Origin: Sipunculus nudus
Taxonomy: Eukaryota; Annelida; Sipuncula; Golfingiida; Sipunculidae
Direction of reading: 5' to 3'
Length of the DNA stretch: 64,000 bases
Assembly (NCBI GenBank): GCA_026874595.1
Contig: CM049320.1
Span: 29,190,714-29,254,713 of the forward strand
The first letter of the stretch is position 1, and every line of letters starts with the position of its first letter. Shown here one piece after another: positions 1 through 64,000 of this stretch. The translations under genes were made by a program, and so were the position numbers. The notes under the pieces are model-generated. The model made no database searches. It saw nothing but the letters and a program-made list of their open reading frames with translations, and had not been told where the DNA came from.

Positions 1-179
1 ACTCTAATAAATATGATGTCACTTGTGTTAATGCATTGCAGTCAATATATTCATTCACTGTAACTCAATATTATGTTGTTAAATGTGTGTCATTCATTTA
101 CTGTAATTCAATATGTCATAAATTAAAAGTCATTGTATTAATTAAATTCAGCATCTGGTGGTCAGTGTGTTTCACTTAC

Positions 180-3100
180 ATTGGTGTCATTATACTCTGA
201 GTTGCCTCCGTCGATGATAATGTCTCCTTTCTCTAGCAGTGGCACCTGAAATTTACAATAAGTCAGCCTCATAAGATATAAAATGGCTATCAACCAGTTT
301 CTAGAATCAATTTAATTAAATTCTGATTTATAATACAGATGTCAGAATTTTCCTGTTCAAATTATATTACAAATTTAATGAAGTTCACTTAAAACAAGGG
401 ACCCATGGGTCACGGCGATCAGCTGTTATATATGATAAAAAATATGATTTGGGAAAGAGGCACATGCTTTTTTTGTGTGGTAATAAATATAAGCTTTATT
501 ATGAGTTGTTGGTGTTTAGCTTATGTATGATTTTGATAGTTTCTTTGGAGACAGGGAAGAGGACTGATTTCATTTATTTTATTAACAAATGGAGTGCTAT
601 TGTCACACAGATTTTGACTTGGCCATATAACTTATAAGCAGCACATATAATAAAAGAGTTTAACTATTTATTAAAATTTAATAACAAATATTGTGCCAAT
701 ATAATTTTTATTAAAAAAATAAGAAAATCATATGATTTTTTAAAATAGAATAGAACTGAAATGATTATTAAAATAATATTATAGAATATATTCATGAATG
801 CATTCATTTTGAAAGTATCTGCACTGGTATTCAAATACTTTCATTTTTACCTGAATTCTCATTCTTATGCAATAAAAATTTCTAATGCAGTGCATATTCA
901 TATTCGTATTAAATACATTTGCAAAGCATTCGCACCATGTCTAGTATTTATTTAGTTTTAGCAAAACAAATATGTTGAGAATCCAGAATATACAAAATTC
1001 ACAAATTTAAATAATGATCATAAGTACCTGGTTTTATGGCTTTTATTTATATTAAAAAAAATAAATGTAATATATTCACTTTGGACTACTTTCACATAAA
1101 TATACACACCAGACACAGTAGGAATCTAGATTAATATTATCAACTGCATCTTTGTCTATCATTTATTTCCTTCATATGATCCCTAATGATTAGTAATAAA
1201 TAATATGATTTATTTTTTTATCATTAAAATTTCACTGAAAAATACCATAGGTGACTGCATGGTGTTATTTGGAATAACATTGACATTGACATTCTATCCA
1301 TCCATACAAGATTCCTACATCATCAGTAACTGCAAGTTAATTTTCTGTTACTCATCAACTAACAAATTCCTCTTCTTTTAATTTTTCTTAAATTTGTCAT
1401 AAAAAACAATACAAAATTATTAATTTATTGTTTATTGTTATGTTGTTTTTCAAAACAACTACTAGATGAGTTGGGTTGGACACCTGGATCAACTGTGGCT
1501 GGGCATTAGCTGCCTGGCTGCCCCAGTGTATGCTTCGCTCAAGCAAGCATAATCTGATGAAAGGTCAACAAGGTCAACATACAGGTGACTGAAGAGGGGC
1601 TGGATTAAGCCTGGGTCTGACATGGTCTCATAAAAACATTAATAAAAGCTACAATATTAGGCCAATTTCTTTCAGCTTTCTAAACTACAAAGATGAAATC
1701 CTTATGTGTGCATGATATGAAAATTATATCAACAGTGCTCTCAGGAAACAAACGTGCCATGGTCAAAGTTGGGCAAAATTTAAGGTACTTATTTTATATT
1801 TATACTAATAACTTATAAAATTTGAAAAATTCAGAACTAATTTTTGGTATTCAATTGAATCTTGATTAAATAATGTTACATCCCTGACAAAAAATCTCTA
1901 GCTTCAGCAATCCTCTTTTTAAGGGAGTAAATATATTTCTTGATTTTTTAAAAAGTGCATTATGTTTGGGCCCATAACTTAAAACAATTACGCAATACTG
2001 ACATCATTTCTGGCATATGCATAGCGAATGTATAGAAAAATATGTATATTATATATGATCAAAGTCAGATCAGTGGTTTTGATATTAGGTAGTCTTACAG
2101 TGTAACAATGGGTTTTTAATGGAAAAATGAAGTTTTTCATTAATATTTCGAAGGAATTAAGTCCTAGTGATCAAATTCTTGGCATGGTAGGGGATTTTGG
2201 AGACATCTAACTGTATGCTAAATTTAAGGAACTTAGAGCTGAAGCTGGGAAGCTGAGCTCTAGCAAACTGCATAACACTAGCTTGATGTAAACTTGATGT
2301 GACATGGTGCTTGAAAACTTGAATAAAATCTACAGTTTTTGATCAACTGATTTCAAATTTTTGGTGTTAACAGGCAAAATGCTAACAAAAACATGCTGTG
2401 AAAATTAAATCCACAGTACTAACTGCAAGATCAAATGTTTGCACCACCTGACTGATCATCAGTTATAATCTATCATTGTCCCAACACTATTCAGCAGTAT
2501 TTTTTTTTTAAATATTCTTTTTGTTGGAGGTAACTGCTTCCATTTTTTTATGCTAGCTTAACTCAGTTTATATACATCTGGAATTCTTTCAGACTAAATG
2601 AGAGGGCAGTATCACATGCTTCCTCTCAGTTTATATTCTGGCATTAACTGGGCCCGGTGACTGCTGCACCTGTGGGCCATGTGTTTAGTCATCCCCATGG
2701 CAGGCTCATACCACCTATGGACCCCCGAAAGGCACAATCTTTTTTGAGTGAAACCTGGCCTTGGGGCACACCCTTCCCATTAAGCCTGCAAAGCAAGCAC
2801 CCTGGGTGGGGGCCAACCTTAAAAAATCTCACTGCATTGGTTGAGATTTGAACTCAGTATCTCCCAGCTTTGAGTAGTGTGCCATATCCCTGAGCCAGAG
2901 AAGCCAGTCATCTTATTCAGTAGTATTGCTTATGTTTTGACAGAGTCACACGCTCACCTGAGTTCCTTTCTCACTATCACAATCACTTACCAGTTGATCA
3001 ATGAAAGCATCCACTGCCGACCCCGCCTTGACCAGCAGCATCACACGACGAGGTTTCTTGAGTTTCTTGACCATTTCCTGCAGAGAGTGGGCTCCAACGA

Positions 3101-3381
3101 TCTTTGTTCCCTTGGCTTCATTTGCAAGGAATCTGTCAACTTTTTCTACAGTACGGTTGAATGCACAGACCTGTAGAATATGACACAGAATTATGAGTGA
3201 ATTACTTACTTTATATCCCTTAATATTAATATGAAAATCTTAAATTTACATATTTTTGTTTCTTAAGTTTATTTTAAATCATGAATTGTCTGACATATAC
3301 ATGGAATTACAAGATCAAGAAAGTCTGATTTATTACAAATTACAGGTTTATTTATAATACAAGTTAGGTCTACATATATAG

Positions 3382-3478
<97 letters not shown>

Positions 3479-6400
3479 CTACAAAACCTTTGCAGCAAAT
3501 TTATAAGTATAAGATGCATAAGAAGATATATCTGAAACAGTTAAGAAATTTCCTATCAACCTGAAATAAAAAATCTGCTAAGTCAAACTTATGGACAGAA
3601 AACTTTTGATTTCAAATTTAAACCAAAGCAGGAAACAATTAGACCTTATAATAGTTTTATTAACAATTTATTAAAAAATTAAAGTTTATGACCTGACACA
3701 GAGGGTATTAACCAACCCAAAATCATATGGGGTGGAGAAAATATAGTTTTACAATATCCTCACTTGATAATATACAAAACACCACACTAATCATCAATGT
3801 TAAACATAAACCTTCTGTCCTTTCTTTATCCACTTGAAACTATTTTATGCTTTGAAATATAACATGTAACTGGAAGCATACATGTGTATCATCTTTCTCA
3901 CTATCGAGAAGATTCTTGCTTGAAAGGAAGCACCTTTGACTTCCCCTCATATAGTCTAAATTCAGTTGTATTGTTCCATGTATGGCTTCTAATACCCTGT
4001 GTCAGGTCACTTTAACAAATGACCTTTCTCTGCTCATATAAAAGGACTGAACACTCAGTGTCAATCAATGTCAATATCTGTACCACACATGGCGAGAATA
4101 CTGAGAAGGGTCGGTTGTAATACATATTTTTACTCTCTTAATTTGGGAATGTTAATTTACTTAGCCAGTTCCCTTGGGAAGTTTGTAAGAACCACAAGTT
4201 TGTATTGGATAAATAAACAAAAACCTATACTCGCACATTACCAGAACTGCAATATGGTTACTGCTAGGATATCTAAAAGATTAAGCAAACGCCCCAGTGG
4301 AGCGAAGATGGTGTGCACAGAATAAACCGACTCTTCTTGATGCTCATGTCCTAGGAGGGAGATTCACCAGGCTACTCCCAGTTTAAAACTAGCTGCAGAA
4401 AGCAGGATATTAAAAAACTTTGCGATTGGCCAGTTGGGTCATGGCATCTCTTGATTGACAGGCAGTCATGGAGGTCCTGCCCCTGGCCAACCAAAGGTTA
4501 ATTAGTGCAAAAGTCAGCATCATGCAGAGCAGGATGCTACAACATGTTTATGTACATTGTCCTAATACTATCTATTTTTATACAAGAAAATAAGTTTATG
4601 AGAAGTAACATTTTTTTGGACTTACCACAAAACCATGATCATTCATGTTCAGAATCAGGTTCTGTCCCATGACTGCAAGCCCGATAAGGGCAATGTCTGC
4701 TCTGTAATGATAAAGAAAACCTTCATTTCAACTTGCAAATGCAAATTAAAAATCATAAGGGGTATATGAATATCTTTTCATGAAAATGACATGCTCACAA
4801 AAGATCACCTATGACAATTCACAAAACTTGAGTTTCTAGAAGATAACAAGTTCTTCAGAATAATGAAACTATACATCACATTTTTCCTGGAATAGAAACA
4901 AGTGTTTTTGAGTGTGACTATATAAGAATACATGATGGTTTCTAGAATATCTTTGCTTGCCCCCTGGGCATGCTGGTGGCTGGATCAGCTCCCTGCTAGG
5001 CTTAATGGCATCATCCTCTTCAGCTCCAATTAAATTTAGGCCTAGGGAGGGCCCAGGGAATGGGTCTCATACCCTTCCAACTGGAGCGCTCAAAGGACTT
5101 AATACATCTCCAGTTAGTCAATCAGGTTCTTCCTGGGCTGCCTTAGAATTGGGTAACTGTGAAATCTAGAGTGTTATACTTTTAAAGGAGACTTGTCAAG
5201 ACCTGCTGGATATCAAAACTATGACTAGCATATACAAAAGCTGCTTTGCCAAGTTTATGCAAGTACAGAAGAGCATCGATCCGAGCGGAGTCAATCCAAA
5301 AAAATATAGTTTATCCAAAACTGAAAACTGAAAACCAAAATTTTGACCATTAATCTGAAATCCAAACAATGAAAAATATTAAACAATGAAATGATATCCA
5401 AGGGCCAGTCAGCCATGTTTTACATGATAATATGATTAAATTGATGTAAAAGACCTGAAAAAATGCTGTTGCCAACATTATTTTTGAACTAGCTTGATAA
5501 ATTTATGTTACAGTATGTCACTCTGGTATTGGTACATTCTGGTGCTGGACGGCAGGTTGGCAATCATCATAAATCATGTGGAACTGTTTATTCCGAAGAC
5601 CATTTATCCAAACAATAATCTCGTTTCCAAGATTTTTGGATAAAGGACGCTCAAATTTACATAGAGTATAGATAGAAATTGACAAAAATTCAGGTAAGTT
5701 AATGACTTTAGGCCTAACCCCACTAAGTAGAAAAGGTTTTACTGCTTCAAATATGGCACAGACATGAAAAACTGACAAAACCTTAGAAAGGAAATTATAC
5801 ATACATACATACCATACATACATACACACATACATAGAGCACATATTATTTCAGGAGTAATCTGTCAATATTTAATAAATTTGCCATAAACTACCCATGC
5901 CATTTCATGTTTACCTAGAAGATTCTTGTTTTACTTACAAACTATTTAATTGGTTCTTTATAATTTATTCAATAGAATACAGAGTAAGCTTATCCATGTG
6001 GGGAGAATAAATAGGATTTAGACGACACAGTTGGGGAGGATGAATTGGAATTTGTCAGTACATGTTGGAATAATGTATTGGATTTGTTTGGTCCATGTCC
6101 TTCGAGGCCCACACCTGGATCCAAGTTATAAGTGGACAGGTTTGTCGCTCATGTTTGTCAAGCGTTTGTAACATGAAATATTAATCAATAAGGACAGGAT
6201 ACAGGTAATTAAATCTGATCAATACAAATCACAGACGCTCTGATAATGCCCCTTACCTACTAAATATACAGAAATCTAAATTATACACCGCCATCAGGTG
6301 ACCATAACGGCAGTTCCTCTGTCAGTTCTTATCCACAAACCTGAACTCTTAACTGCAGTTCCTGGAACATTTCACTGTTAACTGCCATATTTCATGTTTT

Positions 6401-9400
6401 ATGTTACACACAATTTATACTGAAATACTTCATCCTCAATCCGGTGACTTTGCTACTACTCGTATTACGAATTATTGTATGACTGTTCAGCACAATCAGT
6501 TCATATCTTGGATAGAGTTAAGTACATATATATATATATATATATATATGTGTGTATGTGTAATATTAAGGAACCGTTCAATTATTCAATATTTATATTT
6601 ATAAAATATTACACACACAATGGACTACCTGGTTTTACATTTTTCTCTGATGAAAAATTTCTCTATGTAAGCACATCGGTATTATATGTATTTTCTAATA
6701 TTTATGGAGTGATTATCTAGGATGCATGGTCCGATTATGAATAAAATGAAAAATTGTCAATTTTATCATTTTCAAAAGTTTCACCAGAAACTTAAAGGGA
6801 CATAATCAGGAGCAATATTATGCCTATTATTTCACACTATCAGTTCAGTTTTGTTTTATAGGAAGGTTTCCAGGCAAAACCATCCCAGCATACAGCTTCA
6901 GTACCTCACATTCAGCTGTTTAACACATTGTAATGGCTCTACTTGTTGGTAAACATAGTCCACGTGTCTCTGTTTACCATAACAAGGCAGTGTGACCAAT
7001 TTGTCTGATTGTGAGCTGACACATGATGTTCAGCCAGCGGGAAGATGTATTACACTTTTTCGGCCAAGTCAGTCAGGGCATCTCCTGATTGACACGTGTT
7101 GTTGCTGCATGATGCACATGGCCATTAGCGCTGTGTTTATGTTGCCACCTGTTATTGTGCCCAGTCCACTGTTTTTAACACTCGTTTATAAATTGGAATA
7201 AGCAGACAGTTTCAAGACAATTTTGTAGCAGGTACTTATAAGTATTTTGAAATTATAAATATGCCGAAAATATTTGCCAAATCCTCTAACAGAATATGCT
7301 GTTATGCAATACCCTGTTATGCCTTGTAGAGAGCCAATCAATTATAAATGAGATCAAACTTAAATGGGTCTACTTAATTGTTGGTTTAAGTACATAATAG
7401 TTAAAAAAAAAATAATAATGTAAAAATCAAGAGACATAAATAGATTTTTTAGTGTAATGGGTCTGCTATGTCAACAGTCCGAATATTTTGTTTTAAGTTT
7501 TGTATTTGGTGAATGTACCAAACAGTTCACAAAACAGACAGCTATCCCCCAACATTCAAAGATGGGTCTTCCACGTGGACTTAAATGATAACAGCTCTTA
7601 TCAGTATTACAGCTTGACTATCTTATCTACCACATCACATACAGTCTGGATAAGCTATCCATTCAGTGATAAAACACACATGGAGCATTTCTATACCTTG
7701 TGGTAGCATCAGTTTTAAACTGATGCAAGTACAGGGTACAAAGTCTGTACTGAAGGGGTACAGTTATTTCAAAGGTCAAAGATTATGGCATTTCAAAGTC
7801 TGACACTCTGCCTGCAAGTAAAATCATCATTTTAACAGCTATGTTTTAGAAACAACTTTAAAAACACAAGAACTAAAAACCATTGCTGGTGAAAAAATCA
7901 TTTAAAATCAAATATTGTGTTTATGACAGAGAAACTTATGTAATCTGGGGGGTAAAAATAGTAATTTATTTGACTGACCAAGACATTTTGCTCAATACTG
8001 TGTTTATGAATGAAAAGAGGACTAACTTTGAATTGCACATAAAAGTGGACTGAACTGTCTTGCTAGTGAAGCTTGCTTTTCTTGCAAAGCATTTGGAATG
8101 ACAGACATTTGCACCACCAACATGGGTTCGAATCCGGGATGGGCCAAATATTTTCCCCTGTGCATAATGTTTCCATAACACTTTCATTTGTTTTACATAA
8201 ATAAATATCTGTTTGTGCAAATCTGATTAACTTTCAGACCCAAGCAATCCTTCAAGCAATTTGCAATGGGTTGCTATTAGTGGTAAAATAAAATATCTAA
8301 TTTCTTCACCTCTCTTATTCTCCACCAGAACAAATATTTTGAAAACAACATTTCTAAAATGAATACATGTATGTATCTTGTTATATACTGATACAACATG
8401 ACCTCATAACAAACATGCATGTATGTATCTTGTTATATACTGATACAACATGACCTCATAACAAACATGCAACATTTGAGCTTGTTTACTTTAGATGTTA
8501 CTGGTACCATCTAAATAACTGAAACTTACGATACAAAAAGTTATTTATGTTAATAGTAATATTAAGGTTTCAGGAATACATGAATAAGCGTCTGTGATGC
8601 TCAAAATCTGAATCAGACGCTCGGTTCTGTGAGTCTGTGCTGGACGCACCAAATTCCTGGCTATTAGAGTCAGAGGTTCAAAGTTGGCTTTTGTAGCAGT
8701 CAGTGACCATTAACCACTACCTCAGAAACCACTTTATTGTATAAACACTGTGCTGACAACTGAACTCTAGATTTCACTCGAATAAAATAATCATACAATG
8801 ACGCTACATCTTATCATGTAATGCTACAAAAATGACGTAAAATAAAAAAAACCCACAAATTTACACACTTCACACACAAATCACCTCCCATTTGGACACG
8901 CCATATTGAAATGTGACGCACTAAAATTTTGACCTGAGCATCCAGGACTCTTCACTTTTTTCTTCCTATTGAAAGCCCTATAATATATAAATCTTTCAAT
9001 AGTTTCAGATACTCATCTGGCTGTGACTTGGCTAAACTGTGTAGGCCCAAGGTTATCAGAACCTCGTACACATGTTATGTGCATCTTCAAGTGGGATATT
9101 TTTTTTGGGGGGGGGGGTGACTTTACAACATCATTGGTTCTACTCCATTAATTCTGTATTCTGTACAAAGTTCTGCAGTAAATCACTGTGAGGAGTAGTC
9201 ACAAATATCATAAGAATGTACGGAAAGTATTCAAAATCCAACATCCTTGATCATATCCTAGGAAGTTCATTGTTAAGGTATGGCATGAATGAGGCATACA
9301 GGTATCTGTATTTCACAATGTGTGACTTCCTTGTTACCTTATTACCTGTCATATAATTTTTTATAAACTGCCATCTAGTAAATTCAAACATACCAGTAGT

Positions 9401-10041
9401 GCGTCACCTGAGAAAACCTATTCATCAATGTTATGTATTTCTGTTAGTTATTCATGTACTGCTTTTCGTGATTTGCCTTAAAACATGACAGGGCTCAACA
9501 TTACCTTTTGAAAGTACTTGCCCAATCGGGTTAGTAACATCTAGCTATTACTTGCCTTAGATAAATTTTTATTTGTCCTACAAAAATCATTGATTGTATC
9601 AAAGAACACATAGATCCCTTTTCAGGCCTTTGGGTAAAGGTTTATGTTGAACCCACTTACCCAGTCGGGACTGGGCAAGTAAGAGATGGCTTTTAGTTGC
9701 CCTACCTCTATTTTCTATAACTTTCACTTACCCAAGGCAAGCAGTTAAAAATAATGTCAAGCCCTACATGACCTTTGGTCAAAATTAAAGCATGTTTCTA
9801 AATTCACTTTTTTCCTTAGCCCAACTGAAATATCTAAATAAATTTAAATGATTTTTCTACGTTTGTTAAACTCTACTTTGGTGTTTTCCTTTTGTGAAAG
9901 CTCATAATATTCATTTTATTCAGTCCAAGTTATAACTGGAGCTCTGCTGTGACAAACAGGTAATATTGTTTTTCTGAAAACCAGATCTACATTTGGCAAT
10001 ATGCTTTTAATCGTCCTAAGTTTTGCAAACTGTTAGCTGTC

Positions 10042-10097
<56 letters not shown>

Positions 10098-10761
10098 TCA
10101 TATACTAAATCTTTATCAGTTTATCTGTGCTTTTAAATGGTGATATTTATATTTGTCAAAGCAAAATGAACACCTCCATCTCAGCTGGGTCTACCAACAA
10201 CTTAATAAGTTATAGTTATATAAGATATATATTATTACATATTGCACTGTTTTAGTTACATGTGGTACAGCATGCTCTGTACTAGTGCTTTAGTGCCACT
10301 AGTCTATTGAATATGAATCACTGAATGAAAAACTGCTTCATCATTACTTGGGTAATGGCCCATATCACTCTACATCTGTACCGGTACGTCTTATTCTTCC
10401 TGTTTTATATAATCATTTATATATTTGATTCACTATGCTGTATACTGAATATAACATCTAAGTAATAAATCCAGAAATCTCATCTGACATAAGGGGGCGT
10501 GGCATAAACCCGGCATCCCCCCCCCCCCCCCCCCCCCCCGCATGTCAGTCTTGCTTGTCGAACAGCATTGCCGGTAAATCCATGAAGGCATTATAATTAA
10601 TCTTTACTGCAATCACAATCATGGTATTAAGGGTTACAGTACAAACTGTAGGTTCAGAATTTGTTATAGTTATTATAGGCATCTGTATGTCTTATCTTTT
10701 GTTCATAATGATAATTTTGTAAAGAAAAATAAAGATAAACTCACGTTCCGTCGTCTGCCAT
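180..10761 (-). CDS. PGD: 6-phosphogluconate dehydrogenase, decarboxylating (5' four exons, partial)
   Basis: Exons on the minus strand: 10761-10745 (ATG, 17 nt), 4701-4626, 3170-2991 and 245-180. All have GT donors and AG acceptors, and the joins keep frame. The product begins [20 protein letters not shown], then [20 protein letters not shown], then [20 protein letters not shown]. This is the N-terminal NADP-binding Rossmann domain of 6PGD: the GLAVMG dinucleotide fold is near residues 13-18, the NRT segment that contacts the NADP phosphate is near 36-38, and the VKAG and GGNS segments follow. The enzyme oxidises 6-phosphogluconate to ribulose 5-phosphate, CO2 and NADPH in the cytosolic pentose phosphate pathway. 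About 113 of roughly 480 residues are here; the remaining exons lie beyond the left edge. Intron 1 is about 6 kb and carries repeats. The gene is divergent from the transposase-protease gene. No lesion is seen. Confidence 0.95.
400..411. repeat. Solo GACCCATGGGTC palindrome (element left end)
   Basis: Preceded by AAACAAGG as in full elements and followed by a degraded GATCAGCTG. Other perfect copies lie at 15964, 22227, 24564, 25381, 28135 and 36840. Here, and at 15964 and 28135, no matching right end could be assigned. Confidence 0.7.
1690..2250 (+). repeat. Dispersed repeat copy in PGD intron 3
   Basis: Collinear with 23145-23700 throughout (shared AAATTTAAGGTAC, AGTGGTTTTGATATTAGG and GGACATCTAACTG blocks); a shorter match lies at 27485-27600. 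Moderately diverged. No coding content. Confidence 0.7.
2510..2905 (-). repeat. tRNA-derived SINE (diverged copy)
   Basis: On minus the head reads GGCTTCTCTGGCTCAGGGAT (A-box TGGCTCAGGG), followed about 40 nt later by GAGTTCAAATCTC (B-box with one change). The body is shared with 51255-51700. It lies in PGD intron 3. Confidence 0.75.
3384..3478. repeat. (AT)n microsatellite
   Basis: Around 45 AT dinucleotides with one interruption, in PGD intron 2. Similar tracts lie at 10043-10094 and 41999-42054. Confidence 0.97.
8367..8470. repeat. 52-bp perfect tandem duplication
   Basis: Two adjacent copies containing TATCTTGTTATATACTGATA and ACATGACCTCATAACAAACA. Virtually identical, so recent. In PGD intron 1. 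Confidence 0.95.
9490..9765. mobile_element. Small MITE with flanking direct repeat
   Basis: The left end AGGGCTCAACATTA mirrors the right end TAATGTCAAGCCCT (12 of 14 paired). The flank ACATGAC occurs on both sides (9483-9489 and 9766-9772), a likely target-site duplication. Inside, paired blocks TTGCCCAATCGGG and CCCAGTCGGGACTGGGCAAG are near-inverted repeats. Size about 276 bp, non-coding. The TIR and TSD style suits a hAT-like MITE. Confidence 0.75.
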
Positions 10762-11263
10762 GCCTGTCGTGTGCGTCCGGTGGCGTGAGTGGGCAAAACG
10801 TTCAGGAGACCCCGTCTCTTTGGTGGTGTCCTCATTTGCATATTGGAATCCCCTCAGAAATTAGGTCAAACAGGTTGTATATTTTAGATAATGTAATGTT
10901 TCATGACCGTTCCACCAGGACTAATTTTTGCCATTCCATTTAAACCTAAAAAAATGTATATTATAAATGTAATTTTGCAATCATGACATTTGCGAAACAT
11001 TTTGATAAAAATGAGGATATCCCTAGAAAGGATTCCCTTCCTTTGAGGAAGGCACTTAATAACAAGCACCTCACCTAATATGGAGTTGCTCATTAATATG
11101 CATGAGTACATATGTGCACTACGTCACAGCTGACGTCATCGGGAATGGGTCAGACTATTTGGCGCCGTAACAGCGACAATGTGGCCGCACTCAAGCGTAA
11201 AATTCGGTTGTATTTATTGATATAGGTCTTTTTTTTTCTTTTTGAACCTTTGAGACAGCAGGG
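10762..11263. promoter_or_regulatory. Divergent promoter between PGD and the transposase-protease gene
   Basis: About 500 bp separate the two start codons, which point away from each other. On the PGD side, a CCAAT box (ATTGG at 10842-10846 on plus) and an octamer (ATTTGCAT at 10834-10841, ATGCAAAT on minus) lie 70-85 bp upstream of the PGD ATG. On the plus side there is TACGTCA at 11120-11126, a full CRE palindrome TGACGTCA at 11131-11138, and an E2F-like TTTGGCGC at 11158-11165. No TATA box was clear. Transcription start sites are not visible from sequence. Three diverged copies of the CRE-containing part occur elsewhere in the window, so this half moved with the transposase gene's 5' end. 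Confidence 0.55.
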
Positions 11264-11417
11264 ATGTCCTGGGCAGCAAAATTTGCTTGGAGAAAGGACG
11301 ACCTCAATGGTTATGTTACAAACATTGACCATGCACATGATCTTGTCAAAGCTTTTGAGCTTGACACATGTACTAAGTACAATGTAACATACCAGAGTAA
11401 ATCTTTTGGACGTACAG
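11264..11417 (+). CDS. Fusion gene exon 1 (start codon)
   Basis: It opens MSWAAKFAWRKDDLNGYVTN and ends with ACAG before the donor GTTTGT, in phase 1. The next exon at 21512 begins with the two bases that complete the codon (G+AA, Glu) and reads on as EFGGMNKKIWWCDAQ. The ATG has G at -3. The same exon, at varying decay, recurs at 25126 (+), 28772-28862 (-) and 30734-30890 (-), which supports its being a real functional unit. The 10-kb intron that follows carries the inverted pseudogene cluster. Confidence 0.72.
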
Positions 11418-11620
11418 GTTTGTAAAGAATTAAATAAGTGCATCAATATAAATTACTGTTACAAGTAATCCATACTCATATGAAAGCCGTGATCTTTCAT
11501 GATCTTGCAAACAAAGTCTAGGAATATTTGTCTAGGTTGCCAGTTTGGTTATCATTAAATTGTCAATAATTATGCCGGTGGGTTGCATCTCTTTAGTTCA
11601 GTAATCATCAGTTGAAAACA

Positions 11621-11651
<31 letters not shown>

Positions 11652-14600
11652 TGATAAAGAATTTTACAATGTTCGTGGACAATAAGGCCTTTCAATAGAG
11701 TTACATATACACGCAAATCAGACTTCAATCGAGTTACGTACATTCCACACACCCACAAAATAATAAAAATCATGGTTTCAGGAAATATTTTATTTAATAT
11801 AAAATGTTTCATCAAGGGCATGTCCTTTCCGTGTTATTTTAATTTTCAATCCATATATATCCATATAGGTTGTGTTTTATTACCAACAATAATTTGTGAT
11901 CAAGAAAAATGTAATTCGTGTTTTTTTTTTTTTCAAATAAAGTTTTATTTTTAAAAAAATGTATACAATATACTCTTGGTACAGACAATAAATTAAACCA
12001 ATAAAAAAGAATATTCTGATGTATGACATTACAGGAAACGTCGTTGTTGAAACATCATTAAGGCTCAGGTTACATATATGGAAAGTAACCTTTTCCACTG
12101 AAATAGTATCAAATACACTTGAAAACGAGATACTCCATTCATTCAAGTTCACATGATACAAACAAGTAATACAGAAGCGAGACCACTTGAAATCTACACA
12201 AATGCCAAGAAAGTTGTTACTTTTAAAACCGTGTTCATTTGCAAGAAATATACCGCCTAACATTTTATTCGACCCATTTGTTGCCACTCGTGAAAATGAA
12301 ACCCTGCTGCTCCTGGCATAACACCAAACTTGTATATTCTCCTTGACTTATAGATTACAAAGCGAGTGGAAATTAGGAATATTTATCGTCTTTATATGCA
12401 ATATAATATACAGCCTACTGGGAATAAATAGTTCTGGTTGAGACAATACATGGACTCTTAAACTTGGTAGAAAACACAAAACCAGTTGCTTTTATTCCTG
12501 AAATGACGTATATGAACCCCACAAACTGTAACCTACTTCACTTACCATATTTAATAATTTTATAAGTATCTGAGACAAAGCCCAAATTAGAACGAGAGCT
12601 TTAACATAACAATTGTATAATACAAAGTAGTTCCTACGGACAGATTTTAGTTTTACAGCCTCATTTTAAATTGACTAAGCGGCTATTTTGAAACTTGCAT
12701 CTTTGCATTGAGTTGTAAACTATCTATTTTCATACCTTAAGAGATAGAAAACAGGTACACAAATGGCCGATATAAATCGGGTTTTTTTTAGTATAGTTTC
12801 AAGATGCCATCTCAGGGAAAAGTCACCATACCAAGTTCATAAAAACCAAAATGCACAAGCAATTTTTTGGTACAAACTTGAGAAAAAACTTTCACTAATG
12901 TTACTTGTCACAATGTAATATGAAATAGTCTATATTAATCGACTATCATCATTATCGTGACTTTTTATAAAAAAAGACCCGTGTATATACTTTATTCACA
13001 TTTATAGCAATAATACAAAGACGACTGAAGAAAATGCATGGCGTATTACAACTTGGTCGGGGCCTGGTTCAAAATTTCTGTTCAAGGTTCGTTAGGTGAA
13101 GTTGTTCCTCCAGAATCGTTCCTATATTAACGATTTTGAGCAAGCACATGGGTTTTATAGAAGTACATGAAAAGTACTTTGTGTGTGTGCGTGTGTGTGT
13201 GTATATATATAAATATATATATATGCGTGTGTATACATGAACGTATAAATATAAATTGTTTGACAGTTTATAACTAGATGGAAATTAAAATACATACATA
13301 TACAAACGTATATATGTACAGGTGTATGTATGCATACACATACATGTATGTATATACATATTAATTTATATTGATGATGGGCAATGGTCAAATTAAGTTG
13401 CCTGCAAACATGAAAGTTAAAATTATATTTTCATGATATGCGGACTATTTTTTTTAAATATTTTTTTTCAATAAGTCAACCTATTGTACTTTGCAAATCT
13501 AAGCTTCAGTCCAATTAAAAATACTGTTTTGTAGTTTTTATTTTTATTTTCGTGTCATCTTTAAACTTGCATATGACTATACTTTCTGCTGATAACGTAG
13601 TGTGACACTAGGACATTCATCTGTAAAAAAAAATATTGGAAATATGGCAAGGTGACAATATCTGCAGATACAACATTCAGTTCATTTATTTTAAGGCCCA
13701 TATATGCACTTCCTCTGTCCTTGTAACATATAACACAGGTTGTTAACCTCATTTATACTTAATGTTATGCACCTATCTGTACTCATGACACATACCTGGC
13801 AGGTTATTGTTAGGCTTGTATCTGTTATTATTACACATTCCTGGCAGGTTATTGCAAGCCTCGTATATTATTATTATCACATTCCTGGCAGGTTATTGTT
13901 AGGTACCTCTCTCTATTTATAACACATCTATGACAGGTTTTTATCTGTACTTACGACACATACCTGGCAGGTTAGTGCAAGGCTCATATCTATGTTTATG
14001 ACACATACCTGGCCGGTTATTGTTGACACCTATCTAAAACTATCATGACACCTATGTATAACTGGCCGGTTATTGTTGACACCTATCTAAAACTATCATG
14101 ACACCTATGTATAACTATGACATGCCTGGCAGGTTATTGTTTGGCTCATATCTGTACCAATGACATACCTGGCAGCTTATTGTTAGGCAAATCTCAGTAC
14201 TTTATACACATACCTGGCAGGTCATTTTTTGGCTCATATATGTACTCATGACACGTACCTGGCAGGTTATTGTTAGGCTCATATCTTGACTCATCCCACA
14301 TACCTGGCAGGTTTTTGTTAGGCTCATATATGTACACATGACACCTACCTGGCAGGTTATTGTTAGGCTCATATCTGTACTAATGACACATACCTGGCAG
14401 GTTACTGTTAGGCTAATATCTGTACTGACATACCTGGCAGGTTATTGTTAGGCTTATATCTGTACTCATGACACGTACCTGGCAGGTTATTGTTAGGCTT
14501 ATGTATGTAACTATTACAAATACCTGGCAGGTTACTGTTAGGCTCATATTTGCAATTATTATACATTAATGGCAGTTTGTTAGGTTCATATCTGTAGTTT

Positions 14601-17600
14601 TTATACATATATGGTAGGTTATTGTTAGCCTCACATCTGTACCTATAACAGATACCACATAGGTTATTGTTAAGTTCATATCTGTATGAACCTGTATTTA
14701 ATACAGATAAATTCTTGAACTTTTGGGTTTGACCTATGGGCAAAAAAAATCTTGTTTGATTGATAAAAGGAAGTGTTTCTTTTTCCTGCCCATCAGTTAC
14801 TTCCATGAGGTCCTCTGAGTCAAGATTTGCTGAGGGACTACAATTTGGGTCTTCAACATATGGGCAGAAAAAAAAATGAGGTCATCTGGTGACTCTCTGG
14901 ACCAATCCTGAACCAGATGTTTAAGATTTTCATGGTCAATCTTTGAATAGCGAAGCTTAATACTGGCTTGATATATGATTTCTTATGGTCACATTTGATG
15001 GACAGAAACGTCTATTCCCTTTGTGTAATCTTTTCCCTATCAAACAATTCTTTTGACACAAAATGAGAAATGTGACTCCTCATCTCAAGGACACTGAACA
15101 CTCCTCCTTTTACAAGCTCTTCTCTTTCACTGGATTACTTTTAACAAATATGTGACAGGATATTGTTGGATCAACAAGTCTCCTCCAATAACACCAATCA
15201 GTCTCGTCAAGTCTGAGGAAGACACTGTCCAAGTAAAGACTGTATGAACCTGTATTTAATACAGATAACAAATTATTGAACTTTTGGGTCTGACCTATTG
15301 GCAAATAAATTTCAATTTCAACTGACTTTCTGCCAACTCTTTCATGTGACTGATTATTTCAGCTTCACAGAAGTCCACCATTCCAAATCTAGGTTGCTAG
15401 CCCGGATTCCACTGCTTTAGGATTGATAGTGCTTCTGTAATTGCTGCAGTGTTTTCATATTGGACCACAAAAGAGGCCACCTTGCTGTAGTCCACGTTGG
15501 TCTACACGCATAAAAAAATAAAGGCAGGGCATATTTTGTTGTTTTATATGTAGCTTCAAGGAGACAAATCTCATTTCCATATCTTTTCAACAGATGCTGT
15601 TGAAATCTTGTTTGATTGATAAAGAGAAGCGTTTCTTTTTCCTGCCCATCAGTTACTTCGAGGTTCTCCGAGTCAAGATTTGCTGAAGGACTAGAAGTTG
15701 GGTCTTCAACATATGGGCGGAAAAAAATGAGGTCATCTGGTGACACTCTGGACCAATCCTGAATCAGCTGTTTCAGATTTTCTTGGTCAATCTTTGAATA
15801 GCAAAGCTTAATGCTGGCTTGATATATATGATTTCTTATTGTCACATTTGAAGGACAGAAACGTCTATTCCCTTTGATCTTTTCTCATCAAACATTTCAC
15901 TGTCTGGGGAAGACACTGCCCAAGTAAAGACTGTTCAGTGCTCCAGCCCCACTTGGGACAAGCGACCCATGGGTCATGAAACTCAGCCAAATGACATTTT
16001 GACAATGTGTCCTTGCACAGGCAAATAAGATATTTTGTAGGTGATATAATCATTCATGCATATTGGTTTTAGTTCATCAAGACCAATAACCAACCGTTGA
16101 CTACACCTAAGCACACTGTATTTAATAATTGAAATTTGAAAGGCTCCTATCTGTACTTATACTATATACCCTTCAGGTAATAATTGTTAGGCTGCTCTCT
16201 ACTTGTAACAAACATATGACATGTAATTGTTAGGCTCATATCTGAGATTATATACACATGAAAAGTTGGTTAGGCTGACAGGCTGACATTTAATTTTTAC
16301 ATGTACCTGACAGGTTAATGTTAGGCTCCTCTAACCTGTCAGGCTCACCTCTCTACTAAATAAATACCGGACCCGTTATTGTTAGGCTAACCATGAAAAA
16401 TTAATGGTTTACCACCAGTTACTTTGTAGACCTGTCACCCATGTATACAACATACCAGATAGGGTGAAGGAGTAGAGAGAGGACCCTGATGCATTGTCTG
16501 GCTAATTTATCTACTTTACACATTATCTACTTTACACATGCCTGACAGAAGTCTAATATCAACAACCGTTGACTACACCTAGGCACACTATTTAATAATT
16601 GAAAGTTTTTCTATTATTCCGCGCGGCAGGGGTGGGGGGGAGGGGGGGACAACTCCATGATCAATATGCATGCAAAGAATCATGGTGATCAATGCATTAG
16701 TTGTTCAGAAACTGGAGCTTTTGTATCAAATATTATATTATTCTTGGGGGGAAGGGGGGGGGGGGGGGGGGACTTCTGAACCCAATAGCTCAGGAGTATA
16801 TGGGTAACAAAGACCTAATTTCAGGTTTCCAAGGAGAATTTTCATGATCCTCCCTGGATGTCAAGTTGCAAAGTTCCAGGTCCAACAGTTAAGATTTGTG
16901 CCTGGTTAACGGTTGGATGACTGACAAAGAGTGATCGCTATAGCTCAGATGACTTTCTGTCAGCTGAGCTAAAATAACAGGAACACTGCACAAAAATGTT
17001 TGCATGGTAAATGATGATTCTGCCAATCTTGACTTTGTGTATGTGCCATCAAGTTATTGTGCTTTTCCAGTGGCCAAGCACATGTTTGACTACTTCTCTG
17101 GGTCTGTTCCACAACCATGTTGGAAGAAATGAGTTGTATTGACAGAACTTGGGCATTTCTTCATGCTGGTACAGCAGCATGAGTGATTTTTCTAAAGCAC
17201 TGGCACTGCACATCTGTATGTCAGATCTTTTACACAGGTCAGCTTTTCCCTGCATTTAAGTGCCTTTGTTTGTACAAGGTCTTGTTTTGCTGGTTGTTCA
17301 CGTGAATCTGGAGTCAGGTTGGTCAACATCTCATGTGTACCTTGCTCCTGTGGGGTGACATGTGGTGGTTCGTCACTGAGACCAGTCACTGTCTCGTCAA
17401 GTCTAAGGGAAGACACTGTCTGAGTAAATACTGCTCATAGAGCTCCAGCCCCACTTGGGAAAAAACTGGAACACTGCACAAAAATGTTTGCATGGTAAAT
17501 GATGTTTCTGCCAATCCATGCAAGTACACGATGGAGAGATACTGTCATCCCCAAAGATAATCGTGTGTTTCAGTGATTCATCACTACTCTCACTCTTTAC

Positions 17601-20600
17601 CAGAAAACGGCCGTCCTTGACTTTGTGTATTTGCCCTGCAGTTATTGAGCTTTTCAATCCAAGCACAAGTTTGACTACTTCCCTTGGGTGGTTCCACAAC
17701 TATGGTGTAAGAGATGTCTAAAGGGAACTAACTTGAGAATTGTACATCATACAAACTTATGCCAGGTTGCTAGGCTCCTATCTGTACTTATAACATATAC
17801 CCTTCAGGTAATAATTGTTAGGCTGCTCTCTACTTATAACAAACATATGACATGTAATTGTTATGCTCATATCTGAGATATCTGAGATTATATACACATG
17901 AAAAGTTGGTTAGGCTGACAGTTAATTTTTACATGTATCTTACAGGTTAATGTTGGGCTCCTCTAACCTGTCAGGCTCACCTCTCTACTTACTAACAAAT
18001 ATCGGACCCGTTATTGTTAGGCTAACCATGAAAAATTAATGGTTTACCACCAGTTACTTTGTAGACCTGTCACCCAGGTATACAACATACCAGATAGGGT
18101 GAGGGAGTAGAGAGAGGACCCTGATGCATTGTCTGGCTAATTTATCTACTTTACACATTATCTACTTTACACATACCTGACAGAAGTCTAATATCTGACA
18201 TAAGAAACCTGATATGGTTCTTGTCAGGTTCATCTGTAATTATTACAGATACCCAAAAGGTTATGGAAAGGCTTACACCTGTAAATATTAAAGATTTATG
18301 ACATTTATTTTTACACTTATATCTGTTAATATTATACATTCCTAGCAGGTTATTTTTAGTCTCATCTATGTTTGTGACATACCTAGCAGGTTATTTTAGT
18401 CACATCTATGACACATACATGACAGGTTATTGTTAGGCTCATACCTGTACTCATCACACATACATGGCAGGTTAATTTGTCTCAATAGCTTTACTCATGA
18501 CACTGGCAGGTTACTGTTAGGCTCATATCTGTTATTATTACACATTCCTGGCAGGTTATTGTTTGGTACCTCTCTCTACTTATAACACACCTATGACAGG
18601 TTTTTATAAGACTCATTATAATGGGAAATGTTCATCATAAAACCATAAATTACAGATATTGTGTCTCCTACAGCATCATCAGTTAGGCCAAAAAAAAAAT
18701 TAAAGGTATGGTTCTCAGGCACCGGCTGCATCAATTTTAAACCCGCGCATCAAAATTTTTTATTTTGATTTTCAATAAAAACTTTCCAATTTTGAGCTGC
18801 TGCCCCTCCTACATTTCTTTCAAGAAGATAAAACCATACAATTTCCTTTGTTTTGTAGTGCTTTTACTTATTTAGCAAAATAAAACTTATTTTCATGCTT
18901 TTCCCTTATCATTTGACATTTTTATCGAAACATACCAAAAAATTTTAAAAATTTAAAATAAAAAAGCGCAAGCCCACATTGATTTCTGAAAAAAAGTGCC
19001 TAAGAACCATACCTTTTTTTTTATTTTGGCCTTAGGGAGTGGAGCATATGATTTAGTTCCAATGTTGGCCTGTAGGGGGCGATGCCATCGTAGGGCAAAT
19101 TTTCTGTGCAGTTTGAAAAGAAACCAATAAAATTTCACCAATCTTTCATCTTGAGGAGTTAAGGGCGTTTTTGACAAGAAAGGGGAATCCATTTAGACTG
19201 AGGTTCTTATTATTGTACATGTAGAAGTGTAAAGACATGCTGCATGGCGAGTCAAACCAATGGTTTACCACCAGGTACTTTTTTGACCTGTCACCCAGAA
19301 TGTATACATACCAAATAGGGTGAGGAGAGTACAGAGAGGACCCTGATGCATTGTCTGGTTAATTTATCTACTTTACACATACCTGACAGAAACCTAATAT
19401 CTGACATAAGAAACCTGACAGGGTTATTGTCAGGTTCATCTGCAATTATTACAGATACCCGAGAGGTTATTTTTAGTCTCATCTATGTTTGTGACATACC
19501 TAGCAGGTTATTTTTAGTCACACCTATGACACATACATGACAGGTTATTGTTAGGCTCATATCTGTACTCATCACACATACATGGCAGGTTATTGCTAGG
19601 TTCCTCTCTACTTATAACACACTCATGACAGATCATTATTACGTTTTAGTTCCAACTTTGGCCTGTAGGGTGCGATGCTATGGTAGGTCAAACTTTCTTT
19701 GCAGTTTGCATAAATTTTTTTTTTATCTGAAGGAAGTAGGGCATTGGTGACAGGAAAGGGGAATCAATTTTGACTCCAGGCTTTTTTATTGTGCAAGCTG
19801 AAGAAATTTGTTACAAGTAACGAGAGGAGCCTGACAGCTTATTGTTAGGTATATATCCACTTGTTACACATACATGATGTATCGAAAGTTTCAGATCTTA
19901 TGTTTCCTGTTGCATCATTAGGTTTGAATGTCACTTGGTTATACATACCATTAGATAAAAATTGTTTAACATGGCATTATCATGATAGGTCTCAGCATTT
20001 CACAACACTTAATCATGCAAACATCACCATCAGTTACATATACTGTTTCACATAGCATTATCAGGTAGTAGTAGCACTGTGCATCATGTTTCAAGTAAAA
20101 CATTAAGTATACACATTGTGTTTCACATAGCGTAGTTAGATATGGGTAAATTATAATACATATTGTCACAGAACAGATAAAATTACACCCTGTATTATTC
20201 CCTGTAGCATTACTTGGTTTGGATGTCATTGGGTGTAACACATACATACACTGTCATATCAAATTATCAGGTAGTACTAACTTGTGCACTATGTTTCTAG
20301 TAAAACATTAAGTAAACACATTGTTTCACATAGCATAATTAGATATGGGTATATTAAAATGCATATTGTCAAAGAACAGTTAAAATTACACCCTGTATTA
20401 TTCCCTGTAGCATCATTTGGTCTAGATGTCTTTGGGTGTAACACATAACATGAGGTGCACAGTCAATATGCCAACATCACCATCCGTTACATACACTGTA
20501 TCATATAGAATTATCAGGTAGTAGCACTGTGCACCGTGTTTCAAGTAAAACATTAAATACACTCATTGTTTCACATAGCATAATAAGATATGGGTACATT

Positions 20601-23600
20601 ATAATACATATTGTCACAGAACAGTTAAAATTACACCCTGTATTATTCCCTGTAGCATCATTTGGTCTAGATGTCATTGGGTGTTACACATAACACGAGG
20701 TACACATTCTCATTATGCAAACATCATCAGTTACATACACGGTTTCACATAGCAATATCAGGTAGAAGCAAACTTTACCATCAGTTACATATATCTTGCT
20801 TCACATAGCATCATTAGAGGTCAGTGGTAGGAATTTGGTTTAAAAATCTTAATCGATGACTGAACAATAAAAACAATTATTCATTGATTATTTCATGCAC
20901 TTTCTACATAGGCACAGAATCTGCAGTATACTAGTACCTAAAATATAACCCAGTCTGAATGACATGTACATAGGTAACTAGAATACGGGTAGTCCACAAG
21001 CGACTACGTGTATCCGCCAAAATCAGAGTAGGACGGGTGAAGTGATGCATGGATTGAGTGGCAAGAGGAAATAAAAGTTAAATGTGTTACATATTATAAT
21101 GGACTTCTGCCACGTAAACATGATTGTAGGTGGCGCCACCTGTTTTTTGAACAAGAAACTATCCAAGATGTATACACATGCGAAATTTCAGGTGGAAAAG
21201 TCAAACCACTGCAGAAATATGAGTGATTTTTTTCCTGATCGGTCAAATGGTTCCCGAGTCATGTGGGTTCATGTGTAGAAACAGACATCCAAATGGACGC
21301 TGGGCAGAGAGGAAAGTTCAGAGGTCAAGGCGAATTGGTTAGGCACCAGTTCACATGTGACCCGATAATTTGTGTAAGTTTCGGAATGCAGCGGCAGCAG
21401 AACCTGGTCAAAAACATAGTATTTGCAAAACTTCGTTTACAATAATAATAAAACCAATCTACTAGCACCTATCCGCCATCAATAATTTTATTTTTCTATA
21501 TTTTTTTAAAGAATTTGGAGGGATGAATAAGAAGATATGGTGGTGCGACGCACAAAAAACCTATGGCTTTCATCTGGATTTTGATGGCATCCCTTATGTG
21601 ATCCTAGGAAGGAGACTTATGGAATGCCAGAATGGACCGGATAGAAACAAAGCTGTAAAGCAGAAATCAGCCAATAAAAGAAAGGTATCACTTGAGACTT
21701 TTAGATGAATCTCCATGAAATGTCAAGTGTTGGTCAAACTAAAGCAGTGAAATTAAGATATTTTGCTTATTGCACAAGTGCATTTCTAAATATTCTCACA
21801 TACAGAAAAGTGAAGTATGACAAAAAATCTATCAAAATATATGTTGTGTACAATTTTGAATAATTTTGTTTAAACCAGAAAACTGCAATTGCAGTCTTTG
21901 GACACACAATATTATACTATGTTGTTCATGGGTAATGGAAGCTTCATGTATCACTGTAGCAATCAAGAATGACCAGCAAAGACCACAGCTACACCAGTCA
22001 GTCCAGGTATCTGGTCCAACCAACAAAAAAACAGAACTGCCCAGCTGCTATCTATATGAGAGAAATTGCAAAATTTCCTCAGTATAAGGTGCGTCTGTTA
22101 TTTATTATTTTGGATTTGTAAAGTAATGGACTATTATAACATATATAATTGGTAAGTAAGACTATAAGAAGAATCTGCTAAATTGCACATTTTTCTCATG
22201 TTTAAGAATTTTTAGGATAAACAAGGGACCCATGGGTCATATCACTCAGCTGAATTTTGGAAAATATTATAACTGCAAAATATTTTTTATTTCTTTTGGT
22301 TTTTCATGTGTATTATCATTTGAAAAGCTGTGAGAAAATGGCCCTGTTAAATTTAAACTCTGTAAATTATAGTATAATGGACATGAGCAAAACCATTTAG
22401 TGATGCAACAAGGGAACAAATAGGCCTACAGTAAGTGTTATATAAAAGTAACATTTCATGAACAAATAATGTGTGAAGGTAATTAAGTTTTCAAGAGTTA
22501 AATATATGGCCATACCAGTTAAAAATTAATCCAACAAAGTTTGACCAATATTCCTAATTTGAATACTAAGTTAACAGTGTTATTCACACCTATGCCCTGC
22601 CAACTTTAAGAGATATGAATAAAATGCTACAAAGTATTTATATCTTCTTAAAACTTGTCAGTTAGCACTTACATTAGATCCTAATATTTTATCACTTTTG
22701 AATATTAGGATTAAATTCCTGAATTTTTTTTCTTTAAAACAATCAAAATTGTCCAAGTCTCATCAAAAAGAATTTATTAACATTAAAATTATAAGATTTA
22801 TCTTGTTTATTAGTCCTGTGTATTGAAGGGGTGGGTGGGGGGAGGGGTCTCCATTGTTACTGCTCGAAGCTGAAAAAAAAGTTATTTAAAATTCATCTAG
22901 TTCATAGTACAGGTCAGTATGAACAGAATGGTTGGGGGGGGGGGGGCAAAAAGGCTCAGTGTGGTATGGTATTAACTGCAGACAGCCTGATCAAGCTCAA
23001 CTCAGTGGAGAGAGCTGCGCTGAATGACCTACAGTCACCAAAGTGGACTGCTTGACAATGTAAGAGAATACAACAAGAGCCTCCAAAATAAATTCAATTA
23101 CTAGACTAATTTTGCAGCTTTTATTTTCAAATTTCAGATTTTAACAGATTAAATCCTTATGTGCACATGCTGTGAAAATTAAATCCACAGTACTTACAGG
23201 AAAAAAATGTGCAGTGGCCAAAGTTTTGCAAAATTTAAGGTACCAATTTTTATTTTTGCTAATATTTAAAAAAATTTGAAAGATTTTGATATAATTTTCG
23301 GTAAACAATTTAATTTTGATTAATTAAAGTTATATTACTTTAAAAAAGTACTTAGCTTTAACATGTTTTGTGTTAAGCGACAAAATATCTTTTCTGATTT
23401 TTTTACAAAATGCATTATGTTTGAGCCCATAACTTTTTTTAATTATATAATACAGACCTTAATTCTGGCATGTATATAGGAACTATATAGTGAAATATTT
23501 ATGGTAAATATGAGGAGAAACAGATGAGTGGTTTTGATATTAGGCAGTCCTGAAGTGTGAAAATAGATTTCTAATAAAAAATTGAGGTTTTTCCTTAATT

Positions 23601-26600
23601 TCTCAAAGGAACTATGTCGCAAAGACCCAGTTTTTGGCTTGGTAGGAGATTTTGGGGACATCTAACTGCATGCCGAATTTCAGATTCGTAGGTCCAATGG
23701 TGTCGATAAGTGCCAGTCTTATGCACGGACATCCTGACGGACAGATGGACAGACAATGGACCACGACTATAGCTCAGATGACTTAAAGTCAGCTGAGCTA
23801 AAAATGAACACTGTATACGTTTCCTGCTATTTCCAATCATATAGTGTATCCAATATGTTTGAATAAGCATTAGAAAATCACAATATTCATGAAAATTATA
23901 TTCATGGAACATAAACATTTATTTTAGATAACCAATGACGACTTGTACCTGCGTGCAAAAATTGCTTCCGACATCAGACAGGAAATGATGAATGGACATG
24001 TTCAATGGGAACGTCGTATTTACCTCTCTCTTCCATCTGAGCAGGCACACCAGTTTCACTTTACAGGAGAGGCAAGTATTAATATTACCTTTAAAACTTG
24101 CAAATTTGTGGAAATAATGTTGCCAACTTTGGGCTCTTGTTGTTTTTCATGCTTGATAAGGCACCGACAGACAGAGTGACAGACTAAACCCAGACACTTT
24201 GAAACAAATCCAAACCAAGGTAGCATGAGAGCAATCACTGACCCAAATTTGAATGAAATCAGATAATATTTAGGAAAGTTATCGCATCGAATCGCATCGC
24301 CAGATGTATAAAAATGTGTTTAAAAAATATTAAAAAATACAGGTGGCACCACCAGTCTTTAGGAACTGATGAAACTTTCCATGATTATTATGCATGGATA
24401 GAATCCAGGCAATCAGAAATGTTTTACTGAAATCCCTAAATGTACAGTTAGAAGTTTCTAGGTCCAGAGGTTAAGACTTGTGCTCTGTTAATGGCCTCAT
24501 GTATGACTGACAAACGGTGATGGCTATATCTCAGAAGATATAGAAACTGAGCTAAAAACAAGTGACCCATGGGTCTTGACGCTCAGCCAACGGACATGTT
24601 GACAATATGTCCTTGCACAGGTAACTAAATAAGATAATGTAGGTGGCATCATCGTTCATGCATATTAGCTCAAGTTCATCAAGACCCATAAGCACAACAA
24701 ATTTGAAAAGAATCAAACCAGCCTTTCCTAAGGCGTCTGGCAATTTGTTTGTATTTTGTATTATTACGATTTGTGCCCTATTAACTGACAGAAAGACAGT
24801 TGGACAGACGGACAACTAGTGATCGCTATAGCTCAGATGACTTTCAGTCAGCTGAGCTAAAAATTGATCATGCTTAATTACATTGTGGAAAACAATAAAT
24901 AACAATACCCCCATGAGCAAAAATTACCATGTCTCTGCGTTCGATAGGGTTAGTATATATATGAGCACAAATGTGTATGGTGTCAGCAGTGACGTCATAC
25001 GGAATGGGCCAGACTATTTGGTTCTGCAACAGTAACCATGTGGCCTCCCTCACTGAAGTGTAAAATGTGGTTGTATTTACTGATATAGGTATTTTTTTAT
25101 GTTTTGAACACTTGGGCCAGCCGGGATGCCCTGAGCAGCAAAATTTGATTGGAGAAAGGACAACCTGAACGGTTATGTGACAAATATTGAACAGGCACAT
25201 GATCTTGTCAAAGCTTACAAGTTAGGCACATGTACTAAAGGCAATGTAAAGCACTTAACCAGTGCTGCAATATAACAAACTAATGAAGACATAAAATCAT
25301 CTGACGTGACAGATTCTTGATAAAATTTGGCACTGCTATCTCAATTAGTTTTTGAGAATACATTGGTTAATGTAACAAGTGACCCATGGGTCATGACAGC
25401 TGACTGGGAAGAGATTCGCAAAAGGAAATTTTATCCTCAGAATGGGAGTATATACCCATTCAACTGAAGCATCAAACAGATTAACCAACAGGCCAGATTT
25501 AGTCTGTATTTATACATCTCAAAAATAGAGAAAAAATGTGTAAACTTTAAAAACTAGAATACAGGTAGCTGACAAGCAACTACGTGTATCTGCCAAAATC
25601 AGAGTGGAACGGGTGAAGTTAGGCATGGACTGAGTGGCAAGGGGAAATAGAGTGAGGTTTGTTGCATATTAGCATGGGTGTCAGCAGCCTAAATGTGTAT
25701 GTAGGTTGTGCCACCTACCACAAATCCAGAAAGCTGTCCAAGTTGTATACATATGTGAAATTTTTGGCAGAAAAGTCAAACCACTACATGTATAGGAGTG
25801 ATTTTAGCCCACGGCAGACAGACAGACACTGTGCAAAAATGGTTGCAGGTGGCCCCTCCAGTTTTGTGTATAATAAAGACCTATGTGAGATCTAAACACA
25901 TGCACGATTTGTGCCTGGTTAACGGACGGACAGACGGACAAAGAGTGATCGCTATAGCTCAGATGACTTTCAGTCAGCTGAGCTAAAAACAAAAACATGG
26001 CGCCATTGCATAAGCTCATAGGTTCTCTATAAACCTAACAGTGAAATGTAGCAACAGTTAATTGTTTTGTATGTCATTATTTGAGAAATGTTCACACATT
26101 ATATGTATAAATTTGGTGAAAAAATGTAGCTGGGGTTTAACAGACATTTGGAAACAACTGTGAGGCAGGACCGATGGACAGGCGTAGACAATTTAATTTT
26201 TAGTAGTCCTAATTCATATGAGTAGGAATAACAGTAAATGTACAGGCACATATAAGTAGGCAAGTACAAACTTTGAATCAAGTCAACCTTTTTAGGGACT
26301 TGGGTGGTTTATACAGAATTGGGACTCAAGTGGCTTGGACTGAATTGGGACGAAAGGTTGACTGAATTGGGACCAGAATTGCTTGAACTTTTAACCTGAG
26401 TGAGTTGGATTGGCCTGACACTGTCAAATATCCTACATCATTGATATACATATTTATTTTCTTTTAGATTGCTGGTATTGTCCAACCACTGGACACAAAA
26501 GTGAAACAAAAGATAAAGGAACTGGTACAAGAAGGAGTCACCAGTGTTTGTGAAATGAGGCGTCACATCGCTCATTTTGTATCCAGTGAAATGTTTGATG

Positions 26601-29600
26601 AGAAAAGATCAATCAAAGGGAATAGACGTTTCTGTCCATCAAATGTGACAATAAGAAATCATATATATCAAGCCAGTATAAAGCTTCGCTATTCAAAGAT
26701 TGACCAAGAAAATCTTAAACATCTGATTCAAGATTGGTCCAGAGAGTCACCAGATGACCTCATTTTTTTCCGCCCATATGTGGAAGACCCAACTTCCATT
26801 CCTTCAGCAAATCTGAATTCAGAGGACCAGGTGGAAGTAACTGATGGGCAGGAAAAAGAAACGCTTCTCTTTGTCAATCAAACAAGATTTCAACAGCATC
26901 TGTTGAAAAGATATGGAAATGAGATTTGTCTCCTTGACGCTACATATAAAACAACAAAATACGCCCTGCCTTTATTTTTTTTATGCGTCAAGACCAACGT
27001 GGACTACAGCGTGGTGGACTCTTTTGTGGTCCAATATGAAAACACTGCAGCCATTACAGAAGCATTATCAATCCTGAAGCAGTGGAATCCAGACTGGCAA
27101 CCTAGATTTGGAATGGTGGACTTCTGTGAAGCTGAAATACAGTCACTTGAAACAGTTCACCCAGGTATGTTATAGCACAAGTCATGAGTCCACTTTGTAT
27201 AGCTGACCTCAATACCGGTCGGACGGACAGACGGAGATATTGAAGTTTTTGTATGAAATTTTTTACTATTCTGGGGGGTACTTTGGGGCCCAATAGCTCG
27301 AAGGATATGGGTAACAGAGACCTAATTTCTGGTTTCCAAGGAGATTTTTCATCGACCTCTCAGAATATCAAGTTACAAGATTGCAAGTCCGGCGGTTACG
27401 ATTTGTGCCAGGTTAACGGACAGACGGACGACGGACAAATAGTGATCGCTATAGCTCAGCATGACTGAAAGTCAACTGAGCTAAAAATTTAGGTTTTTCC
27501 TTAAGGAAAGAAGTCACAAAGACCCAGTTTTTGGCTTGGTAGGAGATCTTGGGGACATCTAACATTATGCTGAATTTTGGATTCCTAGGTCTTACGGTTT
27601 CAAAAGTGCCACATCTACGGACGGACGGATGATGGGCCATGGCTATAGTTCAGATGACTTATAGTCAGCTGAGCTAAAAATCTGGGGGCTTTCATGCTGG
27701 ATATCAATCTCAGTACTAAATCTTCCTTAATTATACCTCCATGGTAGGAGGAGTTGGCCATTAATTATTACACACAGGATATTTGGTGATCAACCTTTAG
27801 ATTTAACAAGAAAATGACCAACTACTTTTAATTTTGGTTTTTAAAATTAAATATTTTGAATTTTAGGCTGCACAGTGTACCTGTGCGATTTTCACAGGGA
27901 ACAAGCCTGGACCAGGTGGGTCAGCAAAGTCAGCAACTGTGTGAGCCACCAAAAGGAGGAATTGTTGGCCCAGCTTAGGAATGTAGCCCATGCTTCTACT
28001 CAAGAAAAGTTTGAAAAAGCTGTGCACCACCTGAAATTAAGTGAAACGTGGAAATCTACACCTCAGCTGAGACGCTGGTTTGAATCCACTTGGTTAAAGG
28101 AATCAAAGGTAATCTGTTATTAGGTAAAACTAGGGACCCATGGGTCTTGACGCTCCGCTGCATTTGTGTATTAGGATATATGTTTTGAGGTTTTCCAAAA
28201 TATTAGTCCTGTGATCAGTTTAAAGCCAACCTGTCTACCCAAACTTCAAATGTGATCTTAACCTTTGATAATCTACCACCTGAAGTCAACAGGATCCTAC
28301 TGCAAGTAATGGGTCAATTTTGACATACCACCAGTCAAATACCAATCTCTACAGCATGACTGAAATCATTTTGCACTAGGTATCACTTGGTTTCTATTAT
28401 ATTTGTCAAAACTAGTGTACCTTTTGTAGTGGCTTTTGTAGTGGTGTCATATTGATCATAACTAGTTAACCTTTTGTAGTCGCGTCTGTGTTACTAACTG
28501 GTTTGTTAAATTTTCAGAGATGGGTTTGGGCATTCCGCAAAGAAAGATTCCACGTCAGCATCAATACAAACAACGGCATTGAGCGCCAGAACCGAGTGTT
28601 TAAACACCAGTATATCGCTGACAAAAGAACCACAACACTGAGCAGCATGCTGTCAGTCCTTGTGAAAGACTACATCCCTGAGGCTGAGAAGAGGTTTCAC
28701 TTCTTTCTATCATTTGTTCACCTTTATACTTAATTAAAATATGTTGATTTGTTGTTTACTGGATTTTGCATGTCAAGCTCATAAGCTTTGACAAGATCAT
28801 GTACCTGTTCAATCTTAGTAACATAACTGTTGAGGTATTCCTTTTTCCATGCAAAAATTACACATTATTGACTTAATTTATGGCATGCATTTGTGCCAAA
28901 TAAAAATAAAACAACACCTGTAATTTTAATACAAGTAACTCAGTTGTAACAACAGGCATTTAAAAAGTCCTGGTTAAGAGCTAGAGTTGCGACTTTAAAA
29001 GTGGATTTACAAGATTTTTCATAAAGTGGGTCCTGTGGCCTTGACCTTTGACCTCAAAATTGATGGGATTACCTTGTGGATCGATTTTAAATCCCTAAGG
29101 CATTACCATATCCCCCCCGCAACTTTGTTGCCCGGGGATAATAAGCAAGATGAACTCGATTAGTAGTTTTATGGCATTTTATCCTTGCACCTAAATTGGT
29201 GTCATCAGTTGTGTCACCATGTAAAGTTGTAAGAAACCTTCACATAAAATACTTTATTATGATGGGCTGTCTTTCTCAACATTTATATAAAACTGAAAAA
29301 GTTTTATACACCATACTTTCAGATACATGGAACTGAATGTACGGTTCTCCAGCAAGTTCCGTCAATACGACTCATCTCTTCCAACATGGTTGTGGAACAG
29401 ACCAAGAGAAGTAGTCAAACATGTGCTTGGCCGCTGGAAAAGCACAATAACTGAAGGGCACATAAACAAAGTCAAGGACGGCCACTTTCAGGTAAAGAGT
29501 GAGAGTGGTGATGAATCACTGAAACACACGATCATCTTTGGGGATGACAATACCCCTCCATCGTGTACCTGCATGGATTGGCAGAAACATCATTTACCAT

Positions 29601-32600
29601 GCAAACATTTTTGTGCAGTGTTCCAGTTTTTTCCCAAGTGGGGCTGGAGCTCTATGAGCAGCATTTACTCGGACAGTGTCTTCCTTAGACTTGACGAGAC
29701 AGTGATTGGTCTCAGTGACAAACCACCACATGTCACCCCACAGGAGCAAGTGACACCTGAGATGTTGACCAACCCGACTCCAGATTCACATGAACAACCA
29801 GCAAAACAAGACCTTGTACAAACAAAGGCACTTGAATGCAGGGAAAAGCTGACCCATGTAAAAGATCTGACATACAGATGCACCAGTGCCAGTGCTTTAG
29901 AAAATTCACTAATCCTGCTGCACCAAATTGAAGAAATGCTTATGGAGGCAGTGCCAAAACAAGATGGCTTGGAGCTGAATGAGAAGGAAAAAGTAAAAGT
30001 AAATAACAAATCGGGCAAAAGAACCTTACCCTCTCTTCCACTCAGAAGAATATCCAAAAAGATCAAACAAAGCCATAAGTCCCTTGGGCAAATAACAGAT
30101 ACAGCAAAAGAGACAAGTTTAGCTCAAGGTATGAATCTTAGATCAATTAAGGAATTAAATTCACATTTTCAAATCAGACAAGGGCTTAGAGGCACAAATA
30201 GTCTGCCATAAGTTTAAATATGAAAGTGTGGCATCACTAATGGGGCAGGACAGACAGTTCATTTAGGAACCCATGGTTCTTGACGCTCAGCTGAATTTTT
30301 CTCTAAGGACATTTTTAATGAGCTTTTATATATTTACTGGTGAGCAATATATGTCAAATTTGAAATCCATACAGGTGGCACCACCAGTTTTCTCAGATGA
30401 CTGTCAGCTAAGCTATGATAGGTAGCAGTAAACTCAAAAGAGTAAAATCATAATTGCTGACAAGGAGTGTCCAATTGTAACCTCAATTTACCTTAAATTA
30501 AATGAGCCTAACAACAACCCTACCAGATGGCAAACCATTGGTTTGACTCTCCAGGAAGCCTTCATCACTCCACATGTACAATAAAATTATATGAGCAGAT
30601 ATGAACCCATCTCTGACCATTAATTAAAAAGAACCCCACTCACATAATTAATGACAATATAATTATATGAGTATGACTTACTTGTTACAGTAAGTTACCA
30701 AAAATTGCTGCACAGGTTTAATGCTTTACAAACCTGTACGTCCAAAAAATTTACTCTGGTTTGTTACATTGTACTTTGTACATGTGTCAAGCTCACAAGC
30801 TTTGACAAGATCATGTTCATGTTCAATGGTTGTCAAATAACCATTGAGGCTATCCTTTCTCCAAGCAAATTTTGCTGCCCAGGACATCATGGCTGTCTCA
30901 AGTGTTCAATAAGGAAAAAAACTAGATGTGTAGGAACGACACGAATTCCCCCGGCTGGAGCAAATTAGAAATAAATGTTAAAATCTGTAAAATTTTCTAT
31001 GTTCAGGAGCTGTCATAAGGTCAAAAGAAGTAAACCAGGACAAAATGCAAACTCAATCTGTAAGTGGTCATTTTGCTGCCACACACCAAAAATCAGGCCA
31101 ATATCTGCAGGCATTGCGAAAAAAAGTCAATACATGTGCATTTGTCTGGAAAATTTCTATTTTTTCCATGAAATTTTCCTATGTTCAGGAGCCGTCATAC
31201 GGTCAAAAGTAGGTCAACCAGGGAAAAACCTGCCACTATCTGTTAAGTGATCATTATGCACCGACACACCAAAAATAGGCCAATATATGCAGGACTTGCG
31301 AAAAAAAGTCTGTACAACTGTTTCAACTATATGCCCCTGCAAATTTGTGGTGGGGGCCTAAAAAAAAAAAAAAAACAAGACCTATATCAGTAAATACAAC
31401 CAAATTTCCACTTAAAGATTGCAGCCACCTTGTCCCTGTTATGGCGCAAAAAAGTCCGACCCATTCCTGATGATATAGGAAATAGGATATGATCCTAGCA
31501 ATAATCCGCCAGGTATGTGTCATAAACATAGATATAAGCCTAACAACAACCTGCCAGGTATATGTCTTGAGTACAGATATGGGCCTAACAATAACCTGCT
31601 AGCTATGTGTGATGAGTACTTATATGAGCCTAACAATAACCTGCCAGGTACGTGTCTTGAGTACAGATATGAGCCTAACAACAACCTGCCAGGTATATGT
31701 CTTGAGTACAGCTATGAGCCCAACAATAACCTGCCAGGTATATGTCTTGAGTACAGCTATGGGCCCAACAATAACCTGCCCGGTAAGTGTCTTGAGTACA
31801 GATATGGGCCTAATAATAACCTGCCAGGTAAGTGTCTTGAGTACAGATATGGGCCTAACAATAACCTGCCAGGTAAATGTCTCGAGTAACAGATATGATC
31901 CTAACAATAACCTGCCAGGTATATGTCTTGAGTAACAGATATGGGCCTAACAATAACCTGCCAGGTATGTGTCATGAGTACAGATATGAGCCTAACAATA
32001 ACCTGCCTTGTATGATGATGAGTGCAGATATGAGCCTAACAATAACCTGTCAGGTACGTGTCATAGTTATAGACAAGTGTCTAACAATAACCTGCTAGGT
32101 ATGTGTCTTGAGTACAGATATGAGTCTAACAATAAACTGCCAGCTATGTGTGATGAGTACAGATACGAGTCTAACAATTACCTGCTAGGTATGTTTCATT
32201 TACATAGATATGAGCCTAACAACAACCTGCCAGGTATGTGTCTTGAGTACAGATATGAGCCTAACAATAACCTGCCAGGTATATGTCTTGAGTACAGATA
32301 TGAGCCTAACAACAACCTGCCAGGTACATGTCTTGAGTACAGATATGAGTCTAACAACAACCTTTATTTGTATGATATAAGCCTGGCAAGAACCTGTCAG
32401 GTATGTTTAAAAAATAGTCTACAGATATTAGCAAAAGCTGTCAAATATGGGTAATAATTACAGATACGAGAAACAACCTGTAAGGGTATTGATCTGATAT
32501 CCCCCCCCCCCCCCCCCCCCCCCCCCCGAGTCAGGTTAGTGCAACTTGGGGTAACAAAGTTGAGCAAACTCAATCAGCTTACAGAAATGTTATGTTTATA

Positions 32601-35600
32601 TCTGATATATAATATAAAATATATGATTCTGATTGTTTTGAAGCCGACACCAAAGTTGACTCGGTAGCAGCAAGGCCAGCCACAGATACAGTGGTTACAT
32701 CAGCTAACAGTGCTTCAACTCCACCTGTTATCCATGGACTTAATCACAAGACTGTACAGTTTGCTGACCCAGGTAAAGAAGTTTTGAACATGTTATTTTT
32801 ATGAGACTGGATGTCCTGGTAAAAAAAAAATCTTCACAAAAGCGACAAATTTAATGGTTATAATATTGACACCATCCTTTTTCATTTATGGCTTTTGTGC
32901 CAGGCATTTTTAAACTACTGTATAATGTACTTGATGAGCAGGCATCTTAGTGTTTTTGACTAAATATACACATCTCCAAATAAACCAAAAAGAGGCCTGT
33001 ATTCACTCATTTTGCCTGTAGATATATCAATCATGTTGTATACATGCTCATTGAATATGCTAGGTATACCTGTCTGGAATAAATTATGCAGCATATAAAC
33101 TAAAGTGTTCCAACACTTTTTATGGATTCAAATATTTACGATTCAGCAGCACCTTTTGCATTTATACAGTTGTGTCAGATGTGAGGGTCATACATGACAG
33201 CCTGCAACCTGGTGTATCCAATTCAGTGCAAGGTATTGTGTTTCACATGGCATCATGATATCCAATAAATTCTCAATGTCCAGGTATTGTTTCACAAATC
33301 ATCAAATATAGGTTTAAAGATTTTCAAAAGCCTAAATACTTAGAATTTCTGATTGGGGTTTTCCTATTAAAATTTGAAATTAAATTAAAGGTAGATTTTA
33401 ATTTAAGTAACAGGATATTTGTTTGACTAGATATGGCAATGAAATATATCACACTAAATTAGAAACCGGCGTCACTTATTTTTGTACATCCTCCAGTTCC
33501 TGCCAAAGAGTGGTTATTCAACAGCTCAACCGGAAAAGCAGTTACAAAAGTGGGCCCATACGTGTGCTGTGATTACGACATCAATTCACTGAAACCTTCT
33601 GCAAAAGGTCAAGATGGCTGGCTGACAGACCAGGTACATACCTTCATATAAATTAGTATATAGCTTTTTATGGACATGTGGACAAACATTTGGCTGATAG
33701 CCAAAGGACACTGATTAACAACAGTTTAAAAAATGGCCAGAAAATAAAAAGTTCAGGACTCATAGGAGACTTGCCCAGGACCCCCCTGGATTACAATAGA
33801 AGGTTCCAAGGAAAATGGATAAATTTGAACCTTGTCCGTATGGGTGCTCAAAATCATGTTTGCGGTCCGTAGCTAGCAGAAAACATGTCATCATGATCAA
33901 ATTTCAGGTTTCAAAGGAGGATTGCCAAGGATTTCCCTTAATGTCATGTTAGAAGAGTCTAGGGCGAATGGATACAATTTGTGCCTTACTGTCTGGGTGT
34001 GCAATACCATTTTTCAGCCAATAAGCCACACAATTTAAGTCACCATAACCTAAATTCAGGTTTCTAAGGACATTTGCCTAGGACATCCCTTAATGTTGGA
34101 GGATTCTAGGCCTATTAGGTACTATTTGTGCCCCATCTGATTGTCTGGGTGCTCACAATCATGTTTTCAGCCCAAAGGTCACAAAATATAGGTCACCATG
34201 ACCTTATTCTAAGTTTTCATGGAGATCTGCCTAGAAACTCCCAGGAAATTGTGTAAGATTTTGATCCTCACAGATACCATTTGTCCCCATCTGACATTCA
34301 GGGTGCTCATATGACAGCTTTTCCCTATAGGTCGCACATTATAATTTATAGGTCACAGTGACCAATTTTAAGGTTTCCAAGGACATTTGCCTAGGATAAC
34401 CCAAATGTCAGGTTAGAGGTGCCTAGGATATCCCAAAATGTCAGGTTAGAGGTTTCTAGGCCTAATGGATACAATTTTTACCCCATCTGACTGACTGGGT
34501 GCTCAAAATCATGTTTTCGGCTGTAGATCACAAGATATAGGTCACCATGACCCAATTTTGAGTTTCCAAGGAGATTTGCCCAGGACCTCCATGGATGTAA
34601 TGATAGAATTTTCTAGGTCTAACGGTTAGGATTTGTGCCCTGTTAACGGCCGGACAGTAGCCGGACTAAAGATTATCGCTATAGCAAAGATGGCATTCAG
34701 CTGAGCTAAAAATCTGAAGTATTTACATTTGATTGTGTATTTTACAAAGGGTTTTATAAAAAGGGATGGCGAGTCCCTTGTCTAAACAACCACCTTGATC
34801 TGGGATGGGGATTGCATGGGATATTCTTCAGGTTTGAAGATGTCCCAGGCAAAGTAATAGAAAATACAGGCTTACCAATTTACACAGTATTAACTCTGAC
34901 CACTGAAATTATTCTATGTGTAGATTTAAGAGATGACTGTCAATTGGGGGGTATCTGCGGCTTTCTTGTGGAATGGCATTTAATGTAAATCTATTATTTT
35001 TCAGGTAGTTGATGCATATTTAGAACTTTTGGTTGAAAGAGCAGTTGAGAATGGATGCAAGGTTCTACATTTGGCAACTCAAACAAGTACCAGCATTGTG
35101 GATGGTTCCCTGATTGGGAAATGTAGCAAAACCTTTTCAAGGGTAAATCTGACAAGTCATTCTTAATTATGATAATTTACCCAGGAATATTCTTACATCT
35201 GAACATTTTCGTTGTGACAGTATAAGAAAAATATAAGAATTTCTCTATTCATAACATGAAAGATTTAAGTAGCACACCTAGATGACCAATTAACATAGAA
35301 AGTTTTCATTCTTATCGGTTCTGGGTCCAGATTAAACACAAACTACAATCCAGTATTAAAATTTATAAGGTGTCACTTTGTTTGGAATTATACAAGGTTC
35401 AGTGATAAAATTAAATTTTAACCTTCAATAAATTGCATGATGTTTGAACATGCATATTAAGAGGTGGTAACAAAAAAAAAATTTATGGAAAAATGACACT
35501 AGCTATGAAGTGAGATCACCTAACATGCTGTTATTGGCCTTTCAGATTAAACTACTGGCATACAAGTATTTGATTGGAGCAGTCAATATACAAGGCTGCC

Positions 35601-38600
35601 ACTGGACACTCATTGTAAGTCTGTCCCTCTATCATTTGTTATTTCTGCTCTAATGTTTCTATTTCTGCTCTAATGTTTCTATGTCTACTGGAGATATTAT
35701 CTGGCACTAGGGCACTGCTCATACTACACAAGGTTCTCTTGTGACACTGAATACAGGTGAATTTTGCAGAGATGAATTCTGATGATTTCAATATTCATGA
35801 GGAGTTTCGTACAAATCCAGTTAAGCAAGTCGTCATAGTGTCACCAAGTCTTGTGATATATGACCTGATTAAAATTATGAACAGTTAAATGACAGACATT
35901 GGGTATTCCATAATGTTCCATGGCTCTGCGTTTGCTAAGCCATTTGTTATGTGTGAATATATCAAATAGGCACAAACATTGGCATTTATTGCAATGTTTG
36001 ACAGAAATGAAAATATTTTTGGGCATCATGACAGGAATATATTTGGAGATGATGCTTGTACTTAAATTTTGTTCACTGGGAATATGGTACTTATTATATT
36101 GCAGCCATTTTATTACACAACTTCTTTAGAACTTTTTAAAGACTTCCACAAACATTTTTGCTGAGATTAAATATCAATAGAGAAATGATGTTTTCTCATT
36201 TTTTTTACAAAAGGTTGTTGATTGTTCAAGCTACATCATATGGCTGTACGATCCGATGGGGGAGACTGAACATCTCAAGCAGTCTGTTCTTACAAACTGG
36301 AGGTAAGTTAATTGCTATGGTTGTAACTTGGTGATGAGTGGTGAAGTGGCTAATGAGATAAAAGGTGATAGATTTTGCACCATCTCTGTTGGAAACATCA
36401 GTCTGAAAATAATTCTATTAAATATAGTATGGACCTAATTTCCCTAGCTCAAAGGAACCCTTGCGTATGATTTGAAAGCTAGAGTTCTATTAACAGAAAA
36501 AGATAATTTTGGAGCACAGGAAAGTAACACTGGTGGAGCCACCTGCAGGTTATAATAACAGTATTAAAATGTCAGTCATGTGCCCAGTCCGTAAAATCTG
36601 ATGAAGAAAGCAGCACTGGTCTTACAGATATTTATTAAATAATGGGGCAAGAATGACAGACAAGGGAAATCTTGCCCCACAGCTCGAACGATATAGGTCA
36701 CACTGACCTAATTTCAGGTTTCCAAGGAGTTTCTTTGACCTCCCTGGATAACACATTTACAGGGTCAGCAGTATGATTTTTGCCCTGCTAATGGATGGAG
36801 GGACAACAGACAAAGCACCATTCCTGTAACTCAACAAGTGACCCATGGGTCAAGACGCTCAGCTGACTGGGAAGAGATTCGTAAAAAGGAAATTTTATCC
36901 TCAGAATGGGAGTATATACCCATTCAACTGAAGCATCGAACAGATTAACCAACAGGCCAAGATTAAGTCTGTATTTATATATCTCAAAAACAGAGAAAAA
37001 ATGTGTAAACTTTAAAATTTAGAATACGGGTAGCCGACAAGTGACTACGTGTATCAGCCAAAATCAGAGTGGAACGGGTGAAGTGAGGCATGGATTGAGT
37101 GGCAAGGGGAAATGGAGTGAGGTATGTTGCATATTAGCATGGATGTCTGCAGCATTAACTAGAATTTAGGTGGCGCCACCTGTCATAAAATCAAAAAAGC
37201 TGTCCAGAATGTATAAACCTGCAAAATTTTAGGCAGTTATGTCAAACCACTACAGAGAAAGGAGTGCTTTTAAGCCTCGGCAGACAGACGCTGTGCAAAA
37301 ATGGTTGCAGGTGGCCCCTCCAGTTTTGTGTATGATAAAGACCTTTGTGAGATCTAAACACATGACCAATTTTGGGCCAATCGGTCAAATGGTTCCTGAG
37401 ATACGAGCTTGGATGTGTGCAGCGTTAACTAGAATGTAGGTGGCGCCACCTGTCATAAAACCAAGGAAGCTGTCCAGGATGTATAAAACTGCAAAATTTT
37501 AGGCAGTTATGTCAAACCCATACAGAGAAATGAGTGATTTAAGGCCACGTCAGACAGACAGACGCTGTCCAAAATGTGCAAAAATGGTTGCAGGTGGCCC
37601 ATTCAGTTTTGTGTATGATAAAGACTTATGTGAGATCTATACATATGCAAAATTTTGGCCAAATCGTTCAAACTGTTCCCGAGATGTGAGCTTGGATGTC
37701 TGTAGCGTAAACTAATGTAGGTGGCGCCACATGTCATAAAATCAAGAAAGCTATCCAGGATCTATAAAACTGCAAAATTTTAGGCAGATATGTCAAACTA
37801 CTGCCGAGATACGAGTGACATTATCTAACGGCAGACAAACAAACGGACACTGTGCAAAAATGGTTGCAGGTGGCCCCACCAGTTTTGCTTATGATAAAGA
37901 GCTATGTAAGATCTATACACGTGCAAAATTTTGGCCCAATCGGTCAAATGGTTCCCGAGATATGAACTTGGATGTCTGCAGCGTAAACTATAATGTAGGT
38001 GGCGCCACCTGTCATAAAATCAAGAAAGCTATCCAGGATGTATAAAACTGCAAAATTTTAGGCAGATATGTCAAACCACTGCCGAGATACGAGTGACATT
38101 ATTCCACAGCAGACAAACAGATGGACGCTGTGCAAAAATGGTTGCAGGTGGCGCCACCAGTTTTGTGTATGTTATAAAGCTATCCAAGGGCTACATTTGT
38201 ATAAATTTTATTTCCTGATGGGTCAAATGTTTCCCCAGATATGAGCTTGGATGTCATCAGGCACCAGTTCACATGTGACCCGATAATTGGTTTAAGTTTC
38301 GGTAAAATGGGTCTATTAGTCTCAGAGGAGTTCTCTGGAAACATACGTGGTGGCGGCGGAGGAACCCGGTCAAAAACATAGTATCCGCAAAACTTCGTTT
38401 TGGCGGATACAAAAATACAGGTGGCTCCACCAGTCTGCAGAAACTAATAAAAACACTTAATGGTCAATATCCATGCAAAGAATCATGGTCATCTCAGCAT
38501 CAGCTGTTCAGTTACTTATTTTTTTTATTAAATTGTCCATTATTCTGAGGGATACTTCGGAGGCCTATAGCTTTAAGGATATGGGTAAAAGAGACCTAAT

Positions 38601-40733
38601 TTCTGGTTTCCATGGAGACTTTTCATAGGTCTCTCAATGTGTCGAGAATGAAGATTCTAGGTCCAGTCGTTACGATTTGTGCCACGTTAACAGATGACAG
38701 CATCCTTAAAGGTCTCAAAAATTGAGGAAAAATCGTAAAAAATCTAAAAATACAGGTGGCGCCACCAGTCTGCAGGAACTGATGGAACGTCTCATGATCA
38801 ATATGTATGCCAAAAATCATGACCATCAGTCAAGTAGTTAATGAGATATTGAAGTTTTTGTATGAAATTTTTGACTTTTCGGGGGGGGGGGGGGGGGGGG
38901 GTACTTTGGGGCCCCATAGCTCAAAGGATATGGGTAACAGAGACCTAATTTCTGGTTTCCTAGGAGATTTTTCATGGACCTCTCAGAATCCCAAGTTACA
39001 AGGTTCTAGGTCCAGTGGTTACGATTTGTGCCTGGTTAACGGACGGACGGACGACGGACAAAGAGAGATCGCTATAGCTCAGATGACTTTCAGTCAGCTG
39101 AGCTAAAAACCCACTCAGTCAGCTGAGCTGAATAAAATTCCTTTTTTTTTCCTTCAGAAATTTTATGGAAAGGAGGGTGGAAAATGGACTGGAAGAAACA
39201 AATGGACTGTGGACACTGAAAACCAAACATCACCCGAAGCAAGTTGATAGCTTCAACTGTGGAATCCACATCTTATTTGTGAGTAACATTAACTTAGTTA
39301 TACATTTGTTTCTTTGGTATCCAAATTCATCTAGAGCTTGTAACTTATTACATACTTAATGAATTTTCAAGTGTGTTCTCGAAGGTTTGAGACTATGGAA
39401 TCTGCATGGTAATGCACTTTACCACCTGTACGATGGTCAAAATGCAATAGCTAGAGCTCAGCATGACTAAAAGTCATCTGAGCTAAAAAAAAATTTTTGT
39501 GCATGTGCTTAGAAAAGAGTCCGATGGAGAAGCTCGCTTATATTGGGATCACAACTTTATCAAGATGACCTTCAAATTGTTCACTTATTGAAAAGAAAGA
39601 AAGACATCTCTAGAGTGGATGAAGACTTTTCAAGATTTTGCATAACAAAATATTCTAAAGAAATTTGGACTGGTGTTGCCAGAAATTTCTACAATTTCTC
39701 ACATGAATTGACTTTACAGTATGCTCGCCATCACCTCAGTCACACCGATCTACCGCTCAAGTTTGACCCACAGAGTGAGAGAGTAAACATAGCTCGCGAG
39801 CTCCTCAATAAGAAAGGTAATTATACTTAAAGTTATTTTTTTACAGTGATATGACTTTTGTTAGGCCCTTGTGACCTCTCAGAATGAAAAGTTACAAGAT
39901 TCTAAGTCCAGCGGTTACGGTTTGTGCCAGGTTAACGGACAGACGGACGGACGGACAGACGACGGACAAAGAGTGATTGCTATAGCTCAGCATGACTGAA
40001 AGTCAGCTGAGCTAAAAATCATGACCATCTGTATTGTAGTTATTGAGATGTTGCATTTTTTTTAAATCAAATTTTCCATTATTCTGGGGGGTAATTGGGA
40101 GCCCCACAGCTCAAATGATATGGGTAACAGAGACCTTATTTCAGGTTTCCATGGAGACTTTTCATAGGTCTCTCACTGTGTCAAGAATGAAGATTCTAGG
40201 TCCAGTCTTAACGATTTGTGCCCTGTTAACAGATGTCAACATTTTTAAAGACCTCAAAAACAGAGAAAACAATTCGTAAAGAACCGAAAAATACAGGTGG
40301 CGCCACCAGTCTGCAGAAACTGATGAAACATCCCATGATCAATATGTATGCCAAAAATCATAACCATCAGTGATGTAGTTAATGAGATATTAAAGTTTTT
40401 GTATGAAATTTTTTACTATTCTGGGGGTACTTTGGGGCCAAATAGCTCGAAGGATATGGGTAACAGAGACCTAATTTCTCGTTTCCAAGGAGATTTTTCA
40501 TTGACCTCTCAGAATGTTAAGTTACAAGATTCTAAGTCCAGCGGTTACGATTTGTGCCAGGTTAACGGACAGACGGACGGACAGACGGACAAAGAGTGAT
40601 CGCTATAGCTCAGCATGACTGAAAGTCAGCTGAGCTAAAAATCATCTTTTTAGGCAGTAACTTATGTAGATTACAAATGTAATAATTTTTTTTTACAGGA
40701 AGTTCACCTAAAATGCAACAGAGCCTACAGTAA
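11264..40733 (+). CDS. CaRF-like / MULE transposase / SWIM / Ulp1-protease fusion gene (17 exons, 1201 aa)
   Basis: Exons: 11264-11417, 21512-21684, 21960-22088, 23928-24071, 26468-27164, 27867-28108, 28518-28693, 29323-30128, 32644-32772, 33170-33232, 33497-33633, 35005-35142, 35546-35614, 36214-36302, 39158-39278, 39513-39816, 40699-40733 (TAA). They total 3606 nt, and every junction phase matches. Domain order: CaRF-like N-terminus (about 1-200), MULE DDE core (about 200-570), SWIM zinc finger (653-667), variable linker, Ulp1 peptidase (about 950-1090), C-terminal tail. Inferred catalytic residues are D357, D418 and E535 (transposase), and H1015, D1032, Q1077 and C1083 (protease). Family knowledge: MULE enzymes cut and join DNA, and Ulp1 enzymes cleave SUMO-like tags. 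What the fusion does is unknown: it may be an active transposon, a domesticated gene, or one member of a large family. A possible poly(A) signal AATAAA lies at 41014-41019. Confidence 0.85.
11627..11651. repeat. Long G homopolymer (G25), one of about ten G/C tracts
   Basis: Others: G11 9107-9117, C23 10517-10539, G18 16754-16771, G13 22934-22946, C27 32501-32527, G21 38881-38901, C17 52107-52123, C16 53454-53469, C19 63629-63647. They are striking in an AT-rich background. Exact lengths may be affected by sequencing. Confidence 0.9.
12290..13560. other. No gene recognised: AT-rich part of intron 1
   Basis: A CA/TA-rich microsatellite patch at 13180-13360. The 135-codon minus frame at 11880-12287 is A/T-run driven, with no recognisable motif. 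Nothing else supported. Confidence 0.5.
13775..14660 (-). repeat. 45-bp satellite array, inverted orientation
   Basis: Minus-strand monomers of the 45-bp family (CCTGCCAGGTATGTGTCATG ... AGATATGAGCCTAACAATAA). It is more diverged than the arrays at 31.5 and 45.5 kb, with indels. It sits directly downstream (in minus sense) of pseudo-exon 5, so the satellite and exon fragments may have been inverted together. Confidence 0.85.
14749..15125 (-). pseudogene. Inverted pseudo-exon 5 fragment (transposase), copy 1
   Basis: Reverse-strand reading matches the first half of exon 5 of the fusion gene, from the ELVQEG region through DDLIFF to VTDGQEKET. It has small deletions, loss of frame in the MFDEKR stretch, and a longer A-run in the FF codons. 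A downstream 25-base piece at 15216-15240 matches SVFLRLDE of exon 8, so exon pieces are joined out of order. It lies in intron 1, antisense to the host transcript. Confidence 0.8.
15340..15900 (-). pseudogene. Inverted pseudo-exon 5 fragment (transposase), copy 2
   Basis: Longer and better preserved: it reads TIRNHIYQASIKLCYSKIDQ, then the LLEATYKTTKYALPLFF region, and on to the FGMVDFCEAE region near 15340-15400. The first catalytic Asp is changed to Glu (EATYK), and a frameshift follows PLFF. Bases 15900-15965 continue with a piece of exon 8 (SWIM side, FPKWGWS). Copies 1 and 2 share about 60 bases of flanking sequence (14690-14750 and 15247-15305), so this block is a tandem duplication. 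Confidence 0.82.
16138..16560. repeat. Segmental duplication, left copy
   Basis: About 425 bp nearly identical to 17763-18195, in direct orientation and starting 1.6 kb apart. The copies flank the pseudo-exon 8 cluster. The content is degenerate 45-bp satellite (TTGTTAGGCT, minus-strand sense) and a block GAGAGAGGACCCTGATGCAT. Confidence 0.85.
16740..16975 (+). repeat. Hairpin-ended dispersed element (3' part)
   Basis: It contains a G18 tract (16754-16771), the TATGGGTAACAAAGACCTAA block and the terminal hairpin TAGCTCAG...CTGAGCTA at 16941-16971. It is adjacent to the pseudo-exon 8 cluster. Confidence 0.75.
16985..17721 (-). pseudogene. Inverted pseudo-exon 8 fragments (SWIM), rearranged
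   Basis: On the minus strand, 17721-17200 matches exon 8 from MWNHPREVVKLVLG through the intact finger SCTCMDWQKHHLPCKHFCAV to SALEKSLMLL. It then jumps back to the exon start (CQYNSFLPTWLWNRPREVV, about 17160-17040) and ends with a second short finger piece, HHLPCKHFCAV (about 17030-16985). A frameshift sits near SVFP (17403). The layout is a head-to-tail, partly deleted duplication. No flanking introns of the source gene are carried along. Confidence 0.8.
17763..19600 (-). repeat. Segmental duplication right copy plus degenerate 45-bp satellite
   Basis: 17763-18195 duplicates 16138-16560. Part of it (the GACCTGTCACCCAG ... GAAACCTGA block) appears a third time at about 19260-19440. Between and after lie irregular minus-sense 45-bp monomers (GGCAGGTTATTGTTAGGCTC). 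An unrelated 'CGCCCCCTACAGGC' family fragment (minus) lies at about 19010-19200. Confidence 0.7.
19870..20820. repeat. Tandem repeat, period about 205-245 bp
   Basis: The block TTACACCCTGTATTATTCCC recurs at about 20183, 20387 and 20631. The TTTCACATAGCAT and AAGTAAAACATTAA blocks recur in step. About 3.5 imperfect units, in intron 1 of the fusion gene. No coding potential is seen. Confidence 0.75.
21512..24071 (+). CDS. Fusion gene exons 2-4: CaRF-like DNA-binding region
   Basis: Exon 2 (21512-21684) reads KTYGFHLDFDGIPYVILGRR followed by LMECQNGPDRNKA. Exon 3 (21960-22088) contains the NCPAAIYMREIAKFPQYK segment. It is in a different frame from the longest open frame there and starts right after a TAG acceptor. 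Exon 4 (23928-24071) starts ITNDDLYLRAKIASDIRQ. This pattern of an LDFDG(I/V)P core, a CPA(x)(I/V) block and a short basic region is what I know from proteins annotated as calcium-responsive transcription factor-like (ALS2CR8/CaRF) in invertebrates; assignment is by memory of motifs only. Exon 4 ends GAG before GCAAGT, so intron 4 is predicted to be GC-AG. Confidence 0.75.
22217..23803 (+). repeat. Hairpin-ended dispersed element, long copy (about 1.6 kb)
   Basis: It begins ACAAGGGACCCATGGGTC (palindrome 22227-22238) and ends with the hairpin TAGCTCAG...CTGAGCTA (23770-23800) plus AAAA. The interior includes the repeat shared with 1690-2250 and a G13 tract. In intron 3 of the fusion gene. Whether it is one element or nested ones cannot be settled by eye. 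Confidence 0.6.
24330..24557 (+). repeat. Hairpin-ended dispersed element, truncated
   Basis: It carries CAGGTGGCACCACCAGTC, a GTTAATGGCC...GACTGACAAACGG block and a decayed terminal hairpin ending CTGAGCTAAAAA. It abuts the next element, which starts ACAAGTGACCC, with no spacer. Confidence 0.65.
24556..24862 (+). repeat. Hairpin-ended dispersed element, short complete copy (about 305 bp)
   Basis: Left palindrome GACCCATGGGTC at 24564-24575, right hairpin at 24829-24859 followed by AAAA. This is the smallest apparently full-length copy and the best guide to the ends. Confidence 0.8.
24961..25260 (+). pseudogene. Decayed copy of fusion-gene promoter and exon 1
   Basis: It contains TGACGTCA at 24990-24997, the GGAATGGG(T/C)CAGACTATTTGG block, the poly-T leader and the exon 1 reading AAKFDWRKDNLNGYVTNIEQ. 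The third codon is TGA (25132-25134) where exon 1 has TGG, and the donor is lost near 25240. It is thus a non-functional copy in intron 4, on the same strand as the host gene. Confidence 0.8.
25374..25990 (+). repeat. Hairpin-ended dispersed element, complete copy (about 615 bp)
   Basis: Left palindrome 25381-25392, followed by CAGCTGACTGGGAAGAG. Right hairpin 25955-25985. The interior matches the first kilobase of the 36.8-39.1 kb copy and has one unit of the about 275-bp repeat. Confidence 0.8.
26468..28693 (+). CDS. Fusion gene exons 5-7: MULE DDE transposase domain
   Basis: Exon 5 (26468-27164) carries TIRNHIYQASIKLRYSKIDQ, typical of the region before the DDE fold. It then has the first acidic residue in LLDATYKTTKYALP and the second in FGMVDFCEAEI. 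Exon 6 (27867-28108) supplies CDFHREQAW, the C-x2-H motif characteristic of MULE transposases between the second D and the final E. Exon 7 (28518-28693) supplies the third acidic residue in NTNNGIERQNR. All three are present, so the domain is predicted to be competent for catalysis. The exon 7 donor, AG before GTTTCA, is weak, but it gives the correct phase to the SWIM exon. No stop or frameshift is seen. Confidence 0.85.
27200..27490 (+). repeat. Hairpin-ended dispersed element (3' part)
   Basis: Shares TTTTTGTATGAAATTTTTTA, the G-run, ATATGGGTAACAGAGACCTA and GGTTAACGGACAGACGGACG. The terminal hairpin at 27452-27483 is the 32-nt variant with CATGACT and a GAA loop. In intron 5 of the fusion gene. 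Confidence 0.75.
27491..27683 (+). repeat. Hairpin-ended dispersed element, short 3' fragment
   Basis: Matches the tail of the 22.2-23.8 kb copy (CAAAGACCCAGTTTTTGGCT ... GACGGAC) and ends with a hairpin at 27646-27676. Placed directly after another copy, i.e. nested or serial insertion. Confidence 0.7.
28130..28480 (+). repeat. Hairpin-family left end (fragment) in intron 6
   Basis: ACTAGGGACCCATGGGTCTT then GACGCTCCGCTG. No hairpin end follows before exon 7. The remaining intron sequence shows a short duplicated phrase, ACTAG(T)...ACCTTTTGTAGT, near 28411-28482. Confidence 0.55.
28772..28862 (-). pseudogene. Short inverted fragment of exon 1
   Basis: The reverse strand matches the YVTNI...HDLVKAYELD part of exon 1 only. 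It lies in intron 7 of the host gene, antisense. Confidence 0.7.
29323..30128 (+). CDS. Fusion gene exon 8: SWIM zinc finger and basic linker
   Basis: After PTWLWNRPREVVKHVLGRW comes SCTCMDWQKHHLPCKHFCAV, a SWIM finger of the form CxCx9CxH (residues 653, 655, 665 and 667). This finger commonly follows MULE transposase domains and is thought to bind DNA or partner proteins. The rest of the exon is polar, with a Lys/Arg-rich stretch (SGKRTLPSLPLRRISKKIKQ) that could serve as a nuclear localisation signal. I end the exon at CAAG before GTATGA (30128) because phase 1 then matches the next exon; without splicing, the frame runs to a TAA at 30211. This leaves an alternative unspliced product that lacks the protease. 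Confidence 0.83.
30715..31475 (-). pseudogene. Inverted promoter + exon 1 copy with an intact exon 1
   Basis: On the minus strand, 31475-31360 matches the GGAATGGGTCGGAC...TATTTACTGATATAGGTC leader. This is interrupted by foreign sequence at 30920-31360. Then 30890-30734 is a full exon 1 with open frame: ATG, SWAAKFAWRKDSLNGYLTTI to FFGRT, and the donor GTTTGT. Unlike the other copies, it has no stop and keeps its splice donor. It sits in intron 8, antisense to the gene. The CRE was not found in what remains of the leader. Confidence 0.75.
30925..31320. repeat. Tandem pair of about 184-bp units
   Basis: CTATGTTCAGGAGC recurs about 184 bp apart, near 30998 and 31182, together with CACACCAAAAAT and GCGAAAAAAAGTC blocks. 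It interrupts the inverted exon 1 copy. Confidence 0.7.
31500..32400 (+). repeat. 45-bp satellite array within intron 8 of the fusion gene
   Basis: About 20 monomers in gene orientation, each with CCAGGTATGTGT or a close variant (CCAGGTATATGT, CCAGGTAAGTGT). It is open in several frames (EYRYEPNNNLPG in one). It is followed by a C27 tract at 32501-32527, just before exon 9. Confidence 0.93.
32644..33633 (+). CDS. Fusion gene exons 9-11: linker leading into the protease
   Basis: Exons 32644-32772, 33170-33232 and 33497-33633 all start in phase 1. The first is Ala/Thr/Ser-rich and looks disordered (ADTKVDSVAARPATDTVVTS). The second is only 63 nt (VVSDVRVIHDSLQPGVSNSV). The third enters a folded region (VPAKEWLFNSSTGKAVTKVG, ending GQDGWLTDQ); the GWLTDQ-VVDAYLELL junction resembles the WLxDxxI start of Ulp1/SENP domains. 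Exons 9 and 10 both begin and end in phase 1, so either could be skipped without breaking the frame. Confidence 0.7.
33690..34712 (+). repeat. Hairpin-ended element with internal tandem repeat of about 160 bp
   Basis: The block GGGTGCTCAAAATCATGTTT recurs (imperfectly) near 33842, 34003, 34147, 34306 and 34496, each with TAGGTCACCATGACC. The right end is GTTAACGGCCGGACAG...TTCAGCTGAGCTAAAAA, with a decayed hairpin. In intron 11. Confidence 0.75.
35005..39278 (+). CDS. Fusion gene exons 12-15: Ulp1/SENP (C48) cysteine protease domain
   Basis: Exons 35005-35142, 35546-35614, 36214-36302 and 39158-39278. The catalytic His is in GCHWTLIVVDC. The Asp is in IIWLYDPMGETEH, exactly 17 residues after the His, as in yeast Ulp1 (His514 to Asp531). 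The oxyanion Gln and nucleophile Cys are in KQVDSFNCGIHIL, six residues apart, as in Ulp1 (Gln574 to Cys580). The complete tetrad and conserved spacing argue for selection on protease function. Family members remove SUMO or related tags; the actual substrate here is unknown. The 2.9-kb intron before exon 15 holds the largest hairpin-ended repeat of the window. Confidence 0.85.
36833..39107 (+). repeat. Hairpin-ended element, 2.3 kb, with internal about 275-bp tandem array
   Basis: Left palindrome at 36840-36851, followed by GCTCAGCTGACTGG; right hairpin at 39075-39105. The core 37130-38175 holds about four units carrying GGTGGCGCCACC at 37169, 37439, about 37720 (one mismatch), 37998 and 38147. 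G21 lies at 38881-38901. It occupies most of intron 14, just before the exon with the protease Cys. Open frames over the array track the repeat and are not genes. Confidence 0.8.
39420..39490 (+). repeat. Hairpin-ended element, terminal fragment
   Basis: Only the end remains: AGCTCAGCATGACT, AAA, AGTCATCTGAGCT plus poly-A (39455-39485). The poly-A leads straight into the acceptor region of exon 16. Confidence 0.7.
39513..40733 (+). CDS. Fusion gene exons 16-17: C-terminal tail
   Basis: Exon 16 (39513-39816) follows the catalytic Cys exon in phase 0. It reads LILGSQLYQDDLQIVHLLKR through to LKFDPQSERVNIARELLNKK, with a likely final protease helix. Exon 17 (40699-40733) adds GSSPKMQQSLQ and a TAA. 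The first ten residues of exon 16 (KRVRWRSSLI) do not look like the hydrophobic segment usually found after NCG in this family, and the +2 frame of the same bases reads ESDGEARL. A small frameshift or a different acceptor is possible. The exon 17 call rests on splice signals and phase only. Confidence 0.6.
39850..40018 (+). repeat. Hairpin-ended element, 3' fragment
   Basis: GACCTCTCAGAATGAAAAGT, GGTTAACGGACAGACGGACG, hairpin 39983-40014. Immediately followed by another copy. Confidence 0.75.
40019..40642 (+). repeat. Hairpin-ended element copy in intron 16
   Basis: Two related half-units in tandem (CATGGAGACTTTTCATAGG then CAAGGAGATTTTTCATTG), GGTGGCGCCACC at 40296-40307, hairpin 40606-40637. 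It ends 56 bp before exon 17. Confidence 0.75.
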
Positions 40734-41019
40734 CCCTTCAAGAATCACAGGATGGCAAGTTCACCTTGGACGAGGGTAGATTCGTTACACAATTAATACC
40801 AATTACATATCAGACTGGGCTATTATTTTAGGTTCTAGTATACAGCAAATTGCAATTTAACATTTCAAAGGCAAAGTACCAAAAAATGATCAATTAATAA
40901 TCTATTGATCTGTCACCAGTCATTTTTAATTTTCGTTCATTTATTATGATTGTAAAACCGATTCCTACCACTGTGTGCAAAATATAAAAACTTGACTAGG
41001 GATGACCAAAGGGAATAAA

Positions 41020-41995
41020 CAGATGAATACTCTTGTTCATTGTCAGGTAATGTAAAATATATATATTTTAATATCTGGCTAACATGAAAGAGGTATACTT
41101 TTTCAAATCAATAACATGCCTTCTGGTATTTCAAGTTACATGCATACATTACATATTACTGAGACTACTGTAATACTATGACTGTTCATCTGTGTAGATA
41201 GGGCAACTTATCCTTTCCGGATTAAAGTTTTTTCCTCAAATCTTGTATGAAGTTTCATGTATATCACAAATAATCCCTTCTGATTGCTAACCACAGTATC
41301 TGGTTACAAGCTTTGTAATGATTAATTCATGTTAATTGGTAAACGTTAATTCTTTGACTGTCTGTTTATACAATATTGCCTGTATAAATGAAAAATAGCA
41401 TATGTACATGAAAACATGCAGACCTCTGAAAAAAATATACAAGTGAATAATAGTCTGAATAAAATGTTCCTAATGTATAATTGGAGCCAATTACCTTAAT
41501 GCATTTACCTGTGTAACAGTATTAACAGTTAAAACTCCAAGTCACAGGCAAGGGCAACCAATGTTTCAGGCAGTTAAGTTTTGTTGTTATAACCTATTGT
41601 AGGCAGCCAAAAGCAAGTCTCAGGCAATGCCCTGGGGAAAAAGAAACCAGGTTTGGGCAGTCTAAAACCCTACTGAGTGATACTGACCTTGAATACTCAA
41701 ATACATTTATATTATATTTATATCATCTTTACAGCAATCAAACTATAACCAGCCTTGCTTCACAATCTTGAGGCGAAATTTTCCCCAGCTGAATGTAGAC
41801 ACCATAAACATCAGGCAGGTGCTTCATTTGATACCCGTTGGTCAAATTAAAATTATCTGGGAATCCTGAAAGCATAATAGATAATGTTAACTAACACAGC
41901 TGAGAAATCAGGGATTGCATTATTATGTAACCCTTTCAACTTAGCTTAAGCCACGCAATTTTTTTTTTCCTATCTAAAAAAATGTGAAGTTCAAG

Positions 41996-42051
<56 letters not shown>

Positions 42052-42734
42052 GTAATATGGAAAGAGAGTGACCGAAATTAGAATGATGGGATTACTTATC
42101 TTATGCCAAATATATTTGTTTACTGTTTTTGTATTCACAAATGAATAAACTCAGTACTGAAAACCTTATGCATGTGTTTTTTCTGGTATTGTTTTTATAT
42201 TAAAGCAGTAGTCATGAGACAAAGAAAAGAATAAAGCAGAATAATTAAACACTTAATCTGCAGAAGTATAACACTAATAATTATAAGTGAAGGCCATATT
42301 CTACACATAGGACATAGAAGCCATATTTCATTTTAGGATGAAAGTGATAAAAATTAAAGGGGGATTTGGTACACAGAAACTCTGTACCTTGGTCTAATTT
42401 GTATTTTTATTTTAACGGTCATCTGGTTTGTGTGAACAAAAATCTTTTTGCGCCAATTCCATTAATTTTATCTATGCGTAACCCTTGCAGAACCCAAACA
42501 ATCGCAATTTGCTCAGGCCTGTTATTTGGTTATAAATTCTTAATAATATGCAGAAAAAGCTGTTCATGGATGTTTGTCGCCAGGATTTGGCAGTAAGTGC
42601 AAATCTGAATGATATTCATTTAAATTGAAAATAAAAAAAAAATACCTTGATAGGTTCACATACTACATAGTTCTCATCAAATTGCAATCATCAAATCACT
42701 AAATAAAGTCACTAAATAAAATTCACTGCACTAA
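41020..42734. other. No gene recognised: intergenic after the fusion gene
   Basis: AT-rich with one (AT)n tract. A stretch at about 41735-41875 follows an acceptor-like TTTACAG and is open for 43 codons, but it has no donor, no partner exon and no family I recognise. Confidence 0.45.
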
Positions 42735-44830
42735 CTAAACCTACCTTGGTATGTATAGTTGCCAGGGGACACTTTCACAAATTAGGGAGGATGAATCATT
42801 GGTTTGACTCCATGTGGCATGTCTTCATGCTTGCCCAGTGCAGGCTTGGAGCCAAAATCAATCCTTTTCCTGTCACCAATGCCCCCGAATCCTTTAAGAG
42901 AAAACATTTTTTTTTTATAATTTTGATGGGCGTCGTTTCAAACTGCATAGAAATTCTGCCCTCTAAGGACATCGCCCCCTACAGGCAAAAATGTAAACTA
43001 AAAACCACATGCAAAACTTAATGAATTTGGCAAGCGAGTACCAGTAGTAGTAACTTGCCAAACAGGGCTGGTAATATTTGTAGGTGCAGGTTGCACAAGT
43101 TTAAACAATTATATATAGCATATCTCAGTATCTGAAATAGCTGGATTTTCAAATAAGATACATCAATACTTGGAACAGAACACGTGCCGTTGGCTGTGGT
43201 TCATCCTTGCAAGCAAATAAAACGATCATGTAACTGCCCATTTAATTTTAAAAATATAAAAAATTAACTCGGAGTAAAATGTGAGTTATTTACTGCATTA
43301 ATTAACAAAACCTTCCTTAGTATGCATAGTTTAAGGTTACATTCACAAAGTACCAGATAGTGAACCGTTGGTTTGGCCCTCCATGCAGCACGTCTTCACG
43401 CTTCCACGTGTACAATAAAAAAGGCCTTGGAGTCCAAATTGATTCCCCTTTCCGGTCACCAACGCCCCCTACTTCCTTCAGATATAAAATATTAATTTTT
43501 TATTGGTGTCGTTTAAACTGCAAATTACGTTTTCCCTCCGAATAAATTGACCCCTACAGGCAAAAATGGAAACTAAACGGCTTGTTCCACTGAATGAACT
43601 CCAAGTGAACACCGGCAACCTGCCAAACAGGGCTGGTTATATTTGTAAGTGCAGGTTGCACAAGTTTAAACAAATATATATAGCATATCTTAGTATCTGA
43701 AATAGCTGGATTTTCAAATAAATAAAATCACTACTTGGAACAGAACACGTGCCGTCGGCCAATGTGCTTCATCCTTGCAAGCAAATAAAACGATCATGTA
43801 ACTGCCCATTTAATTTTACAAATACAAAAAAAAAATTAAATCAGTGGGCTGACATGCCTCTCATTAACAAAATGGGAGTTATTTACTGCATTAATTAACA
43901 AAACCTTCCTTAGTATGCATAGTTTAAGGTTACATTCACAAAGTACCAGATAGTGAACCATTGGTTTGGCCCTCCAAGCAGCACGTCTTCACGCTTCCAC
44001 GTGTACAATAAAAAAGGCCTTGGAGTCAAAATTGATTCCCCTTTCCTGTCACCAACACCCCCTACTTCCTTCAGATATAAAAAATTATTTTTTTATTGGT
44101 GTCGTTTAAACTGCAAATTACGTTTGCCCTCCGAATAAATTGCCCCCTACAGGCAAAAGTGTAAACTAAACGGCTTGTTCCACTGAATGAACTCCAAGTG
44201 AACACCGGCAACCTGCCAAACAGGGCTGGTTATATTTGTAGGTTCAGGTTGCACAAGTTTAAACAAATATATATAGCATATCTTAGTATCTGAAATAGCT
44301 GGATTTTCAAATAAAATACATCACTACTTGAAACAAAAACACGTGCCGTTGGCTAATGTGCTTCATCCCTGCAAGCAAATAAAACGATCGTGTAACTGCC
44401 CATTTAATTTTAAAAATACAAAAAAATAACTCAGTGGGAGGACATGCCTCTCATTAACAAAATGTGAGTTATTTACTCAATTAATTGACAAAACCTTCCT
44501 TAGTACGCATAATTAAAGGTTACATTCACAAAGTACCAGATAGTGAACCGTTGGTTTGGCCCTCCATGCAGCACGTCTTCACGCTTCCACGTGTACAATA
44601 AAAAAGGCCTTGGAGTCCAAATTGATTCCCCTTTCCGGTCACCAACGCCCCCTATTTACTTCTGATGAAAAAAACATTTAACAATTTTCATGGGTGTCGA
44701 TTCATTCAAAATACAAAGAAAGTTTGCCTTCTGACGACATCGCCCCCTACAGGCAACGGTGAAAACTAAATCAAATGCACTCCCAAATGAACTTGTCAAT
44801 TAAAAATCAGGAAATGCCAACCACGGCTAG
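42735..44830. repeat. Tandem array of about 590-bp units (3 close + 1 diverged copy)
   Basis: AAAACCTTCCTTAGTA(T/C)GCAT recurs at 43307, 43900 and 44490; a diverged copy begins near 42737. Each unit carries CCGTTGGTTTGGCCCTCCA, CCACGTGTACAATAAAAAAG, a CCCCTTTCC(G/T)GTCACCAAC block and CCCCTACAGGC. The short ORFs over each unit follow the repeat and are not genes. Single fragments of the family lie near 19010-19200, 19640-19800 and 30530-30600. Confidence 0.9.
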
Positions 44831-45564
44831 TAAAATATCTGTTCTTATGAATAAAAAAAAATATTAATAACAAGACTTTTATTGATTTAACTTAACAAAT
44901 GGATAATTAGCCCGATTGAGTTAAAAAAAGTAAACTAAACCACAGGGTCCACCTAGGGAACCCAAGTAACTTTCCATGAAAGGCTATAGTCCGTTTCATC
45001 CCCTCATGTCCACCAGTTTTTTGCTATGAATATTTTTATTTGTTACATTTCAAGGGAAACAATTATAGTGTAGAGGAGAGGATTACAGAACCTATTTTTC
45101 AACTAGGTAACTAAATTCCTACCTTATTCCCTATTTGAATAACAGAATTTTCTGAAAATCTGAGAAATCAGTCTACATTTTACAACATATCAGACCCACT
45201 TAAGGCGGTCAAGGTCATTTGTCACATGCAAAAACAGCATCAACTGACAGCTGCTGATTGGATGATCTCATGTAAACACGCTTAAAAATATAACCAGCTA
45301 AAACAAAGATGGCTACTTATGGAGGGACACACAATACCTGCCAGATCATGATAAAGAGACTAAAATGTTGTAAAACATGAACAGGGGATTTATTGTAAAA
45401 TTCTTAACTGCCATATTAGGTTGTCACTTCCATTTGTTGTTTACTTGTAAAATATTGAAAAATATAAACTTTTAGGTAAGTACTCTACAAAAAAACAGGT
45501 GGACAGCAGGTGGTGAAATGGACTATAGTAGAAATATATTTAAATGAATAATAACATTTGTTAT
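44831..45564. other. No feature seen
   Basis: AT-rich unique-looking sequence between the 590-bp array and the large satellite. Confidence 0.5.
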
Positions 45565-48500
45565 TTGATATGACCCTAACAATAACCTGCCAGGTATGTG
45601 TCAGGTATACAGATATGATCCTAACAATAACCTGCCAGGTATATGTCTTGAGTACAGATATGATCCTAACAACATCCTGCCAGCTATGTGTCATGAGTAC
45701 AGATATGAGCCTAACAATAACCTGCCAGCTATGTGTCGTGAGTACAGATATGAGCCTAACAATAACCTGCCAGCTATGTGTGATGAGTACAGATATGACC
45801 CTAACAATAACCTGTCAGGTATGTGTGATGAGTACAGATATGAGCCTAACAATAACCTGCCAGCTATGTGTCATGAGTACAGATATGAGCCTAACAATAA
45901 CCTGCCAGGTATGTGTCATGAGTAGAGATATGAGCCTAACAATAACCTGCCATGTATGTGTCATGAGTACAGATATAAGCCCAACAATAACCTTCCATGT
46001 ATGTGTGATGAGTGCAGATATGAGCCTAACAAAACCTGTCAGGTACGTGTCATAGTTATAGATAAGTGTCTAACAATAACCTGCTAGGTATGTTTCATTT
46101 ACATAGATATGAGCCTAACAATAACCTGCCAGGTATGTGTAATGAATACAGATATAAGCCCAACAATAACCTGCCAGGTATGTGTGATGAGTACATATAT
46201 GAGCCTAACAATAACCTGCTAGGTATGTGTCATGAGTACAGATATGAGTCTAACAATAAACTGCTAGGTATGTGTGATGAGTACATATATGAGCCTAACA
46301 ATAACCTGCCAGGTATGTGTCATGAGTACAGATATGAGTCTAACAATAAACTGCTAGGTATGTGTGATGAGTACATATATGAGCCTAACAATAACCTGCC
46401 AGGTATGTGTAATGAATACAGATATGAGCCCAACAATAACCTGTCAGGTACGTGTCATAGTTATAGATAAGTGTCTAACAATAACCTGCTAGGTATGTTT
46501 CATTTACATAGATATGAGCCTAACAATATCCTGCCAGGTATGTGTAATGAATACAGATATAAGCCCAACAATAACCTGCCAGGTATGTGTGATGAGTACA
46601 TATATGAGCCTAACAATAACCTGCTAGGTATGTGTCATGAGTACAGATATGAGTCTAACAATAAACTGCTAGGTATGTGTGATGAGTACATATATGAGCC
46701 TAACAATAACCTGCCAGGTATGTGTCATGAGTACAGATATGAGTCTAACAATAAACTGCTAGGTATGTGTGATGAGTACATATATGAGCCTAACAATAAC
46801 CTGCCAGGTATGTGTAATGAATACAGATATGAGCCCAACAATTACCTGCTAGGTAAGTGTCATGAGTGCAGATATGAGCCTTACAATAACCTGTCAGGTA
46901 CGTGTCATAGTTATAGATAAGTGTCTAACAATAACCTGCTAGGTATGTTTCATTTACATAGATACGAGCCTAACAATAACCTGCCAGGTATATGTAATGA
47001 ATACAGATATAAGCCCAACAATAACCTGCCAGGTATGTGTGATGAGTACATATATGAGCCTAACAATAACCTGCTAGGTATGTGTCATGAGTACAGATAT
47101 GAGTCTAACAATAAACTGCTAGGTATGTGTGATGAGTACAGATATGAGCCTAACAATAACCTGCCAAGTATGTGTGATGAGTACAGATATGAGCCTAACA
47201 ATAACCTGCCATGTATGTGTGATGAGTACAGATATGAGCCTAACAATAACCTGCCTTGTATGTGTGATGAGTGCAGATATGAGCCTAACAATAACCTGTC
47301 AGGTACGTGTCATAGTTATAGATAAGTGTCTAACAATAACCTGTTAGGTATGTTTCATTTACATAGATATGAGCCTAACAATAACCTTCCATGTATGTGT
47401 GATGAGTGCAGATATGAGCCTAACAATAACCTGTCAGGTAAGTGTCATAGTTATAGATAAGTGTCTAACAATAACCTGCTAGGTATGTTTCATTTACATA
47501 GATATGAGCCTAACAATAACCTGCCAGGTATGTGAAATGAATACAGATATAAGCCCAACAATAACCTGCCAGGTATGTGTGATGAGTACATATATGAGCC
47601 TAACAATAACCTGCTAGGTATGTGTCATGAGTACAGATATGAGTCTAACAATAAACTGCCAGGTATGTGTGATGAGTACAGATATGAGCCTAACAATAAC
47701 CTGCTAGGTATGTGTGATGAGTACATATATGAGCCTAACAATAACCTGCCAAGTATGTGTGATGAGTACAGATATGAGCCTAACAATAACCTGCCATGTA
47801 TGTGTGATGAGTACAGATATGAGCCTAACAATAACCTGCCTTGTATGTGTAATGAGTGCAGATATGAGCCTAACAATAACCTGTCAGGTACGTGTCATAG
47901 TTATAGATAAGTGTCTAACAATAACCTGCTAGGTATGTTTCATTTACATAGATATGAGCCTAACAATAACCTGCCATGTATGTGTCATGAGTACAGATAT
48001 GAGCCCAACAATAACCTTCCATGTATGTGTGATGAGTGCAGATATGAGCCTAACAATAACCTGTCAGGTACGTGTCATAGTTAAAGATAAGTGTCTAACA
48101 ATAACCTGCTAGGTATGTTTCATTTACATAGATATTAGCCTAACAATAACCTGCCAGGTATGTGTAATGAATACAGATATAAGCCCAACAATAACCTGCC
48201 AGGTATGTGTGATGAGTACATATATGAGCCTAACAATAACCTGCTAGGCATGTGTCATGAGTACAGATATGAGTCTAACAATAAACTGCTAGGTATGTGT
48301 GATGAGTACATATATGAGCCTAACATTAACCTGCCAGGTATGTGTAATGAATACAGATATGAGCCCAACAATAACCTGCTAGGTAAGTGTCATGAGTGCA
48401 GATATGAGCCTAACAATAACCTGTCAGGTACGTGTCATAGTTATAGATAAGTGTCTAACAATAACCTGCTAGGTAAGTGTCATGAGTGCAGATATGAGCC

Positions 48501-50235
48501 TAACAATAACCTGTCAGGTACGTGTCATAGTTATAGATAAGTGTCTAACAATAACCTGCTAGGTATGTTTCATTTACATAGATATGAGCCTAACAATAAC
48601 CTGCCAGGTATGTGTAATGAATACAGATATAAGCCCAACAATAACCTGTCAGGTATGTGTGATGAGTACATATATGAGCTTAACAATAACCTGCTAGGTA
48701 TGTGTCATGAGTACAGATATGAGTCTAACAATAAACTGCCAGGTATGTGTGATGAGTACAGATATGAGCCTAACAATAACCTGCTAGGTATGTGTGATGA
48801 GTACATATATGAGCCTAACAATAACCTGCCAAGTATGTGTGATGAGTACAGATATGAGCCTAACAATAACCTGCCATGTATGTGTGATGAGTACAGATAT
48901 GAGCCTAACAATAACCTGCCTTGTATGTGTGATGAGTGCAGATATAAGCCTAACAATAACCTGTCAGGTACGTGTCATAGTTATAGATAAGTGTCTAACA
49001 ATAACCTGCTAGGTATGTTTCATTTACATAGATATGAGCCTAACAATAACCTGCTAGGTATGTGTGATGAGTACAGATATGAGCCCAACAATAACCTTCC
49101 ATGTATGTGTGATGAGTGCAGATATGAGCCTAACAATAACCTGTCAGGTACGTGTCATAGTTAAAGATAAGTGTCTAACAATAACCTGCTAGGTATGTTT
49201 CATTTACATAGATATGAGCCTAACAATAACCTGCCAGATATGTGTAATGAATACAGATATAAGCCCAACAATAACCTGTCAGCTATGTGTCATGAGTACA
49301 GATATGAGCCTAAAAATAACCTGCCATGTATGTGTCATGAGTACAGATATGAGCCTAACAAAAACCTGCTAGGTATGTTTCATTTACAAAGATATGAGCC
49401 TAACAATAACCTGCCAGGTATGTGTAATGAGTACAGATATGAGCCTAACAATAACCTGCCAGCTATGTGTGATGAGTACATATATGAGCCTAACAATAAC
49501 CTGCCAGGTATGTGTGATGAGTACAGATATGAGCCTAACAATAACCTGCCATGTATGTGTGATGAGTGCAGATATGAGCCTAACAATAACCTGCCATGTA
49601 TGTGTGATGAGTACAGATATGAGCCTAACAATAACCTGCCAGGTATGTGTGATGAGTACAAATATGAGCCTAACAATAACCTGCCATGTATGTGTGATGA
49701 GTACAGATATGAGCCTAACAATAACCTGCCTTGTATGTATGATAAGTGCAGATATGAGCCTAACAATAACCTGTCAGGTACGTGTCATAGTTATAGATAA
49801 GTGTCCAACAATAACCTGCTAGGTATGTTTCATTAACACAGATATGAGCCTAACAATAACCAGCCAGGTATGTGTGATGAGTACAGATATGAGCCCAACA
49901 ATAACCTGCCAGGTATGTGTGATGAGTACAAATATGAGCCTAACAATAACCTGCCATGTATGTGTGATGAGTACAGATATGAGCCTAACAATAACCTGCC
50001 TTGTATGTATGATAAGTGCATATATGAGCCTAACAATAACCTGTCAGGTACGTGTCATAGTTATAGATAAGTGTCCAACAATAACCTGCTAGGTATGTTT
50101 CATTAACACAGATATGAGCCTAACAATAACCAGCCAGGTATGTGTGATGAGTACAGATATGAGCCCAACAATAACCTGCTAGGTAAGTGTCATGAGTACA
50201 GATATGAGCCTAACAATAACCTGCCTGGTATGTGT
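45565..50235 (+). repeat. Large 45-bp satellite array with higher-order structure
   Basis: About 104 monomers of the consensus TGAGCCTAACAATAACCTGC + CAGGTATGTG + TGATGAGTACAGATA. A marker pair of monomers (CATAGTTATAGATAAGTGTC ... ATGTTTCATTTACATAG) recurs with its GTG at 46066, 46471, 46921, 47326, 47461, 47911, 48091, 48451, 48541, 48991, 49171, 49801 and 50071. All spacings are multiples of 45. The marker carries a TAA, so the 15-codon frame breaks at every marker. The array is most likely non-coding. Confidence 0.95.
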
Positions 50236-50689
50236 CAATCTGAAATAAAATGAGTCCTTTCAAGAACAAGTCAACGGTCTTATTATTTCAGAAATGAGAC
50301 AGATATGTGTGGTCTTTATAGCAGAAGTTCAAAATTTGAGCCAATAATCTAGGATTTTAAAATATTTTTATAGAGCACACACCGTTTCTTGGTTATAGGA
50401 CATCAATCATGTAGTACTGTAGTATTGGTCTTATTGTATATTCATATTATTAAACGGTGAAAGCGCAATATAAGTGACCTGCCACGATTTGCCATTAGTC
50501 TTGCTTAATTTGTTCATTGAATAAAGTTCTATAGTCTTATTTTTATGTGCATCTGATAAAAATGTGTGCACCTTGTTGAAATCATCAAGTAAGCTTCACG
50601 TCGGTGTGAGAAAAGTAAGGACACACCATCAGTAAGGAAGCCAGTTTTAGGCAAGTCACCTTTACTGCACTCTCACAATATTAAACAAT

Positions 50690-51040
50690 ATAAAACAACT
50701 TCAAACAGCAGAAGACTAATACTTTAAAACTTCTTGTGACTTGTTCGTCTCATGAAGTGATAACTTCGTGCAACAGAGACCTGCATCGCCATTTCCAACT
50801 GCCATGTTGCCGTGTTGCCCCCTTGTTCGTCTCATGAAGCGATAACTTCGTGTAACAATACTAACATAGACCTGCATCGCCATTTCCAACAGCCATGTTG
50901 CCCGTCTGCTTCGCACATGGCAACTGTGACGTCAGCTGTGACGTAGTCAACATATGTGTTCATACATATTAATGAGGACTCCATATTAGGTGAGGTGCTT
51001 GTTATTAAGTGCCTTCCTTCCTTTGAGGGGTACCAGCATT
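50690..51040 (-). repeat. Inverted copy of the fusion-gene promoter region with local duplication
   Basis: Reading on minus from 51040: the AGGCACTTAATAACAAGCAC block and an ATGGAG...CATTAATATG block match 11030-11100. A 21-nt block spanning both CRE-like sites (50927-50947) is identical to 11118-11138. Further on it diverges and contains two tandem copies of about 105 bp (CATGAAG(T/C)GATAACTTCGTG ... CATCGCCATTTCCAAC), near 50730-50910. No exon 1 is found. Confidence 0.7.
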
Positions 51041-51254
51041 CTCCAATTTTAGTTGTTACTAAAACGCGTGAACGCATCTGCACGAAGATTTGAATTCTAT
51101 ACGGTTGACAAAAATGCGTGCGACAGTGATGCGGACAGTGTACAGATCATAAATGGACATAAACGTACAGATTAATTAAATTAAAATATTTTATATTATA
51201 ACCCCTTCAGAGTCAAAGACATATTGAATCTAATTATAGAAAATATAAGTTCAT

Positions 51255-51325
51255 TTTTTTTAAACATTTTTTGGTTGAGGTAATTACCGCCTCCATCCAT
51301 TTTTTAATTCTAACTTACCTCTACG

Positions 51326-51376
<51 letters not shown>

Positions 51377-51700
51377 ATCTGCAGAAATCCGTTCCGGTTT
51401 CGGACTACGTGACAGGGCAGTATCACGTACACGCTTCCTCTCATTTTATATCCTAGCTGTCGACTACCAGGTCCGCTGACTACTGCACCTGCGGGCCCGC
51501 GGTGCGTAATCGTTCCCATTGCTTGGTCATACCACCGAGCAACCCCTGAAAGGCGCACTTGTTTGTGAGTGAAACACGGTCGTTGGGCACGGCCTTCCCA
51601 TTACTGCAGAGCGCTCCCGTGAAAATCTGACCGCCTCAACTGAGATTCGAACTCACGATCTTCCAGCTTTGAGTCCTGTGTTCTACTCCTGAGCCACAGA
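51255..51700 (-). repeat. tRNA-derived SINE (well-preserved copy) with TG microsatellite
   Basis: The minus-strand head has the A-box TGGCTCAGGAG (complement of 51686-51698) and B-box GAGTTCGAATCTC (51641-51655), typical of a tRNA-derived RNA polymerase III promoter. The body includes CGGGCCCGC and AGGGCAGTATCACG. The (TG)n at 51332-51375 is inside it. The same family as 2510-2905. Confidence 0.82.
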
Positions 51701-51709
51701 AGCCAGTTT

Positions 51710-54297
51710 AAATAAATCCAATTTGCTTGACTAAAAAAATAATGTATTTCCAAAGTGCGTAGGCTATATATTGTTCTGTATTTCATTTAATGTTGTATTG
51801 TATAGTACGTCGTATTGTAAATGGTAAATAAATGTGTAATAATAAAATTTGATTTAGAAAAAAAAGTGTTATGATATGAATTCAAAATATCACATATTAT
51901 AATTACCAATTGTATACATACAGTATTTAACTATAACAGCATAAAGAGGAACATTTATTAAGTTATATTTTATTTTAAATACTGTTTTTGCCCGCTTAAT
52001 GACATGCATTTAGAACCTTTTTTATTCATCATATTACTTTTTATTTGATAATTCTTGACTGTTTGGTCGGTTTTTTTTTTCAAAACTAAGGTGGGGAAAA
52101 GGCGGTCCCCCCCCCCCCCCCCCACACACACACCCTTTTAATGCCCAAACAGTCCTTCTGTAGCATTTTTTAAAATGAATTTGCCCATTCTTTATGAAAC
52201 GACACTTTTTCTTGTTTTTTTTTTATTTAAATCTATCCCCAAAACGGATAATTAATTAATCATATGCTTAATTTAATGCATTTATACATTTAGTACAATT
52301 ATTAAATTAGGCTAGGACTGCCCCGGGTCATCTGCACGAGAGTATATGTATGTGTTGACAGCATTGGGCAGGACAAGGCGGGCGCTTTACAAGTTAGGAA
52401 TATAAGAAAAAAAAGGCTCTTTGTACTAACCAGTATTCCCATTTTTTCATTCAAAAGCAAATTAAACAGTCGCACAAACATGCCAAAATGCCGGCTTTTT
52501 TAAATAGGCCTAACTAACACTTATGGCATGCATGCATGCCAAGATAATAAAGTCGTACACATGGCATGATGGTTACATCCTGCAGCACGTTACCCCTGCG
52601 TTTATATTGAAGGGTTAGGTTTGTACTTGATATTTTGGAAAAACTCCTGAAGAACATATATCATCTCGACAATCAAAAGATCCTGGTCGAATATCTGCTT
52701 ATGATAAGGCATTTTTAAGCACTAACAGTCTTGCACACGTGATTTCCCCGTCATTAAAATTAAAATATAATGAAACTGAGCGCGCAGACGTGAAGTATAC
52801 TAGATACAAGTCTCTGATTGGCTCTCTTTATGGGGGTGCTAGGCAGGACGTCTAAAAAATTTTCTTGCCGAGTGAGAACGATATAACTGTGTTAGGCACT
52901 TGTGTATATATTTTCAAAAATGTCAAACACTCAAATAATTATACAAATAATAAAACTATAAAAAATATTTTTGTTGTATTTCTTTCAGGGTAATGAATGG
53001 AATTTATTATTTATATCCACTCGCCTGATAAAATATGTGCCATCGCGTCTGCGGGGAAATTGTCGTTATGTTATCAAATATGTCTGTGGTTAAATAACGA
53101 GTGCGACCTGGCTCTATTCCATTACGGATCATAATTATTATTCGCGCTCGACGACTTTAAATTTTGTTCTTTCAGACGATGTAAAACATCTAATAATCAA
53201 GTTATTCCAAATTATTGAAGGAACGTAAAACAAATAGGCTAAAATGACTGAATGTTTTCGAAAGAAGTATCGCAGAGTAATCTGAATGTTCTACCGATTA
53301 CATGGATATTCATAATAAAAAGTACTGTGTTGACTGAAGAAAACTGTCATCTTGAAAAGCCCTTTGTAGTATTTTGGCATGCTCACGTGCATGCAATTAG
53401 CTCCAGCTAATAACACTAACTGTGACGATGTTTCATGTTTCGTTAAGGCATTGCCCCCCCCCCCCCCCCACACACACACACACCTTTGCAAACCATTCGA
53501 CGCCCACGATTAAATCGATTGCATTTTTGCATAATCGATTAAAAACGATTATGTATGCAGTACAGCATCAAAATGGAACCTTGCGCATGTGCAGCCAACA
53601 ATCGTCCAATGGCAAGTCGACCTGTGATGCGAATGGATTGATGGTCCCATTATGAATACCGATATATGTATATATAGCCAGAGTATTTACTAGGGCCAAT
53701 ACTTTAGGTACCAGTATACATTATATACAGATTTCAAGGTATTATAGAAAGTGCATAAAATAATCGATAAATAATCGATCATTGGTTGTTTTTTACTTTT
53801 CAATTATCGATTATGATTTTAAAGCCAATTCCTACCACGTACTATATACATATATTATATATTTCCTGATGTAATCAATCACAAAATAAACTGTGTGTTA
53901 GATGTTATGAAAACATAGATGCACGTGCTATTTTATATTTTTTTAATGAGCATAGTCTCGCAAAAAGAAAACAAAAAAACTGTTCTTTTTTTCCAAATGA
54001 TATTTAAATTTTACTATTTTTACGATACAACAAGTAGAATTAAGAAATACAAATATTTAGTTAAACCTATTGGATTTAGTTGTATCACAACCTGTAATAT
54101 GTCTTTGACCATGAGGGTGTCCCAATATAAAAGATTTAAGTTTATTTCTGCAAGATTTATGTTAAATTATCCACCACACTCATTGGCATTGCCGCACTCA
54201 GTTCAGTATGTAATTGCACGCGTGCGTGCTCGCGTTTTTTGTATCACTCTGTTCAGAGAACAATCTGACACGAGAGGGGGTCGGCAAAAACACAACC
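51710..54297. other. MRPL20 upstream intergenic region
   Basis: AT-rich, with C17 and C16 tracts followed by CA repeats, plus one dispersed repeat (53680-53845). No coding region found. The MRPL20 promoter should lie close to 54298; a CpG-containing patch at 54210-54290 is the best candidate, with no TATA box. Confidence 0.4.
53680..53845. repeat. Dispersed short repeat ('ATCGATT ... CCTACCAC' family)
   Basis: It shares TTTAGGTACCAGTATAC and ATTATGATTTTAAAGCCAAT-TCCTACCAC with 40775-40975 (same strand) and 20826-20960 (inverted). About 150-200 bp, AT-rich, multiple ATCGAT sites. Probably a MITE; the ends are not defined. Confidence 0.6.
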
Positions 54298-57200
54298 ATG
54301 CATCTGTCAGGGTGTTTCATGGCGCGGTGTGTGCGAATGCCAGTTGTAAAGCCAGATTCATTCTGGAAGAGACAGCAATATCTCAGGATGGCGTGGGTAG
54401 GTCTTCTGATAACAGATTTATTAGAAATGAACAACAGGGAAATCCCGATGCAATGGGCGATAATAGATGCATAGTAGGGATCACCTTGGCTTTGACACCT
54501 GTCATCCAGTCTTACTCGAGGGATGGGGAGATCTGACTGGACCAGTTCAATTTTTTTTTTTAATGGTATTGGCTAGTTCTGATTCTAAAGAAAGTATGAA
54601 AGATAATTTCCAGTTCTATAACCGTTACTTGAAATGTATAACACAGCACAGGCGCTTGAATCGCTATATGTGTTGATATTGGCTTAAATAGTGTTCAATT
54701 TACCTTAACAATAATCCCCTACCGTTTAATGAGCTGTAAACCATGTTATATCGCTTGCCGGTACTTGTTTATATAATAGATACACAAGGCCTGCATCCAG
54801 ATCTGCGGAAGAGTCTGTATCCATTAAGCGACAAACAGACAGATTTATCCCAGATTACTATTTCCATAATTATCAAACAATCGGTTGTTAGGTTCCAGGG
54901 GGGAATCCTTACTGCTGACCAAGATACATGGGGATTTCCTTGTTTGGGGTAACAGCTGCTTAATGGATGCAGACTAGTTACAAATAAGAGCTCATTACAA
55001 GTAGTACACTGTGTGTATTGGAATTGTTGATGCTTTTATAGAAAGAAGAACTGGCCATTTAACCACTGTAAGTTTCTTCCCTCGAAAATCTTTGAAATAT
55101 TTGGGAATTTTAATTGATTTCTTGTATTATTGCCTACCTGTCCGCAGACTTGGATGCCGGCCTTGTGTATTTATTAAATAAACAAGTACCGGCAAGTGAT
55201 ATATCATGGTTTACAGCTCATAAAACGGTAGGGGATTGTTGTTAAGGTAAATTGAACACTATTTAAGCCAATATCAACACAAATAGCGATTCAAGCGCCT
55301 GTGAACACAGTATATAGAAAAGCAGATATTAATTAAAATCTTGCCCCACAATTGTCATTGTGGCAAATGCATCAAGTAACACCACCATCATCATTCAACA
55401 GACAGTGCCATCAACAAGCCATAGACCTATCCTTTAAAAAATTGTTTTTTTTTAATGTCTCAAGTAATAATAAAGTGTGTTAACTAGAGCGCCGTGTCCC
55501 CGTCATTTAGATGGGTAAAAGTCTCCTGAGACGGCCCATGGACCATTATGTCATTCTACATTTAACACCCCACTATCTCATTAAACATCGTTAATTTTCC
55601 CAAAATAAAGATTTTTTAAGCCTTCAGCATTTTAGGTTAATTTGCGTAGGTTAGGAATAATCAAGATATAATTACCTGAAAAATTTACATTTAATGCAAA
55701 ACAATGGTCCTGCCTTTGTTAAGATTGCACTGCATTCACCCTGGAGAGGCTACACAATATTATGTGCAGAAATACATCCTACACCATATATTTTATGTAT
55801 TTTATATACACATGGGTTTAGGATTTGCTTTTTATAAGATTAATGATAACTTATAATCGTACACATCTTAAAGCAGATAAATCTAGTTGGGTAAAGATTT
55901 CCTTTTATACCATGCTGTCACGAAATGCTTGAGATCTAAGAAAAGTTCCTTTGTCCAACATCTTTTGGGCCCAGGCGCTCAACGGGCCAAATATGTTCAG
56001 CTTTAGTATGTCTGTGCACCGGACGCAAGTAATCTGTTGTTAACACACATAGCAGCATCTCAGGATCAGCTATGTCATGGCATATACAAATGCACTTGAA
56101 AACAAAGCAATAGTTGTTGAAAATGACGACCTATTATAACGGAGCCACTAATCCTGTTGCCACACTAGATTATGAAAATAGAATTCAGGGTGAACTGTTA
56201 TGACTAATAATTCAGATACAAAGTTTACTAGAGCATATGAACTAAATTAGATGATAAAAATGCATGTGATGAGTACTGCTGTTTTTAATGTAACTAGAGA
56301 ATACTTCTTTAAGATACAGATTTCAGAGTGCTCTCCAGTATATATATTTTTCCATATTGTAGAAATTTTCAGGCAGAAAAAGACATTGTTACACATTGAT
56401 GACAAGGCAGGTCCACAGGGCATTGATGTTTTCATACCGATACAGAAAACTCAGAAAAATACAGATGAGAGCGGTAAGTACATTCAAATATTACCACAAG
56501 TATACTTAATTTGCAGAAACATAGAAAATATGAATAATTTAATAAAATAATGTCAATGTTCCAACATGCTTAAAAATCCTATAAAAATTATCAGGCCTTG
56601 AATATGCTTGATTTTAATTAAAATTGAAAATTTCCTCAAAAATTCTTTCACCAAATTGACCTCACCACCAGAGCTCTTATGCCCTGCCCTTTTGACCTAA
56701 TTAATTTAATGAGCCCCAAAAACTCTCCTACACAGAGAAGGTCTTCCTTGTGAGAGCTGTTTACCAGACAATAATGAGGTCACAAAGGTGGACGATGTAG
56801 ACTTTGCATTGACTGACAACATCAACTGGATTCACTGCACTAATGAATATAAATCAGTCATTGTGAACCGACTTTCAATATTTTGAATTATTTGTCTCAT
56901 ACGAATTAGGTGCCAAGCAGGTAAGACATTATTATTCACTCGGTAGTCGGAAGAAATGGCTTCTGCATCCTTTGGCTTAGAACTTTTTATACTGTTTACT
57001 TTGTATAAAAAAAATACCGGAAAACATGCTGACATGGGTCCTGGTATAGACTACACATGTTCTCCCCAAATTATGCAAATTTTATAATAGTCAGGTGACT
57101 CACATTTTACAAAAATATCAGCGACCTGATTCGCTGCACAGAACAGTTATGCTCATGATTATTCATTAAATGAATATGCTATTAAGATGAAGTAAAGTTT

Positions 57201-60200
57201 GTGGTGAGGTCAATTGGTAGTCTGTAGCACACAAAGAAGATTAAGGTGTGCTTTAAGGTATAGGTACCGGTACTTCTCTTGTGATCACTCAACAGCTACT
57301 TTGCTGCAGCCAGATATTATATGTCTTGTAAACTCTGTCATATAAATGTAAAAGAAAATAAGCTTGCACCAGGCACCACAAGTGGAAACATAGTATAAAG
57401 GTAGAACATATGACACCTAGTAGTAGCTGCTTTGCATTTTCAAAGGTCTCCCTTATATCTGATTTTTTCTACTAAAATAATGAATAAAACTTGATCAGGT
57501 ATTAATTTATTTAATATTAAAAACCAAACAACAAACATTAGTTATCTGTTTCTTAAATTTGTTGGGATATTTCACTAATTCCCTTTCCAGCAGAGGAATA
57601 GCAAAAAACACTAATCATAACATCAGGTAAAATAAATTCATGCACCATTCTGATATTGGCATTACATATGTAGGAAAGTATGAAGATCCCTTGGGATATA
57701 GATAAAAAATAAGAATAGAGTAAACCCGGCAAATATCGGACACCCGGGTAATATCGGACACTTGCCTATAAATCCTCAAGAAATGGTCATTTTTGGTAAT
57801 CCCAACCGACAGCATGTGACAAATGAAAGTTTATGATTTGTTTTGTTTACAACTTTCGTTAAATACTGCCAAAAATTAAATAAAAGGTCATTTTTTATTG
57901 GTTTAACACAGCTTCCATGGAACCAATGACCGGTCTCAGCCGTCCTGGAAAGTTCAGGCATGACACACGTGAACGGCTTTACCCCAAAACTAGGTCAAGT
58001 TTTGACAGTCAGACGCGATGTCATGACCTGTTGACCAGTTTATATTACCGTCAGACTGTTTATTTTTCATAAATAGCATTTTGCTTGACTAAAAACAAAG
58101 ATATTTTAAAATTTACTGTAATTTGTTAAGTGTCCGATATTACCCTGGTGGCCAAAAAGGAACCTGGGTAATATCGGACACTCAGCACCATGGAAACTGG
58201 CAATCATTATAAGGGGCTCTTTGAAGGATAAACAACGACACATTGCCTCTAAAGCAAATATGATTAATTGTTATGATATTTGGAGTTATTTTTATAGCAG
58301 AACAACTGTATATAAGTTCATAGTACACAGGGTCATAATGTCACATATTTGCTATATATATCTGCATTTAAAGTTGCTTGAATGCACCTTTTATAACTGA
58401 ACAGTTTACTGAAAAAAATAGCAAATATTAAAATGTTATACTTATATATTATTATTTTAACATATAATAATGTTAATTTGCCTTTTTGCATTTAGATGAT
58501 CACTTTATATTCATATAGGGTAAAACTATAAGTTCTGGCATTTTGCATGCATCTTACCTATACCATAACAGAAGTCTTCAGTGTATTTTAGAATTACCAG
58601 AAATAAAGGTATTAATAAAACTATTATTGATTATATACTGGGAAAATATACATATTATATCGGTATTTAATCTAGGGCGTTGGTAATTATTGATATTTTA
58701 TACAAAATGACAGCTTAAAACATTTTAGTTTGCAAATTTCCGCTATACTCGAGAACAGCCTTTCTGTGACGAATCGTCTGGCACTTTGCCAGTCACGATC
58801 TCGCACCAAGGTCCATAGAAGAAACCCACAAACACGGCTCATCCACGGGTTACCATTGGTAAAAAAACTGATCAAATGAAAGATTTGACAATGTTTTCCC
58901 ATAAAACCATACTTTTTGTGCTTGTTATTGCGTCTGTGCCAGCTGTCAACATCAGTTTTCCATGATATAACGGTCAACCCCTGCGCAAGGTATCGCCATT
59001 TAGCCCCGTGTCAGATATTACCCGGGTGGTGTCTGATATTTCCCAGGTGAACCTCCGCGGCGTCTCTTGCAAATGTTTTGTACTAGAGGGCGCTTGACCT
59101 TGACATGTTTAGTCTTAAAAAGATCTCCTGTTCGTGAGGTTTGAAATGATACCCGGAAGCCGGCGTTGTTTTGATTAGTCATGGGACGGTAAGCAGACGA
59201 AGCCAAAAGTGTCCGATAATACCCCCCTTACTCTAACTTACATAAGATAACAGGAAATAAAGAAAATACAGACATCTGTAAATACTTGAAAACTCATGAG
59301 GCAGCATTAAAACTGTAGATGAAGGCGACCACCAGCTACCTCCAGAATAATGTCTGTGTGATTATTTGATCATTGAAATCATAAATTTGTGGATTAACTT
59401 GACCCAAGAAGATAAAATCCCAACTTATGTTATGAATCTACAGTATTACCATAAAGTCTCAATCTCGTGTACAAGCTTGTATACAGCGTGTATAATATAT
59501 TTGTATATGTATAGTATATATATTATATATTATTATATATAATATAATGAGACATTATGGTATATATATCATTCTTACTAGATGGTTAATCTTTTTTCTA
59601 CTTTCCAGTTGTGGAACATGAGAATCCGAGCAGCAGTTACTGAACATGGTTTGGCAGATGAACATCAGTTTCTAGAGGCTTTAGCTCGGGTAACTCTATT
59701 ACTCTTTCGCATGCAAATCTCATGAACTCTACCAACTGTTGCTATGAAATTTTTAAAAACGGTTTGGTCCAAAGAGAGGATGTGTGATATTAAATTGTGG
59801 AATTTTCTTAGCAGAAATTCTTTTAAGTGCATGATTCTGGGACTAATCCAGAATCGTTCTGAAATTTATTTTCTTAGATTGGTATGAGACATTGTTTTTT
59901 ATTGCTAAAGTGTTTTGTTCTCATGAGATGATTTGTGCTATCAGATTGTGGTTTAGGTCAAAAATCCAATGTGGAAAAGTAACATTTCTAGTTAGGTTTA
60001 TATGAATTTAGACAATTCAAATTCATTCGCAACTGAAAAATGTTGCATCTCATATTAATGAAACCACATATCTGACTGAAATGAATATTCTAAAATATTT
60101 GGGAGATGTTGTATTTACTGAGTATTTAAGATATTCTGGATAGGTCTTCCCCATCTGACCTAACCATGAAGTATCTTAATACCTTTCTAGAATATTCATT

Positions 60201-63136
60201 AAGTGAATAACCATGAACAGAGCATTGGGAGCTGCCAGTCAGGTTACGGTTGGCAATGTAAACAGTCACTTTACAAGTGCAAACTTTGCATAATTTGGAG
60301 AACTCTCCAAAAATAAAAAAAACACCTATTTCGGCTATACAAGTACACATGTACACATGTTTTCTCAGGATAATATTTTATGCAAAGGAGACATTATAAA
60401 TCGTTCGAACCCAGGATAGCTGGAACTGTTCCACTGACTGAAAATCAAAATACTGGTAATGTCATACCCTACACTGAAATCATATGGGACAAATAATCCA
60501 AAATGTAACAAAACACTTCATAATGACTGCAATATATAAACAATTTATTCCAGTTGGTGACTTCAGTCACTACAAAGTCATAGTCAGCTGACCTTTTTAG
60601 CTCAGCTGACTTTCAGTCATGCTGGGCTATAGCGATGGGTCTTTGTCCGGCGTCCTTCCGTCTGTCCGGCCATCCGGAAATAACTCTTTGAGACAAAATT
60701 TTCATCCCAAACCTTCCATCTTTCACACACAGCTCACCTGCCAACAGGGGAAGAACCATAATTTTTTTTAGGTCAAAGGTCAAGGTCACAGGGGCCTCTT
60801 CTTTGAAAAGCCTGTGAATGCATTTTAAGCCAACCCTTTCATCCCAATTCTTTGATCTTTCACATATAGCTCACCTACTAAGTTGGAGAAGAATCCTATA
60901 GATTTTGAGGTCACAAGGTCAAAGGTCAGGGTCACAGGATCCACTTCTTTGAAAAGGTTGTGGACACATTTCAAGCTAGACTTTTCATTCCAAACCTTCC
61001 AGCACTGATATCGCTTCTCTGCCAACAGGGGAAAAGACCTGTTGATTTTGAGGTCAAAGGTCAAGTTCACAGCACCCACTTCTTGCGTGGAGTCTTTTTC
61101 AGGCAAACTTTTCAATCTGTACCTTCAATCTGTCATATATGGCTTACCTACCAATAAGGGAAGAAGCCTATTGTTGTTGAGGTCAAAAAGTCAAAGGTCA
61201 AGGTCACAATATTTAATTGTTCTAAATGCTTATGAGCATATTTCAAGTGTAACTGTTCAACCCAAACCTTCAGTCTTTCACATATGCCACATCTATGCAT
61301 CACTCAGTTTGACTCAAACTTCATATTTATGGGTCTTTTTGCTTGAATAAATAACTTATTGATTTTGGGGTCAGCTGGTCAGCAGGTTAAAGGTTGCAGG
61401 TCAAAGTTATTCACCCATTTGTTGCAAAGTAATTACACCAGATTTAAGTGGTAAGTAGTTACCCATCATTTAGAAAGAATCTAGTTGATATATGGGCAAA
61501 AGGCCAAGGTCATAGGTCAGGGATGTTCACAATTACTTATTTTATAGACCATCTCTATTTTTCTTGTATATATAACAATCCCACTCCAGCTGGTACATCT
61601 CCCTGTGTGGCTGTAATTGTGAGTGACACTGGTGACATATGACTCCCTTTTGTATCAGCCTATTAAGTGATAAGGCTCAGTGATAAGTACCTTGTTACTT
61701 CATAACAAAAACACTGTTGTCAGAATGCTTCAGCCAGGCATTAAGACTATGAGAGTATAGTATTAAGGTTTAGCTACTGATTTATAAGATGATGGGAACA
61801 TTTTGCAGTTTATTTTATGGAATCCTAGCAATAAACTTAGTTTCCTAGATATCTGAATATTTTAATATATATCACCACATATAAAAGCAAGTGTTTGTTC
61901 TCATAATATGTGGATGTGTACCTTGATTTAGGATGGCTTTTTGTTTTATTTCAAGACTCTTAGTCATGCTTTCTGCATTTCTTTTCTTTCAGGTTTGGCA
62001 GTTTACCTACCCTGCTGACCCCATTGAAAAGCATAGTGATAATAAAAAATATTGGACTTACACTTTTTACAATTGCATATCTATAAATCTGATATGAGGG
62101 CCTGGACATGCCTTTTGAATTATTTTGGGCATCCATTACTGGATAATTTGCCCCAAGTTTGGTCTCTTATTGGAGAATGTTGGATATCAAATGTCATACT
62201 TGTCAGAAATCCATTATGTCTGCCAGTTAGCCACCTTAGAAATTCTTTCTTCAGTGCAGTTTCAGTAATTTTTCTTTAAGTTTGATCTGATTTAGAGAAT
62301 GTTTGTTGTCTGATTTCAGACTTGTCAGAAGTCCAATATGGACACCAGGCAACCATCTTTTAATTCCTTTTGATCATTTTATCTCAAGAACAGTTAAAGT
62401 GAATGCAGTTGGATGTATATTTATGTAATCTTGTAAAGGATTGGGTCAAATGTTTCTGAATAAATATTACCATCATTTATAAAAGTGCAGTACAGTTGGC
62501 TTGTATTGAATAAAAATTCACACAGAAGCACCTGTTTCTCAATAATTCTTGCATGTATTTCCTTGTTTGACCTCCCTATTGTCTTACAACAGCTCTTGCA
62601 TGCATAGACATGGAAAGCCTTATGTGTAGGGGTGTTTTGGGGGCTCATTAGCATAATTAGGTTAACGGGAGGAGCTTAAGGGCTTTGGTTTTCAATTGTT
62701 GTAATCTCCTTCTGTTTTATTTGTAGTTAAATATCCAACTGGACAGAAAGGTACTGAATGACCTAGCCATCTATGAACCAAGATCATTTCAGGTAAGTGT
62801 TGGAAGAATACATAGATTTTAAATTGTCTGAAAGATTTTCATGTAGGGACAAACATCCAGTTCTTCAATTAATGCATCTTAAGCAGGACTCTCCTGTTGA
62901 TGCCTCATGGCATATTGCAAGAAATTGTATGGACAATGGTATGAATAACAGTGAATTTGGAGTGGTGTTTTAATTCTTTTGTTAAAATTCTGTTGCAGAG
63001 TCTGGCAGAGCTGGCAAAAGAGAAAGCAGCTCAGGATGGTATCAATGGACTGTATCCTAATCTCCCACCTGGAGTAGTGCCTAGGGCAATGCTGAACGAA
63101 AAACTAAACCTGGGGAAGAAAGATCCAGTGCGATGA
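54298..63136 (+). CDS. MRPL20: Mitochondrial ribosomal protein bL20m, complete (5 exons, 164 aa)
   Basis: Exons: 54298-54396, 56363-56473, 59609-59689, 62727-62792 and 62999-63136 (TGA). All have GT-AG junctions, and every junction is in phase 0. Diagnostic segments, in order: KPDSFWKRQQYLRMAW, KFSGRKRHCYTLMTRQVHRA, LWNMRIRAAVTEHGLADEHQ, LDRKVLNDLAIYEPRSFQ and SLAELAKEKAAQDG. These line up in order and spacing with animal bL20m (human protein about 149 aa). The protein binds 23S-like rRNA early in assembly of the mitochondrial large subunit. The first ATG (54298, A at -3) gives a Met-rich, Arg-containing, acid-free leader consistent with mitochondrial import; an in-frame ATG at 54319 is the alternative. 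Exon 2 is read in a different frame from the longest open frame at that site. Introns hold a foldback element, a DNA transposon and a tandem repeat array. Confidence 0.93.
54647..55303. mobile_element. Foldback element with about 160-bp inverted arms
   Basis: The left arm starts CACAGGCGCTTGAATCGC and runs through CCCCTACCGTTTAATGAGC to GCCGGTACTTGTTTAT and ACACAAGGCCTGCATCCA (about 54830). The right arm (about 55140-55303) is its reverse complement and ends GCGATTCAAGCGCCTGTG. The flank AACACAG appears on both sides (54640-54646 and 55304-55310). The spacer is about 310 bp. In MRPL20 intron 1. Confidence 0.82.
57718..59233. mobile_element. TA-flanked DNA transposon, non-autonomous (Tc1/mariner-pogo style)
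   Basis: The left end GAGTAAACCCGGCAAATATC and the right end (minus) GAGTAAGGGGGGTATTATCG, both continuing GGACAC, are bordered by TA dinucleotides at 57716-57717 and 59234-59235. The motif GTAATATCGGACAC recurs inside at about 57748 and 58168, and in inverted form at about 58130 and 59015. Size 1516 bp. The small open frames inside do not resemble a transposase, so it is presumably mobilised in trans. It lies in MRPL20 intron 2. Confidence 0.72.
60598..61640 (-). repeat. Hairpin-ended element, inverted, with internal AGGTCA tandem array
   Basis: The hairpin is on minus at 60598-60630, then GTCCGG...GACGGA-type sequence, then an array of about 137-bp units to about 61330. The units carry AGGTCAAAGGTCA at 60770, 60916 and 61051, and AGTCAAAGGTCA at 61189. 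The far end is not defined. In MRPL20 intron 3. Confidence 0.75.
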
Positions 63137-63295
63137 CATAAACAGAATGATAATATATTTACATGAATAGTTGTTAACAAACAATGCAGGTCTCTGTCAT
63201 CAAATGGCTAATGGGTTTGCATAGCACTGTGTGACTTATGGACTAGGTCTGCTTGTTGTGGAGATAAGCTCATCTCCCCTTATCATCTCACTTTG

Positions 63296-63301
63296 AATAA
63301 A
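63296..63301 (+). promoter_or_regulatory. Putative poly(A) signal of MRPL20
   Basis: AATAAA lies 160 bases after the TGA stop, a typical 3' UTR distance. A second AATAAA occurs near 63380. Confidence 0.5.
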
Positions 63302-63739
63302 ATCAGTGGACCTGTGAATCAGTGGTTTTTGGAATGATGTTACTTTGAAAGGTACAGGGGCGAGGTGCAGCATTGGACTGAATAAATATAATCACATACA
63401 TCTTGGTACAGTTGTATTTTTCATTAATTCCTCACACAGTGGTTAAATGCTACACACTTCCGTTAAACTGCTGCTTTGTATAACAAGGGCTGGCACAGAG
63501 CAAAGAATTGTAAACCGGCCAATGAGAGTGTGGTATCACATTGTGCATCCAGCTCCTAAGTTTTAAACCTGCTACACCCTGCTGTCATTGGTCTTATTCT
63601 TCAGTGGTGGTTCTAGAGGGGGGCACCACCCCCCCCCCCCCCCCCCCAAGGATTGAGCGGTAACATCTCTCATTTTATATATTTATTTTCCCAGTTGTTT
63701 GTAATCAATTTTCATTCTAAGCTTAGCTGATTGTTATCT

Positions 63740-64000
63740 CTGGAACCATTGCTTTCAAGTTTGTTCAAATGGTTCCAGTTCAGGGAATTTTGGCCGACTT
63801 ACAGGTCTGATATTTTGAACTGTCCATGCATCTTTGATTGCTTTCTTGTTCACAAGACTGGTGTCGCCACCTACAATGCCTTTTGCAAAGTGTATGTGCC
63901 TGCTTATTTTTCTTAAAGAGGGATTTGATATATCAGCCTGAAATTGTGCATATTTACACATATCGGATAGCTTTGTCGTAAACAAGACTGGTGGCGCCAC
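63740..64000 (-). repeat. 'GGTGGCGCCACC' family repeat, inverted, cut by the window edge
   Basis: Contains GGTGTCGCCACC near 63859 and GGTGGCGCCAC at the very end. The 81-aa minus frame over it mirrors the frames in the 37-38 kb array, so it is repeat, not gene. Confidence 0.7.

Follow-up and report, generated by a model that had tools for sequence, protein, structure and literature searches.

What kind of genetic unit is the long, many-exon gene that joins a transposase to a SUMO protease in the genome of Sipunculus nudus, and does it belong to the host or to a mobile element? The locus lies in a stretch of 64,000 nucleotides (contig CM049320.1, positions 29,190,714 to 29,254,713), referred to here as the window; positions are those of the window unless another contig is named. 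An earlier account based on the letters alone (the sequence-only reading) had described a fusion gene of 17 exons encoding 1201 residues without a frame error, and had treated it as a stand-alone gene. The fused frame and its domains were upheld by our analysis, but the stand-alone status was not, as the gene proved to be the transposase gene of a transposon with terminal inverted repeats (TIRs) at 11047-51017. Very probably, this interval is an apparently complete and recently mobile Mutator-like element (MULE) of about 40 kb with a 16-exon frame, which would be expressed as one mRNA, encode a fusion protein and move by cut and paste, with a part played by the protease.

Rebuilt from the raw sequence, the gene runs on the plus strand from an ATG at 11264 to a stop codon ending at 40733. 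These are the end points given earlier, and the frame is intact, but the rebuilt model has 16 exons and 1,097 residues. Exon 1 (11264..11417) encodes residues 1-51, begins 217 bp in from the left end of the element and is identical in a second copy on contig C11. Exons 2 (21512..21684), 3 (22002..22088) and 4 (23928..24071) encode a CaRF-like domain, the end of which lies in exon 5 (26468..27164) together with a DDE core containing D343 and D404. Exon 6 (27867..28108) carries a CDFH motif (C-x2-H), exon 7 (28518..28693) the third predicted catalytic residue, E521, and exon 8 (29323..30128) a SWIM zinc finger at residues 633-659. Exon 9 (32644..32772) is a linker of 129 bp. A Ulp1/SENP-like domain begins with GWLTDQ in exon 10 (33497..33633) and continues through exon 11 (35005..35142), exon 12 (35546..35614, with predicted catalytic His980), exon 13 (36214..36302, Asp997) and exon 14 (39158..39278, Gln1042 and Cys1048) to its end in exon 15 (39720..39816), while exon 16 (40699..40733) includes the stop codon. 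Intron 4 is of the GC-AG type (donor AGAG/GCAAGT); all other introns are GT-AG. Phases match at all 15 junctions of the spliced model, although this agreement alone is weak evidence because the splice sites were picked with the phases in view. In the protein search, a 1,247-residue open frame was listed for exons 5, 6 and 8 of the window; no single frame in the window's own list of open reading frames exceeds 304 residues.

The CaRF-like, MULE DDE, SWIM and Ulp1 parts recognised in the sequence-only reading were all recovered above the Pfam gathering cut-offs in the profile search that it had proposed. In the spliced protein, these are ALS2CR8, the CaRF family (residues 67-256, 5.6e-42); ZSWIM1-3_RNaseH-like (residues 306-422, 1.6e-11); MULE PF10551 (residues 340-428, 2.1e-7, 31.7 bits against a cut-off of 27.6); SWIM (residues 633-659, 8.7e-6); and Peptidase_C48 PF02902 (residues 911-1064, 1e-8, 35.7 bits against a cut-off of 20.7). 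DUF5646 and Peptidase_C5 were also listed, both under their gathering scores. The seven predicted catalytic positions are D343, D404 and E521 for the DDE core and H980, D997, Q1042 and C1048 for the protease, and the CDFH motif of exon 6, between the second D and the E, is the C-x2-H motif of MULE-type DDE transposases. The retention of all seven residues had been claimed before, along with the protease spacings, and both held: D997 follows H980 by 17 residues and C1048 follows Q1042 by 6. Against the set of PDB sequences, the protease core matches SENP5 best (1.6e-9) and also SENP1 and SENP2, and its H, D, Q and C positions and WLxD motif align with those of SENP5 and SENP1, where the four residues are catalytic. 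Judged from PF02902 and the His-Asp-Gln-Cys alignment, this part is a predicted protease of the Ulp1/SENP type (C48). When the protease part was scanned against NCBIfam, a single match came up, at E 0.011 and far under its cut-off, and for the N-terminal 290 residues the PDB set yielded nothing beyond weak matches to levanase (best E 0.047).

How the exons are joined bears on whether there is one gene here or two. Nine of the 15 junctions (E2/3, 3/4, 4/5, 5/6 and 10/11 to 14/15) are crossed by profile or PDB alignments. Diverged loci on contigs C1, C17 and C3 share the position and phase at which exon 5 ends, and the C3 locus also matches the start of exon 6. Residues 967-1053, covering most of exons 12 to 14, form a single uninterrupted open stretch on C1, C17, C15 (at 28.99 Mb) and C3, which supports two joins among these exons, and a further exon in the protease core is not needed, as the SENP alignments cross its five junctions without a large gap. 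The two joins that make the fusion, E8/9 and E9/10, lie outside the nine and are drawn from matching phases, from splice signals and from a lack of start codons. It is here that an alternative enters, in which the same transposon holds two genes, one for a CaRF-DDE-SWIM transposase that stops at 30211 and another for a SENP-like protease. Such an arrangement would fit the lack of homology support at these two junctions and the fact that exon 8 stays open through to a stop at 30211 when its donor is unused. However, phases and splice sites link exon 8 to exon 9 or exon 10 with the frame unbroken, and exons 9 to 12 offer no in-frame Met ahead of the catalytic His. There is in fact no in-frame Met anywhere across residues 765-999 of the spliced protein, so the protease exons could not begin a protein containing His980 without another 5' exon. 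We therefore regard two separate genes as unlikely and infer splicing from the SWIM exon to the protease exons. Exon 9 may be optional in such a transcript because it is 129 bp long with equal phase on both sides, so exon 8 also joins exon 10 in frame. A transcript in which exon 8 is left unspliced would instead encode an 853-residue form without the protease.

The boundaries of the larger unit are defined by its ends. The transposon (11047..51017, plus strand, 39,971 bp) begins with a left TIR of 92 bp (11047..11138, plus strand) that matches the right end (50927..51017, minus strand), once inverted, at 92% identity, and both ends read GGAAGGCACTTAATAACAAGCACCTCACC..., arranged as inverted repeats. 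The same 9 bp, TTCCTTTGA, stand on both sides of the element, at 11038..11046 and 51018..51026. The high-identity match to the copy on C11 starts and stops at the TIRs, and beyond them, the flanks of the C15 (window) and C11 copies show no match of at least 150 bp at 93% identity or more. That second copy (43,508 bp) is flanked by a different duplication, the 10-bp GTGACTTCAA, and a further site around 7.04 Mb on C15 (the third, C15b, 17,893 bp) by the 9-bp ATTTTTTCA. A Mutator-like element is recognised by just such features: target duplications of 9-10 bp, long TIRs and a transposase of the MULE type.

The second copy was found in a search of the animal's own assembly (1.43 Gb in 153 contigs) with exon 5. 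All 16 exons were located on C11 with an intact reading frame, and a neighbouring relic lies there inverted and spaced as in the window. Aligned globally, the window copy finds a C11 partner for 39,652 of its 39,971 bases. With four long tandem arrays left out and indels uncounted, the two copies differ at 29 of 29,404 non-coding positions and at 3 of 3,294 coding positions; the arrays themselves differ at 92 of 6,954. All three coding changes (D143N, D370A and S462P) are non-synonymous, and none falls on a catalytic residue. As the coding and non-coding rates are equal and every coding change is non-synonymous, these two full copies give no sign of selection. A proposal that the coding sequence is less diverged than the introns, drawn from a BLAST comparison of the two copies (110 mismatches in 26,222 aligned bases), was dropped, since the rates are equal once the tandem arrays are removed (Fisher p = 1). 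The copies align nearly end to end, nested repeats included, so that at the time of its move the element must already have been close to its present size. That two copies, of 40 and 43.5 kb, lie between different target duplications and show only 29 differences in 29,404 non-coding positions indicates recent movement at a size of 40 kb.

Long, near-identical blocks can also be produced by segmental duplication or by assembly error, and the 40-kb unit might have spread in this way and not by transposition. This is very improbable, since three sites share the same exact ends while carrying three different target-site duplications, and an uninterrupted paralogous target adjoins the third copy. 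The C15b copy is an internal-deletion derivative that matches window positions 11047-21928 and then continues from 44378 onward, lacking window 21,929-44,377; exons 1 and 2 alone were seen of its gene. It sits in a tandem repeat, the adjoining units of which contain the target uninterrupted, with 2 mismatches in the target, and so represent a paralogous relative of the empty site.

A domesticated host gene of the CaRF or ZSWIM type, lying by chance in repeats or a duplicated segment, has been largely refuted by the same observations. Such a gene could well be split into 16 exons by long introns and show the purifying selection seen between diverged loci (described below), and the Pfam families in question carry the names of the host genes ALS2CR8 and ZSWIM1/3. 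Yet the boundaries are TIRs, the target-site duplication differs from site to site, and two near-identical full copies on different contigs are accompanied by shorter TIR-bounded stretches, which leaves a chance placement of a host gene with next to no likelihood.

The transposon reading extends to a wider family. Searching the genome with the TIR gave at least 28 matches, 14 of which were paired by eye into seven convergent pairs spanning 2.85 to 43.5 kb. Exact target-site duplications of 9, 10, 9 and 9 bp were present at four of the seven pairs, and a 10-bp duplication with 2 mismatches at one; none was present at the remaining two pairs examined. The shortest pair (C10:9863768-9866616, 2.85 kb) has kept exon 1 and is without a target-site duplication. 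Whole-protein searching found the fuller exon set at the window and C11 only, within 42 scored of 193 candidates, and 31 of the 46 exon-5 matches in the assembly contain stop codons, indicating that the wider family is mostly broken.

The element also contains repeats and relics. A 45-bp minisatellite of about 104 units occupies 45567..50237, 3' of the gene, and the C11 and C15b copies have the array too. Stretches of the same 45-bp unit (15 codons, open in several frames) occur in introns at approximately 13759-14686, 18411-18589 and 31486-32363. A 17-base piece of the minisatellite is found 27 times in the C15 stretch versus 31 times in the C11 stretch, so the arrays change. Another tandem array, with a 278-bp unit, lies at 37131-38255 between exons 13 and 14. 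Intron 1 holds a nested relic of a related element (14747-17747, minus strand), in which pieces of exons 5 and 8 lie inverted and contain stops; the longer pieces are 86-93% identical, and exon-5 relics stand at the same relative place in all three copies of the family. Further pieces, copied in part from exon 1 and from the left end and 80-87% identical, are scattered in the introns at 24955-25249 (plus strand) and at 28771-28855, 30665-30921 and 31364-31473 (all minus strand), and these pieces are probably the remains of nested short derivatives.

More distant relatives were found on C1, C17 and C3, which match some 108 residues of exon 5 at 55-57% identity. Each has a Peptidase_C48 match some 12-14 kb downstream of the exon-5 match on the same strand, and on C3, an exon-8-like open frame, 30% identical, lies between the transposase and Ulp1 matches. 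The C1 and C17 copies are near-identical (99.4% over 5.7 kb) and, with a locus on C15 at which the Ulp1 part and no more was seen, form a second DDE/Ulp1 lineage (C1:80281593-80301379, C17:5306367-5326166 and C15:28987822-28995878) with 97-99.6% identity in the compared stretches and one end in common. At the one C1/C17 end tested, where C1 and C17 part, no TIR was found, as there were three matching places but no inverted partner; this lineage is accordingly not called a TIR transposon, and the fusion within a TIR element is seen for the window/C11 family only. The Peptidase_C48 matches on C1, C17 and C15 at 28.99 Mb each contain one TAA upstream of a 96-codon open stretch, and the second-lineage genes that carry it may be broken.

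For the window compared with C1 or C3, dN/dS values are saturated and are read here only as pS versus pN. Between the diverged C1 and C3, pN is far below pS in the DDE part (103 codons; pS 0.90, pN 0.19) and in the Ulp1 domain (87 codons; pS 0.74, pN 0.17). With pS near saturation and pN this low, both domains have been kept by purifying selection in the lineage of C1 and C3. The Ulp1 domain is the less conserved of the two, with 29 of 86 aligned residues identical between the window and C1, whereas the DDE part has 61 of 103. Its H, D, Q and C positions are nevertheless retained.

Family membership predicts that DDE chemistry acts on the TIRs and that a C48 domain removes SUMO. In the proposed mechanism, transcription would begin near the left TIR and give a single spliced mRNA encoding the whole fusion. 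Binding to the TIRs would fall to the CaRF-like and SWIM parts, and the DDE core would cut and join the DNA, moving the element by cut and paste. The tethered protease, acting in cis, could strip SUMO from the transposase, from chromatin or from repair proteins at the cut site, and the removal of SUMO might in turn raise transposition or ease silencing by the host.

A fuller scenario, which we offer tentatively and consider rather less likely than not to be right as a whole, is that the MULE moves as a single 40-kb unit with 16 exons, that its tethered protease de-SUMOylates the transposition complex or silencing chromatin, and that the CaRF DNA-binding domain may descend from such transposases. 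With this element, the ALS2CR8 (CaRF) and ZSWIM1/3 families gain a relative that is a transposon, and on the basis of these domain matches, both CaRF and ZSWIM1/3 may have such an origin; we found no open-access literature joining ALS2CR8 or ZSWIM3 with a transposase. The intact gene, the deletion derivative and the defined ends together make possible a direct test of whether a tethered SUMO protease aids transposition.

In a review of giant transposons, the efficiency of DNA transposition is stated to fall past approximately 6 kb of cargo, and none of the Pack-MULEs of one large survey exceeded 7 kb (PMC6431247, in the text available). The 40- and 43.5-kb copies indicate recent movement at a size far beyond the limits discussed in that part of the review. 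In the open-access literature, with Repbase outside its scope, we found no MULE of 40 kb and no example with 16 exons or with the CaRF-DDE-SWIM-Ulp1 combination. Among the accessible portions of other MULE accounts, one with 39 MULE in its curated library makes no mention of Ulp1 (PMC10294476), and a description of MULE-derived FHY3-type factors in animals, including molluscs, does not mention CaRF, SWIM or Ulp1 (PMC10027918).

As a kind, the joining of Ulp1 to a Mutator transposon in animals is not new. The sequence-only reading had implied novelty in an animal, which does not hold, since hydra, lancelet and plants all have Mutator transposons that encode Ulp1, according to PMC2836005, which cites Repbase Reports. 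The hydra and lancelet elements (MuDR-type) are, like ours, animal Mutators encoding Ulp1; the S. nudus element is a 40-kb unit with 16 exons and CaRF-like and SWIM domains. The same source suggests that the Ulp1 and OTU domains of transposons are active in transposition, for example on DNA repair. In PMC6446971, the MULE transposases that another report had described for lancelet sequences could not be confirmed.

Kaonashi, the comparison chosen earlier, turns out to be a poor match. Plant ULP-MULEs, including Kaonashi, and CACTA-ULP elements resemble the S. nudus element in tying a ULP domain to a DNA transposase, and rice proteins containing both Tnp2 and ULP1 domains are described in the same source (PMC2528002, as far as its available text goes). 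However, Kaonashi MULEs have no TIRs, and their ULP domain runs opposite to mudrA, whereas the S. nudus element has TIRs and a single reading frame for both parts. With its TIRs and with ULP in the orientation of the transposase, the element is not Kaonashi. In Ginger1, a single transposase protein has a C-terminal Ulp1 or OTU domain, in some cases with introns (0-4). Ginger1 differs in its Gypsy-type integrase core, its CCGG/CCGT target duplications and its length of 2.6-7.1 kb where Table 1 of PMC2836005, in the portion available, gives one. Membership in Ginger1 was considered and is ruled out by the MULE core and the unrelated 9-10-bp target duplications.

Further counterparts come from a survey of 50 MULE groups with TIRs of 14-500 bp and, in its Table 1, target-site duplications of 8-11 bp (PMC6446971, main text as available), a range into which our exact 9-10-bp duplications fall. 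The main text of that survey contains no occurrence of Ulp1, protease or intron, and for mollusc groups 15 and 19, it records neither a zinc finger nor any additional motif. Phantom, Rehavkus and mollusc MULE groups share with the S. nudus element target-site duplications of 8-11 bp, long TIRs and, in some, a SWIM domain, and aphid Phantom has a minisatellite 3' of the transposase open reading frame, like the 45-bp array described here (PMC6446971). On the protease side, SENP1, SENP2 and SENP5 have the His, Asp, Gln and Cys positions and the WLxD motif in common with the S. nudus protease, which differs from them in being fused to a transposase and in a similarity of only about 40 bits.
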